64,000 nt of DNA, from positions 1,054,001 through 1,118,000 of the forward strand of contig CP073749.1 of NCBI GenBank assembly GCA_024398055.1, in the 5' to 3' direction. A program made the translations under genes and the position numbers. Position 1 is the stretch's first letter. Each line of letters starts with the position of its first letter. The DNA comes from a bacterium SCSIO 12741. Lineage in GTDB: Bacteria > Bacteroidota > Bacteroidia > Flavobacteriales_G > Salibacteraceae. Of the stretch, positions 1 to 64,000 are shown in pieces. The notes beneath the pieces were generated by a model. The model was given only the letters and a program-made list of their open reading frames with translations. It was not told the origin of the DNA and searched no databases.

Positions 1-798
1 CAGACTGAAATAGCGAATCACTGGCACCGCACAAATCAAGAGCAGGAGCAAACAGAAAACAAAACCCAAAACCGTATAATCGATTTGGCCTCGAGCCCGA
101 TTGAATCGGGTCAAATTCATAAATCCAATAAGCTTGTAATCCTTTTCCTGAATCTTGAGAGGCAGCACAAAGTAGCGGAACTTCTGACCCGAGACTTCAA
201 TTTCATTTTTAGTAGCGGCCAACTCCCCCATTCTCTTTTCATTGAGCAACGTATCCGAAATGTGGTAAGGAAGAAAACCAGCTGGCGATTGGTAGTAAAT
301 ATGACCCAGTCTGAAAATAGCGACTTTGTCGAAAAAATCGGTGTTTACCAAGTCCTCCATGTATCCATAAAAATCCATGGACAGGTATTGGGTATCCCTT
401 AGCAACAGATTAATTTGAGTTCCATTCTCCCGAAACCTCAAACCCTTTTCCCGTTGGACGGTGCTCTTTACATTTTTCCCTTCTCTCCGGAAGGTTTGCA
501 AGTGAATTCCCGAACTCACCATAATATCATGAAAGGCTTTAAGCCCCTCGTACGATTTTGGTCGAGGAATTCTTTGCGCCAAGGAATCAACGGCCCGCTT
601 AGCCGAAATCTTCCGGTAGCTCATATCCTCATAAAGCGCTTCTTTTTCAGATATGGCCTGCTGAATAGTTTGTAGACTTCGCTTTCCTTGTCGAATTAGA
701 ACTTCTTCATTTCGACTTAGCTGGTAATAGAAATAGGAGAATAGCACTGCGGCAATGACCAAAGTTGCCATCCATACTGCGGATAGTGTTAGTTTCAT
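1..798 (-). CDS. Membrane sensor-like protein, C-terminus beyond window edge
   Basis: An open frame runs without a stop from an ATG at 798 to the left edge of the window, giving 266 residues, so the gene is cut off. The N-terminus has one membrane helix (about residues 5-25), followed by an extracytoplasmic region of about 210 residues with a helical start (about 25-75), then a second membrane helix (about 243-262) right at the window edge. This helix, periplasmic domain, helix layout is typical of the input half of a sensor histidine kinase, a cyclase or a phosphatase; the output domain is not visible, so the class is inference. It is divergent from the small gene at 1132. No perfect TAnnTTTG promoter was seen upstream. 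Confidence 0.7.
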   Translation of the reverse strand, partial: MKLTLSAVWMATLVIAAVLFSYFYYQLSRNEEVLIRQGKRSLQTIQQAISEKEALYEDMSYRKISAKRAVDSLAQRIPRPKSYEGLKAFHDIMVSSGIHLQTFRREGKNVKSTVQREKGLRFRENGTQINLLLRDTQYLSMDFYGYMEDLVNTDFFDKVAIFRLGHIYYQSPAGFLPYHISDTLLNEKRMGELAATKNEIEVSGQKFRYFVLPLKIQEKDYKLIGFMNLTRFNRARGQIDYTVLGFVFCLLLLLICAVPVIRYFSL

Positions 799-1131
799 GG
801 GCGTTGAGATTTGGCCTCCTTATAGCCTAATAAGGGCGACGCAATTCTGAAAATTAAACCGAAATCCGGGAAATTCCAAAAAATGAGGCAGTTATAACCT
901 GATAGACAAGCAGTTGGTTTCGCCCCAAAAACAAATCTCAAAAGAGCACCTCCTATCTGTCAGTTGGTTGGCAAATCGTAAAGTGATTTCGCTTTTTTTG
1001 TTCTTTTTTTTCGGATTTTGAGCTAAATCCCTGATATTTAGGCATAGTTTTTTCAATCTAACTAAAATCCGGTCATTTATAGGGCAATCATCTGACCGAA
1101 TTTTCGTTTAACCCGATAAATCCAAATCGCT
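799..1131. other. Divergent intergenic region
   Basis: This 333-base AT-rich region separates the leftward sensor-like gene from the rightward small membrane protein and should hold both promoters. I found no exact TAnnTTTG element on either strand. A nine-base direct repeat (CAGTTGGTT) occurs at about 911 and 961, and T-runs lie at about 993-1012. No RNA gene or coding frame is evident. Confidence 0.4.
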
Positions 1132-1434
1132 ATGCACATCGCTCTGCAAGAACGAAGTCGTATACCAGCCATTTTATTGTTTATCATCGCCTCGGTGACT
1201 ACTGCATTGGCCCTCTTTTGGGTGGATGCCGGAGTCCATTCCAGCTACCCGATTTCACAGCCTGGAAACGTATATGGCGTCTTGATCAACGCTGTATCTC
1301 TCATTTTCTGCCAACTGCTGGTCTATCGATCTATACGCCCCTTTCTAACGATGGCACATTCCCGAATGATTGCTGTTAGTTTTGGGGTTCCGCTTGGTTT
1401 CTTTCTGGTGATTCTTTTATTCTACTTCTTTTAG
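1132..1434 (+). CDS. Small hypothetical membrane protein
   Basis: A 100-residue protein that I do not recognise. Three hydrophobic stretches (about residues 12-31, 47-66 and 78-99) predict three membrane helices, with a short basic N-terminus. No catalytic or binding motif is visible. It stands alone on the plus strand between a divergent sensor-like gene and the convergent end of the large minus-strand operon, 41 bases from that operon's last stop codon. The membrane-protein composition supports a real gene, but its shortness and the lack of a visible promoter keep confidence moderate. Confidence 0.5.
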   Translation: MHIALQERSRIPAILLFIIASVTTALALFWVDAGVHSSYPISQPGNVYGVLINAVSLIFCQLLVYRSIRPFLTMAHSRMIAVSFGVPLGFFLVILLFYFF

Positions 1435-1475
1435 AATAAGCGACAAACAAGCATTTCCGACTAATCGAATGACTT

Positions 1476-2144
1476 CTATTGGATAAGGAACACGTAGTTC
1501 TTTTCCAACCATACCATTCGCTCCCGTTCCAACTGAAAACTCAGTCCTTCCTTCACCGCTTTGTCTCGAATGATATCTATGGCACAGTCCTCTGACAAAA
1601 CCATATATATCCGAGTACTCTTGCGATCCATCAATACCAACTCATGAAACAAGCGATCAAAGTACTCAAATTCCTCCCCACAATACCAGGCCCGTTCCGC
1701 CATTTTGGAAGGGTTTCTGGGGTAGTAAGGTGGATTAATAAAAATGAAATCAAACTGAGGATCCGGAATATGGTCAAACAGGTCGGATACCAGCGCTCGT
1801 ACCTCCAGTCCGTTTTGAATCGCATTGATTTTCAGGTTTTCAATAGCAACTGGGTTGATGTCGGTAGACGTCACCGTAGCTCCCCGCTGGGCAGCGACTA
1901 AGGAAATGATTCCCGACCCTGCTCCGAGTTCCAGCACTTTCTTTCCCTTTAGCGGCAATCGCAGCATGTACTTGAGCAAAACCCTGGTGCTAAAAAATAA
2001 TCCAGGATGAAAGACACCGGGAGCCACAGTCAAATTAATGTCTCTCCAGGACCACATTCGCGGTTTTGAAGACGACTTTTCCTCCATCCGCTTGAGATGG
2101 GGGTCAAACAAGCGTTTCGATATTTTCCGAACGAGCGTTCGCAT
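1476..2144 (-). CDS. Class I SAM-dependent methyltransferase (NPPYY type)
   Basis: A 222-residue Rossmann-fold methyltransferase. Motif I (LELGAGSG, about 71-78) binds S-adenosylmethionine, TDIN at about 94-97 is the acidic ribose-binding turn, and NPPYY at about 137-141 is the catalytic motif of the family that includes PrmC/HemK and N6-adenine methyltransferases, which usually act on planar nitrogens. The substrate cannot be read from the sequence. It is the last gene of the radical SAM operon, three bases after the previous stop codon, so it may methylate the operon's product; a protein or RNA target is the alternative. It lacks the N-terminal helical domain of true PrmC. Confidence 0.8.
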   Translation of the reverse strand: MRTLVRKISKRLFDPHLKRMEEKSSSKPRMWSWRDINLTVAPGVFHPGLFFSTRVLLKYMLRLPLKGKKVLELGAGSGIISLVAAQRGATVTSTDINPVAIENLKINAIQNGLEVRALVSDLFDHIPDPQFDFIFINPPYYPRNPSKMAERAWYCGEEFEYFDRLFHELVLMDRKSTRIYMVLSEDCAIDIIRDKAVKEGLSFQLERERMVWLEKNYVFLIQ

Positions 2145-2147
2145 GAT

Positions 2148-3659
2148 TTATTCGCTGTAGAAACCTTCGATTTCAGGTTGTCTATACTTCCAGATTTTGT
2201 GAAGAGCCTTGATCTCGTATGGGTAGCCATATACCCCTGATCGATACCTCCAGGAAGCCAGTGTTCGCATAAATCCTTTTTTCACACCCTTAATCCTAAA
2301 ATCTGATTGAGTGGGATAATAGCCATTCAAAACCGTTTCAAAATTCTGGACCCGGTCAATAACTTTAGGAGTAAGCCAAGGAGTGAGTGGATTCTTTCTC
2401 AAATCAAAATTCTCCCACGACGGATTTAACCAATCCTCCAGATTTTCCGGAAAGTTGAATCCCGCTTCCGTAATTTGCTTGTACAAATCGGATCCTTCGG
2501 TAGGTACTGGGCTATAGAGGTAGATTATGATTTCAGTATCCGGATTTACCTCCTTCACCTGCTTAATGAAGTCGATATCTGCTTCCACTTGACGCATCAC
2601 TGTATCTTCATCCGGCCCTGGCATTCCAAGAACAAAAGAATACTCAGGAACGATATCAAATTTCTTCATTCGACCAGCGAAACTCAAAATCTGCTCTGCA
2701 CTTTGAGTTCCTCCTTTATCCATTTGGGCAAGCACCTCATCATTTCCACTTTCTGCCCCAAGAAAAATCATTCGGCATCCAGCTTCTCGCATCAAAGCCA
2801 GGTTTTCATCGCTATAGCGATCTATGGTATCAATTCGTCCTTCACCCCACCACTCGATTCCATCATTTAAAATGAGCTTAGAAAACTCGGCCGTTCTTTT
2901 CTGGGAAGTAAAAAAATTGTTGTCGTGAAATTCAATTCCATTAATGCCAATCTTCTCTTTGAGGTAGGTAACATTACGGTAGATAGCCTCGGCAGATTGC
3001 CCCTTCCAACGAGCGTTGTAGATGGGTACAACTGCACAAAAGGAACAGGTAAACGGACAGCCAAAACTGGTGTGCAAAGCAAAAGTTTTACTCCCCATAA
3101 AGGTCTTACCCAAGTAATTCTCCAAAGGATAAAAGGAGTTCATCTTTTCATAGGGCAAGGGAGGTAGCTTATCCATATCGGGCAGCACTTCCTTTCTGGT
3201 CTTTACCACCTTACCCTCTTCCAGGTAAATCAGGTTTTGGATATCACCTACAGGCTTGTCATTATCGATGGCATCCAACAAGGCTGGAAATGCCGAGTCT
3301 CCAGGTCCATTGATCACATAATCTACCGCCCCGGAACGGAGCACTACATCGCATTGGTTGGAGGCAAAATAGCCTCCCCAGATGTTTACGATATTGGGGT
3401 ATTCCTTTCTTATTTTCTGGGTAAAAGGAATGGCCTCTTTTAACTGAGGACCAGGCATAACGGTAGACCCAAAAAATCCAAACTTTCCCGAATCCAAATG
3501 TGATTTGATAACACTCCATGGATCCGATTCCAGGTTTCCGTCTACGAAAGCATATTCGTAATTCCCGTCAATCGAGGCTGCTACCTGAAGGATAGAATTG
3601 GGCACCCGGTATTTGTGGCGGGCGCTTCGCGGATTAAACAGTAGGACAGCTTTTTTCAT
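2148..3659 (-). CDS. B12-binding-like radical SAM protein
   Basis: A 503-residue two-domain enzyme. Residues about 1-135 resemble the cobalamin-binding Rossmann domain of class B-type radical SAM proteins, though the base-binding DxHxxG motif is absent. The core has the [4Fe-4S] motif C201-x3-C205-x2-C208 and later strands such as GAESGN, typical of the Elp3/MiaB-like radical SAM barrel. Such proteins make methylated or rearranged products by radical chemistry; the substrate is unknown. Its ATG overlaps the preceding stop codon by one base (TGATG). The long C-terminal tail (about 400-503) is rich in aromatic and basic residues and may contact the membrane or substrate (inference). Confidence 0.85.
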   Translation of the reverse strand: MKKAVLLFNPRSARHKYRVPNSILQVAASIDGNYEYAFVDGNLESDPWSVIKSHLDSGKFGFFGSTVMPGPQLKEAIPFTQKIRKEYPNIVNIWGGYFASNQCDVVLRSGAVDYVINGPGDSAFPALLDAIDNDKPVGDIQNLIYLEEGKVVKTRKEVLPDMDKLPPLPYEKMNSFYPLENYLGKTFMGSKTFALHTSFGCPFTCSFCAVVPIYNARWKGQSAEAIYRNVTYLKEKIGINGIEFHDNNFFTSQKRTAEFSKLILNDGIEWWGEGRIDTIDRYSDENLALMREAGCRMIFLGAESGNDEVLAQMDKGGTQSAEQILSFAGRMKKFDIVPEYSFVLGMPGPDEDTVMRQVEADIDFIKQVKEVNPDTEIIIYLYSPVPTEGSDLYKQITEAGFNFPENLEDWLNPSWENFDLRKNPLTPWLTPKVIDRVQNFETVLNGYYPTQSDFRIKGVKKGFMRTLASWRYRSGVYGYPYEIKALHKIWKYRQPEIEGFYSE

Positions 3660-4738
3660 CAGGTAGCACTACAACATCTTGAACATGCGGGCATAAATCC
3701 ACCTTCTTTCATAATTGAGGTGCGAAAATCGGCCGCTGTTTTGGAATTCCATATTTGAGGAAAGTCCTGTTCATACAGGTTCCCCAGGGTTAGGTTAAAG
3801 CAACGCCCATGTGCGGGAATTGCCGAGCCATCGGACTTAAACATGATGCTTGAAAAGATGGCAGTACAATATTTACCCAAAATTCGTTCGGGCTTGAGGT
3901 AATAATCCTGTAAATAATCAGGGTCCTCTATTTCGGGAGAAAAACTAATCCGGAAGGGATAGTCGCGCTTTCGCATTTCCCGAATTTCATTCATTAATTC
4001 GTTAAGGTCCATTTTGGAAAAATCAACCTCATCCAGATTGGATGCTGTGGCCGGATAGAGATGCCCCCATTTGGCGTTGTGAATTTCCGCCATTTTTTCA
4101 TCAGTAAACTGCGTATGCATAAAAGACACTTCCCGGATGGGCATTCCCTTTAAGGAATCCAACAATTCCATTAGGTTTCCGGTATTCCATTCAGTAATGG
4201 CGCAGATGACATCAATTTTGGGTGGGTTCTTTTCGCCAGCCAGCACTTCAAGTCCTTCCAAAGCCTTTTGAAAAGACCTCTTGTTACCACGAATTTCGTT
4301 GTGCACATCCTGAGGACCATCCAGCGAAACATACAATTCATTGAGACCACTTTCGCACAGCATTTTGGCTTTTTGCCTCAGCACGAGGGCATTGGTAGTT
4401 ATGGTGGTAAACAATCCTTTTTGATCAGCCAGTTTTAGGGATTCTTCCAAATGTGGATAGACCAGCGGTTCGGTGAATGCATAAGCCAACTTGCTTTTCG
4501 GAGAATACCTGGCTGTTTGATCTATTATTTTGCTAATCAGCTCAAGCGGCATGTTCAAGGGGTGAGTTCCTACCAGGTTTTGGGCAAAAACGGTATCGGT
4601 ATTCCCATTTCCAACATCACACATTTTGCAATGTAGGTTGCACACATTATTCACTCCCAGAACCACCCATTCCGGACCAACGAGAACTTTTCCCGGGTAA
4701 ACACGTGCATTAATATTTCTGACTTTTTCCCTAAGCAT
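3659..4738 (-). CDS. Radical SAM protein with SPASM-like C-terminus
   Basis: A 359-residue radical SAM enzyme without a B12 domain. The cluster motif C33-x3-C37-x2-C40 lies near the N-terminus, as in SPASM/Twitch proteins. The C-terminal part has further cysteines (GKYC, GRCFNL with GNLYEQ following, and C352, C355, C356), a layout matching a SPASM-type domain that binds one or two auxiliary Fe-S clusters. Known relatives modify peptides, sugars or cofactors; the substrate here is unknown. It overlaps the flippase gene upstream by eight bases and touches the next radical SAM gene, so co-translation is likely. It is the only enzyme of this subclass among the six radical SAM proteins of the operon. 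Confidence 0.85.
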   Translation of the reverse strand: MLREKVRNINARVYPGKVLVGPEWVVLGVNNVCNLHCKMCDVGNGNTDTVFAQNLVGTHPLNMPLELISKIIDQTARYSPKSKLAYAFTEPLVYPHLEESLKLADQKGLFTTITTNALVLRQKAKMLCESGLNELYVSLDGPQDVHNEIRGNKRSFQKALEGLEVLAGEKNPPKIDVICAITEWNTGNLMELLDSLKGMPIREVSFMHTQFTDEKMAEIHNAKWGHLYPATASNLDEVDFSKMDLNELMNEIREMRKRDYPFRISFSPEIEDPDYLQDYYLKPERILGKYCTAIFSSIMFKSDGSAIPAHGRCFNLTLGNLYEQDFPQIWNSKTAADFRTSIMKEGGFMPACSRCCSAT

Positions 4739-5927
4739 GATGACGCACTGTAAGTCGGTATTTTCGTTTAACCATTGCAGCTAACGAAATCCGACAAATT
4801 AATCCTCCAAGCAAGGCCCCGGCTATCCCATAATCTGGAACCACCCAATAACAAAACAAGGCATTGATTGCAGCGGCCGCTAAGGTAAACTTAACCAAGC
4901 TTCCTGCCTCATTTTTCTTCATGAGCCCCATACTTTCGATCAAGTAAAAGTACAAGGGGGCGAGGTACAAATAACACAAGCCAAACTCCCAAAGGGTTAG
5001 CTCAAAATCATAGAAATAATAAAGAACTCCACTAATGGCTAACAGGGCTGCTAAATTCACCACCATCCCCAATAGAATATATTGACGTCTTAAAGCAATT
5101 ATTCCACTTTCGTCCATTCGGTAGATGTTCTTTTGAAAAGGTGACAACACCAATCCGGCAAAGGTTTGCACTACAACCAAAAAACCGATCAAAACCTGGT
5201 ATTTCGCAATTTCAATTTCGGGCAATAACCAGGTAACCACATACAAATCTGACTTGCTCTGAAGCAAACCGGCCAAAGCCAGCATAAAAAAAGGAAAACT
5301 CAGAACCAGGTAGGATTGAATGGAAGTCCTGGTTGTGGTTTTGAACGCTTTGGGTAATACGGAAGAAAATCCTATGAGTAGCAATGCGCTACGAATCCAG
5401 GTTTGCCAAGCTACGCACCAAATAAAGTCAGACACGGTAAGCGTATCCCGAAAAAACCAAATTCCTCCAATGAGTATCACCATTCCTATGCCTTCGGTAA
5501 CAAGCGAATAGAGGTACTTCCGATGGTATTGAATGAGGGCTTCGAAAGAATGGTAAACAAAACGAGCCACCATCCAGAACAACAGTGGCTTGATCAAATC
5601 CCAACCCACGGGAAGAAAAAAGGCAATGGCAGCTACCGGCAATAAGAATAGGGAACGAGCAACCAAAGATTTGCCCCATTCCTGATTAATGGTTGCGGGT
5701 GAGAGTGAAAATTCCCGCATCAGGTAATGACGGCTCCCCCAATTGAGCCCAATAAAAAGAAGCTCCATTCCCACGAGATAGGGCACAATACTTCCCCAAA
5801 GCTCAGGAGAGACCAACCTTACCACCAGTAAAGAGGCCAGGATTCCTGCAACCGGTTTAGAAAAGGTATTGAGCGTTTCGAGGCTCACCAGCCTCGATCG
5901 ATTCCATATTTTGCGTCGTTTAGACAT
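4731..5927 (-). CDS. Wzx-like polysaccharide/lipid-linked glycan flippase
   Basis: A 398-residue polytopic membrane protein with about ten to twelve hydrophobic helices, beginning at about residue 20 after a basic N-terminus. The fold and length match the MOP superfamily (polysaccharide transport protein, Wzx/RfbX type), which flips lipid-linked glycans from the cytoplasmic to the periplasmic side of the inner membrane. It lies in the radical SAM operon between a lipoprotein and a SPASM-type enzyme, with one- and eight-base overlaps. With two glycosyltransferases in the same operon this suggests that the product is a lipid-linked, glycosylated molecule that crosses the membrane (inference). 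Family-level sequence conservation is low, so the substrate cannot be named. Confidence 0.75.
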   Translation of the reverse strand: MSKRRKIWNRSRLVSLETLNTFSKPVAGILASLLVVRLVSPELWGSIVPYLVGMELLFIGLNWGSRHYLMREFSLSPATINQEWGKSLVARSLFLLPVAAIAFFLPVGWDLIKPLLFWMVARFVYHSFEALIQYHRKYLYSLVTEGIGMVILIGGIWFFRDTLTVSDFIWCVAWQTWIRSALLLIGFSSVLPKAFKTTTRTSIQSYLVLSFPFFMLALAGLLQSKSDLYVVTWLLPEIEIAKYQVLIGFLVVVQTFAGLVLSPFQKNIYRMDESGIIALRRQYILLGMVVNLAALLAISGVLYYFYDFELTLWEFGLCYLYLAPLYFYLIESMGLMKKNEAGSLVKFTLAAAAINALFCYWVVPDYGIAGALLGGLICRISLAAMVKRKYRLTVRHHA

Positions 5928-7108
5928 TAGGGTTCATCCACCGGCCAATTGGGCTCATAAGCCGAAAATTCACGCGATGATTCAGGTACAGGTGTTGCTG
6001 GAAAGGGCGCTAAAGGATCAACGTCTTTGCGGCTATACACATCTCCCAACTGAGGGAATTCTCCATGTTTATGACTGGTCAATCCGGCCAATTTGTTTTT
6101 TACTTCCTGCTCAGTCATCCCCCATTCCTGAGCCAAGCGGTAGGCACTGGGCTCTTCAAAACTGAGGTATAGCAATTCCATAAAGGTGTGATCCTGCTTA
6201 TTGGAATAATCAATAGCCGTTTCCAGCCCGGCACGGTAACGATCCAAAGCAGTTTGAAAGGAATCTACTTCCTCCCGAAAGTCATCCGGTGATAAGTAAT
6301 CTCGGTAATGAGTAACTGCCGAAAATGGCTCCATCACATTAAGCTCATGGCACCAGAGGCACTTGGCAGGCTTTCCCGCTGCACTGAACACCGGATCAGC
6401 TGCGGTAATCAAGATTCCCGAGACACCGTAAATACCAAAACGTAGTTGACCATTTTTCATCACATCCATCACCTCGAATTCAAGGATAGAATTTGGATTG
6501 GCCGTGTCCGAAATTTCTTTGGAAACAAAAGCCATGGCATGGCTATTCTCCATCACCGACGTCATTTGAATGAGTCTGGATTTATGAGACACCGCAGACT
6601 CTACAATTCCAGCTTCTTTCTCCCGAAAGTTATAATTGGCCTGAAAAGCTTTCTGCCGATTAGGCATCTCAACGAGTTTATAGTAATGCCAGCTACTGTT
6701 CAAGGTAAGCATCAAAAATCGTCCGGCGTCCATTCCACCTCTGTGCTGGTATTCTCGCCGGCCCTGGATGTAACGGATAAAACTTTCAAGTACTTCTTGT
6801 GCTTGTTCGCTAAAACCTGCCTTTTCGTAATGAAAGGTCATGCGATTTCCTTGCCATTCAAATATTTCGTGAGCAGTAGATGCTGGAAGTTCGGCCCCCA
6901 AAAAGGAAAGTCCCCATAAAAACCCGGTTTCAAAATCTTCTCTTCGTTCCTCCGGAGAGTAGGCATCCCAATACAGGTAAAAGGGCTTCATGGTTTCTTC
7001 AACCGGTTCCTCCTGAGAAATCGGCACCTCATGTACCTCCTTCCGGCATCCATCCAAAAGAATGAATAAACCCAACAAAAGGGCTATGACAAGTACTCCT
7101 CTTTTCAT
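5927..7108 (-). CDS. Lipoprotein with a CxxCH haem-binding motif
   Basis: A 393-residue predicted lipoprotein that I do not recognise as a named family. The N-terminus has a signal peptide ending in a lipobox (LLDGC, lipidated Cys21). A single CLWCH motif at 250-254 matches the covalent haem c attachment site, and the region after it (about 255-350) is helical. The C-terminus is proline-rich. If haem is attached, this is a periplasmic or outer-membrane-anchored cytochrome-like protein that could deliver electrons or sense redox state; the two cysteines could instead form a disulfide. It is the only exported protein without membrane helices in the radical SAM operon and overlaps both neighbours by one base. 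Confidence 0.7.
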   Translation of the reverse strand: MKRGVLVIALLLGLFILLDGCRKEVHEVPISQEEPVEETMKPFYLYWDAYSPEERREDFETGFLWGLSFLGAELPASTAHEIFEWQGNRMTFHYEKAGFSEQAQEVLESFIRYIQGRREYQHRGGMDAGRFLMLTLNSSWHYYKLVEMPNRQKAFQANYNFREKEAGIVESAVSHKSRLIQMTSVMENSHAMAFVSKEISDTANPNSILEFEVMDVMKNGQLRFGIYGVSGILITAADPVFSAAGKPAKCLWCHELNVMEPFSAVTHYRDYLSPDDFREEVDSFQTALDRYRAGLETAIDYSNKQDHTFMELLYLSFEEPSAYRLAQEWGMTEQEVKNKLAGLTSHKHGEFPQLGDVYSRKDVDPLAPFPATPVPESSREFSAYEPNWPVDEP

Positions 7109-8535
7109 TACTCCTTGGCCAACACGTGTTGGTAGTTTTTTAAGGCAAATTTCAAGGTATCCCAGAAATTTCGTTTCTCACTTCGGATGTACACGTAGAA
7201 GTATATCAATCCAAACCAAGCCTTAAACAAAAAGTTGGGTCGGAGGTAAATCAATCGTTTAATCAGCGGATAGGTCCAGGGCCATAAAACGGCGGTTTGA
7301 AAAAACTTCTGCAGGTTCTGCATTTCCCTAATATTCGGCACTTCCAACTTAGATTCCAGGAAGAAAGACTTATCCAAAGTCTCTACATCAAAGGTTGGGC
7401 TGAGGTAGCCCTTGGCGTAGGCATAATCGGTCAATTCTGTTCCGGGGAAGGGAGAAAACAAGGAACACCAAGGATAGTCGGCTTTGATCCGAATATTGAG
7501 CTCCAGAGTGGAGAAGGCGTCTTCCAGAGTTTCGTCCGGGAGTCCTAAAATATTGTAGGTTCTGAATTTAATTCCAGCTTCATGTAACCAGCCAGCAGCA
7601 GTTACAATCTGCTCATCGGTAAGCTGTTTTTTTAGAAGTTGATTTCGGAGATCCTCATTCCCCGACTCCACACCGAAGAATACGGATCTACATCCCGCTT
7701 CAGCCAGTTTAAAGGCGTATTTTTTATCAGCTGCTACCAGGTCTGCTCGAACGAGGCAAATGAATTCGAGTCCAATTTCTCGTTTGTATATCTCAAGGAA
7801 CTCGTACAACCAACTGCGGCTCATTCCAAAAACGTCATCGGCAAAGTAGATCACTTCTACCTCGGTTTCATTCTTAAGTCGACGGCACTCTTCGATCACC
7901 TCATCCATTTCACGAATGCGGACGTACTTTCCCTTGCCTTTGTAGAGATCACGCATAGCGTCTTCAAAACAAAAGGTACAGTGCCAGGGACAACCTCGTG
8001 AGGTGATCACATTACGGACCCGTCTATCCTGGCGATTATCCAAATCGTTGTACAATTCCCGATCGGGGTAAGGCAAGTCATCCAGTCGCTTGCTTAAGTT
8101 TCGCAAGGGATTGTGAACCGCCTTTCCATCCTGGAGAAAAGAAAGATTGGGCACATCCTGAAACGAATCTCCCTGATCCAGACGATTCATCAACTCCAAA
8201 AGCGATTCTTCTCCTTCTCCTCTGATCAGGTAATCCACTCCTTCTTCTTGAATAAACTCAGAGAAAAAAGTAGGATGCGAACCACCAAAGATGTTAGGAA
8301 TACCCGTTTCTGCTTTAATCGTTCGAGCCATGTTACGTGCCCAGTGATGGCTTCCACTCATAATCGAAAAGCCCACCATATCCGGTTTAAAGGATTCGAT
8401 TTTTGCCTTAAAATCATCCCACTTCTGGCCCAATATCAAATCACATTGATGCCCATGGTCTTTCAGGATAGCCGATAAGTACATCGGCCCCATGAATTCA
8501 TAATCTATGTTCTGAAGAAATAGGAGTTTAGCCAT
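7108..8535 (-). CDS. B12-binding-like radical SAM protein
   Basis: A 475-residue protein with an N-terminal cobalamin-binding-like domain (about 1-130, including the family motif GGSHPT at about 84-89 but no DxHxxG) and a radical SAM core with C182-x3-C186-x2-C189. GVESGNE further on is the usual SAM-contacting strand. The C-terminal region (about 400-475) is hydrophobic and aromatic, suggesting membrane contact. The family includes lipid and natural-product methylases and P-methyl or C-methyl transferases; no substrate can be assigned. It overlaps the GT87-like gene upstream by eight bases and the lipoprotein gene downstream by one. Confidence 0.85.
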   Translation of the reverse strand: MAKLLFLQNIDYEFMGPMYLSAILKDHGHQCDLILGQKWDDFKAKIESFKPDMVGFSIMSGSHHWARNMARTIKAETGIPNIFGGSHPTFFSEFIQEEGVDYLIRGEGEESLLELMNRLDQGDSFQDVPNLSFLQDGKAVHNPLRNLSKRLDDLPYPDRELYNDLDNRQDRRVRNVITSRGCPWHCTFCFEDAMRDLYKGKGKYVRIREMDEVIEECRRLKNETEVEVIYFADDVFGMSRSWLYEFLEIYKREIGLEFICLVRADLVAADKKYAFKLAEAGCRSVFFGVESGNEDLRNQLLKKQLTDEQIVTAAGWLHEAGIKFRTYNILGLPDETLEDAFSTLELNIRIKADYPWCSLFSPFPGTELTDYAYAKGYLSPTFDVETLDKSFFLESKLEVPNIREMQNLQKFFQTAVLWPWTYPLIKRLIYLRPNFLFKAWFGLIYFYVYIRSEKRNFWDTLKFALKNYQHVLAKE

Positions 8536-9805
8536 AAATCAAGTTCTCCACCCTTCTCTTACGGACGGCAATTCCTAACCACCAGTTGGTAAAGAGATAC
8601 AATCCGCATAGTCCCCAGAGACGTGGGTAAGAAAGAATCAAATCTATGACATCCGAGCCGGTTTGCCAGTCAACAGTAAACGAAGAAGTGTTGGCGCTGA
8701 CGAAAAGAAGAGCGAAAAGAACCAAAACATCACCCAATCGTAAATGGTCTTTTCCCACTCGTAGGAATAAAGTTACCGGAAAGAACAGCAGCAAAAAATG
8801 GTAGGTAGCCGTTGCTGGTAAAACCAAAAGGGTCCCCAAGCTAACAACGATCAAAGTAATATCACGATAAGTCCGTTTGTTCCGCCCTTTACTGGAATAT
8901 AGGGTCAAGCTTCCTATCAATAATACCAAGGCCAAAAAACTGTATTTCAAAATACGAGGCATTGCTGGTAAGTCTGCCAAAGGGTTGGGATTGTATTCGG
9001 CGTCGTAAATGAAAAGATGAGCGGCAAAGGAATCAATGGACTGAAAAGCCGGAACAAACCTTCCCTGCCCGGGAATCTCACCGGACAAGTGCCCCAGCAA
9101 AACATTCACATAGGTCTGCCAGGTGTCCATTCCAAAAAACAATATTTGAAAACCAAACAGCACCAGCAGTGTGATACTTCCCATGATCCAGATTCGCTTG
9201 TTACCCAAAATTCCAAAAGCCATTAGGAGTGTAATGGGTACGTATTTGAAAATTGTGAGTATCGCTAATAGATTTCCAGCCGATTTTGATCGATTTCGAA
9301 TCGCCGCCTGATAGGCTGCCAGCATTCCACAGACCAGTACCAGATAAAATTGCCCCATACGGAAGTTACTCATAAGAGGTAGCGCCAACCAAAAGGCTAT
9401 AAAAAAGACCCATCCGAAGGACAAGTTGGTAATCATCCGTAGTTGCGCAATGAGCACAAAAAGCAAGAATACATTGAATAAGAGCCAGATTCTTTTTGCC
9501 ACCAGGGGCTCAAAAAAGCTGAGTGGAATAGCCAATACGGATGTAATGGGAGGGAATGGCGAAAACCGAGCCGGGGCATCAATTCCCCTTTGGTGGGCCT
9601 GTTCTTCAAACCAATCATTGTCGTAAAACTTGGCTACAGGCTCTCCTTCGAGCAACAATCGGGAAGCGGTATAATAATTGGGGAAGTCTGAATCCAGATT
9701 TTTCCAGCCAGGCACCAGTCCTTTCCACACCACCAAAGTGACGCAGAATAAGGTCAATACAGCCATGACTAACTTGGCTATCCTTGTTTTTTCGATGGAC
9801 TCCAT
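8528..9805 (-). CDS. GT87-like membrane glycosyltransferase (DUF2029)
   Basis: A 425-residue polytopic membrane protein with about ten helices. After the first helix the sequence NLDSDFPNYY (acidic residues 38 and 40) matches the catalytic acidic loop of GT-C fold enzymes, and the overall pattern fits the GT87/DUF2029 family, whose studied members move mannose from polyprenyl phosphate to lipid-linked glycans on the outer face of the inner membrane. Here it would act after the flippase encoded two genes downstream (inference). It starts 129 bases after the stop codon of the preceding radical SAM gene, the largest gap in the operon, so an internal promoter is possible, though none is clear (near-miss TATTTTG at about 9837-9843). 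Confidence 0.7.
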   Translation of the reverse strand: MESIEKTRIAKLVMAVLTLFCVTLVVWKGLVPGWKNLDSDFPNYYTASRLLLEGEPVAKFYDNDWFEEQAHQRGIDAPARFSPFPPITSVLAIPLSFFEPLVAKRIWLLFNVFLLFVLIAQLRMITNLSFGWVFFIAFWLALPLMSNFRMGQFYLVLVCGMLAAYQAAIRNRSKSAGNLLAILTIFKYVPITLLMAFGILGNKRIWIMGSITLLVLFGFQILFFGMDTWQTYVNVLLGHLSGEIPGQGRFVPAFQSIDSFAAHLFIYDAEYNPNPLADLPAMPRILKYSFLALVLLIGSLTLYSSKGRNKRTYRDITLIVVSLGTLLVLPATATYHFLLLFFPVTLFLRVGKDHLRLGDVLVLFALLFVSANTSSFTVDWQTGSDVIDLILSYPRLWGLCGLYLFTNWWLGIAVRKRRVENLIYG

Positions 9806-9934
9806 GATCGTTTTTTGATCCTCCTGAAACGCGATGCAAAATACAATGCTCCTTGCAAACAGCCTACTTGTTCCTTGGAAATGTTATGAAGATAGGAGAG
9901 CTACCAAATAAGGTGCAGATCAGCAATTGGCAAA

Positions 9935-11329
9935 CTACTGTCCCGTTATTAATCCACGAATAATAAACCAAGCCTCACGAGTGTGAGTCAGGAACTCCCT
10001 TTTATTGCGAAGCGCCCATACCCTTTTCCATAGATAGGAGGGTCTAAAATAAAAACCAAGGTAGGCCTGTCTTCGAAGCGCTTTCAATTTTTTCTTGCTC
10101 ACCTTTCCCGTGCCCATCGCAATCTCGCTCCCGGATTGATCCATCACTCTAAGGTCTTGCTCAATCAAACCAGCATCAAGAGCTTCATCACGAAAAGAGG
10201 TATTGGACCTTGGAACGGCAATATTGAAGGAAGCATAATCAGCGTCGATGGTTCTTGCAAAACGAGCTGTATTCCTTATGGAAGCCTCATCTTGTCCGGG
10301 CACTCCCAAGAGGAATGTGCCCAATCGTTTAATGCCAATCTTTTTGGTGAGCGCAAAGGTTTCTTCAATTTGCTGGATGGTGTAATTTTTTCGGTATTGC
10401 TTGAGGTATTTGTCCTCAGCCCATTCCACCCCAAACATGATGAGGTTACAACCCGCTTGCTTCATCTTCTCCAACTTCTCCTGATCGAGCACATCCACTC
10501 TGGAAAAACACATCCAGTGCACATCCCAATCGGATTGAATCAAGTAGTCGAGAACTGGATCGGTAACTGCCTTGGAGAGGTAAAAAGTTTGGTCTGAAAA
10601 ATAGAGGTATCGAATTCCCAATCGTTGTAACTCCTTGAGTTCGGCAATGATGCTTTCAGCCGTTCTTGAAACGAATGGCAAGGTGGACATAATGCAAAAA
10701 GTACAAGGAAAAGGACAGGCATAATTCGTTAGAACGGTAGCCATGGGGTGCGCATCGGCAAAGGGCATCCGATAGAGAGCATTGCGGAAAAGATCATGCC
10801 TTGGCACCGGCAATTCCACCATTTTCGTTTTGTCTTCTGGCGTATGTACTACCAAGCCGTCCTTCCGGTAAACCAGACCTCGAATAGCATCCCACTTTTT
10901 CTCCAAAAGTCGACGAGCACCGTCATTAAAGAAATTGGTAATAATTCCGTCCAACCACTCGTATTCTCTAAAGCGATCTTCGTGATCTTCGAGAAAAGCG
11001 TCACCCGATGCAACCAAAAGGGACTTAGGCAAACAGGCTTTGAGAGCCTTCAAAAAGTAATGGTCCTCTTCCAAAGAAACTGAACCACAAAGGGAAATAA
11101 TCAAATCTGGACTAAACTCATCACAAATCCCTAAAGCCAACTCCACTGGCAGGCGCTCTGCGATAGCATCTACCACTCTTACCTCGTATTGATCCTTCGG
11201 GAAATGAGCAGATTGAATCATCAAATCAACCGGCTGAGGAAGGTAATAGGCCTTAGAGACCTTGGAACAATAGTAATCCCGGATATAGATCTTTTCCCCG
11301 GGAGGGTTGAGCAGCAAAACTTTTTTCAT
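9935..11329 (-). CDS. B12-binding-like radical SAM protein
   Basis: A 464-residue protein. Residues about 1-140 form a divergent cobalamin-binding-like domain without DxHxxG. The radical SAM core has C205-x3-C209-x2-C212 (in NYACPFPCTFC) and the later strands LIMFGVEW and GTFLLGVPG. The C-terminal tail is basic and aromatic. The enzyme probably generates a 5'-deoxyadenosyl radical and acts on the operon's unknown product. Its ATG overlaps the GT9 gene's stop codon (ATGA). Of the five B12-type proteins it has the most divergent N-terminus: it has YYLPQPVDLM where two others have PYPPLG. Confidence 0.83.
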   Translation of the reverse strand: MKKVLLLNPPGEKIYIRDYYCSKVSKAYYLPQPVDLMIQSAHFPKDQYEVRVVDAIAERLPVELALGICDEFSPDLIISLCGSVSLEEDHYFLKALKACLPKSLLVASGDAFLEDHEDRFREYEWLDGIITNFFNDGARRLLEKKWDAIRGLVYRKDGLVVHTPEDKTKMVELPVPRHDLFRNALYRMPFADAHPMATVLTNYACPFPCTFCIMSTLPFVSRTAESIIAELKELQRLGIRYLYFSDQTFYLSKAVTDPVLDYLIQSDWDVHWMCFSRVDVLDQEKLEKMKQAGCNLIMFGVEWAEDKYLKQYRKNYTIQQIEETFALTKKIGIKRLGTFLLGVPGQDEASIRNTARFARTIDADYASFNIAVPRSNTSFRDEALDAGLIEQDLRVMDQSGSEIAMGTGKVSKKKLKALRRQAYLGFYFRPSYLWKRVWALRNKREFLTHTREAWFIIRGLITGQ

Positions 11330-12480
11330 GCCGACACCTCCTTTTGAACTTCATGGAATTGAGGTAAACGAACCCTTCGACTCACACCAGGCTTCCATAG
11401 TTTTTCTGCTTCCAGCATTATTAACTCAGGGCTTATCTCCTTCAAGCAATCTACCCGCCCCTGGCAAGATTCAGCAATGCGAGACCGGGGGTGTTCAAAA
11501 CAAGGCGAACACGATTTTTCCATCCAAATATTTTTCAATCGATCCGAATCCGGGTAACCTACGTATTCTGGATGTGTGGGTCCCCATAGCACAACAGTAG
11601 GCGTTCCCAGGTAATGAGCCAAGTGCATTGGGCCAGAGTCATTGGTAATAAGTAAGGAACCTGCGGCCAATTCTTGCGCAAATTGATTGAGGGTCCAACT
11701 GCCTGCTTTGTTTTCAACCTTTGAGCCTTTCAATTGATCTACCACACTTTGTACAAATTCCTTTTCCCCATGGCTTCCTGTAAAAAGGATACGAGAATCC
11801 GGGTACTTTTTCGACCAAAGCCGGACCAATTCCAGATATTGATTTTCCGGATATTTTCGTTCGGGGAGATAATCACTGGCGTTCAAATTCACCAACAAAT
11901 TGGGTTGAGACTCCACCTCAACTTCATACGTCAATTCACCAGCAACAAAACCTAAATCTTCCAATGCCTCCCTCAGTGCCAGGGTTACCGGCTTCTGATA
12001 GAGTGAAATCTCCCGACTTGAAGAGTTTGATGTCTCACGGGCGTCTACCCGAAAAGAAATCTCCCGAGCTCCATTTCGACTAAAAAGTCTAAGCAGACCA
12101 ACTCCATTGGATGCCCTTTCCAGATCCACGATCGCTCGTGGTTTCAGGCTCTTTATTTGACTTACGGCTTTCAAAAAAGCGCCGGGCAATTGCCAGGCAT
12201 GGCTTGCCGAAAAATCGATGGTATTCCATCCGAGCCAATCTGCAGCCGGCTTTAATCCGGGAAGGGTAACCAAATAGAACTCTTCTTGTTTCAAATCATA
12301 TTGATCCACCACTTGTTGTAAACGGATCAAACTCCCCATCCCATAAAGCTTGATAAAGATCACGGGGCCCTCATTGCGAATTTTTCGTCCACCCGACAGA
12401 TGCATTAAACCCCTTAGAATTTTAAATGGCAAAGACAGGAGCCCATCAATTAACAAGGTATTGCGGGTGGACATGCTCAT
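11326..12480 (-). CDS. Glycosyltransferase family 9 (heptosyltransferase-like)
   Basis: A 384-residue GT-B fold protein. The C-terminal half has the GT9 signature (ITNDSGPMHLAHYLGTPTV, then WGPTHPEY) followed by a cysteine-bearing segment (CSPCFEHP and a later DCLKEI) common in heptosyltransferase-like proteins of Bacteroidota. Family members transfer ADP-heptose or other nucleotide sugars to lipid A-core-like acceptors in the cytoplasm. The donor here is unknown. It overlaps radical SAM genes on both sides by four bases (ATGA each time), so it belongs to the same operon and is probably made in step with them. It would place a sugar on the product before it is flipped (inference). Confidence 0.82.
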   Translation of the reverse strand: MSMSTRNTLLIDGLLSLPFKILRGLMHLSGGRKIRNEGPVIFIKLYGMGSLIRLQQVVDQYDLKQEEFYLVTLPGLKPAADWLGWNTIDFSASHAWQLPGAFLKAVSQIKSLKPRAIVDLERASNGVGLLRLFSRNGAREISFRVDARETSNSSSREISLYQKPVTLALREALEDLGFVAGELTYEVEVESQPNLLVNLNASDYLPERKYPENQYLELVRLWSKKYPDSRILFTGSHGEKEFVQSVVDQLKGSKVENKAGSWTLNQFAQELAAGSLLITNDSGPMHLAHYLGTPTVVLWGPTHPEYVGYPDSDRLKNIWMEKSCSPCFEHPRSRIAESCQGRVDCLKEISPELIMLEAEKLWKPGVSRRVRLPQFHEVQKEVSA

Positions 12481-13871
12481 GGTCGATCGCCCTTTTTATG
12501 CAACCTCATACCGGTTCTGGCAAACAAGGATTTTCCTTTCAATTTCCAGAAGGCGACGCTGGGCCCATTTTTTACCCATTCCTGATGGGAGCTCACTTCA
12601 TTGACCACCCACCTTACGGCAAAATGGTAGTATTTATCTGAATAAGGTCGTTCAAAGTCCAATTCCCGGTCGGTACTGGTGGTCCATTCCGGAACCTTGG
12701 TCAGCTTACTCTCAATCTCGTTATAGAGTGCGGTCCCTTTAATAGGGTAACTTTTGGTGATGGTAAACTGGCTGGGATTCGCCGCTTTCAAGTATTTCAC
12801 GGTTTGAACAATGTCTTCTTCCTCCTCCCCGGGATAGCCGAGCATGATGAAGGTTCCGGTTTCCATTCCCTTCTGACGGGTTTTCACCAGCATATCTTGA
12901 ACGGTGGATACGTTTACCCGACGATCCATCGCATCGATCACTTTCTGAGATCCGCTTTCCGCTCCAATCCATACGCGGAAACATCCACTCTCTTTGAGCC
13001 AATGTAACACATCTTCTGACATCCGCTCGGCACGGGTAATACACTCGTACTGAAAAACCAACTTTCTCTTTTTGACTTCCTGGTAGAAAGCCTCCAACCA
13101 CTTGTGACTTACAGTAAAAACATCGTCTACAAACCAAATCGAATCGGGTTGATAGCGCTCTAAGAGAAACTCAATCTCATCGGCCACCTGCACCGGATCT
13201 CGTCGACGATAGCTCTGGCCATAAACTGCGGTGCTACACCATTTGCAGGTATAAGGACATCCACGTTGGGTACTTACGTTAATCGCACTGTAACCATGTC
13301 TGCCCTTCCAGGCCTTGAGGTAACGATCCAGGTCAATACCCTCCCTATTGGGCATGGGCAATTCATTGAGGTTTTTGATTTTGACCCGAGCAGGGGTTTG
13401 AACGGTCTCCCCATTCTGCTTAAAAGCCAAACCCGGAATAGTGGATAAATCAGCTCCGGATTCCAGGCCTTGAACCAACTCGGTTACACTTTGCTCGCCT
13501 TCACCAATAACCAGAAAATCGGCACCGGCAGCGAGGTAGTTGTCTACATTGTAAGTGATATCAGGGCCGCCTAAAACGATTTTAGGTCTTTTACCCTCAG
13601 GTAGTTTTTTGATCTCCTGAACCAAAGCCAGCACCTGAACTTTGGTCATCAGGTTGGTGTAAATGGCCATTACATCGGGTTGGTATGCCGTCCAATCGGC
13701 CCACCAGGATTCACGATCGGAGAAGGTGGAATCAAATAGTTTGTTGTCAATTTTTTGTTGGTGTAGATAGGCGGAGATATACAGGATTCCCAATGGTGGG
13801 TAGGGCTTCATGATTTTTTGCTCCAACGGATCATTACCAATAAAGTATCCATGTGTAAGCCATACCTTCAT
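12477..13871 (-). CDS. B12-binding-like radical SAM protein
   Basis: The start is set at 13871, giving an ATGA overlap with the upstream methyltransferase and the usual N-terminus MKVWLTHGYF; an ATG five codons earlier is possible. The 464-residue protein has a cobalamin-binding-like domain (about 1-135; PYPPLGILY near residue 23, GGPDITYN at about 101-108, no DxHxxG) and the radical SAM motif C205-x3-C209-x2-C212. GAESGSQKVIDAMD is a conserved core strand. It is a close paralogue of the protein at 14668-16113, sharing the PYPPLG start, the CxxxCxWC cluster and the GAESGSQK strand, which points to tandem duplication with the methyltransferase gene between the copies. Confidence 0.87.
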   Translation of the reverse strand: MKVWLTHGYFIGNDPLEQKIMKPYPPLGILYISAYLHQQKIDNKLFDSTFSDRESWWADWTAYQPDVMAIYTNLMTKVQVLALVQEIKKLPEGKRPKIVLGGPDITYNVDNYLAAGADFLVIGEGEQSVTELVQGLESGADLSTIPGLAFKQNGETVQTPARVKIKNLNELPMPNREGIDLDRYLKAWKGRHGYSAINVSTQRGCPYTCKWCSTAVYGQSYRRRDPVQVADEIEFLLERYQPDSIWFVDDVFTVSHKWLEAFYQEVKKRKLVFQYECITRAERMSEDVLHWLKESGCFRVWIGAESGSQKVIDAMDRRVNVSTVQDMLVKTRQKGMETGTFIMLGYPGEEEEDIVQTVKYLKAANPSQFTITKSYPIKGTALYNEIESKLTKVPEWTTSTDRELDFERPYSDKYYHFAVRWVVNEVSSHQEWVKNGPSVAFWKLKGKSLFARTGMRLHKKGDRP

Positions 13872-14659
13872 CGCTTCACCTCCCATTCCATTAAAAAATG
13901 ATCGGCGTAGTTTGACCAGTTATCGAGCGTTCCCAAGCTTTTTTCCAGTGCGTTTAAACCATTAAGAATTCCCTTTCTTTTTTCGAAAAAGGGATTCAAG
14001 TAAGATGGTGGCAAAAATAACCCGATTGGTTTGATTCTATTTACCTGCCAGTGAGAAGACCACTGTTGCTCCAATTGGTTCGGATTGTAATACCAGGTGG
14101 TCACAAACTTTCCGGAAACAGGAACTTCTACGGCTTCGCCTGTAGCTCTTCGTTTTGCTTCTTTTCCCCGGCCCTTAAACCTGAGGTAATACTGTTCCCA
14201 CAAACAATGAGTGGATAGATATACGGCCAATACTTTACCTGTTGGCTTAACGATATGAGAAAGCTCCTCTCCCAATGAAATCATCCGATTCTCATCCAAA
14301 CAGTTGAGTCCGGCAAAATTGGAAAAGACCAGGTCAAAATCCTTTTCGTTTAGAGCATTCATTTGGGTCAAATCCCAGGTCTGAAAATGAAGGTTCTTTT
14401 CCACACCTTGATTTTCGGCCTTCTTTTTCGCCAATTCAAGCATGGATTCGGACGCATCGGTAGCCCATACCTCATGACCTAAAGATGCCAGGTAACAAGC
14501 ATCCTCTCCGGTACCACAATTGAGTTCGAGAATCTTCATGGGTTGACCATCCAAACTGGATTGCAGAAAATGCCAGACCCGATCACGCTGCATTCTACCA
14601 ACTGCGGTATGCGTAAATTCCCGATCGTAATCGTATGCGGCTTGATCAAATGAGGCCAT
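13868..14659 (-). CDS. Class I SAM-dependent methyltransferase
   Basis: A 263-residue methyltransferase of the small-molecule (Methyltransf_11/25) type. Motif I is ILELNCGTGED at about 43-53, with the acidic ribose-binding turn in ATDASES at about 66-72. The central part (FSNFAGLNCL) carries the usual post-motif strands. These enzymes methylate O, N or C atoms of metabolites such as quinones or sugars; the acceptor is unknown. It lies between the two most similar radical SAM genes of the operon, eight bases after one and overlapping the other by four, so it probably acts in the same pathway. Confidence 0.82.
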   Translation of the reverse strand: MASFDQAAYDYDREFTHTAVGRMQRDRVWHFLQSSLDGQPMKILELNCGTGEDACYLASLGHEVWATDASESMLELAKKKAENQGVEKNLHFQTWDLTQMNALNEKDFDLVFSNFAGLNCLDENRMISLGEELSHIVKPTGKVLAVYLSTHCLWEQYYLRFKGRGKEAKRRATGEAVEVPVSGKFVTTWYYNPNQLEQQWSSHWQVNRIKPIGLFLPPSYLNPFFEKRKGILNGLNALEKSLGTLDNWSNYADHFLMEWEVKR

Positions 14660-14667
14660 GCCCGATG

Positions 14668-16113
14668 CTAATACTGATTAAGCTGATGTTTGTCCCAAGC
14701 GGCAGCCGGGATGTAATAAGGCAAAGCCATGATCGGACGTATTGCGAACTTTGGCTTCTTACCCGATTGAGCGATTCCTTTGAGTTGATTCAAACCTTGT
14801 TCGCGACGAAGTACCTTGTGAACGTAGCGCTGCAGTTTTCGGTAAAACTCCTTGGGGTAGGTATTGGAAAACATCAGATCCAAATCATCAGAATCGGTCC
14901 AATTGGCCTTTTGGCTCAGCTCCTCTTTGACGCGGTCGTAAAAAGGTGTTCCCGGTAAAGGGTAGGAAACAGAAACTCCAATATTATCGGGTACCAATTC
15001 CTTCACCATGTCAATGGTCATTCGAATATCTTGGCGGGTTTCTCCCGGATATCCAAACTGCAAAAAGAAAGCAACGCGCACTCCCTTTTCATGCAACAGC
15101 TTGGTCGCTTCACCAATTTGTTCCACCTGAGTCCCTTTGTCCATGGCATCCAGAATTTTTTGAGAACCCGACTCGGCCCCTACCCAAACCTCATGCAATC
15201 CGGATTCGGCCAATGCATCGATAGTATCTTCTTTTAGTAACAGATCTACCCGCGATTGAATGGTGTATTGAATGCTTAATCCTTTTTCCTTGAGTAGTCG
15301 ATTAAACTCCTGAACCCAACCTGGCTTGAGACCGAAAATATCGTCGCTCATCCAATAATGATCGGGTTGAAAATGTTCGGTTACCCAAGCAATTTCTTCC
15401 ACTACTCGCTCCGGAGAGCGAGAATGGTAGCGGTTGCCATAAATGGGCTTTGCACACCAGTTACATTTAAATGGGCAGCCCCGTGTGGTCGCCAGGTTTA
15501 AGGAGAAGTAACCGTTACCGGCTTTCCAAATGTCTTTGTAGGGTTGAATATCGATAAGATCCCAAGCGGGTTGCGGCAGGTCATCCAGGTCTTTTAGAAC
15601 AGGTCGACGTCTCGTGGTTCGAATCTCATGATCATCTCTATAGGCCAATCCCAAAACCTGATTCACAGGCTTACCCTCATCCAGGTATTCGACCAATTCC
15701 TTGAGCGTAAGTTCGGCCTCTCCTAACAATACATAATGAGCGCCAGCCTCCAAATACTTTTCGTAATGATCGGTGGAATCTGAACTGGAAACTATTACAG
15801 TACAGCCTTTATCCCGGCCTGTTTTGATCATTTCAAATGCAGCTTCCCGCATGTTGGTCAAGCACATTTTCGTTAGGTAATTAAACCCATCGTCATACAG
15901 CGCCAGGTAGTCTGGTTTGAAGGAATCTATTTGCCCCACAATTTCGCCAGGGCCTTCTACCAGATTGGTATCAAACAGGTCTACCTCGTGACCCAATTCA
16001 CGCATATAAGATGCCGCAAAAAGGGTTCCCAACGGCGGGTAAGGTTGTTGCTTTTTCCATTGCTTCGGGTCCAGCTGGTAGTAATACGAATGAGAAAATA
16101 GAATCCGACTCAT
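14668..16113 (-). CDS. B12-binding-like radical SAM protein
   Basis: A 481-residue protein with an N-terminal cobalamin-binding-like domain (PYPPLGTLF at about 24-32, no DxHxxG) and the radical SAM cluster motif C213-x3-C217-x2-C220. The strand GAESGSQKILDAMD follows. It is paralogous to the protein at 12477-13871. The region where most relatives read GGxHP is changed to VSSSDSTDHYE (about 108-118), so the two copies may differ in the cobalamin site. Its ATG overlaps the stop codon of the nucleotidyltransferase-like gene (ATGA). It is probably the first enzyme of the operon made after that protein. Confidence 0.87.
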   Translation of the reverse strand: MSRILFSHSYYYQLDPKQWKKQQPYPPLGTLFAASYMRELGHEVDLFDTNLVEGPGEIVGQIDSFKPDYLALYDDGFNYLTKMCLTNMREAAFEMIKTGRDKGCTVIVSSSDSTDHYEKYLEAGAHYVLLGEAELTLKELVEYLDEGKPVNQVLGLAYRDDHEIRTTRRRPVLKDLDDLPQPAWDLIDIQPYKDIWKAGNGYFSLNLATTRGCPFKCNWCAKPIYGNRYHSRSPERVVEEIAWVTEHFQPDHYWMSDDIFGLKPGWVQEFNRLLKEKGLSIQYTIQSRVDLLLKEDTIDALAESGLHEVWVGAESGSQKILDAMDKGTQVEQIGEATKLLHEKGVRVAFFLQFGYPGETRQDIRMTIDMVKELVPDNIGVSVSYPLPGTPFYDRVKEELSQKANWTDSDDLDLMFSNTYPKEFYRKLQRYVHKVLRREQGLNQLKGIAQSGKKPKFAIRPIMALPYYIPAAAWDKHQLNQY

Positions 16114-17081
16114 GACTCCTTCAACGAAACTTGATTTATTTTTTCGAATTCAACCACCTTTTCTGCAAAGGCATCCATCACTCTCTTTTGGAAATTACGC
16201 GGATGGTGTTTAGACACATAGGATCTACTTTTCATCGCTACGTCAAAATCGCCACTATTAAAATGGCCGAATTTCTGCTTCCATCTGTTCATGGTCAAAC
16301 GCATGAAGAAACCATCCATCCACTCTCCTAAAAATCCACTTAATACCCACTTCATTCCAGCAGACCACCAGGGCTTTTGGCTCCCAACATTGTGCTCAAC
16401 CTGACGAAGGGGAAAATTGGGATAAAGTTCACGAGCCCATTGGTTGGCCTCCATAAATTCAGGGTAACAACCCGAATCACACATGGGCACCAAGGTCAAT
16501 AACTCAGTAGCAGTGAACAGGTTTTTTTCTTCAATCTGCAGGTTCCTTGTGTCAATAAAATAATTGAGGCAAAAGAACTTACGGGAATTCAAAAGAAAGA
16601 TCTTCTTGTACATGATCAACAGGGTGCGAGCAATCCAAAGTCGCTTCGGTTCGGTGATCACGAAATAATCGATATCCCCATCTTCGGGCATAAAGTTTTT
16701 AGAAATGGATCCGGATAGATAAACAGCCTTTACAAAAGGGAAATTCATGATAAACTGCGAGCGTTCCGAAGCAATCTTCATGTACTCTCTGGCTCGATCA
16801 TTTCCCTGGCGCCGCCGCTCTGCTAATGCAGGATTGTTGTGGACTGAGAAAAACTCCCCTAAAGGATAAATCAAACCTTGCTCAACCAACCTATCCAGGG
16901 TAGCTTCAAACTGGCTTTCCACCTGGGCTGGTTCCAATTTACAATTGTCTTTGAGCTCCTCTCTGGTCAAAGGGTAGTCAAAAATATCGTAGTACAACAA
17001 GGACCTCACGATATCCGACATTATTCCGGTATCTGTCAATTCTTCTATTCGCAACTTTCTCTGTTCTGATGCGCTCTGCAA
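16110..17081 (-). CDS. Winged-helix and nucleotidyltransferase-domain protein
   Basis: The longest reading starts at a TTG (17081, 323 residues); an in-frame ATG at 17021 would give 303. The N-terminal part (about 25-80) looks like a winged helix. The middle has the Pol beta-type nucleotidyltransferase signature: G124-S125 followed by D136-x-D138 (SGSISKN then DGDIDYF), with FID near 173 as the possible third carboxylate. The C-terminal half is aromatic and unassigned. Such proteins add a nucleotide to a small molecule or protein. The gene heads the radical SAM operon and may activate the substrate or regulate the cluster (inference). A -7-like element lies just upstream. Confidence 0.72.
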   Translation of the reverse strand: MQSASEQRKLRIEELTDTGIMSDIVRSLLYYDIFDYPLTREELKDNCKLEPAQVESQFEATLDRLVEQGLIYPLGEFFSVHNNPALAERRRQGNDRAREYMKIASERSQFIMNFPFVKAVYLSGSISKNFMPEDGDIDYFVITEPKRLWIARTLLIMYKKIFLLNSRKFFCLNYFIDTRNLQIEEKNLFTATELLTLVPMCDSGCYPEFMEANQWARELYPNFPLRQVEHNVGSQKPWWSAGMKWVLSGFLGEWMDGFFMRLTMNRWKQKFGHFNSGDFDVAMKSRSYVSKHHPRNFQKRVMDAFAEKVVEFEKINQVSLKES

Positions 17082-17085
17082 GCAC

Positions 17086-17107
17086 GAATCCCCAAAGGTA
17101 GGGATTC
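17086..17107 (-). promoter_or_regulatory. -7 promoter element in the loop of a 7-bp inverted repeat
   Basis: On the minus strand TACCTTTG (17093-17100) matches the Bacteroidota -7 consensus TAnnTTTG. It is framed exactly by GAATCCC and GGGATTC, a perfect seven-base inverted repeat. There is no TTG 19 bases upstream. Position fits the start of the radical SAM operon, and the predicted transcript would begin only a few bases before the TTG at 17081. The repeat could be an operator, or a weak terminator of the upstream SpmAB gene, although it has no T-run. Confidence 0.4.
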
Positions 17108-17120
17108 ACCTTGTACATCC

Positions 17121-18422
17121 TTATTGGATGAGTGAAAGGTTACCAAAGAAAAAGTAGCTTATAAAAATAGCTGCTAAAATTCCGGCAGCATCCGCAATTA
17201 ATCCACAAGCGACCGTATACCGGGTTCGAGTAATATTGACGGCTCCATAATAAACAGCCAGGGTATAAAAGGTGGTTTCGGTGGATCCCTGGAAAACGGA
17301 GGCCAACCTCCCAACAAATGAATCCACTCCGAATTGAGGGTTAGCGAAAGTCTCCAACATCGCTCCACGGGCCCCGCTTCCGCTCAGGGGTTTCATAAAG
17401 GCCGTAGGAAGTGCATCTACAAATCGGGTATCAATATCAAATGGAGTAAAAAGCATACGGATACCTTCCACCAAAATATCCAAGGCTCCAGAAGCTCGAA
17501 AAACACCAATAGCTACCAACATGGCCACGAGATAGGGAATGATTTTGATGGCGACATTAAACCCTTCTTTGGCTCCTTCTATAAAGGTGGCGTAGACATC
17601 AATCTTTTTCCTTACCCCCATCCAGAAAAAACCACAAATCACTCCGAAGAGGATGAGGTTTCCTACCACTTTCCCAACGAGCTCCATGTAGGGCTGACCA
17701 GGTCCAGAAAGCCAGGCAATTAAGCCCACTACACCCAAGGTAATGCTTCCCAAGTAAGCTAAAATGACGGGTTGGAGAAGGTTGATCCGCTGCATAACAG
17801 ACACTGAAATCAATCCGGCCAGGGACGCAAAATAGGTCGCCAATAAAATGGGCAGAAATATATCGGTAGGATTCACTGCTCCTGAGGAGGCCCGCAACGC
17901 CATGACTGAAACTGGTATCAAAGTCAACCCTGAAGTGTTGAGAACCAAAAACATGATGTGTGCATTGGAAGCCGTGTCCTTTTTATCGTTGACCTCCTGA
18001 AGCTCTTTCATGGCTTTTAATCCCAAGGGAGTTGCCGCATTGTCTAATCCAAGCATGTTGGCCGAAAAGTTCATCATCATACTTCCCATGGCGGGATGAT
18101 CCTTCGGTAATTCAGGAAAGAGTTTTCTGAAAAATGGAGCGACCAGTCGAGAAAGAACGTTCACCGCACCGCCGGCTTCTCCCACTTTCATGATGCCCAG
18201 CCAAAGCGTCATAATTCCGATCAAATAGACCACAATGCTAATCGATGTCTCTGCCATATCGAAGGTAGACTGGACGATGGCATAAAACACATTGAGATCG
18301 TCGGGACCAAAGTGAAGGCCAAACTGGGTTAAGAAATCACGGAAGAAATAGCCGATCAATCGGAGGATTGCCACCAAAAAGGCAATCAGGAAAAAACCAA
18401 CAAAAATGTAATGAAGAGCCAA
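17121..18422 (-). CDS. Fused SpmA-SpmB nucleoside recognition (Gate) membrane protein
   Basis: A 433-residue membrane protein with about eleven helices and two nucleoside-recognition (Gate) domains: the first at about 50-200 (SpmA-like, with GLDNAATPLGLKAM), the second at about 290-420 (SpmB-like, with the conserved PLSGSGARGAMLE and FQGSTETTFYTLA). In Bacillus these are two spore maturation proteins, whereas non-sporulating Bacteroidota commonly carry the fusion, probably as a transporter of unknown substrate. It ends 39 bases before the radical SAM operon and reads in the same direction, so read-through is possible. Its own -7-like element lies at 18439-18446. Confidence 0.85.
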   Translation of the reverse strand: MALHYIFVGFFLIAFLVAILRLIGYFFRDFLTQFGLHFGPDDLNVFYAIVQSTFDMAETSISIVVYLIGIMTLWLGIMKVGEAGGAVNVLSRLVAPFFRKLFPELPKDHPAMGSMMMNFSANMLGLDNAATPLGLKAMKELQEVNDKKDTASNAHIMFLVLNTSGLTLIPVSVMALRASSGAVNPTDIFLPILLATYFASLAGLISVSVMQRINLLQPVILAYLGSITLGVVGLIAWLSGPGQPYMELVGKVVGNLILFGVICGFFWMGVRKKIDVYATFIEGAKEGFNVAIKIIPYLVAMLVAIGVFRASGALDILVEGIRMLFTPFDIDTRFVDALPTAFMKPLSGSGARGAMLETFANPQFGVDSFVGRLASVFQGSTETTFYTLAVYYGAVNITRTRYTVACGLIADAAGILAAIFISYFFFGNLSLIQ

Positions 18423-18438
18423 CCGAGTGGATTTTGAT

Positions 18439-18446
18439 CAAATGTA
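18439..18446 (-). promoter_or_regulatory. -7 promoter element upstream of the SpmAB-like gene
   Basis: On the minus strand TACATTTG matches TAnnTTTG and ends 16 bases before the ATG at 18422. No TTG is found at the usual distance; that position is occupied by the G-rich tract described separately. Confidence 0.45.
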
Positions 18447-18459
18447 GGGATTGAGATCA

Positions 18460-18478
18460 GGGTGGGTGGGTGGGCGGG
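18460..18478 (+). other. G-quadruplex-forming tract
   Basis: Five GGG runs separated by single bases (T, T, T, C) occur in 19 bases on the plus strand, a textbook motif for a very stable parallel quadruplex. It is intergenic, beginning 13 bases upstream of the -7 element of the SpmAB-like gene, on that gene's template strand. Confidence 0.75.
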
Positions 18479-18563
18479 AAAAAAGTATTAACAGTGGGTT
18501 GAAAAAAATCCCCGAACCGTTACCCAATGGCAAGGTTGGGGGACATGTTTGTTGGGTGAGCGA

Positions 18564-18983
18564 TTAGACGACTCCAGCATCCAGGCTGTCGTCGTTTAAG
18601 TCATTGGTTCCGTATTGGTACTGGGCATCTCCGAAGGCCAAAATGGGTAAAAAGATGTACCCAAAAAACAAAAGTCCAAGGGTAAAGCCTACTCCTTTGC
18701 CAAAAGATTTAGAAAGAAGATTAATGACCCAGATCGACCAAATGGGAATGGGAAACATCATTAGAAAAAGCCACCACCAGGGTTTCCGAACAATTTCCAG
18801 CAAAACAATTTCGCGGTAAATAGGTATCAAACAAGCCCATCCGGGTTTTCCCGCCTTTTCAAAAATCCGCCAATAGCAGAAAATGTAAAAGGCACTAATA
18901 ATGATGGCAGAAATGACAATAAAAATGTACATCCCTGCACTAATTCCAAGTTCTTCCATAGTCAAGTCAAGTGATAATTTCAT
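18564..18983 (-). CDS. DUF5684-like small membrane protein
   Basis: A 139-residue protein with about four membrane helices. The segment AGKPGWACLIPIYR (about 41-54) is characteristic of the DUF5684-type domain found in Bacteroidota and Firmicutes, often beside signal peptidase genes; its function is unknown. The C-terminal tail is short and acidic (DLNDDSLDAG), unlike the rest. It stands alone between the SpmAB-like gene (141-base gap) and the TsaC gene (70-base gap), all on the minus strand. The family call rests on motif memory. Confidence 0.65.
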   Translation of the reverse strand: MKLSLDLTMEELGISAGMYIFIVISAIIISAFYIFCYWRIFEKAGKPGWACLIPIYREIVLLEIVRKPWWWLFLMMFPIPIWSIWVINLLSKSFGKGVGFTLGLLFFGYIFLPILAFGDAQYQYGTNDLNDDSLDAGVV

Positions 18984-19053
18984 CTAAAATTAACACTTCC
19001 CGACAGAAATGCAAATTACTGATTATAAATATTTTGCAGCTACAAAGTCAGAA

Positions 19054-19668
19054 TTACTCCAACTCACCCAATCCTTGACGAAGGATCTCAGGCTCACCAG
19101 TGGTGCAATTCACAATAGTAGAAGGAATGTTATTTCCATACCCTCCATCGATCACCAGGTCCACTTTATCCTTAAAACCCTCATAGATCAAATCAGGATC
19201 TGTAGTGTATTCCAGAATCTCATCATCATCTACAACGGAGGTGGTTACAATGGGATTTCCCAGTTCACGAACAATTTCCCGAGGCACGGCATGATCGGGT
19301 ATCCGCAAACCAATGTCCTTCTTTTTGTTCTTGAACAACTTAGGCACATTGTTGGTGGCATTCAAAATGAAAGTAAAGGCACCGGGTAGGTTCTTTTTCA
19401 TCATCTTAAATACGGGTGTATCCACTTTGGCAAAATCAGATAAATGGCTCAGGTCATAAACGATAATGGCGAACTTGGCATCCTTCAATTTAATTCCCTT
19501 GATTTGAGCAACACGCTCAACGGCCTTGGCATTGGTCACATCACACCCCAGACCATACACGGTATCAGTAGGATAAATGATCACCCCGCCGTTTCGCAGG
19601 CAATCCACCACTTTGAGCACATCTTCTGATCGAGGCTCGTCGGCATTAATTCTAAGGTATTCAGCCAT
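19054..19668 (-). CDS. tsaC: L-threonylcarbamoyladenylate synthase
   Basis: A 204-residue YrdC/Sua5-fold protein. The N-terminal motif GGVIIYPTDTVYGLGCD (about 30-46) binds ATP and threonine, and RIPDH (about 122-126) is the second family signature. The enzyme uses threonine, bicarbonate and ATP to make threonylcarbamoyl-AMP, which is then passed to A37 of ANN-decoding tRNAs (t6A). It lacks the extra C-terminal domain of Sua5, so TsaC/YciO-type is the better name; YciO subtype cannot be excluded. TsaB, another t6A protein, is encoded at 34372-35088. It follows the PhoH-like gene by 15 bases and is probably co-transcribed with it. Confidence 0.85.
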   Translation of the reverse strand: MAEYLRINADEPRSEDVLKVVDCLRNGGVIIYPTDTVYGLGCDVTNAKAVERVAQIKGIKLKDAKFAIIVYDLSHLSDFAKVDTPVFKMMKKNLPGAFTFILNATNNVPKLFKNKKKDIGLRIPDHAVPREIVRELGNPIVTTSVVDDDEILEYTTDPDLIYEGFKDKVDLVIDGGYGNNIPSTIVNCTTGEPEILRQGLGELE

Positions 19669-19683
19669 AACTCAAATTTGAAT

Positions 19684-21033
19684 TTACAACAATTCGTTCG
19701 CCAAATTGGCCAGCTCCGAGCGCTCTCCTTTTTCCAAGGTAATGTGAGCAAACAACTCACTTCCCTTCAAGCGATCGATCAAATAGGACAGCCCGTTTGA
19801 CTGAGAATCGAGGTAGGGAGAATCAATCTGATGAACGTCACCGGTAAAGATAATTTTTGTGTTTTCACCGGCCCGGGTTATAATGGTCTTAATTTCATGA
19901 GGAGTCAGGTTTTGCGACTCATCCACAATAAAGATCACATCGGATAAACTCCGGCCGCGAATGTAAGCCAATGGAGTAACCAAGAGTTTCTCCTTGTTGA
20001 CCATATCTTCGATCTTCTTGTAGTTTTTATCGGTTTCCTTAAACTGGTTTTTGACAAACTTGAGGTTGTCCCACAGAGGCTCCATGTAAGGATTCAACTT
20101 CGACTTAATATCTCCCGGCAGGTAACCAATATCCTTATTACTCAACGGAACAATGGGTCTGGCCAATAAAATCTGTTTAAAAGAACGTGCCTGCTCGATG
20201 GCCGAAGAAAGCGCCAACAAGGTTTTCCCAGTACCGGCCACACCTTGTAAGGTTACCAACTTGATACCCGGGTGAGTCATGGCATGAATGGCAAAGGTTT
20301 GCTCAGCATTGCGTGGTTTGATTCCATACATCCCCCGTTTTTCTACCCGCTCAAACATACCCGACTCACTATTAAAGAAGGCGAGAATGGAAGATTTCCC
20401 GCTCTTTAAAATGTAATAGTGATTATTGGTAGGCCTCCGCTTGTACAATTTGGAGTAGTGAACTTCTCCATTCCGAAACAATTCATCGATCAATTCCTTT
20501 TTAACCCCTTCCTTGGTTGTTTTTCCCGTGTAGAGTTTATCGATATCCTCAACCTTACCGGTTTCATAATCCTCCGCAGGTAGTCCAACCGATTTGGCCT
20601 TGAGCCGTAGGTTTATGTCTTTGGTTACGAGGATAACTTTGGAATCCTTCTCGGTCTCTTGCAGCGTAATGGCGGCATTCAAAATATGGTGATCCGCCTT
20701 TTTCTCGGCAAAAATCTTGTTGGCATCCATAGTCTTAGGACCACCGTTCTGCATCACCACCTTAAACCTTCCGCCACGAGCTCCTCCTACTTTGATCCAA
20801 TCTTTAAGAATGGATTTTCCGGCTAAACCATCTACAAAGCGAATAAACTCTCGAGCTTCGTAGTTTTTAATGTCGTTACCCTTCTTAAAATTGTCCAGTT
20901 CTTCCAGAACCGTAATGGGAATGGCCACATCATTATCCTGAAAGGATCTTACTGCACTGTGGTCGTAGAGAATAACGGAAGTGTCCAACACAAAGATCTT
21001 GCGTTGTTTGGAGGTGCTTTTACGTATTGCCAT
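19684..21033 (-). CDS. PIN-PhoH family ATPase
   Basis: A 449-residue protein in the two-domain PhoH2 arrangement. An N-terminal PIN-type nuclease domain (about 12-145; VLDTSV with Asp17, VLEELDNF with acidic residues near 44-47) precedes a PhoH ATPase domain (about 235-440) with Walker A GVAGTGKT (264-271) and Walker B IFIVDESQN (about 367-375). PhoH2 proteins characterised elsewhere act as RNA helicase/RNase, and the PIN half resembles VapC toxins. Its role here is probably RNA metabolism (inference). TsaC follows after 15 bases. The histidine kinase gene upstream is divergent, with a 119-base shared regulatory region. Confidence 0.88.
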   Translation of the reverse strand: MAIRKSTSKQRKIFVLDTSVILYDHSAVRSFQDNDVAIPITVLEELDNFKKGNDIKNYEAREFIRFVDGLAGKSILKDWIKVGGARGGRFKVVMQNGGPKTMDANKIFAEKKADHHILNAAITLQETEKDSKVILVTKDINLRLKAKSVGLPAEDYETGKVEDIDKLYTGKTTKEGVKKELIDELFRNGEVHYSKLYKRRPTNNHYYILKSGKSSILAFFNSESGMFERVEKRGMYGIKPRNAEQTFAIHAMTHPGIKLVTLQGVAGTGKTLLALSSAIEQARSFKQILLARPIVPLSNKDIGYLPGDIKSKLNPYMEPLWDNLKFVKNQFKETDKNYKKIEDMVNKEKLLVTPLAYIRGRSLSDVIFIVDESQNLTPHEIKTIITRAGENTKIIFTGDVHQIDSPYLDSQSNGLSYLIDRLKGSELFAHITLEKGERSELANLANELL

Positions 21034-21140
21034 TAGCTATTTTTAGGAATCAATTATGAGGTATAGAGATTACCACAAACTTTCCCAAAAGTTAAGGGTA
21101 AAATTGTTATTCACAAAGGGCTTTGGCCTGAAAATAACGC

Positions 21141-21148
21141 TAATTTTG
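21141..21148 (+). promoter_or_regulatory. -7-like element placed for a near-leaderless transcript
   Basis: TAATTTTG matches TAnnTTTG and ends five bases before the GTG start codon at 21153. If used, transcription would begin at about the start codon. No TTG lies at a matching distance, so support is weak. Confidence 0.3.
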
Positions 21149-21152
21149 AACC

Positions 21153-22076
21153 GTGAATAAGAGACGAAATCCAACGTTTTGGCTCTATGTATTAGGAATT
21201 TACATCCTGATCCAATTTTTCTGGTGGGCCTGGTTGTTAATTGATCAGGGTCAGACCATTATCACCCTATCTACAAATGATCCGGGTGAAATGATTCGGC
21301 GCACCCTAATGATCATTGGCGAAGGAGCTGTTTTTCTAATCATGTTGGTTTTTGGTTTCTACAAAGTTCGGTCCTCGCTCAAGCGGGAAATGGAATTGGC
21401 CAAGCGTCAGAAAAACTTCCTGCTCTCTGTCACTCATGAGCTTAACTCTCCTCTTTCATCAATTAAGCTTTCCCTGGAAACCTTGATCAAACGAGATCTG
21501 GAAAAGTCGAAAAGAGATCGGATCTCGGAGAATGCTCTCCAGGAAACGGAGCGACTCAAAGAACTGGTCAACAACATCCTTACCTCTGCCCGGTTGGAAG
21601 AAGGAAAAATTCAACTTCAACTCCTAAACGAAAACGCATCCGAGCTGGCTCAACGGGCAGTCAATGAGTTTACCACCCGCTTTGGAGAAAACCGCATGAA
21701 AAGTCGGATCACACCCGGTATTTTGATACGCGTAGATCAGGTGGCCTTTAGAACGGTAGTTGAAAATCTTCTTGAAAATGCCTTCAAATACAACCGCGAC
21801 AACGGATTGGTGACCCTATCTCTTTCTTCCAACGGCGATCTGGCTGTTCTGGAAATATCTGATGAAGGTCCCGGAATTTCAGAGGATAACGCAGAACGCA
21901 TTTACCAACAATTCTACCGTGAACAAAATGAAGAAACCCGCCACACAATTGGCACGGGATTGGGATTGTACATTGTAAAAAATCTGGTAGAATTGCACCA
22001 TGGAAGTATTTCCCATCAAAAAAATAAAAATATCGGAACCACGTTTCGAGTTGAAATCCCCCTTTCGCATGCTTAA
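21153..22076 (+). CDS. Sensor histidine kinase
   Basis: A 307-residue kinase with a GTG start; no in-frame ATG precedes the first helix. Two membrane helices (about 9-30 and 51-71) enclose a very short loop, so the sensor acts inside the membrane or through a partner. The H-box SVTHELNSPLSS carries the phospho-acceptor His95, followed by the N-box (NLLENAFKYN) and the G-boxes (SDEGPGIS, GTGLGLYIV) of a HATPase_c domain. The usual F-box reads YQQFYR. No response regulator gene is next to it, so its partner is encoded elsewhere. The stop codon overlaps the start of the downstream lipoprotein gene, suggesting translational coupling. Confidence 0.9.
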   Translation: MNKRRNPTFWLYVLGIYILIQFFWWAWLLIDQGQTIITLSTNDPGEMIRRTLMIIGEGAVFLIMLVFGFYKVRSSLKREMELAKRQKNFLLSVTHELNSPLSSIKLSLETLIKRDLEKSKRDRISENALQETERLKELVNNILTSARLEEGKIQLQLLNENASELAQRAVNEFTTRFGENRMKSRITPGILIRVDQVAFRTVVENLLENAFKYNRDNGLVTLSLSSNGDLAVLEISDEGPGISEDNAERIYQQFYREQNEETRHTIGTGLGLYIVKNLVELHHGSISHQKNKNIGTTFRVEIPLSHA

Positions 22077-22521
22077 GTACATTATGCCCTTTGTTCTCCT
22101 TGCTACCTTGATGACTTCTTGTATCGACTATGAAGAGGTCCGCCTGGTTTCTGTAAATGAAACGGATCTGGAACGCATTACGCCGGAAGGAGTGGTTATT
22201 CGAGTAAAAGCCACGGTGGATAATCCGAATGAGTACAAAATCTCACTCAATACCAAGGACCTTAAGGTGTATCTAAATGGGAAATACCTGGGCGTGGCTA
22301 ATCTTCGAGACAAGATTCAATTGAAACCCAAAAAAGTAGATGAATACGAATTCTACATGGTGTCTGAAATACCAGCAGATGGCAACATCGACATTGGCAC
22401 GCTGGCTCAGGGCACTTTGATGGGTTCTCTCCGCCTTAAGGTAGAGGGAAAAATACAAGCCAAAGCCAAAGGAATCACCCGATCCATCGACGTTTCCTTC
22501 GATCGAAATCTAACGATGTAA
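22069..22521 (+). CDS. LEA type 2-like lipoprotein
   Basis: The start at 22069 (ATG overlapping the kinase stop codon) gives 150 residues and places a signal peptide ending in the lipobox LMTSC (Cys18) at the N-terminus; an upstream ATG at 22000 would put 23 charged residues before it and is rejected. The mature part is mostly beta strand, with the [10 protein letters not shown] and [11 protein letters not shown] segments typical of LEA14/WHy domains, which in bacteria are periplasmic or outer-membrane lipoproteins of unknown role. Co-transcription with the kinase suggests a link to its signalling (inference). The family is assigned from the pattern only. Confidence 0.75.
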
Positions 22522-22594
22522 TTCAAAAATTGGGCTTTTAACAATTCCCAATAGTTCCGTCGTTGAATATTCAATTCATCCCAATTCAGCGGAC

Positions 22595-22602
22595 TATATT
22601 TG
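22595..22602 (+). promoter_or_regulatory. -7 promoter element of the DUF255 gene
   Basis: TATATTTG matches the Bacteroidota -7 consensus and ends 13 bases before the ATG at 22616. No clear TTG lies 19 bases upstream. An inverted repeat (ATTGGG with CCCAAT, about 22530-22555) precedes it and may end the upstream lipoprotein transcript. Confidence 0.4.
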
Positions 22603-22615
22603 CTTAAATTCGAGC

Positions 22616-24733
22616 ATGAGGACTTTCTTACTGTTTTGTTTAATTATTGGCGGTACACAAAGCTGTATGCTCACATCCAAAGAGGGAACCATGGAAGATT
22701 CGGAAAGCAACCACCTCCATACTAACCGACTCATTAATGAAACCAGCCCCTACTTACTACAACATGCTCATAACCCGGTAGATTGGTACCCTTGGGGCGA
22801 GGAAGCTCTCAACAAGGCCCAACAGGAAAATAAGCTTCTTTTGGTAAGTATTGGCTATTCAGCTTGCCATTGGTGCCATGTGATGGAGCGAGAGTCTTTT
22901 GAAGATACGGCGGTAGCTCGATACATGAACGAACACTTCGTCTGCATCAAAATCGATCGCGAAGAACGACCCGATATCGATCAGGTATACATGAGCGCAG
23001 TTCAGCTGATGACTGGAAGCGGAGGATGGCCTCTCAATTGTTTTGCCCTGCCTGATGGACGTCCTGTTTTTGGGGGAACCTATTTCAACCCCACACAATG
23101 GATGCAGACCATGGGTCAAATTCACAAAGCCTACACCGAAGACCGCGAAAAAGTAATGGAATATGCGGATCGCTTAACTCAAGGGGTCAAGCACTCTGAT
23201 CTACTGGACATCAACCCGATGCCGGTAGACTTCCAAAAAGATACAGTAATTGCCATGACATCGAAATGGAAGCACCGTTTCGATCCCAAAGAAGGAGGCC
23301 CCAATCGGGCACCTAAGTTCCCGATTCCGAACAACTATTCCTACCTGCTTCAATATGGAACACTTTTCCTTGACAAGGAGGTGTTGGACCATGTTGAGCT
23401 TACCTTGGATAAAATGGCCTATGGTGGTATCTACGATCAAATTGGAGGCGGATTTGCCCGCTACTCAACAGACGTAGACTGGAAGGTTCCCCACTTTGAA
23501 AAAATGCTTTACGATAATGGTCAGTTACTTTCCTTGTATTCGGAAGGTTATCAGCGTTTCAAGAAACCATTATATAAAGACATTGCTTACCAAACGGCCG
23601 AGTACATCGACCGTGAAATGACGGCTAAAAACGGCGCTTTCTATTCGGCCTTGGATGCAGATAGTGAAGGAGAAGAAGGGAAGTTTTATATCTGGACCGA
23701 ATTGGAACTGAAAGAGGTTCTTGGTGAAGATTTTGAACTGGCCAAAGAGTTTTATCAGGTCGGTAAAAAAGGACGTTGGGAACATGGAACCAACATCTTG
23801 GTTCGGGATGAAAAATCGGAACGAGCTATTCTCAGAAAATGGGAAATTTCAGAGGACGAGTTAAAGACTCGAATCGAAGCCATCAATTCTAAATTGATGG
23901 AAAGAAGAGACACCCGAATTCGTCCAGGTTTGGATGACAAAACGCTCACTTCCTGGAATGCTTTGACCATTTCTGGATTGGTAGATGCCCACCTGGCTTT
24001 TGGCGATGAGGCTACTTTCCTAAAGCCTGCTCTAAAAAACGCAGAGTTTATCTGGAACACCCAAAGAAAAAGTGACGGAGGGCTAAACCACAGTTTCAAA
24101 GAAGGGCGTTCTACCATCAATGGTTACCTCGAAGATTACTGTTTCACCATTCAAGCCTACATCAAACTCTACGAAGCTACCTTTGATGAAAAATGGCTGG
24201 AGCGTTCAAAAGATCTGGCCGATTATGCCATCGAACATTTTTATGATAGTCAGAGAGGCATGTTTTATTTCACTTCTGACCTAGACCCCGATTTGATTGC
24301 TCGTAAAATGGAGAATTCAGATAACGTGATTCCTGCCTCCAACTCCTCCATGGCCCGAAACTTGTTTTTGTTGGGACATTATTTTGACAACAAAGCCTAC
24401 TCGAATATGGCGGAAACCATGCTCAATAATGTTGCTCCACATATGACGGGTTACGGTTCAGGATACTCGAACTGGGGAATACTCTACCTTCAACAGACAT
24501 TTCCTTTTTATGAAATCGCCATTTCTGGATCTGACGCCCGGGAAAAATCGCTTGAATTGAACCAGAAATATATTCCGAATAAAATGTTCATTGGCTCGAA
24601 AAAAGACAGCCATCTTCCGCTCCTGGAGAATAAATATGTAGAGGGGGAAACCTATATCTACGTTTGTGTAAATAAAGCCTGTCAACTTCCGGTTACTGAG
24701 GCAGGAGAAGCATTAAAACAGATCAACTTTTAG
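22616..24733 (+). CDS. DUF255 thioredoxin-like domain lipoprotein (YyaL/SPATA20 family)
   Basis: A 705-residue protein. The N-terminus is a signal peptide with the lipobox GTQSC (Cys17), so it is exported and lipidated, unlike most cytosolic YyaL proteins. The DUF255 domain follows ([20 protein letters not shown] at about 41-60), with the thioredoxin-like motif C84-HW-C87-H. Residues about 230-690 form an (alpha/alpha)6 barrel-like region resembling N-acylglucosamine epimerase and glycosidase folds. Family function is unsettled. A -7 element lies just upstream and the next gene starts six bases after the stop codon, probably in one transcript. Confidence 0.88.
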
Positions 24734-24739
24734 TCAGAA

Positions 24740-25642
24740 ATGAAATACGTCCTGGCTTTTTGCACAGCACTCCTTGCCTATGGTATAGGGCAAGCTCAAA
24801 TTTTGGATAACAACCAAGGGAAACTTTACCAAGGAGACTGCATCTTTAACGGTAAGTTCCTTCGCGATAATGGTATCCAATCGATTACCGGCGAGATTTC
24901 CGTCAAAAAAGAAATGCGCCCCATTACCCATATGGGAACCATCGATCAATACTTGTTCAATGAAAAAGGACAGTTGCTGGAACACATCAAATCCTTTCGA
25001 TTGCGCGGTGGTCAAATTGATACAACCCAAGATTATTTCAAATACAACGACCTGGACCATCTGGTCTCCAAAACTTCCGTAATGTTGAGCGGCTATGATG
25101 CCATTCGATATCAATATGATGCCGAGGGAAACCGTTCTGGTCAAACCTGGTTAAGAGGAGAAAACAAAAGTCCCTTCTCCTTTCACTTAGAAAAGGGCAA
25201 AGAGAGTATCATCAAAGAGGAATCTTACGAAAACGAAACGGTTAGCGATAGCATCCGAAAAAGGGTTTATCTGAATGCTGAGGGCAAACCGTATAAGGAA
25301 ACCCTTTTCCGTTTTAATTCTTTGGGTCATTGTTCTGCAGAAAATACGCGCTACTACCTAACGAACAAGAAAAACACAATTACCTATTCCTACGACGTAG
25401 AAGGGCGGTTGACCAAAATCATCGACCACTCGAATATTATGGGGAATCTTACCCTCACCTATACTTATACCTATGATGAGTTGAGTAATTTGACAGAATC
25501 CAAGGTGCATAAGAATGGTAAGCTAATTGAAACCCGTCAATTCCTATACTTCGTTCAAACGCTGCTTCTCAAGGCACAATTGATCAAAAACGAAGAATCG
25601 GGAGAGATCAAAATCATCAAGTACAAATACCAGTACTTCTAA
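24740..25642 (+). CDS. Secreted protein with YD-repeat-like segments
   Basis: A 300-residue protein with a signal peptide (about 1-19, cleaved after GQA). The mature part has repeating strands of the type YxYDxxGxLxxxxxxxxxG (for example YQYDAEGN at about 123-130, YSYDVEGRL at about 215-223 and YTYDELSNL at about 239-247), resembling RHS/YD repeats or MORN-like beta strands, probably forming a beta structure in the periplasm or on the surface. No catalytic motif or C-terminal sorting domain is visible. It follows the DUF255 lipoprotein by six bases. The function is unknown. It converges on the WD40 gene with only three bases between stop codons and no terminator in between. Confidence 0.75.
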   Translation: MKYVLAFCTALLAYGIGQAQILDNNQGKLYQGDCIFNGKFLRDNGIQSITGEISVKKEMRPITHMGTIDQYLFNEKGQLLEHIKSFRLRGGQIDTTQDYFKYNDLDHLVSKTSVMLSGYDAIRYQYDAEGNRSGQTWLRGENKSPFSFHLEKGKESIIKEESYENETVSDSIRKRVYLNAEGKPYKETLFRFNSLGHCSAENTRYYLTNKKNTITYSYDVEGRLTKIIDHSNIMGNLTLTYTYTYDELSNLTESKVHKNGKLIETRQFLYFVQTLLLKAQLIKNEESGEIKIIKYKYQYF

Positions 25643-25645
25643 GCC

Positions 25646-26881
25646 CTATTTAGACTTAACAATAGGATATACCTGCACCCGATTGGTGCTTGGGTCAAGT
25701 ATTTTCAACAAGTAGTAACCCGGTTGGTCGGAAGGGAAGTCCAATTCATTTTTACTTGAATCCAGATAACCTTTGGAAATCTCCACCCCTTGCAAGTTAG
25801 TAATGATGTATTCCATTCCTTCTATGAAAGATTCTATATAAAGCTTATCGACTAAGGGATTGGGATAGACGTTGAACGATGTTTGCTCCAAAAAGAAGCT
25901 TCCACTACCAAGCGTCTCCATTGAATAAGCGGCTACCATTCCGATATTCGTCCCCACCGCAATTCTTTTTCCTACGGGTGCCCAATGAACACATAAACCA
26001 AATCCATTGATCTCATCTTTTGTGGTAGCCTCCAATTCCCAGGAGTTGGTGGAATAAATCTGCAGGAGAGAATCTGCTGATACGACTGCCAAATGCTTTT
26101 GATCCGGAGAAAAGGATACGCCATTGGTGGCCGCTCCAATGTTATCAATGCTTTTTAAAAGCTTTTTATTGGGCACATCCCAAACCTTAATGGTCTTATC
26201 CCGAGAAGACGAAATCAGCGTTTTTCCATCCTTAGAAATGGCCAGATCAGTCACTTCATCAACGTGTCCGGGCAATTGAGCCAAGGGAGCCCCAAGGGTA
26301 TCCCATACCTTAACCATTCCATCATTACCTCCACTCACGATAAATTGACCATTGGGGTCATACCGCACCGCTGTAACCCAATCCAAATGCCCTTTTACGG
26401 AGTGCAGAACCTTTGCCGAATCAACGGAACAAATGATCATTTTGCCTTTTGAACCTCCCACAGCGACATGAGAGCCTGAAGGAGAAAAATCCATACAAAA
26501 GGCGTAAGGAGTTCCCACATGAAAGGCGTTAATGGAATCTGGTGGATTGGTGGTAAGATCAAAAAGGATAAGGTTTCCAAATTCTTCGATAACCGCTATA
26601 TTCTTTCCATTAGAGGCAATTCCACCTCCCATGATGCAAAGCAGGTTGGTGCTCACTTCGTAATCCCAAATCAAATTACCATCTTGAGCCGAGAACAGCC
26701 GAATTTTAGCAGGATGGCAATTGGTTACAGTCAATACCCGATCGCCATCTGAATCGAACTGAACACCATTTGTCTGAAGCCCATCAGGATGAGCCTCTTT
26801 GGACCAAATAATTTCCTGAGACACTGCAACTCCTTGCAGAATAACGACAAGGACAGCAGCTAAAACCGAACGAAAAATCAA
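25646..26881 (-). CDS. Secreted WD40-repeat protein with T9SS sorting domain
   Basis: A 411-residue protein with a signal peptide (about 1-21), WD40-type repeats filling about 30-330 (clear units include VKGHLDWVTAVRYDPNGQFIVSGGND, given here in part, and SRDKTIKVWD) and a C-terminal type A sorting domain (about 338-411: VYPNPLVDKLYIE, then GYYLLKI near the end). The tail directs export through the type IX secretion system, whose translocon SprA is encoded at the right edge of the window. The propeller probably mediates protein binding at the cell surface (inference). It is a single gene convergent with the secreted protein at 24740. Confidence 0.85.
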   Translation of the reverse strand: MIFRSVLAAVLVVILQGVAVSQEIIWSKEAHPDGLQTNGVQFDSDGDRVLTVTNCHPAKIRLFSAQDGNLIWDYEVSTNLLCIMGGGIASNGKNIAVIEEFGNLILFDLTTNPPDSINAFHVGTPYAFCMDFSPSGSHVAVGGSKGKMIICSVDSAKVLHSVKGHLDWVTAVRYDPNGQFIVSGGNDGMVKVWDTLGAPLAQLPGHVDEVTDLAISKDGKTLISSSRDKTIKVWDVPNKKLLKSIDNIGAATNGVSFSPDQKHLAVVSADSLLQIYSTNSWELEATTKDEINGFGLCVHWAPVGKRIAVGTNIGMVAAYSMETLGSGSFFLEQTSFNVYPNPLVDKLYIESFIEGMEYIITNLQGVEISKGYLDSSKNELDFPSDQPGYYLLKILDPSTNRVQVYPIVKSK

Positions 26882-26983
26882 GTCTTCTAAATTTAGTGGA
26901 ATAAAGATATCTCAAATCGACTTTTGCTCCATGCCGATTTGAGGGAATAAGGATTTGGTTTTATTAATTGGTAATAGATGAAC

Positions 26984-27481
26984 TCACAGACTTGGATTAT
27001 TTAAACGATAGACACGACAATAATCCTGATCAAATACTCGATTCTCGATATGCACAAAACCCAATCGTTCATAGAATTTATGCGCCTTCTTATTAGATTC
27101 CAAGGGATCCAGTAGAATGGCTTTGGCACCTTCCTCTTCAAAGCATCTTTGGATAGCCCATAGCATCATCCATGTTCCATATCCTTTTCCGAGGTTATTA
27201 GCCTCCCCTATCCAAATGTCCAGGGCTTTAAGATTATCCTCCACGTCACCCCAGTAGTGCGTTTCTTCGCGTTTAGGGTCAATTATTTGTAAGAATCCAA
27301 GAGGTTGACCATCCCATTCAGCAATCCATTGTTCTCTCCAGATATACACCTGTTTAAGCTCCTTAGCCCAATCCCAATCATCATTGGGGTCACTGGCAAT
27401 GACATGGGGTTGATTATCCCAATGCCGCAGTAAATCAATATCGGCACTTGTGGCCATTCTAAAAGAGAGTTTTGAATTCAT
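26984..27481 (-). CDS. GNAT family N-acetyltransferase (AAC(6')-like)
   Basis: A 165-residue GNAT enzyme. Its N-terminus (RMATSADIDLLRHWDNQPHV) and the acetyl-CoA loop LGKGYGTWMM (about 97-106) match the Acetyltransf_8/AAC(6')-I type subgroup, which includes aminoglycoside 6'-acetyltransferases and siderophore-type acylases; DPLESNKKAHKFYERLGF is the usual C-terminal pattern. Whether the substrate is an antibiotic cannot be read from the sequence, and most relatives of this kind in environmental bacteria are uncharacterised. It lies between the WD40 gene and a TonB-like gene, all on the minus strand, with gaps of 102 and 26 bases. Confidence 0.85.
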   Translation of the reverse strand: MNSKLSFRMATSADIDLLRHWDNQPHVIASDPNDDWDWAKELKQVYIWREQWIAEWDGQPLGFLQIIDPKREETHYWGDVEDNLKALDIWIGEANNLGKGYGTWMMLWAIQRCFEEEGAKAILLDPLESNKKAHKFYERLGFVHIENRVFDQDYCRVYRLNNPSL

Positions 27482-27507
27482 AAACGTAAACTGGGCTTAC
27501 CGTGGAG

Positions 27508-28410
27508 CTAAGCTCCCGGATCAAGTTTAAATTTAATTGGAATCACCATTCGAACGTCCACTTTATCCCCACCATTTTCACCTGGAATCCAAGATGGCAT
27601 ATCATAAAACAATCGGAGAACCTCTGCCTCCATTCTTTTTGACCCGTCTTTCATTCCCTCAATCTCAATATCATTTACAGAACCGTTCCGATCGACGATG
27701 AAACTGACCCAAACCATCCCTTCCACATTCATCTTTCGATCTTGATCCGGGTATTTGAGGTTTTGTTTGAGGTAATCATTCAAGCCTCCATTACCAAATT
27801 TGAATTCCGGCATGACTTCAGCGTAATGATGGGGATGAAATTCTTCACTTAAATCTACATCCCCTAATTCATCAGTTAACCAATCATTCGGTGGTTCTGG
27901 AGCAATCATAATACCCGTTGTGATAACATCTTCAATATGATCAATAGATAAAGATTCCAGGTCGACCGGATTCGACTTAGTACATGATATAGCTCGACTC
28001 GAATCCAAACTATCGACCGATGATTCTCTCTTTTCAATGGCCTTTTCCCAATCAATAGGCGCCTCAACAATCCGATCTTCAATGGTTCTATTCTCCGGAG
28101 CTTCACAAGAAGTTATGCTAAGCACTCCAGCTGCCAGAAGGAAAATGGGTATTTGAGACCTAAAATGCCTCTTCCTGATAGCCGTAAACACCAAATAAGG
28201 CTGTGTATGGCTAAAATCCAATTGTTCTGGGTATGCTCGTCCACATACCGATTTACGTCTGTTTTCAAGGAGGTAATTCAGGATCTCTTCGCGAGTAAAT
28301 TGGGTAAAATCAACAACATCCTTCTGGCATTGAAAACAATGGCGGGACAACTGTCCAATTTTCATGTCTTCCCATTTGGCTGGACAAGGATTGGGTATTT
28401 GGGCTTTCAT
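27508..28410 (-). CDS. TonB C-terminal domain protein with N-terminal Cys4 domain
   Basis: A 300-residue protein. The N-terminal 60 residues carry four cysteines (C9, C25, C28, C56) in a pattern (NPCPAKWEDM, then HCFQCQKDVVDF) that recurs at the N-termini of membrane proteins in Bacteroidota and looks like a zinc or redox site. One membrane helix follows (about 87-103), then an acidic linker and a TonB C-terminal domain (about 205-300; YPDQDRKMNVEGMVWVSFIV, then PSWIPGENGG). It lacks a proline-rich spacer. By topology the cysteine domain is cytoplasmic and the TonB domain periplasmic, suggesting a regulatory coupling rather than a standard TonB (inference). Confidence 0.75.
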   Translation of the reverse strand: MKAQIPNPCPAKWEDMKIGQLSRHCFQCQKDVVDFTQFTREEILNYLLENRRKSVCGRAYPEQLDFSHTQPYLVFTAIRKRHFRSQIPIFLLAAGVLSITSCEAPENRTIEDRIVEAPIDWEKAIEKRESSVDSLDSSRAISCTKSNPVDLESLSIDHIEDVITTGIMIAPEPPNDWLTDELGDVDLSEEFHPHHYAEVMPEFKFGNGGLNDYLKQNLKYPDQDRKMNVEGMVWVSFIVDRNGSVNDIEIEGMKDGSKRMEAEVLRLFYDMPSWIPGENGGDKVDVRMVIPIKFKLDPGA

Positions 28411-28454
28411 ACCAGGCCCGCTTCAACATTTATGCCAGCCCTTTTTGAATCTTC

Positions 28455-28489
28455 AACATCCAACATTCAACATTCAACGTTCAACATTC
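28455..28489. repeat. Tandem 7-bp repeat (AACATTC), five copies
   Basis: Five consecutive heptamers read AACATCC, AACATTC, AACATTC, AACGTTC, AACATTC, just upstream of the TonB-like gene and beyond the end of the rRNA operon. It is intergenic. Confidence 0.85.
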
Positions 28490-28538
28490 AGGATTAGAAT
28501 TAGGATTAGGTTCGGAATACGTTTGGTTCAGATTTGAA

Positions 28539-28559
28539 GATTGGAGATTGGAGATTACC
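28539..28559. repeat. Short tandem 7-bp repeat (GATTGGA)
   Basis: Two exact GATTGGA units and a third partial unit (GATTACC). It has the same period as the AACATTC array 50 bases away but a different unit; a further TTGGAGATT lies at about 28583. Confidence 0.6.
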
Positions 28560-28613
28560 TGCGGTGATCGCTTCGCTCTGAGTTGGAGATTGAAAGGTAG
28601 TTGTAGGGGTATA

Positions 28614-28651
28614 AAACAAAAAAGCCCGACCAAGAATTGGACGGGCTTTTT
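28614..28651 (-). terminator. Intrinsic terminator of the rRNA operon
   Basis: A near-perfect hairpin: AAAAAGCCCG, A, CCAA, loop GAA, TTGG, A, CGGGCTTTTT. Read on the minus strand it ends in a T-run (TTTTTTGTTTT) directly after the 5S rRNA, so it closes the operon. Confidence 0.9.
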
Positions 28652-28654
28652 AAA

Positions 28655-28762
28655 GGTCGGCGACTACCTACTCTCCCTCGAAAGAAGTACCATCGGCGCA
28701 AGTGGGCTTAACTGCTCTGTTCGGAATGGTAAGAGGTGATCCCCACCGCCATAGTCACCGTA
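28655..28762 (-). rRNA. rrf: 5S ribosomal RNA
   Basis: On the minus strand the gene begins near TACGGTGACTATGGCGG and ends near TAGTCGCCGACC; the two ends pair to form helix I. The conserved middle (CCATTCCGAACAGAG, then GTTAAGCCC) and the later CGCCGATGGTACT are clear. The length of about 108 bases is normal for Bacteroidota. It is the last gene of the rRNA operon, 105 bases after the 23S gene, and is followed at once by the terminator. Confidence 0.93.
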
Positions 28763-28867
28763 AATCGTTTGACTTAGCGTCAGTATTTTAATAACACACT
28801 GGACGTTTTGAAGAGAGGCTAAATAAAGGAGTTACAAGAACCCAGATCTTAGCTTATAGAATATTTC

Positions 28868-31745
<2,878 letters not shown>

Positions 31746-31838
31746 CGCAATTGGCGATATATCCTAAAGCCTTGATCTAATTGTTTTCTTGTTACTCGTT
31801 GTTTTTACTTAGCTTCTCTCTTCTTTCGTCCAATATGT

Positions 31839-31851
31839 CAAAGAACTTCTT
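31839..31851 (-). promoter_or_regulatory. boxA-like antitermination motif before 23S
   Basis: On the minus strand AAGAAGTTCTTTG lies about 95 bases before the 23S 5' end. The same 13 bases, plus the following A, occur in the 16S leader at 34035-34047, and they resemble boxA, which recruits NusB-NusE to keep rRNA transcription processive. Confidence 0.6.
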
Positions 31852-31962
31852 GTTTAGCAGCTTCCCTCTCTGCGCCTATAACTCCGTGATGTGTAAGAAA
31901 GAATAGAGTTATTGATCACTTCCTGAGTAAGCCTTTCTAACGGCTAAACTAAAAGTTGAATT

Positions 31963-31981
31963 ACAAGGAATCGAACCTTGT
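31963..31981 (-). other. tRNA T-arm-like hairpin in the spacer
   Basis: On the minus strand ACAAGG, TTCGATT, CCTTGT forms a six-base stem with the canonical seven-base T-loop. The sequence upstream cannot be folded into acceptor, D and anticodon arms, so this is a tRNA-like element or a relic, not a working tRNA. Confidence 0.5.
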
Positions 31982-32001
31982 TGTTTGCACCAGCAAATTC
32001 T

Positions 32002-32017
32002 GTTATTTAAAGAACAT
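32002..32017 (-). promoter_or_regulatory. Second boxA-like motif in the spacer
   Basis: On the minus strand ATGTTCTTTAAATAAC shares the GTTCTTT core with the other two boxA-like sites of this operon and lies 56 bases after tRNA-Ala. Confidence 0.4.
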
Positions 32018-32072
32018 TCGTTGTTTGATTTATCATCTCACAACCTATTCGGCCATCTTTAATGACCTTTTG

Positions 32073-32146
32073 TGGAGAATATCGGAGTCGAACCGATGAC
32101 CTCCTGCGTGCAAGGCAGGCGCTCTAGCCAGCTGAGCTAATCCCCC
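32073..32146 (-). tRNA. tRNA-Ala (anticodon TGC)
   Basis: A 74-base tRNA on the minus strand beginning GGGGGATTAGCTCAG. The acceptor stem pairs with ATTCTCC and the discriminator base is A. The anticodon stem-loop centres on TTGCACG (anticodon TGC), and the T-arm has TTCGACT. CCA is not encoded. It is the second tRNA in the 16S-23S spacer, the classic position. Confidence 0.97.
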
Positions 32147-32222
32147 GGACAATCAGTATCGAGTTTGAGTTCGAGTGCGAGGTTTTCCTCGTTCTCTTTC
32201 TCTTATCTCGCTGCTGAGATTG

Positions 32223-32296
32223 TAGTCCCGGGCAGACTTGAACTGCCGACCCCTACATTATCAGTGTAGTGCTCTAACCAGCTGAGCTACGGGACT
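32223..32296 (-). tRNA. tRNA-Ile (anticodon GAT)
   Basis: A 74-base tRNA on the minus strand beginning AGTCCCGTAGCTCAG and closing with CGGGACT plus discriminator A. The anticodon loop holds GAT (CTGATAA), and the T-arm has TTCAAGT. CCA is not encoded. It is the first tRNA after 16S, as in most bacterial rRNA operons. Confidence 0.97.
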
Positions 32297-32431
32297 CTAA
32301 AAAGAGTGTAACCCCTCCGGTGGGAGCTTGGCTCACTCTGCACCAAAATTTTAAAAAGTTAAATAAGCACCAGACAGCTCTTTCATTGGAATTCATTGTT
32401 CTTATCCTTTTTGAAAGAGTATTTGTCTCTA

Positions 32432-33950
<1,519 letters not shown>

Positions 33951-34034
33951 GTATAAAAGTGTTTAAAACTGACTCCCTCAAGAAATCGATAAGAGAATCC
34001 TAATGATTCGCTATCTAGTGCTATTCAACTTTTT

Positions 34035-34047
34035 CAAAGAACTTCTT
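34035..34047 (-). promoter_or_regulatory. boxA-like antitermination motif in the 16S leader
   Basis: On the minus strand AAGAAGTTCTTTG lies about 90 bases before the 16S 5' end and is identical to the motif before 23S at 31839-31851. Confidence 0.6.
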
Positions 34048-34195
34048 CTGATCCGAAAATCAGAAATGTTCACTTATATCAATCTACACAACCCTTTCTC
34101 TTCAATTCATTTCTCTCGCCTCAATCAATCTCTCAATCTTCAGCTGTGTTGTGTGTCTTAATCTTTCGTAGAACGTTCCCCCTTAAACGGGCCGG

Positions 34196-34225
34196 CAAAA
34201 GTAAGAAGGTTTTCTTAATAACCAA
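34196..34225 (-). promoter_or_regulatory. rRNA operon promoter (TTG-N19-TACTTTTG)
   Basis: On the minus strand TTG (34223-34225), a 19-base spacer and TACTTTTG (34196-34203) match the Bacteroidota promoter consensus (-33 TTG, -7 TAnnTTTG) exactly. It lies about 245 bases before the 16S gene. Confidence 0.85.
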
Positions 34226-34291
34226 GTAACTTTCTAAAAATATTTTTTTCGCCGATTTGTTTAAGAACGATACCCGTTTCGAACGGGGTGG

Positions 34292-34299
34292 CAAATATA
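34292..34299 (-). promoter_or_regulatory. Possible second rRNA promoter -7 element
   Basis: On the minus strand TATATTTG matches TAnnTTTG about 90 bases upstream of the first promoter. The nearest TTG gives a 24-base spacer, so support is weak; tandem rRNA promoters are common. Confidence 0.35.
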
Positions 34300-34371
34300 A
34301 AAACAATTAAACCACCCACGCATCAAAAAACTTGAAAAATATTCTCAAAATGTTTTTAAAATCGCAGCAGC

Positions 34372-35088
34372 CTAATTATCAGGACTTAACAAATTGCGCG
34401 ATGGTTTACCGGCAATAAAATCCTTTAAATAGAAGGGCTCAAAGTAGGCTGTATCTAAAAAACGCTGGTTTGAAAAAGCCGAAAACGCCAATTCATTCAT
34501 TCCTTTTACAGAAGGAAAAATTTCCTCTACATAGACAAAGGAATCAGAATGGTCGGATTGATGAACAAACTTTTCTGCACCCGGACCAAACACAAAGACT
34601 CTCGAATAGTCATTGACGAGGGTGGAAAAAGAATCGGATTCTAAAACAATGGCCGCCGGTGGAAGCACTTCACTCAGCTCCGCATTATAAGCGGAAGCAT
34701 AAACTTCCATGCGTCGAGCATCTAATAAGGAAAGAAAAGCATCCTTATCCTCTACCTTTATAATCCTGGATTGAACTTCAGCCGCCATAATTTGCAAACT
34801 GCTCAATCCTATAATAGGAATGTTCAAACCGAAGGCGAGTCCTTTGACTAAGGACACTCCAATTCTCAATCCGGTATAGGAGCCGGGCCCCATACCCACC
34901 GCCAAGGCATTTAAGTCTGATGATTTGACTTCAGTCTCTTTCAATAGATCTTCAACGAAAGGAGCTAAATTCTCGGAATGGGAGTAGCCTGAATTGACTT
35001 CTTTTATATGAATGACTTCATTTCCCCGAAACAATCCAACCGAGCAATTGGTGGTTGACGTTTCAATTCCTAATATGTAGGGTGTCAT
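34372..35088 (-). CDS. tsaB: tRNA threonylcarbamoyladenosine biosynthesis protein TsaB
   Basis: A 238-residue protein of the ASKHA fold. The N-terminal phosphate loop (ILGIETSTTNCSVGLF, about 5-20), the conserved GPGSYTGLRIG (about 67-77) and the following GLAFGLNIP identify TsaB (YeaZ), the scaffold that pairs with TsaD to transfer the threonylcarbamoyl group to A37 of tRNA. It starts three bases after the HlyD-like gene's stop codon, so it is probably transcribed with the TolC-HlyD pair, with which it has no obvious functional link. It ends next to the rRNA operon's promoter region. Confidence 0.92.
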   Translation of the reverse strand: MTPYILGIETSTTNCSVGLFRGNEVIHIKEVNSGYSHSENLAPFVEDLLKETEVKSSDLNALAVGMGPGSYTGLRIGVSLVKGLAFGLNIPIIGLSSLQIMAAEVQSRIIKVEDKDAFLSLLDARRMEVYASAYNAELSEVLPPAAIVLESDSFSTLVNDYSRVFVFGPGAEKFVHQSDHSDSFVYVEEIFPSVKGMNELAFSAFSNQRFLDTAYFEPFYLKDFIAGKPSRNLLSPDN

Positions 35089-35091
35089 GTA

Positions 35092-36396
35092 CTATTGTTT
35101 TTCTCCGGAAAAGTGGCTTTCGGGCTTCACCTCAACGGCTTTATCATTCAACAGCTTTCTGGAAACTGCTGAATAAGGTCCTTTTACCACTTCCCCTTCA
35201 AGGCTGTCAGCATCGAGCAACTGGATGTAATTTTCATCCTGAACACCCGTTTTTACAAATATGCGTTCAACCTTTCCGTTTCGGGAAACAAAAATACACT
35301 CATTCATTTCATCACGGTCAACGGTAGAAAGTAATTCTCCCGGTTTCAAACTATCCGGCCTGAGGGTTACAGACTGAATAGGCACGGCTACCACATTTTC
35401 TACCTTTTGAGTTTTGATTTCAACGGTTGCAGACATACCTGGCCTAAAAGGAGAAAAATACTCCCCTTTTCCTTCCATTAAATCTTGGTAGCTCTCTCTC
35501 ACCAATCGGATGCGAACATCGAAGGTGGTGACTTGTTCGGTGGACGCCAACTTGTCGTTAGCAGAATTGGCAATTTCAGTTACGAGTCCCAAAAACTTTC
35601 TCTCGAGGTAGGCATCTACTTCCACTTCTACGGAATCGCCCATGCCCACGCGTACAATATCGCTTTCGTTTACTTCTACCTTAACCTCCATATTATCGAG
35701 ATTGGCAATACGCAGCATTTCGGTACCGGTCATTTGTGCTGTACCCACTACTCGTTCACCGGCTTCCACTTCCAACCGGGTTACCGTTCCGGAGATCGGT
35801 GCATATAATGTGGTTCTTAAAAGATTTTCCCGAGCTTGACTAAGTTCTGCCTCGGTGCTTCTAACGGAATACTCTGCACCCTTTACCGATTCCTTTGCTG
35901 CATCTACTTCAGCCTGGGCTACTTCAAAAGCCGATCTCACCTGATCCAATTCAGCCTGAGACACCGCTCCCTGCTTCCATAACTTTTCGTTTCGGTCAAA
36001 ATCCAACTGAGATTGCCTCAATCGGGCTTCGGATTGCAATTGCCTAGCCTTGGCGTTGGACAGATTGGCCTTAGTAGAATTGAGTGTCGCCTCCATCCGT
36101 TCTACAGAGGACTCCAAAATATCAGGATTGATACGAACCAAAAGTTGTCCAGAGTCTACAACGGCCCCTTCTTTTACTAATAGGTCTACTATCTCTCCAG
36201 AAACTTCGGAACTTATCTTTACTTCTTTCTCGGGTTGAATCTTTCCATTGGCTGTAACCGTCTCTACGATGGTCATTCGTTCTATTTTTTCCACATAGAC
36301 TTCCGTACTTCCTCCACCGAACTGCTTCTTCCCTATAATTAGGAGTACCAAGATGAGCACAACGGCTCCGATAATCAACCAGGTATTCTTACTCAT
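35092..36396 (-). CDS. RND/ABC efflux periplasmic adaptor (HlyD/MacA-like)
   Basis: A 434-residue membrane fusion protein. One N-terminal membrane helix (about 5-23) anchors it. A barrel-sandwich (lipoyl-like) half (SGEIVDLLVKEGAVVDSGQLLV, cited in part, at about 67-90) precedes a long coiled-coil hairpin (about 100-200, rich in Ala, Gln and Glu). The returning lipoyl half (TLYAPISGTVTRLEVEAGERV) and beta-barrel domains follow. It bridges an inner-membrane pump and the outer-membrane channel encoded eight bases upstream (TolC-like). No ABC or RND pump gene is next to it; in many Bacteroidota a MacB-type permease follows, but here TsaB does. Confidence 0.9.
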   Translation of the reverse strand: MSKNTWLIIGAVVLILVLLIIGKKQFGGGSTEVYVEKIERMTIVETVTANGKIQPEKEVKISSEVSGEIVDLLVKEGAVVDSGQLLVRINPDILESSVERMEATLNSTKANLSNAKARQLQSEARLRQSQLDFDRNEKLWKQGAVSQAELDQVRSAFEVAQAEVDAAKESVKGAEYSVRSTEAELSQARENLLRTTLYAPISGTVTRLEVEAGERVVGTAQMTGTEMLRIANLDNMEVKVEVNESDIVRVGMGDSVEVEVDAYLERKFLGLVTEIANSANDKLASTEQVTTFDVRIRLVRESYQDLMEGKGEYFSPFRPGMSATVEIKTQKVENVVAVPIQSVTLRPDSLKPGELLSTVDRDEMNECIFVSRNGKVERIFVKTGVQDENYIQLLDADSLEGEVVKGPYSAVSRKLLNDKAVEVKPESHFSGEKQ

Positions 36397-36404
36397 TTTC
36401 GATC

Positions 36405-37817
36405 TTATTTAAGGGTAAGTGGTTTACCCATGTAGAAATCCAGAATTTTTGATTTGAATACATAATCGTACTTAGCCTGCAATAAATTGGACTCAGCACG
36501 AATCAAGTTGTTTTTACTCTGGTTAAATTCCACTGCATTCATCATTCCTAATTCGTATCGCTTCTCGGCGTATTTATAGGACTCGCGGTTTGCCGCTACA
36601 GCCTTTTCATTGGACTGGTACTTTTTCAAAGCAGCCTGTGCATCGAAGTAGGCTTTTTTCACCGTTTCGTTAATCTGGTATTTTACCTGATCCAACTCGT
36701 TTTGACGAATCTCACGATTCACTTTAGCTCTGGAGATAGAGGTGTGAGTGCTCAAACCATTTAATATAGGAAGGGTGAATGTGAACCCGATGGATTGGTT
36801 GAAGTTGTCGTTTACCTGATCACCAAATGGCTTAATGGCCGCATAGTCATAAGATGGTCGCAAAACATCTTCACCTGTTTCAGTGACTCCAATCGTTTCA
36901 ACCCCGGTAAGGTAGGCCGAGTTTGGATCTACATTTTTTCCTGAGTAACCTGAACCGACAGATCCTTGAAGAACCAAAGACGGGCTCATTTTACCCCGCT
37001 CCATGGATAAAGCCTTAACTGATGATTCGTAACGCATCTCGGCACTTTTAACTTCAGGCAGACTTTGGACGGCCTTGTTGTATACGAAGGCTGGTGTAGC
37101 ATCCAAAGAAGTTACATCCTCAATGTTCAATTCAGGTTTATCAATAGCAAAGGAGGTTACCGAATCGATGCGCATCAGAATCAGCAGCTTTAGGTAAGAA
37201 AGCTCCATGTTGTTTTGAGCATTAACCTCGTTTAATTCCTCATTGGCCAATTGAGCCTGCATGTCCATCAAATTGCCCATGGGAAGGCTACCGGCATCCA
37301 CCAGCTTCGAAGTTCTTTCAGTTTGTTTTCTGGTAACGGCTACCTGCTCCTGAGCTACTTTGAATAATTCTTCATTAAAAAGAACATCCAAATAAGCATA
37401 CGTAACCTGAAGGGAAATATCGTTTGCGGTTTTATCAGCATCATACTGAGCTGCCATCAAATCAAATTGCCCTCTCTTGTAACGGTTTACATTCTGCAAA
37501 CCATTGAAAAGCTCCCATCGCCCGTTAACTCCATAGGCATCTGAGCGCACTTCATCTGTCGCAAAGGTGTTGGTAAAGGGGTCAATGGTTCGACCAAAGT
37601 TTAGATTCGTATTGAGGAATAGATTGACACTCGGCAAGAAGGCTCCTTTGTTGTTCAAATGATTGGTCTCAGCCAAATCTACCTGAAGATTGGAGTTCCT
37701 AACATTGAGGTTGCGTTCCAAGGCGGTATTGATGCATTGCTCCAACGACCAAGACTCTTGTGCTTTGGCAATGCCACTTACTCCCAGGATAAGAATAAGA
37801 ATGAATAGATTTTTCAT
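36405..37817 (-). CDS. TolC-family outer membrane efflux protein
   Basis: A 470-residue protein with a signal peptide (about 1-19, cleaved after AKA), starting its mature part with WSLEQCINTALERNLNVRNS, the typical OEP opening. The two OEP repeats form the alpha-barrel hairpins (rich in Gln, Asn, Ala and Glu), with beta-strand insertions for the outer-membrane part. It works as the exit duct of a tripartite efflux or type I secretion system together with the adaptor encoded directly downstream. A -7-like element lies at 37837-37844. Confidence 0.9.
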   Translation of the reverse strand: MKNLFILILILGVSGIAKAQESWSLEQCINTALERNLNVRNSNLQVDLAETNHLNNKGAFLPSVNLFLNTNLNFGRTIDPFTNTFATDEVRSDAYGVNGRWELFNGLQNVNRYKRGQFDLMAAQYDADKTANDISLQVTYAYLDVLFNEELFKVAQEQVAVTRKQTERTSKLVDAGSLPMGNLMDMQAQLANEELNEVNAQNNMELSYLKLLILMRIDSVTSFAIDKPELNIEDVTSLDATPAFVYNKAVQSLPEVKSAEMRYESSVKALSMERGKMSPSLVLQGSVGSGYSGKNVDPNSAYLTGVETIGVTETGEDVLRPSYDYAAIKPFGDQVNDNFNQSIGFTFTLPILNGLSTHTSISRAKVNREIRQNELDQVKYQINETVKKAYFDAQAALKKYQSNEKAVAANRESYKYAEKRYELGMMNAVEFNQSKNNLIRAESNLLQAKYDYVFKSKILDFYMGKPLTLK

Positions 37818-37836
37818 GATCAGATAATAAGATACA

Positions 37837-37844
37837 CAAAGGTA
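37837..37844 (-). promoter_or_regulatory. -7 promoter element of the tolC-like operon
   Basis: On the minus strand TACCTTTG matches TAnnTTTG and ends 19 bases before the ATG at 37817. No TTG is seen at the standard spacing. Confidence 0.45.
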
Positions 37845-37967
37845 TAACCGAAGCCCCAGTCCATCCCAGGTATTTAACCAAAGGATTCGAAGGACAGAGG
37901 GTGGTTATTATTTGTGATGACAGGTTAATGACCTACAGGAGATCCTAACCTTGATCTTAAAATCCAA

Positions 37968-40640
37968 TTACAGAAGTGGAGCCAACCAACGCTCGGCCTG
38001 CTCTTTGTCCCAGTTCTTCCTTTCGGCGTAATCCAACAATTGATCTTGTTCGATATTGCCAATATTGAAATAACGGGCCTTGGGATGAGCAAAATAAAAT
38101 CCACTTACAGACGCAGCCGGGTACATGGCCATTCCTTCAGTAAGAGAAACTCCGGTACTTTCGGTGGCATTCAGCAAATTGAACAGTGTTGTTTTTTCCG
38201 TATGCTCTGGACAAGCTGGATAACCGGGTGCCGGACGAATACCTTGGTATTTTTCACGGATCAAATCCTGATTGCTCCACTTTTCATCAGAAGCATATCC
38301 CCAGTACTCGCGTCTTATTTTTTCATGCATACATTCAGCAAAGGCTTCGGCCAATCGATCGGCTAATGCCTTGAGCAAAATGGAATCATATTCGTTATGA
38401 TCGGCTTCAAACTCTTTTAACTTACGCTCTATTCCGAGTCCCGCGGTAACCACAAAGCCACCCATGTAATCTTGAACTCCGGATGATTGCGGAGCTAAGT
38501 AATCGGAAAGGCATCTATTCGGAACACCGCTACGCAGTTTGTTTTGCTGTCTCAGGAAATGGAAAGTGTCCAGTACTTCCTGGCCATCTTCTTGGTAAAG
38601 TACCACATCGTCGCCGACGGAATTGGCGGGCCAGAGACCAACGACTCCCGATGCCTTAATCCATTTTTCGCGAATCAGGGTATCCAGCATGCTACGAGCA
38701 TCGGCAAACAAGCGGGTTGCTTCTTCACCCACAATCGGGTCTTCTAAAATGTCTGGAAACTTTCCAGCCAACTCCCAGGTATGGAAGAAGGGTCCCCAAT
38801 CGATGTAGTTGCGCAATTCATTTAGATCATAATCGGACCACTCGGTAATCCCCAATTTCTTAGGCTTGGTTATGTTCGCCTCTTCCTCCTTCCAGGGGAT
38901 GGCATTATCACGAGCCTGGGTCAAGGAAATCAACTCTTTCTTTTCGCGATTGGCATATTGCTCACGCACTTTCTGGTAATCCTCTTTGATTGCTCCAGAG
39001 AAATTCGCGGAGTCGCTGCCCAATAATTTTTCCACTACGGTTACTGCACGAGAAGCATCATTCACGTGGACGGTGGTATGGCTGTAGTTTTCTTCAATCT
39101 TAACGGCTGTGTGTGCCTTGGAAGTGGTTGCTCCACCAATAAGCAACGGAACTTGTAATCCCGCTCGCTCCATTTCACGAGCCACATGAATCATTTCATC
39201 CAACGACGGCGTAATAAGACCACTCAGTCCGATTACTTCAGCATCTTCTTCAATGGCTCGTTCAACAATTACATTGGCGGGAACCATTACCCCGAGGTCC
39301 ACGACTTCGTAGTTGTTGCATCCGAGCACGACCCCAACAATGTTTTTGCCGATATCATGAACATCCCCTTTTACGGTAGCCATGATAATTTTGCCTGAAG
39401 AACTATGTCCTCCTTGTTCTTTTTCAGCTTCCAGGTAGGGCATCAAATAGGCAACGGCCTTTTTCATAACCCGGGCACTTTTTACTACCTGAGGTAGGAA
39501 CATTTTCCCCGAGCCAAACAGGTCACCTACTACATTCATTCCGGCCATAAGTGGGCCTTCAATCACAGACAAGGGTCGACCCAAATTTTTGAAGGCTTCT
39601 TCCACGTCCTGATCAATGTAATCGGTAATTCCTTTTACCAGGGAATGACTCAAACGCTCTTCAACAGATTGCAACCTCCAAGTGTCGTCTTCTTTTTTCT
39701 TCTTCCCTCCGGACTCTACATTTCGGGCAAACTCCAAGAGATCTTCCGTTGCCGTTTCTGTCCGATTCAGAAGTACGTCTTCCACTTTTTCAAGCAGATC
39801 TTTGGGTACTTCATCGTAAACCTCGAGCATTGCCGGGTTCACAATTCCCATATCCATACCGGCCTGAATAGCGTGAAACAGAAATGCGGCATGCATAGCT
39901 TCACGCACTGCATTGTTTCCTCTAAAGGAAAAGGACACGTTGCTTACTCCTCCACTTACTTTAGCTCCTGGAAGATTGTCTTTAATCCACTTGGTAGCCT
40001 TGAAAAAATCGAGGGCGTAGTTATCGTGATCGGAAATTCCAGTAGCTACTGGAAAAATATTGGGGTCAAATATGATGTCTTGTGGAGGAAATCCAACTTC
40101 ATCTACCAAGATCCGGTAGGAGCGTTCACAAATAGTAGTTCTCCTTTCATAGGTATCGGCCTGACCATTTTCATCAAATGCCATAACGATAACTGCGGCT
40201 CCGTAGCGAAGAATTTTTGTTGCCTGCTCAACAAACTTTTCCTTCCCTTCTTTAAGACTAATGGAATTCACCACGCATTTCCCTTGAACGCATTTCAACC
40301 CCTCCTCAATGATCTCCCATTTCGAGGAATCAATCATGATAGGAATTTTGGAAATGTCGGGTTCAGCGGCAACCAGATTCAAAAAGCGCTTCATGGCGGC
40401 TACTCCATCGAGCATACCTTCATCCATGTTTACGTCCAAAATCTGTGCACCACCTTCCACCTGATTTCGGGCTACTGAAAGTGCTTCTTCGTAGTTATTT
40501 TCCTTAATCAGTCGCAAAAAGCGGCGTGAGCCTGTTACGTTAGTTCGTTCACCAACGTTTACAAAATTGGATTCTGGTGTAATCACCAATGGCTCCAACC
40601 CACTTAATACTAAAGGAGGAATGTTGTTTTTACTTTGCAT
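37968..40640 (-). CDS. metH: Cobalamin-dependent methionine synthase, pterin/B12/activation part
   Basis: An 890-residue protein equal to the C-terminal three quarters of MetH. Residues about 10-290 are the methyltetrahydrofolate (pterin-binding) domain ([11 protein letters not shown] at about 28-38, [12 protein letters not shown] at about 268-279). Residues about 330-420 are the cap, about 420-550 the B12-binding domain with the base-displacing motif D426-x-H428-x2-G431 and the SxL partner (SGLITPSL), and about 560-890 the SAM-binding activation domain (RxxxGYxxCP-like PGYPACPEH). It methylates homocysteine together with the upstream protein. The ATG overlaps that gene's stop codon by 11 bases. 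The split is normal in Bacteroidota: 336 plus 890 residues equals one full MetH. Confidence 0.95.
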
Positions 40641-41640
40641 ATTCTTCTACTGAACGCGGTTGGTAGTTTTCTGATAAGTGTGCGATTTGGCGGATGTGAT
40701 CCGGAGTTGTACCACAGCAGCCGCCAACAATATTTAGCAGGCCTTCTTGAAGGAATCCTTCAATCTGCTCTCCCATTCTTTGCGGAGTTTCATCATACTC
40801 ACCAAATTCATTGGGTAATCCTGCATTGGGGTGTGCTGATACCAAAAAGTTACTTTTTCTGGAAAGCACCTGAAGGTAAGGACGAAGTTGTTCTGCTCCG
40901 AGTGCGCAATTCAAACCAATGCTAAGCAAAGGCATGTGGGAAACCGAAATCAAAAATGCTTCTGTCGTTTGCCCAGACAAGGTGCGGCCACTGGCATCGG
41001 TGATGGTTCCGGAAACCATAATTGGGATTTCTCTTCCCAACTCATCAAACGCATCTTGAATCGCAAACAAGGCAGCCTTGGCATTTAAGGTGTCAAACAC
41101 CGTTTCAACCAAAAGTAGATCAACCCCACCTTCCATCAAAGCAATGGTTTGTTCTTTGTAGGCCACCACCAATTGATCATAGGTAATGGCTCTAAATCCC
41201 GGATCGTTTACGTCGGGAGACAGAGAAGCCGTTCTATTGGTGGGCCCCATGGATCCGGCAACGTATCTTGGCTTATCTGGATTTTTCTCGGTGAATTCAT
41301 CAGCTACTTTCTTTGCAATCCGAGCAGACTCAAAGTTGAGATCATACACCGCATCTTCCAAATTGTAGTCTGCTTGAGCGATCGTGGTAGAGCTAAATGT
41401 GTTGGTCTCTAAAATATCGGCATCGGCATCGAGGTATTCCCGGTGGATTTCTTCCAATACATCCGGACGGGTTAATGCCAACAAATCGTTGTTTCCCTTC
41501 AGCGGTGAATCGTGGTCTTTGAACCGTTCCCCTCTAAAGTCTTCTTCTTCCAAGTTGTATCGTTGGATCATGGTTCCCATGGCTCCATCCAATACCAGGA
41601 TTCTCTCCTGGAGTATTTTACGTATATCTGGTTTGTTCAT
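40630..41640 (-). CDS. metH: Methionine synthase homocysteine-binding subunit
   Basis: A 336-residue homocysteine S-methyltransferase domain protein, equal to the N-terminal module of MetH. The start is the ATG at 41640; a TTG three codons upstream lies in the terminator's downstream edge and is rejected. The zinc ligands are seen as GLNC (about 224-227) and the GGCCGT motif (about 308-313). It binds and activates homocysteine and must work with the B12 subunit encoded directly downstream, which it overlaps by 11 bases. Expression is governed by the SAM-I riboswitch and terminator just upstream, so high SAM shuts off both halves. Confidence 0.94.
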
Positions 41641-41647
41641 AGGTAGC

Positions 41648-41697
41648 AAAAAAAATCCCGCTAAGTCCTAACTTTCGTTTGGAACTTTCTGCGGGAT
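41648..41697 (-). terminator. Riboswitch expression-platform terminator
   Basis: On the minus strand ATCCCGC pairs with GCGGGAT across an inner imperfect stem (GAAAGTTCC-type against GGACTT) and is followed by eight T residues, ten bases before the metH start. It is the regulated terminator of the SAM-I riboswitch. Confidence 0.9.
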
Positions 41698-41724
41698 GTA
41701 AATTTCTTTTTCGTCATATCTCTA

Positions 41725-41834
41725 CTTATCACGGTCCTTTGACCAGGTATTGGCACCTTTTCCAACAGGCTGCTGCACTGTGGGAAGGTTGCCAAGGTTT
41801 CGCAGGGCCAGTCCCTCCACCTTTCTGAATAAGT
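41725..41834 (-). promoter_or_regulatory. SAM-I (S-box) riboswitch aptamer
   Basis: On the minus strand the aptamer opens with CTTATTCAGA, continues with the conserved GGTGGAGGGACTGGCCC, then CGAAACCTTGGCAACC, and closes with GTGATAAG, which pairs with the opening to form P1. These are the invariant S-box elements. It senses S-adenosylmethionine and, with the terminator at 41648-41697, represses the split metH operon when SAM is plentiful. Confidence 0.95.
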
Positions 41835-41839
41835 TTGAG

Positions 41840-41871
41840 CAAAGTTAAGTGAAATACTTTAAGGCTACGAA
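41840..41871 (-). promoter_or_regulatory. Promoter of the riboswitch-metH transcript
   Basis: On the minus strand TAACTTTG (41840-41847) matches TAnnTTTG and lies six bases before the aptamer, so the transcript would begin at its 5' edge. A TTC at 41869-41871 with a 21-base spacer is the closest -33 match. Confidence 0.6.
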
Positions 41872-41889
41872 TTCTATTTGAATTTCCGT

Positions 41890-42453
41890 TTAAGCACCTT
41901 TTTCCTGGAGGACTTTGTCCATTCCGGTGTCTTTTCCATCAAGGCTAACGGTGTTTTTTTCTTTCCAATAATTGCGGATTCTGTCTTCTCCTTGTTTATC
42001 GGCCCATTTCTCCAGTATATCTCGCTCACCGGAATAATCGAAAAAGGGCACGGCAAATCCACAGGAACTTTGAACCAAGTCTACTTCGAGCTCAAATACC
42101 TGACGTTTGCCAGACCAGTTTGGAAAGTGCTCAATTAGTTGGCCCCATTCAGGATCGGTTTCATGGTAGGACTTCGCCTTACCATATACCCGCAAGATTA
42201 AAGGCTTGCCCTCAAAAGCACACCACATGATGGTCATCCTACCATTGTCCTGAACATGGGTTGCGGTTTCATTTCCGCTTCCAGTCAGATTTAACCAAAG
42301 AATCTTATTTGGCGAGACAACCCGCAAGGAATCCATCCCCTTTGGGGAAACATTGATTCGTCCGTCCTTTGCTGCGGTTCCTACAAAGAACATTTTTTGA
42401 TCTTGAATAAATTCCTGAAATGCCGGAGTGATTTCCTGAATACGTGTTCCCAT
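41890..42453 (-). CDS. Pyridoxamine 5'-phosphate oxidase-like flavin protein
   Basis: A 187-residue split-barrel protein of the PNPOx-like superfamily. The N-terminal strand MFFVGTAAKDGRINVSPKG (about 21-39) is the usual FMN-binding start, and the core continues with GNETATHVQDNGRMTIMW (about 59-76). Members bind FMN, F420 or haem and include oxidoreductases and stress proteins; this subgroup is uncharacterised. The C-terminal 30 residues are charged and probably flexible. It stands alone between the riboswitch and the nuclease-like gene. Confidence 0.85.
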   Translation of the reverse strand: MGTRIQEITPAFQEFIQDQKMFFVGTAAKDGRINVSPKGMDSLRVVSPNKILWLNLTGSGNETATHVQDNGRMTIMWCAFEGKPLILRVYGKAKSYHETDPEWGQLIEHFPNWSGKRQVFELEVDLVQSSCGFAVPFFDYSGERDILEKWADKQGEDRIRNYWKEKNTVSLDGKDTGMDKVLQEKGA

Positions 42454-42513
42454 AATTCAACTATTGACCACCGAAGGTAGCCATTAGACGCGATTCAGAA
42501 ATGTCAAAAAAAG

Positions 42514-43527
42514 TTAGGTTTCATTTGCTCTTTTCGCTCTTCGAAGTTCGTGCCTTTCGATGATCTGTTCAAGGCGTTCATCACTAACGTCCACATCCAG
42601 CTGAACCCAAAGGGGAAGGTGATCGGAAAGCTCGTAGGTAAATTCCCTTTTGGTTGGTGTTTTTTCCGGATAAAGCTTGTCAATATTTTTCTGGTAAAAG
42701 TCGAGTACACCTCCATGGTTCGTAAAACTCTTGGTGTGACTCGGGTAATAGAAAATTTGATCGTATCGCTTGTCTTTGGCCAGGTTGGATCCGAACTTTT
42801 GGTTGCGAAGCGAATCCGGAATTTTGAGTTTGTGTTTGGTCATCGCATTGAACAAATCGTCATCCAAATCGGGAATATTAAAGTCCCCAACTACGATAAT
42901 GTCCTTATCAACGCCATGGCGATCCTTTCGTTTTTTCTCCACCCATTTGCTCAATTCAGCCAGAGCTCCTTTTCGTTCACTCAGTTTCTTACCCCACCGA
43001 ATATGAACGGCAAGCAAAACGAAATCAAAGTTACCGGCTGAAAAGGAGGCCATAAATGGAGGTCTCCACCAGGTAATGGATGGCACATACTCGTTGGTTC
43101 GACGATCTTTTTTACGTGGAGGGTCTGCTTCAGCAGCCAAACCTGTGAATACTACGGCTCGCTTGTCAAAGATGAAAGCAATGCGTTCCTTATTTCCTCC
43201 ACGGTCCATGGCATAATCAGAAAAGACCACATCCCAATACGGTCCGAGTATTTCGAGCACCTTTTTCAGTTCGGTCAGATTGTCCCGCAATTCGGTGACA
43301 GCGATCAAATCAAACTGGCCTAATATTTCTGCAATGAAATGGATCGAAGCCTTTCGCCGACGCTTTTTGCCAAATTCTCGGATATTCCAGGTTGCGAGAT
43401 TTATCGTTTCATCCAATTTGGATGATGGAATTCCTGCATCGTTAATTCTCTTTTTGAGTTCCCGAAGACCTAGGGAGGTATAATAGTCTAATCGGCCGTG
43501 GTACATAGCGTTCAGATTAAGGTTCAC
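42514..43527 (-). CDS. Endonuclease/exonuclease/phosphatase family protein
   Basis: A 337-residue protein of the EEP fold. TWNIREFG (about 46-53) gives the metal-binding Asn, the nearby VTELRDN the Glu, VVGDFNIPD (about 211-219) the catalytic Asp and Asn, and LSDHLPLWVQ (about 303-312) the Asp-His pair. The enzyme cleaves phosphodiester or phosphomonoester bonds in nucleic acid or lipid; the substrate is unknown. There is no signal peptide, so it is cytoplasmic. The C-terminus is basic, compatible with nucleic acid binding. It is a single gene between the cytochrome oxidase assembly operon and the PNPOx-like gene. Confidence 0.87.
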   Translation of the reverse strand: MNLNLNAMYHGRLDYYTSLGLRELKKRINDAGIPSSKLDETINLATWNIREFGKKRRRKASIHFIAEILGQFDLIAVTELRDNLTELKKVLEILGPYWDVVFSDYAMDRGGNKERIAFIFDKRAVVFTGLAAEADPPRKKDRRTNEYVPSITWWRPPFMASFSAGNFDFVLLAVHIRWGKKLSERKGALAELSKWVEKKRKDRHGVDKDIIVVGDFNIPDLDDDLFNAMTKHKLKIPDSLRNQKFGSNLAKDKRYDQIFYYPSHTKSFTNHGGVLDFYQKNIDKLYPEKTPTKREFTYELSDHLPLWVQLDVDVSDERLEQIIERHELRRAKRANET

Positions 43528-43575
43528 CCAAATATCTGAAAATAAGCGGAAAAGGTCAAGAAGGGAATTTGAAAT

Positions 43576-43809
43576 CTACTTCATGTTCCTGCGGAACAAG
43601 TAGACTCCTCCGATAAGGATAAGGAGGTAAGGGATTCCCATGATAAAAGTAATCCCGTCATTAAGGCCACGTCCAATATCCGAACCACTTTCGTAGCTTG
43701 ACTCGGCCATCAACTTACACATCGCACATTGAGCCATGCTCTCGACCGGAAGTAAAAGTAAACTCCCAATGAGAACGGCAACAATTCCTATGCTCAGCTT
43801 ACGCACCAT
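43576..43809 (-). CDS. Small membrane protein with CxxC motif (oxidase cluster)
   Basis: The start at 43809 overlaps the stop codon of the DUF420 gene and gives 77 residues; an ATG nine codons earlier is less likely. The N-terminus is a signal peptide or first helix (about 4-25, ending SMAQ), followed by CAMC at about 28-31 and a second helix (about 52-70). This small protein follows the SCO/DUF420 genes in oxidase clusters of related bacteria (recollection, not tested). The cysteine pair on the periplasmic side could bind copper or act as a redox partner in CuA assembly (inference). Confidence 0.7.
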   Translation of the reverse strand: MVRKLSIGIVAVLIGSLLLLPVESMAQCAMCKLMAESSYESGSDIGRGLNDGITFIMGIPYLLILIGGVYLFRRNMK

Positions 43810-44317
43810 AATAAGGTGCCAAAAATACATAAACAAGTACTCCGGTCAACGTTACATACAACCAAACCGGATAAGTATATCGCACCAAGGTTTTGTGCTG
43901 ACCGATCTGATTGGTCATCCCAAAGTAGTAGGCGTATAAGATGAAAGGCAAGGACAACCCTGCCAATGGAATGTGGGTAAGAAGGATGAACAGGTACAGC
44001 CCTCTATAATCTCCTCCGTAAGAAGTGTCACCTGTGAAGTGATGGTACACCACATAACTCAACAGAAAGACCAAGCTCAAAATCATGGCCAAAGTGTTCA
44101 GCCCTTTGTGTAAGGGAATATTTTTGGACTTAACCGCAAACAAAGAAGCCAACAAAAGGATGAAACAAGTTCCATTAATAATGGCATGCAACATCGGTTG
44201 AAAGGCGGTGAAAGCCGGAGCAGATTCTGCACCAGGCATCTCATGAAGGATAATAACCAGAGCAAATACGGCAATCGTAAAACTCCAAATTATCCAATGG
44301 GCTTTCTTATTGTTCAT
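43799..44317 (-). CDS. DUF420 membrane protein
   Basis: The start at 44317, overlapping the SCO-like gene's stop codon, gives 172 residues; an upstream in-frame ATG at 44356 would overlap that gene more. About five membrane helices fill the protein, with histidines near helix ends (LHEMPG, YHHF, LTHIPLA, GQHKTL), which is typical of DUF420, a family found beside cytochrome oxidase and SCO genes and thought to help oxidase assembly. It sits in the fixed order subunit IV, SCO, DUF420, small protein. No enzymatic motif is visible. Confidence 0.82.
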   Translation of the reverse strand: MNNKKAHWIIWSFTIAVFALVIILHEMPGAESAPAFTAFQPMLHAIINGTCFILLLASLFAVKSKNIPLHKGLNTLAMILSLVFLLSYVVYHHFTGDTSYGGDYRGLYLFILLTHIPLAGLSLPFILYAYYFGMTNQIGQHKTLVRYTYPVWLYVTLTGVLVYVFLAPYYGA

Positions 44318-44972
44318 CTTTTTTCTTTCGGGGAATAAACTCTTCTGCTTTGACAATCTTAAGGTCTTCGGTCAAACGCTTGGCTTCGGCATATTGCGTT
44401 CCATCGTAATAGCCTCTTATTCTCCTCTTTTTGTCCAAGAGAACCACTTGCGTTATATCGACGGGAAGGTTTAAACTATCATTGTTTGTGATACCCAGGC
44501 CTTGAGTTGCAAACACCTCAGGATTTCTGTCTTTTAAAGCCAGAATATTCCATTTGCCTTCGAGAATTCGAAACTCATTGGTAAGTTCACAGATTCCATT
44601 GGTAGAATCAGATGCTGACCTCAAGCTAATCGTAAGCAAAGCCACATCATCGTTTTCTCTAAATCTATCTTGTAGGGACACCAACTGACTATAAATCCTC
44701 GGACCATACTTTTTGTCCTTTGGATCAAAAACAGTTACTAAGAGGATTTTGTTCGCCAGATCACTGGAATCAATTTCGGTAGAATCGCAAGTCAAAAATT
44801 CAGCTGCGGGAACCTGATAATAAACGGTATCACCAGCCTCATTAACTGTATGATTTCCAAAATAGGGGCGACTGATGAAGTTATGCTTCGCCGTGGAAAG
44901 AAGGACGTAAAGCAAGGATGGAAACAGCAGGATTACCAGAAGTAATGCTACCTTCCTGTATTTGCTTGTCAT
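44307..44972 (-). CDS. SCO1/SenC-like protein lacking the copper motif
   Basis: A 221-residue protein with one N-terminal membrane helix (about 8-26) and a periplasmic thioredoxin-like domain. It is placed in the SCO family by position between oxidase subunit IV and DUF420 and by the fold pattern (KILLVTVFDPKDKKYGPRIYSQL, cited in part). The CxxxC copper-binding motif expected after the first strand is absent (VFDPKDKKYG instead), and the late His ligand is not seen (PVDITQVVLL). It therefore cannot bind copper in the standard way. It may be a chaperone-like paralogue or use other residues. It starts seven bases after subunit IV's stop codon. Confidence 0.8.
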   Translation of the reverse strand: MTSKYRKVALLLVILLFPSLLYVLLSTAKHNFISRPYFGNHTVNEAGDTVYYQVPAAEFLTCDSTEIDSSDLANKILLVTVFDPKDKKYGPRIYSQLVSLQDRFRENDDVALLTISLRSASDSTNGICELTNEFRILEGKWNILALKDRNPEVFATQGLGITNNDSLNLPVDITQVVLLDKKRRIRGYYDGTQYAEAKRLTEDLKIVKAEEFIPRKKKDEQ

Positions 44973-44979
44973 GAGATGC

Positions 44980-45348
44980 TTAGTACAAAGTAGACATCAC
45001 TGATGATGCTACAGAAGTCGCTTCAGTAAATAGCAAGAAAAGTAGGTAGAGAATGAACACTCCGTATGGCAACAAAATGAAATACTTGAACATTTTGCGC
45101 TCATCGCCTAAGTGCATAAACACCATTACAATGTATCCTGCTTTTACAATCGTCAATCCGATAAAGATAAGTTTCAAGGCAATGGATGGCACTCCCCAGG
45201 CGTTTGCAAAAACACCTAAAAGAACCTCAGCCGCCGTAACAATCGAAAGGATCGCGGTAACAAACCAGATTTTCTTCCGAATCTTTTTCCCTTCTTCTTC
45301 GCTGTGAGTAGCTCCTAAAGAATATTCTATGATATCGTCTCTTTTCAT
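44980..45348 (-). CDS. Cytochrome c oxidase subunit IV-like protein
   Basis: A 122-residue protein with three membrane helices (about 28-47, 53-75 and 85-107). A charged N-terminus carries the short acidic stretch HSEEEGKKIRKK. The topology and sequence match the caa3-type/prokaryotic oxidase subunit IV family, a small non-catalytic subunit that stabilises the CuB or subunit III contacts. It follows the second subunit III gene after 29 bases and precedes the SCO-like gene by seven. Confidence 0.85.
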   Translation of the reverse strand: MKRDDIIEYSLGATHSEEEGKKIRKKIWFVTAILSIVTAAEVLLGVFANAWGVPSIALKLIFIGLTIVKAGYIVMVFMHLGDERKMFKYFILLPYGVFILYLLFLLFTEATSVASSVMSTLY

Positions 45349-45377
45349 GTCTTTCTTATCTCAGGTTTAAAAGGGAA

Positions 45378-46112
45378 TTACAATAGATAGAAGAAGGTAA
45401 ATACAAATACCCATACAAGGTCTACAAAGTGCCAGTACAAACCAACCTTTTCAACCATTTCGTAGTGTCCGGTTTTTTCGTAGGTACCGCGGGTTACTTG
45501 GATGAAGATAATCAGGTTAATAATTACCCCACTCAATACGTGAGTTCCGTGGAAACCGGTTACGAAAAAGAAGAACTGGGAATACTGCACTGGGCCGAGG
45601 AAAAATCCACCTACATTATCAGGGTCGCTGAAGCCCGGAGCATAATAGTTTTGAGTAAGAGTAGCATTGTCAGCCCAGGTAGAGATGTCTCCATCAGGAC
45701 CAGCAATAAATGTTGCCCATTCCCAAGCCTGGCTTCCAACGAAAATAGCTCCACCTAATACAGTTAAACCTAACCAGAAAGTAACTCCTTTGCGATCCAT
45801 ACGGTGACCAGCTTCTACTGCCAATACCATGGTTACTGAAGATACAATCAGAATAAACGTCATAAACGCCACATACATCAAGGGTAAGTGAGCGTGTGTA
45901 AATGGGAAGTGAGTAAATACTTCTTCACTTACTGGCCAATTGTCAATCTTGTGGCGCATATAACCAATAGCTGCAAGCAACCCACCGAAAGTGAGTGCAT
46001 CTGAGATGAGGAAGAACCACATCATCATTTTACCATAGCTTACACTAAATGGCGATCGACCACCACCCCAAAGGGTATTCTGATCAATAATTTTTGTTAC
46101 TTCTCCTGCCAT
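45378..46112 (-). CDS. Cytochrome c oxidase subunit III
   Basis: A 244-residue membrane protein with about five to seven helices of the heme-copper oxidase subunit III family. FFFVTGFHGTHVLSGV (about 177-192) is the family signature and the C-terminus has the expected YWHFVDLVWVFVF. The subunit does not bind metal but supports proton delivery and stability of subunit I. It follows a second, shorter subunit III gene by 15 bases. Subunits I and II are not in the window. Confidence 0.92.
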   Translation of the reverse strand: MAGEVTKIIDQNTLWGGGRSPFSVSYGKMMMWFFLISDALTFGGLLAAIGYMRHKIDNWPVSEEVFTHFPFTHAHLPLMYVAFMTFILIVSSVTMVLAVEAGHRMDRKGVTFWLGLTVLGGAIFVGSQAWEWATFIAGPDGDISTWADNATLTQNYYAPGFSDPDNVGGFFLGPVQYSQFFFFVTGFHGTHVLSGVIINLIIFIQVTRGTYEKTGHYEMVEKVGLYWHFVDLVWVFVFTFFYLL

Positions 46113-46127
46113 GGAAATTGAATTAGA

Positions 46128-46724
46128 TTATCTGACGTTATATAAGAATAAAAACAAAATTACCCATAACACATCGAGGAAATGCCAGTAGATGGCACAG
46201 AGTTCAAGACCAAGCTTGTTCTCTGAATGATACTTCCTGCGAAGCGATTGGGCAAATGTATAAATCAAACTGAGAATACCACCAAAAAGGTGAACCAAAT
46301 GAATGGCAGTAATAACGTAGAGGTAAGACCCTGCCGCATTACTCTGAGAACCAGCGAATACAATGGTTTGATCGTAAAGCGTTCCCCATGCAATATACTG
46401 GGTAACGGAGAAAGCAATCCCCAACACCAAAGTAGCGAGGAGGCCCCATTTAATACCTCCGTATCGGTTGTGTTTGGCCGAATTGGTAGCCCACCACATA
46501 GTGACACTACTTACCAGCAAAATAACAGTGCTGTAGAAGAATTCAGTGGGAAGTGCAAATTCCATCCATTGCCCTTCTTCCTGACGTACGATGTAAGCAC
46601 TCAAAAAGCCTGAAAACAGCATAGCTATCGTACCCATAGCTACCCATAAAATGCTCTTTGAAGTTTTCTTTCTAATCTCCTGACGATCCTCTGGATTCAG
46701 GTTATCTAATCTAATTGTTGCCAT
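46128..46724 (-). CDS. Cytochrome c oxidase subunit III, second copy
   Basis: The start at 46724 forms a one-base overlap with the heme O synthase stop codon (TAATG), giving 198 residues; an ATG two codons earlier at 46730 is equally possible. Five helices and the signature YLYVITAIHLVHLFGG (about 135-150) plus YWHFLDVLWVILF near the end place it in subunit III. It is shorter than the copy at 45378 by about 45 residues. Two adjacent, divergent subunit III genes are usual in Bacteroidota oxidase clusters. The partner subunits I and II are elsewhere. Confidence 0.9.
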   Translation of the reverse strand: MATIRLDNLNPEDRQEIRKKTSKSILWVAMGTIAMLFSGFLSAYIVRQEEGQWMEFALPTEFFYSTVILLVSSVTMWWATNSAKHNRYGGIKWGLLATLVLGIAFSVTQYIAWGTLYDQTIVFAGSQSNAAGSYLYVITAIHLVHLFGGILSLIYTFAQSLRRKYHSENKLGLELCAIYWHFLDVLWVILFLFLYNVR

Positions 46725-47613
46725 TACCATGAAACTAAGTATGCTAGTTGAACAATTGGGAGATAGATAAAGGTTGAAAACATCAATTTAGTTGCATCCT
46801 TTAAATCGTTGGTCACATGCAAACGAGCCGCGTAATAGGAGATTCCTAAACCGCAGATCAAAATGACTCCAGCTGCATATTGTCCGCATACTCCGAACCA
46901 ATAAGGGGAAAGAGAAATGGGAATCAAAAACAAGGTATACAGCAAGATTTGCATAGAACTGGCTTTGTCACGCTTTCTGGAAGGCAACAAAAAGTAACCT
47001 GCTTTTGAATAATCATCCTGAATCTTCCAGGCGATGGACCAAAAGTGAGGAAACTGCCAAATGAATTGTACGGCAAACAAAATACCCGGAATCATTCCGA
47101 AAGTACCCGTTTCGGCTACATAGCCCAACATGGGTGGAATAGCTCCTGGAAAGGCTCCAACAAAAACAGCAATTGGGCCCACCTTTTTTAATGGGGTGTA
47201 CAAAAAGACGTACATGAACAAGGCCAGTGCACCCAAAATCCCACTTAAAGGATTCAATCCAAACCAGAGCAACAAAATACCCCTAAACCGAAGAGAGTAC
47301 TGTAGATGAGTGCTTCACGAATACTCATCCGCCCGGTAACCAATGGACGCTTGCTGGTGCGATTCATCAATCGATCAGCGTCACGTTCCCAAATCTGGTT
47401 AAAAGCATTGGAGGCTCCAGTAACTAAAAAACCACCTACAATGAGGATGGATAATTTGTACAAAGAAACCGATGGAGCGGCTACCAAATACCCCAAAATT
47501 GCCGAAATAACGACCAACATACTCAGCCGCATTTTGGTCAATAATGCCAAATCTGCGAGCCTCATTTTTAGGGTAATCTTACTGCTCTCTTCTGTAACTG
47601 TCTTAGAAATCAA
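46724..47613 (-). pseudogene. ctaB: Protoheme IX farnesyltransferase (heme O synthase), frameshifted
   Basis: Two overlapping reading frames together make a complete UbiA-family heme O synthase of 296 residues. The first (from 47613) carries the prenyl-diphosphate site NAFNQIWERDADRLMNRT (about 68-85) and breaks at about 47275-47285; the second (to 46724) continues the helices with LLLWFGLNPLSG. Adding one T to a four-T run at about 47275-47279 restores one frame, so one base is missing. The enzyme adds a farnesyl group to haem B for the oxidase encoded downstream. Either a sequencing or assembly error or a true inactivation; the first is more likely, because the operon is otherwise intact. 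A promoter lies at 47633-47661. Confidence 0.85.
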
Positions 47614-47632
47614 GTCTTGAACAATTTGCGTG

Positions 47633-47661
47633 CAAATTTAGAAATGTTTGTCTTTTTTCAA
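47633..47661 (-). promoter_or_regulatory. Promoter of the ctaB-cox operon (TTG-N18-TAAATTTG)
   Basis: On the minus strand TTG (47659-47661), an 18-base spacer and TAAATTTG (47633-47640) fit the Bacteroidota consensus. It lies 20-48 bases before the ATG at 47613. Confidence 0.75.
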
Positions 47662-47673
47662 TTAAGATTCAAT

Positions 47674-49287
47674 CTAAATATCATAATAACGATTGAACAG
47701 CCTTGAACTCAATCCAATTTCAAATTGCATAGATTGTTGGGTTGGGGTTCCCCAATGGTAATTCCATCGGTAATTGACCCTTGAAAATAGCCTCAGGTTA
47801 TTGATCGGATAGATCAGGTAGGATGCACGAATTCCGGCATTGACGGTTTGGGTTTGAACACCCTGACCTACAAAGTGACCATATTCGTTTTCGCGATCGG
47901 CATAGGAGCGGTAGATGTCTTCACCATAATTGATGGTATCGGTGCTTAATCCTTGATCCATAAATTGGAAATAGGCCTCAAAAAACCAATTCTTTTTCTG
48001 GTAATTTACGAAGCTGATACTCTCCACCAAATTGGCTCCTCTTGGATGCGCCAAGGAGGAATTCATGTGGCCATAATTCTGGGTTGGGTTGCTGTGTGAA
48101 TAGGAGAAGGGGCGAACAAGGTTGCACTCGGTTTGAAAGCCAAGTCCTTTGACTCCGAAAACATCAAAGGTTTTTACCCCCAACTGCCAGGCATACTTAT
48201 TACCCCACCATCCGGCTTCGGGGTCTTTTTCCTGCTTGAATATGTTACTGATATCCCGAAAGAAGTTCTCAGCGATAAATTCATCAATAATGAATTGACC
48301 GTATACTTGAAATTTATCGGCTGGCTTAACGGCCAAATTCATCCCCAAAAGTGAATTATCGGAAGAACCGGTGGAAAACTCAACGGGCCGAAGAAAAATG
48401 ACTGGATTCAGGTAGTTTACATCAAAACCACGTTCTACGAGTGTATCGCTAGGTCGCCAAACTACGGATTCAAAAAAACCTACGTTCAACCACTTGGTTA
48501 GATTCCAGCTGAGGTAATGGGTCGTGGAATACTTGGTTAGAAAATCACTGTATTTGCGGGATTCATTTTGGTTGATATCCTTGTATGCTGAATAGAGAAT
48601 AACATACTTGAGTCTCCATATGCTTGTGGTAATTTTTCCGTAGGTAGCATTTCCCGCCTGATCCGACAGAAGCATAGAACGGTAGCCATTACCAATAAAA
48701 TTCTTCCCGTGCCCAACCTGAAAATTAAAGTGCTTTCCGGCGTTAAAAGACAAATACCCATTTATATCTACATAATGGTAGCCATGGTGATTTCGATGCC
48801 ACACCTCCCCTTCCGGAACCACACCCATTTGTTCGGTACGGGTTCTTAGGTAAAGCGGATATTGAACACGATGGGCCGATGCATTGATACGGAAGGACAC
48901 CAAATCCTTGTAGGCATAACCGGCTCCCACTCCAATACCGAGTTGACTTTGCCAATCACTTTCGGTGCTGGCGTCGTACATAAAGGAGGACCTCAACAAG
49001 GGGTAAATTGCCAGACTATTGGCCACTCGATCGTCGTTTTCTTCCCGAGACCAGCGCATAGGAAACCCCGCCCGGTAACGGACTGAATCATCGTCTGTGA
49101 AATCGGAATGGAGGTAGGGTTTTATCGCATCGTGATGATCCAGCGATTTTTTGGCTTGAGCCTTTTGAAATTGCCATTCGTAATCCCGGTTCAAATAAAC
49201 TGGATCACTTTGCGCCTGCCCAATCGACGAAAGGGATAGGCATAGGATCAAAAAACCTAAGGAAAGATATGACTTCGGATTACCCAT
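47674..49287 (-). CDS. Wzi-like capsule assembly outer membrane protein
   Basis: The start at 49287 overlaps the transferase gene's stop codon and gives 537 residues with a signal peptide (about 1-27, ending GQAQ); an upstream ATG would add 15 residues before it. The mature protein is a predicted beta barrel with many aromatic strands. Segments such as FNFQVGHGKNFIGNGYRSMLLSD (cited in part, about 191-213) match the Wzi family, which anchors capsule at the cell surface; flavobacterial relatives include RemB-type motility proteins. It is the second of two such genes around a WecA-like transferase. Confidence 0.8.
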   Translation of the reverse strand: MGNPKSYLSLGFLILCLSLSSIGQAQSDPVYLNRDYEWQFQKAQAKKSLDHHDAIKPYLHSDFTDDDSVRYRAGFPMRWSREENDDRVANSLAIYPLLRSSFMYDASTESDWQSQLGIGVGAGYAYKDLVSFRINASAHRVQYPLYLRTRTEQMGVVPEGEVWHRNHHGYHYVDINGYLSFNAGKHFNFQVGHGKNFIGNGYRSMLLSDQAGNATYGKITTSIWRLKYVILYSAYKDINQNESRKYSDFLTKYSTTHYLSWNLTKWLNVGFFESVVWRPSDTLVERGFDVNYLNPVIFLRPVEFSTGSSDNSLLGMNLAVKPADKFQVYGQFIIDEFIAENFFRDISNIFKQEKDPEAGWWGNKYAWQLGVKTFDVFGVKGLGFQTECNLVRPFSYSHSNPTQNYGHMNSSLAHPRGANLVESISFVNYQKKNWFFEAYFQFMDQGLSTDTINYGEDIYRSYADRENEYGHFVGQGVQTQTVNAGIRASYLIYPINNLRLFSRVNYRWNYHWGTPTQQSMQFEIGLSSRLFNRYYDI

Positions 49288-50359
49288 TGCTGGATTTAAC
49301 ACCGGCTTCCATTTTGAGTTTGCGTTTAACAAGGAACCCTGGAATATTGGCCGTAATCAGCACAAAAACGGCAATGCATGCTAATTTCAGGTTAGCTTCC
49401 ATGGGCAGCAAAGATGCCTGCATTATCACCATCAGAGTAAAGGTGTAAATCACCAAAACCGCCGCACGGTGAGAAAGACCTAAATCAATCAATTTGTGAT
49501 GAATGTGGTTTCTATCTGCTGAAAAAGGAGAACGGCCGGAAAAAGCACGAACAATAAAAATCCTCAAAGTATCAACCATCGGATAAACAATAGCCGACAT
49601 CGCGAAAATGGGCTTGGACACGAAAAGCAACTCCATAGGAAGCTTTCCGGTATCGTATTGAATGAGTTTAATGGCGAGAACGGATATAATAAGCCCTATG
49701 GTCAGCGAGCCCGAATCGCCCATAAATATTTTGGCGGGCTCAAAATTAAAGACCAGAAATCCAAGAAGCGCCCCCATTAGGGCAAATGCCAATACTGCAT
49801 TTTCGGTAGAACCGGCCATGTAAAACCAGATACCGTAGGCAAGGCAAGCCAGTACACCAACACCAGCAGCAAGGCCATCAATACCATCGATAAGGTTGAA
49901 GGCGTTAACGATTACGGTATAGGTAAAAATGGAAAGCAGAATACTGGCCCAATCTGGTAGTTCGTAAACCCCAAAAAGGCCGTACATGCTGGTAATTTTG
50001 ATATCTGCCATGATCACCAAGATGAAGGCTACGGCCAGGTGTCCCATCAGTTTTTTAACGGGAGCGGTTCCCACGATATCATCCTTAATGCCGATAAAAA
50101 ACAACACCAACATGGATGCCGCAATGGCCCCAAAATCGATGTGCTCGGTAAAGGGATACCAAAGCAAGTCAGAGAATAGTGTTCCTGCAAAAATCAGGAT
50201 TCCTCCAATGGTCGGAATATGGCGCTTGTGTAGTTTGCGCTCTTCTCCAGGTGCATCCACTAATTTTTTCAGGTAGGCAACCCGAATCAATGCCGGCGTA
50301 CCGATCAGTACAACTACAAACGAGGTGAACACCGACAGCAGTGGTTTTATAAATTCCAT
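49280..50359 (-). CDS. WecA/MraY-like undecaprenyl-phosphate glycosyltransferase
   Basis: A 359-residue polytopic protein with about ten helices. The family motifs are in order: HIPTIGGILIF near 46-56, FIGIKDDIVG (the DD motif, about 88-97), NAFNLIDGIDGLAAG (about 151-165), FMGDSGSL (about 212-219) and the HHKLIDLGLSHR loop (about 287-298). It transfers a sugar phosphate from a UDP-sugar to undecaprenyl phosphate, the first step of O-antigen, capsule or exopolysaccharide repeat synthesis. With the Wzi-like neighbours and the GDP-fucose genes upstream it probably starts a surface polysaccharide. It follows the other Wzi-like gene by 20 bases. Confidence 0.9.
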   Translation of the reverse strand: MEFIKPLLSVFTSFVVVLIGTPALIRVAYLKKLVDAPGEERKLHKRHIPTIGGILIFAGTLFSDLLWYPFTEHIDFGAIAASMLVLFFIGIKDDIVGTAPVKKLMGHLAVAFILVIMADIKITSMYGLFGVYELPDWASILLSIFTYTVIVNAFNLIDGIDGLAAGVGVLACLAYGIWFYMAGSTENAVLAFALMGALLGFLVFNFEPAKIFMGDSGSLTIGLIISVLAIKLIQYDTGKLPMELLFVSKPIFAMSAIVYPMVDTLRIFIVRAFSGRSPFSADRNHIHHKLIDLGLSHRAAVLVIYTFTLMVIMQASLLPMEANLKLACIAVFVLITANIPGFLVKRKLKMEAGVKSSNG

Positions 50360-50379
50360 ATTCCTTTAATTCTTAAGTA

Positions 50380-51933
50380 TCAAAAATCGTAATAAATGTT
50401 TTGCAGCGCTGTTTCAAAGGAGATATACACCCAGTCGGTTTCATTTGCTCCTCTAACATCATCTAATACCCGACCAAGATAACCTACTTTCAACCGCATA
50501 TTGGTCTTCGGGTTGATCAAATAGCCAACGGCATATTCCTGGTAAATCAATTCCTGATCGGAGACGACAATCAAACTCAAATTTGGACTTGCTGCATTTT
50601 CCAATGGCACGGCCACATCGCGATCCAACTTGTTAATCCAATTCACCTTGGCCTGCACAAAGAAATCCCGGAAGGAGTAATTCACCTGACCGATGAGTTC
50701 TGTCAAATTGTTTCCTGATGGGTGCGCCAAAGCCTGGTTGTAATGCCCGTAACTGTTTCGACTATTGGCATGCCCATACATATTGGCCGCAATTTGGTTG
50801 TATTCCACCCTCATATTCAGGTCTTTTAAACCAAACAAATCATATCCCTTAATTCCTGCCTGCCAACTCCAGTTGGTCCCCAGGTATTCGTCCATGGCCA
50901 ATTGACCATAGGCTACCCAATTTTTTACCGGGTTTACTTTCAAGTTTATCCCGAAAACGGTTTTGGAATTTTCGGTTGCCCAGCCCTGGTAGGCCGAATT
51001 AAAACCGATAACGGGAACATAGTAATTCCATGGTAGCCGTTGCGTTCCTGTCGAATCCCAATTCTGCCAAACCGTTCCTTCAAACAAGGCCACCTCTAAC
51101 TGAGGAATGGGTACATAACTTAACGTATGAAAGGTTCCCGCTTCTCGAATAAATTGAGCCTCGGAAGAAGTAGTCGCCGGGATACGTTCGAGCTCCTGAA
51201 GTGAAGCGTATTGAATGTAGTAATGCAGCTTGTTATCCAAAAAACTCAAGTGGGTTCGGAAATAGGGATAATTAAAACTCACATCCGATTGAAGCAAACT
51301 TCGATACCCTTCTCCTACAAAACTTTTTCCGTGGCCAAATTGAAATTCAACCATCTTCCAGGGTCGAAAAGAAAAGGCTCCACTGGCCATGGCATAATCA
51401 AACCCGGTCGTTTGAAACTCCTTGAATCGCCCCTGACCGGGAACGACTCCCGTAGCGTTAATCTCATCGGACAAGTAAGTTGGAAAAAAAGACTGATTCT
51501 CGTAAAAGGATGAATAAAAGGAAAACTGCTTTCCGATGGCACCCTGAACCAAAAAACCACGGGTATTGGTTGAGTAGTCGTTGTTTTTAATTTCGGCCAG
51601 ATCCTGTCCATACTGAAAGTTCATCAGAGGATCAATGGTCAGGTAAAAATCTCCGGTATCAACAACAATCAGGTTTTCATTTTTGAGCTTTCGACCCAGC
51701 CATTTACTTCGCTGCTTACGTTGCCATCTTCCTTCATCATACTTACTCAAGGTATCGGTCCATTGACCGGAAACCAGAGGTTTTACCAAAGTAGAATGGG
51801 TTTCACTGGCCTGGTTAAGTTTTCTATCAAGGTTTTGGTTATAGCTCTGTTCCAGGGGAATAAACAAGGACTGCGCGGTACTTTCTAAGGCACACAGGCA
51901 CATGATTCCCAAACAGGCTACTTTCCAATTCAT
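50380..51933 (-). CDS. Wzi-like capsule assembly outer membrane protein
   Basis: A 517-residue protein with a signal peptide (about 1-20, ending ESTAQ) and a predicted beta barrel. VEFQFGHGKSFVGEGYRSLL (about 195-214) aligns with the same motif of the Wzi-like protein at 47674, so the two are paralogues, sharing also a late NxYGHxNxxLAHPxGxN-type segment. It is probably in the outer membrane, anchoring or organising a surface polysaccharide. It follows the GDP-fucose synthase gene by 10 bases and precedes the transferase gene by 20, so it belongs to the same operon. Confidence 0.8.
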   Translation of the reverse strand: MNWKVACLGIMCLCALESTAQSLFIPLEQSYNQNLDRKLNQASETHSTLVKPLVSGQWTDTLSKYDEGRWQRKQRSKWLGRKLKNENLIVVDTGDFYLTIDPLMNFQYGQDLAEIKNNDYSTNTRGFLVQGAIGKQFSFYSSFYENQSFFPTYLSDEINATGVVPGQGRFKEFQTTGFDYAMASGAFSFRPWKMVEFQFGHGKSFVGEGYRSLLQSDVSFNYPYFRTHLSFLDNKLHYYIQYASLQELERIPATTSSEAQFIREAGTFHTLSYVPIPQLEVALFEGTVWQNWDSTGTQRLPWNYYVPVIGFNSAYQGWATENSKTVFGINLKVNPVKNWVAYGQLAMDEYLGTNWSWQAGIKGYDLFGLKDLNMRVEYNQIAANMYGHANSRNSYGHYNQALAHPSGNNLTELIGQVNYSFRDFFVQAKVNWINKLDRDVAVPLENAASPNLSLIVVSDQELIYQEYAVGYLINPKTNMRLKVGYLGRVLDDVRGANETDWVYISFETALQNIYYDF

Positions 51934-51943
51934 ACGCTATTTA

Positions 51944-52879
51944 TCATCCCTCAAATCCCATTTCCTTCACTTCGTTGTACACGGAGCGAATTCCATCTTT
52001 GAGTTCGATTCGGTGTTGCCATCCCAGCTTATGCAGGCGACCAACATCCATTAATTTGCGTGGTGTTCCATCGGGCTTGTCGGTATCGAAGACCAAATCT
52101 CCTTCAAATCCCACAATTTCTTTGATGGTTAATGCGAGTTCTTTGATCGTTACATCAGACCCGGTTCCAATGTTGAGCCAATCCTCTCCGTCGTATTCCT
52201 GCATCAAGAACAGGCAGGCGTCAGCCAGGTCGTCTACGTGCAAAAATTCACGCATCGGAGAGCCCGTCCCCCAAACCACTACTTCAGCAGCTCCTTCTAC
52301 TTTGGCGGTGTGAAACTTTCGAATCAACGCCGGAAGAACGTGGGAGTTCTGCAAATCGTAGTTGTCATTGGGTCCATACAAATTGGTAGGCATGGCTGAA
52401 ATGAAGTTAGCTCCATACTGACGGCGGTAGTTTTCACATAGCTTGATACCGGCAATTTTCGCGATAGCATAGGGCTCATTGGTAGGCTCCAGGTAATCGG
52501 TCAACAGGTAATCTTCCTTCAAGGGCTGTGGAGCCATTTTAGGGTAGATGCATGAGGATCCCAAAAACAAGAGCTTTTTCACTCCTTGCTCGTAGGCTGA
52601 ATGAATAACATTGGCCTCGATCATCAAGTTGTCGTACAGAAACTCCGCGCGGTAAATATTGTTGGCCTGAATTCCGCCTACCTTGGCTGCCGCCAGGTAG
52701 ACATATTCGGGTTGTTCGGTCTTAAAAAACTCACTTACAGCCGCTTGATTTCTCAAATCCAATTCAGAAGAAGTTCGCACAACCAGGTTTTCATACCCTT
52801 CTTTTTGCAATCTTCTTACAATGGCAGAACCCACCATTCCGCGGTGGCCGGCAATGTAAATCTTAGCGTTTTTATCCAT
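51944..52879 (-). CDS. fcl: GDP-L-fucose synthase
   Basis: A 311-residue short-chain dehydrogenase/reductase-type epimerase-reductase. [14 protein letters not shown] (about 11-24) is the NADPH-binding loop, LGSSCIYP (about 106-113) holds the catalytic Ser, and Y137-AIAK-141 the Tyr and Lys. It converts GDP-4-keto-6-deoxy-mannose to GDP-L-fucose by epimerisation and reduction. The substrate is made by the GDP-mannose dehydratase encoded six bases upstream. The length is normal, and the pair supplies fucose for surface glycans. Confidence 0.95.
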
Positions 52880-52885
52880 TTCGGT

Positions 52886-53956
52886 TTATTTCAAACCACC
52901 TTCCTGAAGAAAGCGGTGCTCCATAAATAATTTCATATCGGCAGATACCATTTCGCGGATCATAGCAGCTAAATCGTATTCAGGTTTCCAACCCAGTTCT
53001 TCACGGGCTTTGGTAGAATCTCCAACCAACAAATCCACTTCGGCTGGACGGAAATAAGTAGGATCTACTTCCACGAGTACTTTACCGTTTTCCTTGTTGT
53101 ATCCTTTTTCGTCGATTCCGCTGCCTTCCCATTCAATTTCGATGTCCACTTCTTTGAAGGCCATTTCCACAAACTGACGAACGGTATAGGTTTCACCCGT
53201 AGCCAAAACGAAATCATCAGGCTTATCCTGTTGCAGCATACGCCACATTCCCTCTACGTAATCCTTGGCATGACCCCAGTCACGTTTGGCATCAAGGTTA
53301 CCCAAAAACAGTTTGCGATCCAGGTCCAATTTAATCTGAGCTACTGCACGAGTAATCTTACGGGTCACAAAAGTTTCACCTCGACGAGGGCTTTCGTGGT
53401 TAAAAAGGATACCGTTACAGGCATAAAGGTTATAAGCTTCGCGGTAGTTTTTCGTAATCCAGAAAGCGTACAACTTGGCTACTCCGTAAGGACTTCTTGG
53501 GTAGAATGGAGTTGTTTCTTTTTGAGGAATTTCCTGAACCTTTCCATAAAGCTCAGAAGTTGAAGCCTGGTAGAAACGGGTTTTCTTTTCCAAGCCCAAA
53601 ATTCGAATAGCTTCCAGAATTCTCAACGTTCCCATCGCATCTGCATTGGCAGTATACTCAGGAACTTCAAAACTCACCTTCACGTGCGACATGGCCGCGA
53701 GGTTATAGATTTCGTCAGGCTGTGTTTCCTGAACGATTCGAATCAAATTGGTGCTGTCGGTCAAATCTCCATAATGAAGGAAGAATTTGACTCCTTTTTT
53801 ATGAAAATCCTGGTACAGGTGATCAATACGATCGGTATTAAAAAGCGAACTACGTCTTTTAATGCCGTGAACTACATATCCCTTCTCCAACAGCAACTCA
53901 GCCAAATAGGCTCCATCCTGCCCGGTAATCCCGGTGATTAAAGCTACTTTCTCCAT
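52886..53956 (-). CDS. gmd: GDP-mannose 4,6-dehydratase
   Basis: A 356-residue NADP-dependent dehydratase. [16 protein letters not shown] (about 7-22) is the cofactor loop, STSELYG (about 132-138) carries the catalytic Ser/Thr and Glu, and Y157-GVAK-161 the Tyr and Lys. It converts GDP-mannose to GDP-4-keto-6-deoxymannose, the first step of GDP-fucose synthesis. The fucose synthase gene lies six bases downstream. The CysQ gene ends right at its upstream edge, so these genes form one operon. The length and motifs are normal. Confidence 0.96.
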
Positions 53957-54736
53957 TTATCTTACCAGAAAATAATTATTCAATAGTTTCATTTTATTGT
54001 AAGCCATACGCTCACCGGTTGAACGGTCAATTACCTGTTTTCCAGCAGCTTCAACAATCGCTTGCCCTGCTGCTGTGTCCCATTCCATTGTGGGCGCAAA
54101 TCTAGGATATTCATGCGTAATTCCTGCAGCGACCAAACAAAATTTTAGGGATGAACCCTTGGAGGTAATTTCCACTTGTTCAAATTGATTCTTCAATTCT
54201 TCCACATAATTTGTGGTATCGTCATTCATGTGTGAGCGGGACCCAACAATACGGATAACTCCGCCTTCAGGCTCACTCACCCGAATCTGCTCTACCCTAT
54301 CCCAACCAGTAGCCAAATCCTCTGGTCGAAACACTTCTGTCATCTTCCAGGACTTCCCTTGATCGGTGTAGTAGAGCTCTCCTAAAACAGGAGCATAAAT
54401 GATTCCTTCAACTGGATAGTTTCCCTTCACCAAGGCAATGTTAACGGTAAACTCTCCATTTCGTTTCAAAAATTCTTTGGTTCCATCAAGCGGGTCCACT
54501 ACCCAAAAGTCGGTCCAGGAGGAACGCTCCTCGTAGGGCATTTCCTTACCTTCTTCGCTCAAAACGGGTAATCCCGTTGGCTCCAAATGCCTCATAATCA
54601 CGTGGTGCGAAGCGATATCGGCCTCAGTTAACGGGCTTTTATCTTCTTTTTCATACACCTCAAAATCACGGTTGTAACATTCCATGATGGCCCAGCCCGC
54701 TTCAACAGCGGCTAGGGCTAAAGCTTCCTTTGTCAT
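53957..54736 (-). CDS. cysQ: 3'(2'),5'-bisphosphate nucleotidase CysQ
   Basis: A 259-residue enzyme of the inositol monophosphatase superfamily. The metal motif EEGKEMPYEE (about 62-71) is followed by DPLDGTKEFLKRNGEFTVNIAL (cited in part, about 82-97) and the late WDTAAGQAIVEAAG (about 219-232). It removes the 3'-phosphate from 3'-phosphoadenosine 5'-phosphate to give AMP, recycling the by-product of sulfation and of acyl carrier protein turnover. Next to capsule genes it may clear PAP from polysaccharide sulfation (inference), though no sulfotransferase is in the window. It ends directly at the gmd start. Confidence 0.9.
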   Translation of the reverse strand: MTKEALALAAVEAGWAIMECYNRDFEVYEKEDKSPLTEADIASHHVIMRHLEPTGLPVLSEEGKEMPYEERSSWTDFWVVDPLDGTKEFLKRNGEFTVNIALVKGNYPVEGIIYAPVLGELYYTDQGKSWKMTEVFRPEDLATGWDRVEQIRVSEPEGGVIRIVGSRSHMNDDTTNYVEELKNQFEQVEITSKGSSLKFCLVAAGITHEYPRFAPTMEWDTAAGQAIVEAAGKQVIDRSTGERMAYNKMKLLNNYFLVR

Positions 54737-54746
54737 TTGCTAATCT

Positions 54747-55634
54747 TTAGTAGGTAGAAGAAGCTCCTCCAATATTTTCAATCGGATGCCAGGTTGTTTT
54801 GGTTTCGGTAAAAGGAACCATCAAATAGGGTGACTCCCAGGATTCATCTTCCCAATCTTTAGCTGGTAAATCGGAATAAATGCGTTTCACATTTTCCGCA
54901 CCTATCTTTTGTAATTCAGCCAATTGCTGGGTATCATCCAAGGCATACCACAATCCATTAATATCCATGTGTCCTGCCATGTGTGAGGCCAACTCATCCA
55001 CCTTACCGGTGAGGATGTTGATTACCCCACCAGGCACATCAGAACTGTTAATTACCTCGGCAAAGGAGCAGGCTGATAAAGGGAAATCCTCGTGAGCCAA
55101 ATACATCACACTGTTTCCGGAGGCAATCACCGGAGCAATCAAAGAAGTAAGTACGACTAGTGAAGGTCCTTTTGGAGCCAAAACGGCTACCACTCCCTGT
55201 GCTTCAGGCTGAGAAAAATTAAAATGACCTGTAGCCACGGGATTTACCGAACTAAACACGGCGCTGTATTTATCGCACCAACCCGCATAATAAACCCAGC
55301 GATCTACAGCTATATCAACCAAGGCACTTGCCTTCTTGGCTGAATGACCTTCCTGCTGCAGCTCAGCAATAAACTGGTCGCGCTGTGCTTCCAGCATTTC
55401 TGCAATTCTGTATAAAATTTGAGATCGGTTAAAGGCTGTTCTTTCCTGCCAACCGCTTTGGGCTTTTCGTGCAGCAACTACCGTATTCCGAACATCCTTT
55501 CTTGATCCTAAGCAAAAATTGGCGACCGGCTTTCCCTTTTTGTCCTTCAAGGCATAAAAGCGACCGGATTCCGTTCTAATGAACTTGCCACCAACATACA
55601 TTTTATAGGTCTTCAGTACTTTCAATCTACTCAT
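54747..55634 (-). CDS. Truncated, non-catalytic aldehyde dehydrogenase-like protein
   Basis: A 295-residue protein resembling only the NAD-binding half of aldehyde dehydrogenases: YVGGKFIRTESGRFY (about 13-27), LAPKGPSLVVLTSLIAPVIASGNSV (cited in part, about 152-176) and GGVINILTG (about 201-209). It ends before the catalytic cysteine domain and cannot oxidise aldehydes alone. Its ATG overlaps the stop codon of the full-length aldehyde dehydrogenase upstream (ATGA). Together the two (488 plus 295 residues) match the size and order of ALDH16, where a catalytic domain is fused to an inactive second one. I read this as a split ALDH16 with a partner or oligomerising role. Confidence 0.75.
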   Translation of the reverse strand: MSRLKVLKTYKMYVGGKFIRTESGRFYALKDKKGKPVANFCLGSRKDVRNTVVAARKAQSGWQERTAFNRSQILYRIAEMLEAQRDQFIAELQQEGHSAKKASALVDIAVDRWVYYAGWCDKYSAVFSSVNPVATGHFNFSQPEAQGVVAVLAPKGPSLVVLTSLIAPVIASGNSVMYLAHEDFPLSACSFAEVINSSDVPGGVINILTGKVDELASHMAGHMDINGLWYALDDTQQLAELQKIGAENVKRIYSDLPAKDWEDESWESPYLMVPFTETKTTWHPIENIGGASSTY

Positions 55635-57096
55635 TTCCTCGCATTTAATTGAAGGTATGCCGACAAGCCATGAACTCCTCCTTCACGACCAAATCCACTT
55701 TCTTTAAACCCTCCAAAAGGTGATGTTGGATCAAATTTGTTATAGGTATTCGCCCACACTACTCCCGCTTTCATTCGGGCAGTCAGGTTAAATATCTTGG
55801 AGCCTTTGTCTGTCCATACTCCTGCAGATAGTCCATAAGGCGTATTGTTGGCTTTTTGAATAACCTCATCGATGGTACGAAAAGATTGAATGGCCAACAC
55901 AGGACCAAAAATCTCCTGCTGAACGATGGTATGACTCTGTGCCGCGTTCAAAAACAAAGTTGGAGCGCACCAGAAACCTTTCTTGGGAATGGTAAACTCA
56001 GGCTGGTACATTTCCAAACCTTCGTTTTTACCAGCACTTAAAAACTGTTCGATGGTTTTCAACTGCCCTTTGGAGTTAATCGCTCCGATATCGGTGTTCT
56101 TGTCCAACGGATCACCCAAAACCAAGTTATTCATTCTTGCCTTGAGCTTCATGACCACTTCGTCTAAAACAGCTTCCTGAACAAACAGGCGGGAACCGGC
56201 ACAACAAACATGCCCTTGGTTGAAGTAAATTCCATTGATAATACCTTCTACTGCCTGATTGATGGCCGCATCCTCAAATATGATATTGGCTGCTTTTCCA
56301 CCCAACTCCAGGGTCAATTTCTTACCCGTTCCAGCCGTTTCACGCTGAATGATTTTACCCACTTCGGTAGAACCCGTAAAGGCAATCTTATCTACATCCG
56401 GATGCTTCACCAAGGCTGCCCGGTTCTTCCGTCTCCAGTAATCACATTAACTACACCAGCCGGAAGATCTGCTTCAGCAAAAAGCTCGGCTAATTTCAAA
56501 GCGGTTAGAGGGGTTGTTTCGGCAGGTTTAATCACCACCGTATTTCCACAAGCCAGAGCCGGAGCAATTTTCCAGGCGGCCATCAACAAGGGAAAGTTCC
56601 AAGGAATGATCTGTCCTGCTACCCCGATAGGTCCCGGGCTTGCTCCTGGAAAGGCATATTCCAGTTTGTCAGCCCAACCAGCGTGGTAGAAAAAGTGAGC
56701 GGCAGCCAGAGGAATATCAATATCTCTTGACTCACGAATAGGTTTTCCTCCATCCATGGATTCAACCACGGCAAACTCACGGGCTTTTTCCTGAATCATA
56801 CGAGCGATTCGGTAGAGGTACTTACCTCTTTCCTTGCCTGATAAGGCTTGCCAACCTGGCAATGCTTTTCGAGCAGCTTTCACGGCTTTGTCTACGTCCT
56901 GATCAGAACCTTGAGCAACATCCGCAATTTTTGATTCATCGGCCGGATTAATGGTCGCAAACCAATCCTCTTGGGATGGCTTTACCCATTTACCGCCAAT
57001 AAAGTGGTCGTATTGATTCTTCAGCTGCACATGAGAAGTACTCTCAGGAGCCGGAGCATAATCAAACAGACCGGTATGTTTTATTTCAGCTTTCAT
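55631..57096 (-). pseudogene. Aldehyde dehydrogenase, catalytic, frameshifted
   Basis: Two reading frames together give a complete 488-residue aldehyde dehydrogenase. The first (57096 to 56407) has the NAD-binding half and breaks at GDGRTG; the second continues with LVKHPDVDKIAFTGSTEVGK. Restoring one G in the GGG run at about 56421-56423 joins them. Motifs present are PWNFPLLMAAWKIAPALACGN, ELGGK (catalytic Glu) and HVCCAGSR (catalytic Cys). It oxidises an aldehyde with NAD(P); after deoC its substrate may be acetaldehyde (inference). The break is most likely a sequencing error. It starts two bases after deoC and overlaps the truncated partner gene by four. Confidence 0.87.
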
Positions 57097-57098
57097 AA

Positions 57099-58007
57099 TT
57101 AATCAATGGAAAAGTAATCGGCGGATTGATACAATCCGGTTTTCTGCTTGGCATACTGCATAAGTACATCGTTGGCCAAACTACTGGCACCAAAGCGGAA
57201 CCATTCGTTGCTCAGCCAATCCACGCCAAGCGTTTCTTTAACCAGTACCAGATACTGTAGAGCCAATTTCGATTTGGAAATACCACCTGCAGGCTTCATT
57301 CCTACTTGAATTCCGGTTTTGAAATAATAGTCGCGAATAGCTTCAAGCATTACGCACGTCACCGGCAAAGAGGCAGCCTTAGGTATTTTACCTGTAGATG
57401 TTTTGATAAAATCTGCACCGGCATATATTGCCAGGTCACTTGCTTTTCGAATACGATCGAGGTTTCCCAATTCACCGGTTTCCAAAATAACCTTGAGTCG
57501 GGCTTTTCCGCAAGCATCTTTTACGGCAGCAATTTCATCAAACACATAATTGTAATCTCCGGCATGAAACTTTCCACGGGAGATCACCATATCTACTTCA
57601 TCGGCACCTTCAGCAACCGCCATTCGTGTGTCTTCCAGTTTCACCTCCAGGCTCGATTGACCGGATGGAAATGCCGTAGCTACTGAAGCTACTTTAATAT
57701 CCGTTCCTTTTAAGGACTCCTTGGCCACTTTTACCAGTGTTGGATAAACACAAACCGCAGCAACGGTGGGTAAATCGGGGTAAGGCTCATGTAAGTGCCG
57801 GGCTTTGGTACAGAGTTGCTTAACCTTCTGAGGAGTATCCTTTCCTTCCAGCGTGGTCAAATCAATCATATTGAGCACCATTTTCAGCCCTTCGAGCTTG
57901 GTGTCTTTTTTGATGCTCCTTTTAGTCACCCTCTCAATTCGATCGGCAACTCCGGCCTGATCAACTGGTGGTGACACAGGAACATTTTGCAGCTTATTTT
58001 CTTTCAT
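57099..58007 (-). CDS. deoC: Deoxyribose-phosphate aldolase
   Basis: A 302-residue TIM-barrel class I aldolase. FIKTSTGK (about 209-216) holds the Schiff-base lysine, MKPAGGI (about 246-252) the proton-relay lysine, and DEVDMVISRG the second conserved strand. It splits 2-deoxyribose 5-phosphate into acetaldehyde and glyceraldehyde 3-phosphate. The N-terminal 60 residues extend the short DeoC type, as in eukaryotic-like DERA. The aldehyde dehydrogenase pair downstream would remove the acetaldehyde. A short inverted repeat (CGTTC, GAACG, about 58017-58030) lies ten bases upstream and may be an operator. Confidence 0.93.
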   Translation of the reverse strand: MKENKLQNVPVSPPVDQAGVADRIERVTKRSIKKDTKLEGLKMVLNMIDLTTLEGKDTPQKVKQLCTKARHLHEPYPDLPTVAAVCVYPTLVKVAKESLKGTDIKVASVATAFPSGQSSLEVKLEDTRMAVAEGADEVDMVISRGKFHAGDYNYVFDEIAAVKDACGKARLKVILETGELGNLDRIRKASDLAIYAGADFIKTSTGKIPKAASLPVTCVMLEAIRDYYFKTGIQVGMKPAGGISKSKLALQYLVLVKETLGVDWLSNEWFRFGASSLANDVLMQYAKQKTGLYQSADYFSID

Positions 58008-58122
58008 TCCAAGTTTCGTTCAGTCGAACGCTTGTAAAAGTAATAAAACCGATCGGCTCAGGGCCTTGATCTCAGGCTTTTCGCCTACCATTCCGACCTA
58101 TAGCGGCAATAACCGATGGGCA

Positions 58123-58158
58123 TAAAAAAACCTCTTTCCATCATCGACGAAAAGAGGT
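58123..58158 (-). terminator. Intrinsic terminator of the TonB-like gene
   Basis: On the minus strand ACCTCTTT pairs with AAAGAGGT across a 13-base loop and runs into seven T residues, about 25 bases after the stop codon of the TonB-like gene at 58183. Confidence 0.9.
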
Positions 58159-58182
58159 CTCTTAAAAAAGTATTCTAAAGAC

Positions 58183-58857
58183 TTATCTCAGGATAAATCG
58201 AATCGGCATGTTAAACTGAACGCGAACTGATTTACCACGCTGCTTTCCTGGCTTCCAAGAAGGCATTGTTTTTACAACGCGGATCGCTTCTTCGTCACAA
58301 CCTCCACCAATTCCACGAAGAACTTTTACTCCGTCAATCTTTCCGTTTTCCTTCACAACGAAGGTCACGTAAACGATTCCTTGAATCCCGGCATCTTTTG
58401 CCATGGGAGGATATTTCATGTTTTCAGCGAGGTACTCGTACATTTTGGCTTCACCACCAGGGAAAGAAGGCATCTCTTCCACAATGGTAAAGATTTCAGG
58501 CTCTTCTACCACCTCTTCTTCTTCGATCTCAACGATTTCCACGACAGTCTCTTCGTCCATCTCGGTATCGATTTCGATCTCCTCTTCTACTTCCTCGTCA
58601 TCTTCAACGATTTCGATCACTGTAGTCTGTGGGGGTGGGGGTGGGGGCGGAGGGGGTGGAGGAGCTTGCTGGGTAATTGGAATCATTTCTTCCTCTTCCA
58701 GCTCTACTTTAATACCTCCAAGGTCCGTAGTGCTCTTCTCAAAAATCATCAACTCCAAGGAGATGACAACTATAGCCAAAGACGCTGCCAATCCCATCAG
58801 GAAAAGCATCGACTTGTTTCTCTCCAAATCCACTTCTGGATTTTTCTTCGGATCCAT
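58183..58857 (-). CDS. TonB-family energy transducer (Glu-rich)
   Basis: A 224-residue TonB-like protein. One N-terminal membrane helix (about 18-35), a proline run (PPPPPPPPPPP at about 67-77), then an acidic linker rich in Glu (about 84-123) and a TonB C-terminal domain (about 130-224; SFPGGEAKM, GIQGIVYVTFVV, then PSWKPGKQRG). It transfers proton-motive energy from the inner membrane to TonB-dependent outer-membrane receptors. It is a paralogue of the protein at 59499 across gcvH, with nearly the same C-terminal domain. No exbB or exbD gene is in the window. A strong terminator follows. Confidence 0.92.
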   Translation of the reverse strand: MDPKKNPEVDLERNKSMLFLMGLAASLAIVVISLELMIFEKSTTDLGGIKVELEEEEMIPITQQAPPPPPPPPPPPQTTVIEIVEDDEEVEEEIEIDTEMDEETVVEIVEIEEEEVVEEPEIFTIVEEMPSFPGGEAKMYEYLAENMKYPPMAKDAGIQGIVYVTFVVKENGKIDGVKVLRGIGGGCDEEAIRVVKTMPSWKPGKQRGKSVRVQFNMPIRFILR

Positions 58858-58939
58858 AGTTCAAATTTTGCGCTAAAATACTAAGATTTTGCCTTGCAGA
58901 TTGACCGCTTAGCAGTTTTTTGGAAACCTTATCTTTAGC

Positions 58940-59320
58940 TTAACCTACTAATTCTTTATACTCATCCGCACTCATCAAGCTATCCAGCTGAGAAGCATCG
59001 GAAATTTTTACACGAATCATCCATCCTTCACCGTAAGCGTCGTTGTTTACCGTTTCAGGAGCATCAGCCAAAGCTTCGTTTACCTCAGCCACGTTTCCAG
59101 ATACTGGCATGAACAAATCAGAAACTGTTTTTACGGCTTCTACAGCACCGAAAACTTCTTCCTGATCCAGGTCTTCGCCTTCTGTTTCAATTTCAACATA
59201 AACTACATCACCTAACTGATCCTGAGCGTAATCAGTGATGCCAATTTCTACCGTTTCACCATCCAATACTTTAACCCACTCGTGGTCTTTGGTGTACTTC
59301 AAATCTCCTGGAATGTTCAT
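58940..59320 (-). CDS. gcvH: Glycine cleavage system H protein
   Basis: A 126-residue H protein. The lipoylation site is in EAVKTVSDLFMPVSG, with Lys64 as the modified residue; HEWV near the N-terminus and GEGWMIRV near the C-terminus are the other family segments. It carries the aminomethyl group between the P, T and L proteins of glycine cleavage. gcvH near sprA is common in flavobacteria. It lies between the two TonB-like genes, with its own promoter-like element at 59344-59373. Confidence 0.96.
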   Translation of the reverse strand: MNIPGDLKYTKDHEWVKVLDGETVEIGITDYAQDQLGDVVYVEIETEGEDLDQEEVFGAVEAVKTVSDLFMPVSGNVAEVNEALADAPETVNNDAYGEGWMIRVKISDASQLDSLMSADEYKELVG

Positions 59321-59343
59321 GGTCCAATTTTTAATAAGGTGGA

Positions 59344-59373
59344 CAAATATAGTATTTCGGAATCAGTCTTGAA
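59344..59373 (-). promoter_or_regulatory. Promoter of gcvH
   Basis: On the minus strand TATATTTG (59344-59351) matches the -7 consensus and lies 24 bases before the ATG at 59320. A TTC at 59371-59373, 19 bases upstream, is a near match to the -33 TTG. Confidence 0.6.
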
Positions 59374-59485
59374 TTCTGAAATTCGAATTTTGAATTCCGA
59401 ATTCTGAACAATGAAATTTAGCGACAATTCCCTCCTAAAAGAGATCCCTCGTTAAACCTCCATAATTCAGAATCCAGAATTCAAG
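59368..59485. repeat. Long inverted repeat of GAATTC-rich sequence
   Basis: CTTGAATTCTG (59368-59378) and its exact complement CAGAATTCAAG (59475-59485) frame the TonB-gcvH intergenic region; an 18-base inner pair (59391-59408 with 59467-59484) matches in 16 of 18 positions. Between and beside them are further GAATTC-like copies. Confidence 0.7.
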
Positions 59486-59498
59486 TTTCAACCTAGTA

Positions 59499-60188
59499 TC
59501 AATTGGCCAAAACGAATCGTATCGGCATGTTAAACTGAACGCGAACGGCTTTTCCGCGTTGCTTTCCAGGCTTCCACTTAGGCATGTTTTTTACCACTCT
59601 AAGGGCTTCTTCATCACATCCTCCACCAATTCCTCGGAGCACTTTTACACCGTCAATACTTCCGTCTTCTTTAACTACGAAGGTTACATAAACGATCCCT
59701 TGAATGCCCACATCCTTGGCTTGAGCAGGGTAACTCATATTGTCGCCCAGGTAGCCATACATTTTAGCTTCTCCGCCTGGGAAGGAGGGCATTTCCTCTA
59801 CAATGGTAAAAACGGTAGGCTCATCATCTACTCTATCGTCATCGTCGTCATCATCAATAACGATGTCTACTATGTCCTCTTCGTCCCCTTCGGTATCGAT
59901 GTCCAAATCAAGGTCAATGTCCTTGTCGTTGTTCACCAAGGTGATGACAGTTGTGGGAGGGGGCGGCGGCGGTGGAGGTGGTGGAGGCGGTGGAGCCATC
60001 TGAGTAATGGGAATCATCTCCTCCTCTTCCAGGGTAACGCTCACGCCACCCAAATCGGTCAATTCTTTTTCAAAGACCATCAGCTCGAGAGAGATGACTG
60101 TGAGAGTTAGCGCAGTGGCCAATCCGATGAGAAACAACATCGATTTGTTTTTCTCTAAATCAACTTTGGGATTTTTTTTGGTTTGCAT
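59499..60188 (-). CDS. TonB-family energy transducer (Asp-rich)
   Basis: The start at 60188 (MQTKKNP) aligns with the paralogue at 58183 and gives 229 residues; a farther ATG at 60293 would overlap sprA and is rejected. The layout is an N-terminal helix (about 18-35), a proline run (about 67-79), an acidic linker rich in Asp (about 87-127) and a TonB C-terminal domain (about 135-229; SFPGGEAKM, GIQGIVYVTFVV, PKWKPGKQRG). It energises outer-membrane receptors. It starts 73 bases after sprA. The C-terminal domains of the two copies are nearly identical, while the linkers differ (Glu in one, Asp in this one). Confidence 0.92.
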   Translation of the reverse strand: MQTKKNPKVDLEKNKSMLFLIGLATALTLTVISLELMVFEKELTDLGGVSVTLEEEEMIPITQMAPPPPPPPPPPPPPTTVITLVNNDKDIDLDLDIDTEGDEEDIVDIVIDDDDDDDRVDDEPTVFTIVEEMPSFPGGEAKMYGYLGDNMSYPAQAKDVGIQGIVYVTFVVKEDGSIDGVKVLRGIGGGCDEEALRVVKNMPKWKPGKQRGKAVRVQFNMPIRFVLAN

Positions 60189-60261
60189 AGCAATTGTTTT
60201 GTAGCTATCAAACCAAGAATCCTGCCAAAAAAGAAAGGCTTTTAGGGTTATTCCGCAGCCG

Positions 60262-63200
60262 TTATGAGATGCTAAAGCGGATGCTAATACCAAAGTTGGT
60301 GTTAGCCGTCTTAAAGGAGTTGGAGATCTTCGGCGTGTTAAGCACGTAATCGTAGAAGAGTCTCAAGTTCAAAGCCTGGGTCAACTGGTAATCTGCTGTA
60401 ACCTTTACGGAGAGTACATCCTGTCCAGCAGTGGGCGTATGGGTATTCTCAACTATTTTACGGATAATAGTGGAGTTTTGTCGAATGGAAAAATCACCCC
60501 GGAGCTTAATGTCTGACTGTGGATTTTTCCCGTTAATCTTAACCGGGAAGGTGAATGGGAACTGATACCCCAATCCAATCACATAGGTGCGCGTTTTCTG
60601 CTCCATAATTTGGGCACTACCCACATTCAGGGCAACGGTTCTACCCGTCTTTAATTCAAATCGTGTGGTGATCTTATTTTTCCACTGAAGGTCTAAATTA
60701 ATAAGCGGACTAAACTGCTCTGAAATGGTTACCGAGTTGTATTGGAATTCGGTCACAAAGTTGCTATCCAAATCATAGAAGATACTGTCCTCTTGCCAGC
60801 GTTGGTTGTTTACAAAATTCGCCACTGTCATCGAGGAAGTATATCCTGAACTGATGGTAACGGTCTTAAACAAGTTCTTAAACGCGGGTATTTTGCTCAA
60901 TCCATTGTAGGTAAGCCTCCAGTTAATACTTGGCAAGATGTCTCTAAAATTCAGTTTGGACGTACTCGCATCCTTTCCGGAATAAGCAGCCAGGAAGGAT
61001 GGGATCAATACATCAGCAGAGGTTGGTCCATATCCGTCTGCATAACCGTCATTCTTCAAGTGCTCACCATTCGAATTGGAGCCTGGCTCATCCGCTTGTC
61101 GTTGAGAAATCACCTCCCGGTTGGCCAAAAACTGCTCAAAAACCCGGTTGGATCCCGAAACTGGATCATCCCGAACCAAAGAAGTTCGAAGGGCAAAGAA
61201 ACTTACCGAATAATTTCCTGAAACGGTCGGACTCTGCTCAAACCAATTGGTTCCGTCTGAGCTTAATGAATCCGGATTGTAGCGATAGAATAAACTGTTG
61301 TTCGTTGACTGCTTCCGATTGGCCGTAAAGTTGATTCTCAGGCTTCGAATCGGTTCGGCTGTAGCTCGGAAGGAAATGTTTTCGGTTTCGGTTTGACTTA
61401 CCCGGTTGTTCAGATTTGGGTTTTGTTCCAGCCATCCTTTACGGGCAGCATGGGTCCAAAACTCGGTTTCATCTGTTCCATCAAATCCACCTTGCTGACC
61501 AAATACAAATCCCCAACCTGGTGCTGGATTAGAGAAGTTACCGTTGGTTCCTACAAAGCTATTGCTCTGATTAAATCCAGGAAGCATTGTTCCCTTATTC
61601 AAACTATAGGTCAAGGTCGCATTTTGAACCATCATCAGGAACTTCACCATTCGGTCACCCATTTTATAGTTCGACTTTTGCTTCGACTTTTTAGGTTCAT
61701 CCGGAGCAGACTCACCATCTGCATTTTCAGTAATCTCCTTGTTCTTATTCTTTTGGGCTCTTTCTTTGGCTTTTTGGCGGTCTTTCATTTGTTGGTGGCG
61801 GCGGGCTTTTTGCTCTACCTTCTTCAAATATCCCCACTTGTTGTAGAGTCGCTTAAAGGAGAAGGTTCCGTTGGCACTAATGGTATTGGAGTTTTGGATA
61901 ATGTTTCCGAATTCCTCCCTTCCCAAAGGCGATCGTTGCCAACTGTAGGTTGATCCATACCGCAAGGTCGAATTGATCCAATCGGTAGCAGGAATCATGT
62001 TCAATGGTATCTTATAGGAAATATTCAACGAGTGGTTATAATTCATCCGTTCTCCACCCGATAGGATATTACTCCACACCTCCTGCTTCCAGTAATCGTA
62101 CTGCCCTATCGTTTCTCCATTTTCCAGGGTAATTTCTTCGTTCCGCCCTCTTTCTGCAGCTCCATCTGGCTCCTCAATCAAGGATTGGTTGGCTGCCCTA
62201 AAGTCCAAAGACAAGTTTTTTGTCAGGTCGTATTTCACCGCATAATCGGTGTTCCAATTGAACTGCTTGTTGTAGAATTCAGGAAGGCGAGCCGTAATAC
62301 CCGGGTTGTTGTTTCGCACCTTATAGGCGTTGTACAATCGGTTCATCGAGGTATTGAAACTGATGTTTTTCGGCAGAACATAGAAGTTCATTTCCCGGGC
62401 CAGTTTCAGGTACTTCGATCCTTTGAGGAATTTGGCTTTGGATAAAGGTTTTATAGGTTTTGGAGAGAATCCGTAGTTGTAGGTCAGGGTTCCTTTTTGG
62501 TTTCGGGTAAGGTCTCGTTCGGTTTCGTAGTTGGTGTGGTTTTCTTCCGAATAGGCGTAGGAAGCCGTGAAGTTGGAAATATCGATGGGTGTTTTCTTGC
62601 CATCCGTTTTCGTTCGCTCCTTTCTAACGTTGGTAAAGTTCAACGATTTTCGAATGATCCTATCCCTCGAAACCTTCTTCACCGAGTCTCTTTGAGCCTT
62701 ATCATCAAAGGCTTTAACGTAATCTTTAAACTCGATATCCGGAGCCAGTGGAGTAAACAACGGATCTTCTAAGTCGGCACTGTAGCTGGCATACATAGGC
62801 AATTTCACACCCCATTGCTCAGGTAGAAATTTATCCAAATTCACGCTCGTGGTAACGTTGATATTCCGTTTGGTTTCTTTCTGCCGTTCGCTCACCTTCT
62901 TATCGATACTTCCCCATCCTGGAGTACTCATTCCTCCGGTTACAGAAACGTTGGCGAGGTCGGCCATCTTCAAATTGGCCTGCCCTACCGTCGCCCATCC
63001 ATTGGTTTGATCAAAGTCAGAAAGTCGCAATTCGTTAACCCACACCTCGGCACACTTAGGCATCCCATCATCGCTGGTGGATCCATCTGGTGCCCTTGGA
63101 TTTCGAATACCGATCATAATGGTTCTTACCCCACCCAAGTTTGGATTACCTACCACATACACGGTACCATTTTCATAGGGCTCGCTGTATCGTTTTCTAC

Positions 63201-64000
63201 TGAGCATGTCACTGGCACCATCTAAGAGCAGTCTGTCTCGGGCAATTTTCAGATTGGTCAGCACATCCAGAGGTAGGTCAATTTCATTTTCAAGAGGCCA
63301 AACTTCTCTTTGGGCAGGCTCATGATCTGGGTTGTAATATCCGGCTGGAGTAATGGTGGCTGGAATTTCGTACTCGTAGTAGTTGTTCACGAAGTCTGTT
63401 CCAAAACGAACAAACACGGTTACATCTCCGTCAGAAATCTCATCCTGATTGGCCAATGACTCAGCGTGAACATACATCTTCACCCGGCCATACATTCTCA
63501 AATCCAAGTCTGTATTCCGGTAAGTCGCTTGAGCTTTACCATCTTCCAATCCGCATACGGTCATTTGCAAAGACTGCTCATTGATCTGCTGCAAACTGGT
63601 GGTGTTCACATTGATCTCACGTTGAATTCCCGGAGGCAATACATAGTTCACTGGAGTCTTGCCACTGTTTTCTTCAATGTTTACAGCTCCTACGGTAAAG
63701 TCAGCCTCAATATCACTGGTAATTCCTTCGGTGTTATCATCAATGTCACCTAAGTAACGTCGCCACTCTCCACGGACCAGCTCCAATCGAGCAAAACGAA
63801 GGGTTTGAGGATCCTTAAATCCTTTCATAAACATCCGGATAAAACGGATAGAGCGGAAGTCATTAATATTACCGTGCTTGGTCTTTTTGTTGGTTCGGAT
63901 TGGAATTCTGAATTGGTACCATTTGATGTCTCTTTTACGGCCATCAACCGTAGAGGTGCTGGTTACCAAAATGTCGTTGATAAAGTTGTTTCCGATGTTG
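60262..64000 (-). CDS. sprA: T9SS outer membrane translocon Sov/SprA, C-terminal part
   Basis: The frame runs from the stop codon at 60262 to the right window edge without interruption (1245 codons), so only about the C-terminal half of the roughly 2400-residue protein is here. The segments WYQFRIPI near the edge, FGTDFVNNYYEYEIPATI and VGNPNLGGVRTIMIGIRNP, cited in part, are typical of SprA/Sov. The protein is a giant beta barrel that forms the export channel of the type IX secretion system and is needed for gliding and for secretion of CTD-bearing proteins such as the WD40 protein at 25646. The last 60 residues end with strand-like repeats closing the barrel. Confidence 0.93.
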   Translation of the reverse strand, partial: NIGNNFINDILVTSTSTVDGRKRDIKWYQFRIPIRTNKKTKHGNINDFRSIRFIRMFMKGFKDPQTLRFARLELVRGEWRRYLGDIDDNTEGITSDIEADFTVGAVNIEENSGKTPVNYVLPPGIQREINVNTTSLQQINEQSLQMTVCGLEDGKAQATYRNTDLDLRMYGRVKMYVHAESLANQDEISDGDVTVFVRFGTDFVNNYYEYEIPATITPAGYYNPDHEPAQREVWPLENEIDLPLDVLTNLKIARDRLLLDGASDMLSRKRYSEPYENGTVYVVGNPNLGGVRTIMIGIRNPRAPDGSTSDDGMPKCAEVWVNELRLSDFDQTNGWATVGQANLKMADLANVSVTGGMSTPGWGSIDKKVSERQKETKRNINVTTSVNLDKFLPEQWGVKLPMYASYSADLEDPLFTPLAPDIEFKDYVKAFDDKAQRDSVKKVSRDRIIRKSLNFTNVRKERTKTDGKKTPIDISNFTASYAYSEENHTNYETERDLTRNQKGTLTYNYGFSPKPIKPLSKAKFLKGSKYLKLAREMNFYVLPKNISFNTSMNRLYNAYKVRNNNPGITARLPEFYNKQFNWNTDYAVKYDLTKNLSLDFRAANQSLIEEPDGAAERGRNEEITLENGETIGQYDYWKQEVWSNILSGGERMNYNHSLNISYKIPLNMIPATDWINSTLRYGSTYSWQRSPLGREEFGNIIQNSNTISANGTFSFKRLYNKWGYLKKVEQKARRHQQMKDRQKAKERAQKNKNKEITENADGESAPDEPKKSKQKSNYKMGDRMVKFLMMVQNATLTYSLNKGTMLPGFNQSNSFVGTNGNFSNPAPGWGFVFGQQGGFDGTDETEFWTHAARKGWLEQNPNLNNRVSQTETENISFRATAEPIRSLRINFTANRKQSTNNSLFYRYNPDSLSSDGTNWFEQSPTVSGNYSVSFFALRTSLVRDDPVSGSNRVFEQFLANREVISQRQADEPGSNSNGEHLKNDGYADGYGPTSADVLIPSFLAAYSGKDASTSKLNFRDILPSINWRLTYNGLSKIPAFKNLFKTVTISSGYTSSMTVANFVNNQRWQEDSIFYDLDSNFVTEFQYNSVTISEQFSPLINLDLQWKNKITTRFELKTGRTVALNVGSAQIMEQKTRTYVIGLGYQFPFTFPVKINGKNPQSDIKLRGDFSIRQNSTIIRKIVENTHTPTAGQDVLSVKVTADYQLTQALNLRLFYDYVLNTPKISNSFKTANTNFGISIRFSIS

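Follow-up and report, generated by a model that had tools for sequence, protein, structure and literature searches.

HpnJ acts on ribosylhopane, and Fom1 tags a precursor with a nucleotide for Fom3. AprD4, OxsB, CysS and TokK are natural-product enzymes, and we know of no tie between them and glycan loci. In Bacteroides, the LFG locus starts with metG beside wzx, and its conserved end genes flank species-variable glycosyltransferases, as described in the available part of PMC12871550. A pair of conserved terminal glycosyltransferases also marks an LFG locus. Here we analysed a 64,000-nucleotide stretch of the genome of bacterium SCSIO 12741 (the window), for which an initial annotation had reported a thirteen-gene operon with six radical SAM enzymes and suggested a lipid-linked glycan or glycolipid, altered by radical methylation or rearrangement and flipped across the membrane. 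No description of this gene set was found in the accessible parts of the literature.

All thirteen open reading frames were confirmed on the minus strand at positions 1476-17081 of the window (genome coordinates 1055476-1071081; Table 1). The operon is as tightly packed as annotated, with neighbouring genes spaced by -19 to +8 bp, apart from a single gap of 129 bp between R4 and GT87. A Gate-family gene lies next upstream and ends 39 bp before NT. A RiPP reading was considered and the 129-bp gap inspected for it: seven short ORFs (24-74 aa) lie in this gap or reach into it, with no further sign of a gene. The own genome contains 22 PF04055 matches (21 above the cut-off), six of them within the operon, and the chance of six radical SAM proteins among 13 genes is P = 1.4e-11, taking an assumed genome size of 4300 genes.

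Table 1 Genes of the operon, in order of transcription, with positions in the window
Gene and assignment	Position	Strand	Basis
NT, predicted winged helix + pol-beta-type nucleotidyltransferase	16110..17081	-	motif GS..DxD, residues 124-138; fold
R6, radical SAM, weak B12-binding domain; marker of the system	14668..16113	-	PF04055 79.6 bits
MT2, class I SAM methyltransferase	13868..14659	-	Pfam Methyltransf_25 64.6 bits
R5, B12-type radical SAM, R6 paralogue	12477..13886	-	Pfam; blastp 33% identity to R6
GT9 glycosyltransferase (heptosyltransferase family), apparent accessory	11326..12480	-	Pfam 77.2 bits
R4, radical SAM, HpnJ-like by similarity, apparent accessory	9935..11329	-	PF04055 80.0 bits; NCBIfam HpnJ 159.4
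GT87 membrane glycosyltransferase	8528..9805	-	Pfam 67.7 bits
R3, B12-type radical SAM, apparent accessory	7108..8535	-	Pfam
LH, lipoprotein candidate, one CxWCHE haem-c motif	5927..7108	-	motif; no Pfam or NCBIfam match
Wzx-like flippase candidate	4731..5927	-	hhalign to Polysacc_synt profile
R2, radical SAM with SPASM domain, optional member	3659..4738	-	Pfam
R1, radical SAM, weak B12-binding domain	2148..3659	-	Pfam
MT1, PrmC/HemK-like methyltransferase, invariant NPPY	1476..2144	-	Pfam MTS 61.7 bits

All six annotated radical SAM proteins scored above the PF04055 cut-off of 29.5 (53.9-82.0 bits) and carry exactly one CxxxCxxC each; a motif scan found DxHxxG in none of them. The description of five as B12-type calls for caution. 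R3 (70.4) and R5 (43.7) exceeded the PF02310 cut-off of 32.1, R1 (26.5) and R6 (26.3) fell below it, and R4 and R2 gave no match; R4 aligned to the R5 profile (hhalign 99.7%, columns 35-389) over most of the N-terminal B12-binding domain. The best NCBIfam match of R4 was HpnJ (TIGR03471, 159.4 bits, most of the R4 length aligned), which also scored 154.1 bits with R6 (positions 112-425 of 472); PhpK was best for R1 (112.9 bits) and BchE for R5. No tested model of a named pathway reached its cut-off, and a known pathway, the outcome that would have spoken against the annotation, did not emerge from these models. Top scores were 159.4 (R4) against 577.6 for HpnJ, 131.8 (R5) against 360 for the ladderane-type radical SAM model TIGR04072, 151.1 (R5) against 481.35 for BchE (TIGR02026) and 140.1 (R5) against 600 for the P-methyltransferase PhpK (TIGR04479). 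These shortfalls lowered the ladderane, BchE and phosphinate readings, and the hopanoid reading was lowered on the HpnJ shortfall together with the lack of a PF13249 match. In PDB profile searches, AprD4 (6fd2) was a relative of R1, R5 and R6, and OxsB, CysS and TokK were solved relatives of R5 and R6. The top row for both R5 and R6 was 9ccb, titled merely 'radical SAM core domain-containing protein', and ELP3 or RimO rows were also among the matches, so part of the match reflects the shared radical SAM core.

R6 was chosen as survey marker because a single-sequence query with LH found only 2 of 395 phylum genomes, the own genome included. Across 395 genomes sampled evenly over the phylum, R6 was present in 27, representing 22 of 171 genera with the own genome counted; carriers include named isolates of Kordia, Winogradskyella, Aquimarina, Flavobacterium and Polaribacter. 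R1 was found in 17 of the 395, all of them R6-positive. The loci share one plan: a head of NT-R6-MT2, often with R5, then exchangeable glycosyltransferases and a flippase, then R1-MT1. We compared 80 related loci, the best of at least 559 R6-related stretches, which are mutually related so that the counts are not independent events. NT was present in 74 (directly upstream of R6 in 71), MT2 in 76 (directly downstream of R6 in 74) and R5 in 59 (adjacent to MT2 in 54). R1 lay within the counted stretch at 28 loci, and at 25 of these it followed R6 in the same direction, with a glycosyltransferase between them in 22 and a flippase candidate in 22. The window operon is thus a local version of a locus that recurs in many Bacteroidota. 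Its order is kept across the phylum, which strengthens the case for an apparently undescribed conserved system, and the dispersal in relatives that would have told against the annotation was not seen for the core genes.

As a fixed set of thirteen, the annotation was not supported: no examined locus has all thirteen genes, and R2, R3, R4 and GT9 therefore look like accessories rather than members of a fixed set. R4 relatives above 45% identity occurred only in L054 and L103 (among L049-L148), and the single close relative of R3 (74%) is also in L103. The R2 alignment comprised 10 sequences with 52-65% identity to the window protein, and GT9 relatives (24-32% identity) were found in L070, L103, L120, L126, L143, L200, L204-L206 and L208. 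Reduced loci also exist. In L148 (NT-R6-MT2-MTx-R1-MT1), neither a glycosyltransferase nor a flippase stands in between, and others (e.g. L118, L122, L140 and L145) have NT-R6-MT2 with neither R5 nor R1 nearby, so the core may not need glycan genes, or these lie elsewhere. In at least one genome with an R6-profile match (G073, locus L209), the protein is nearer to R5 and no NT lies beside it.

Pfam gave none of the 19 searched members of the annotated Wzx-like family a flippase match, and the PDB sequence search gave no flippase, only two viral proteins at E 0.2. The assignment gained support from profile comparison: against a profile of four Polysacc_synt proteins of the own genome, hhalign gave 96.7% (E 4.6e-10, 325 columns), against 0.1-0.3% for other membrane families as controls. 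Single Polysacc_synt proteins gave 8.4, 59.1, 1.8 and 71.9%, and a fifth, itself below cut-off, 1.4%. Of the 63 loci whose sequence extends 9.5 kb or more from the R6 start, 24 had the Wzx-like family, 14 a PglK-related ABC protein, none both and 25 neither (mutual exclusion, Fisher 4.6e-4). Two tested ABC proteins matched PglK nearly end to end (30-546 of 564, E 8e-45; 10-551 of 560, E 8e-42). Their top-scoring PDB rows were P-glycoprotein-type multidrug exporters, mainly over the ATPase part, so export of something other than a glycan is possible. Across loci, transporters of two unrelated families, each having flippase relatives, substitute for each other, which favours the annotated idea of a lipid-linked glycan flipped across the membrane.

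Both methyltransferases, GT9 and GT87 were above their Pfam cut-offs, as annotated. GT87 and LH occurred together in 18 of the 63 loci, GT87 alone in two, LH alone in two and neither in 41. The loci with GT87 and without LH were L070 and L103, and deeper loci also have GT87 where LH was not seen; the pairing is complete (17/17) only within one sequence cluster. A PMT_2-like GT-C family, called at a Pfam score of 26.0 bits against a cut-off of 26.1, was present in 17 of 63 loci, GT87 in 20, and the two never together. In mean identity across genera, R1 led the whole set (0.69, n = 27), followed by R5 (0.65) and R6 (0.63); values were low in Wzx (0.29), ABC (0.33) and GT87-like proteins (0.35). 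Conservation gave no clean split between core and sugar genes, since a GT2 family (DPM-like) was 0.68 alike and NT and MT2 only 0.44 and 0.41; LH stood at 0.45. In Mantel comparisons with R6 distances, correlations (r) were 0.91 for R5 (59 loci), 0.83 for NT, 0.78 for MT2 and 0.61 for R1. The core genes share a history, but these values cannot tell co-evolution from common descent.

NT scored 21.3 bits against Pfam Polbeta, under the cut-off, and contains one GS..DxD match in which G124, S127, K128, D136 and D138 are invariant in 35 sequences. Its AlphaFold model (pLDDT 92.0) resembled ANT(4'') at Z 8.5-8.8 (top VIA row Z 8.8, 114 aligned, 3.3 A), followed by winged-helix rows at Z 8.3. Foldseek gave no match at E <=0.001 (best E 5.5e-3, the MNT antitoxin), and in the PDB sequence search the only nucleotidyltransferase row, 2rff, was weak (E 0.48) and ranked below a haemoglobin (0.22). 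Motif and modelled fold together support the annotated, still predicted, nucleotidyltransferase. In MT1, NPPY was invariant in 12 of 12 sequences, and none of the top 25 rows (of 42) reached an NCBIfam cut-off.

LH fits its description as a haem-motif lipoprotein, having a CLWCH motif and an N-terminal hydrophobic stretch (3-21) with a cysteine at its end. CxWCHE is invariant in alignments of 8 and of 22 sequences; cysteine 21 is invariant in the 8 and is not listed as invariant for the 22. No match was found in Pfam or NCBIfam, and the PDB sequence search gave nothing useful. In the predicted structure (pLDDT 85.5), residues ~142-286, which hold CxxCH, gave ten best VIA rows that were all cytochrome c'-beta or P460 (Z 5.7-3.7), representing about five proteins by title, several of them mutants of one. 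A beta domain with a C-terminal CxxCH characterises both of these cytochromes, and cytochrome P460 is marked by a lysine-haem cross-link. Foldseek gave no match at E <=0.001, its best 50 rows being unrelated and none of them cytochrome c'-beta or P460, and profile comparison with this family was weak (42%, 29 columns). A search of the own genome with PF16694 found nothing at E 1e-6. The Foldseek result, the VIA Z below 6 and the weak profile comparison fall short of a firm P460 identity for LH.

From the computed gene content and order, one-transporter pattern, LH-GT87 linkage and confinement of R1 to R6 genomes, we infer a scheme of reactions with their order, a lipid carrier and a final acceptor. 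We somewhat favour the view that the operon produces and exports a lipid-linked surface glycan or glycolipid, in which radical SAM enzymes build a conserved unit and exchangeable glycosyltransferases a variable part. NT would put a nucleotide on a precursor, and R6 with MT2, and with its paralogue R5 where present, would change the carbon skeleton of the unit by C-methylation, deoxygenation or ring change. R1, placed after R6 because it is found only in R6-bearing genomes, may then modify the same unit further together with the NPPY methyltransferase MT1. Inside the cell, GT9 (in relatives also GT4 and GT2 enzymes) would lengthen the glycan, with R2, R3 and R4 as putative local tailoring enzymes, and the Wzx-like protein would flip it. 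GT87 enzymes use polyprenyl-phosphate sugars as donors; outside the cell GT87 would add such a sugar, and LH may act there on the GT87 branch. Directly left of the window, the own genome carries a polysaccharide locus that includes an initiating Bac_transf, and this counts for a glycan. Against it count the lack of an initiating phosphoglycosyltransferase in the operon, the 25 of 63 loci with neither flippase candidate and, within the order, 3 of 19 loci where an NT relative has no R6; the GT87/LH exceptions and the multidrug-exporter rows lower its odds slightly. More tentatively, and with doubt prevailing, NT-R6-MT2(-R5) and R1-MT1 could make one constant new building block by cobalamin and radical SAM chemistry on a nucleotide-tagged precursor. 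This block would cap or anchor a class of Bacteroidota surface glycans, glycan enzymes and flippase being swapped around it, and on the GT87 branch the periplasmic haem lipoprotein would perform an oxidative step outside.

The radical SAM core might instead make or alter a lipid or lipid anchor that the glycosyltransferases only decorate. The high conservation of R1 would suit a constant substrate, L148 is a core without sugar enzymes, and HpnJ is the top-scoring model for R4 and R6, as BchE is for R5, though all stay far under the cut-offs. We consider this unlikely: the 159.4 bits of R4 compare with an HpnJ cut-off of 577.6, squalene-hopene cyclase PF13249 has no match in the own genome (95.9% complete), and Pfam and NCBIfam identified no fatty-acid or isoprenoid enzyme family among the 13 proteins. 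The locus could also be a small-molecule natural-product cluster, for an aminoglycoside- or phosphinate-like compound for example, with NT putting a nucleotide on the precursor in parallel to Fom1 and Fom3, and the flippase-like proteins serving as exporters. Its resemblances are the relation of AprD4 to R1, R5 and R6, PhpK as best NCBIfam match of R1, the likeness of NT to ANT(4'') and the good scores of the ABC protein against multidrug exporters. The PhpK cut-off of 600 was not reached, however, no PKS, NRPS or PepM family was matched among the 13 proteins, and exchangeable GT-C enzymes better suit lipid-linked glycans, which makes such a cluster rather improbable.

We regard it as very improbable that the cluster is part of Bacteroidota protein O-glycosylation as an LFG-like outer-glycan locus, even with the shared architecture of conserved ends, variable glycosyltransferases and wzx seen in the available part of PMC12871550. 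There metG adjoins wzx at the LFG start, whereas here the metG-type synthetase (best PF09334 match, G000:C1:1174249-1175454) lies ~103 kb from the operon, and the term 'radical SAM' is not used in the body text of the review.

Loci for surface glycans are common, and no described pathway was matched to a core of two to three B12-type radical SAM proteins amid exchangeable glycosyltransferases and flippases. If the favoured surface glycan or glycolipid is confirmed, radical C-H chemistry would join bacterial glycoconjugate assembly, and a context would be gained for LH, an uncharacterised lipoprotein, and for the Wzx-like family. Since R6 occurs in 22 of 171 sampled genera and in named isolates, methionine labelling combined with mass spectrometry should allow its product to be found. 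Compared with known systems, HpnJ aligns with R4 and R6, with its cut-off unreached and no squalene-hopene cyclase match in the own genome, and AprD4, OxsB, CysS and TokK are radical SAM relatives of R5 and R6 by profile, AprD4 also of R1. Cytochrome c'-beta and P460 supply the best VIA rows, at low Z, for the part of LH that holds CxxCH, and LH differs by large extra parts. PglK of Campylobacter N-glycosylation resembles the two tested ABC proteins of related loci, and the window itself has the Wzx-like protein instead. From the LFG locus of Bacteroides, as far as the available text describes it, our locus differs in having no adjoining metG and in its conserved genes, which code for radical SAM proteins, methyltransferases and NT.

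The initial annotation had proposed an operon of thirteen genes on one strand, and all thirteen were confirmed at that place on the minus strand (see table). Adjacent genes are spaced by -19 to +8 bp, with the sole exception of R4/GT87 (129 bp). The own genome, which is a single contig of 5.1 Mb, gave 22 matches to the radical SAM family PF04055 (E <=0.001), 21 of them above the cut-off, and six of the matches are the operon's radical SAM proteins R1 to R6. No initiating transferase was found inside the operon; the genome holds three Bac_transf genes. The Gate-family gene adjoins the nucleotidyltransferase gene NT also in L054 and L055, and may share the operon's transcript in the own GTDB family.

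Features of the operon and its surroundings (L199, fetched stretch reaching left of the window)
Feature	Position	Strand	Remarks
Thirteen-gene operon	window 1476-17081	minus	transcribed as NT, R6, MT2, R5, GT9, R4, GT87, R3, LH, Wzx, R2, R1, MT1
Gate-family membrane protein gene	window 17121-18422		upstream; end 39 bp from NT
Polysaccharide locus left of the window	G000:C1:1044281-1051007 (L199:282-7008)	plus	opposite to operon; Bac_transf, two Wzy_C-type (one below cut-off), two GT4-type, end of a Polysacc_synt_3 protein
1264-aa ORF	G000:C1:1051004-1054798 (L199:7005-10799; window 1-798)	minus	between left polysaccharide locus and MT1; no Pfam match
100-aa ORF		plus	between left polysaccharide locus and MT1
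rRNA operon (16S, tRNA-Ile, tRNA-Ala, 23S, 5S)	window 28655-33952	minus
SAM riboswitch (RF00162)	window 41723-41835	minus	upstream of 339-aa ORF 40630-41649

Within the order, NT is present in 21 of 42 genomes (own genome counted). One NT locus was fetched from 19 of the 20 others, omitting G404 and, for G419 and G422, the second locus, and several of these loci are broken off by contig ends. R6 was found in 16 of the 19, accompanied with varying completeness by MT2, R5, the haem-motif lipoprotein candidate LH, the flippase candidate Wzx, R2, R1 and MT1, mostly in the order of the window. The nearest locus, L054, shares nine of the operon's thirteen genes, arranged as in the window (R2, Wzx, LH, GT87, R4, R5, MT2, R6, NT) with the Gate gene alongside, and is without R3, GT9, MT1 and a close R1. 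A fixed thirteen-gene set was not upheld, since none of the loci examined carried the full thirteen. G289, from another family of the class, has two NT genes on different contigs. One, partial and on a short contig (L068, G289:C49, the twentieth stretch fetched beside the 19 above), is followed by R6-MT2-R5-LH with GT2, GT87-like and Wzx-like genes; the other (L210, G289:C54) stands with R2-R1-MT1. This arrangement is either a split locus or an assembly effect.

The R6 alignment was then scanned against a named genome collection. At least 593 stretches matched, of which at least 559 encode an R6 relative (tblastn E 1e-3 or better), paralogues possibly among them. The best 80 of these (58-66% identity to the query) were retained, so that the following counts are biased to R6 close to that of the window. 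Results showed NT in 74, MT2 in 76, R5 in 59, LH in 22, R2 in 5, and R3 and R4 in 1 each; NT lies directly upstream of R6 in 71/80 and MT2 directly downstream in 74/80. R1 (>50% identity) occurs in 28/80 within the counted stretch and in 29/80 over whole loci, many of which stop short of the R1 position. Going by record title, carriers include Flavobacteriaceae (e.g. Kordia, Winogradskyella, Aquimarina, Flavobacterium and Polaribacter), Niastella, Aureispira, Chryseolinea, Ignavibacteria-type MAGs and one genome labelled Thermoanaerobaculia. This Bacteroidota-type locus was also seen on a contig that was submitted under the name of a Bifidobacterium breve MAG (L095), probably a mislabelled bin.

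In a phylum sample of 395 evenly drawn genomes, own included, 27 gave an R6 match (E <=1e-120) and 17 an R1 match; every one of the 17 is among the 27 (hypergeometric P 3e-23, kinship not corrected). Ten regions from R6-positive genomes were fetched (L200-L209). NT and R6 were present in 9/10 and R1 relatives (44-65%) in 8/10, R5 adjoined R6 in L206 only, and LH was found in none of the ten. These counts indicate that R5 and LH are common among close relatives of the window and not universal. GT87 and GT9 relatives occur together in five regions (L200, L204, L205, L206, L208), and the locus may have contained this pair from early on. The matching protein of L209 is nearer R5 (42%) and NT does not adjoin it; a true R6 may thus be missing from one or more of the 27 genomes.

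Slots were analyzed in the 63 of the 80 loci that extend 9.5 kb or more downstream from the R6 start; Fisher tests on these counts were not corrected for kinship of the loci. A Wzx-like protein was found in 24 loci and an ABC transporter family in 14, with no locus having both and 25 having neither. Two of the ABC proteins, compared with the PDB, aligned with the Campylobacter flippase PglK across nearly the whole length, and P-glycoprotein-type exporters outscored PglK, mostly across the ATPase part. LH (20/63) and a small methyltransferase, MTx (21/63), never co-occurred. GT87, counting every protein with GT87 as best window match, was present in 20/63, 18 of them with LH (GT87 without LH, L070 and L103; LH without GT87, L091 and L111), and never together with a PMT_2-like GT-C family (17/63). 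In our reading each locus has one flippase and, mostly, a single GT-C enzyme, which fits a lipid-linked glycan pathway.

Mean pairwise identity was computed among related loci, with member sets that differ between genes. Among core proteins R1 (0.69), R5 (0.65) and R6 (0.63) stand out, and MT1 (0.49), NT (0.44) and MT2 (0.41) follow, NT and MT2 not standing out. Values for exchangeable genes were 0.68 for a DPM-like GT2, a glycosyltransferase thus conserved as much as R1, 0.45 for LH, 0.43 for MTx, 0.40 for PMT_2-like GT-C, 0.35 for both GT87-like and GT4, 0.33 for ABC and 0.29 for Wzx.

The NT model (pLDDT 92.0) combines a winged helix with a nucleotidyltransferase domain, whose motif residues are invariant in the alignment. 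VIA placed ANT(4'') on top (Z 8.8, 114 residues), with winged-helix rows next at 8.3, and the best Foldseek match was an MNT antitoxin (E 5.5e-3). NT relatives without nearby R6 occur in L062, L065 and L066. L062 and L065 are apparent polysaccharide loci, judged by eye from the ORF sequence starts of the neighbours, and NT may therefore not be specific to radical enzymes. In LH, CxWCHE is invariant across 8 and across 22 aligned members. Cysteine 21, where a lipid would be expected to attach, does not vary in the 8-member alignment; it is not listed in the 22-member one, in which N-termini may have been misaligned or given wrong starts. The ten best VIA rows for the LH model (pLDDT 85.5), with Z from 5.7 down to 3.7, were cytochrome c'-beta or P460 throughout; these were absent from the first 50 Foldseek rows and matched weakly in profile comparison. 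NPPY is invariant in aligned MT1 proteins; in the PrmC family this motif marks planar-nitrogen methylation. The Wzx-like family reached 96.7% against a profile built from four genuine Polysacc_synt proteins encoded in the own genome, and scored weaker (1.8-71.9%) against these proteins singly.

On balance we lean towards an operon for a lipid-linked surface glycan or glycolipid. All R1-positive genomes of the phylum sample are also R6-positive, which suggests that R1 would act on something made by R6. R1, R5 and R6 are conserved where transporters and GT87-like proteins diverge, a contrast suggestive of a constant unit set in a variable glycan. For the curated pathway families checked (HpnJ, ladderane-type, BchE and PhpK), the operon's proteins scored below the cut-off. 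No description of the gene set was found in the literature, with subscription papers largely outside the scope, which is weak evidence of absence. Among the relatives with solved structures are AprD4, OxsB, CysS and TokK. Their reactions comprise deoxygenation, ring contraction and methylation, and since these relatives do all three, any of them may be possible for the enzymes of the operon.
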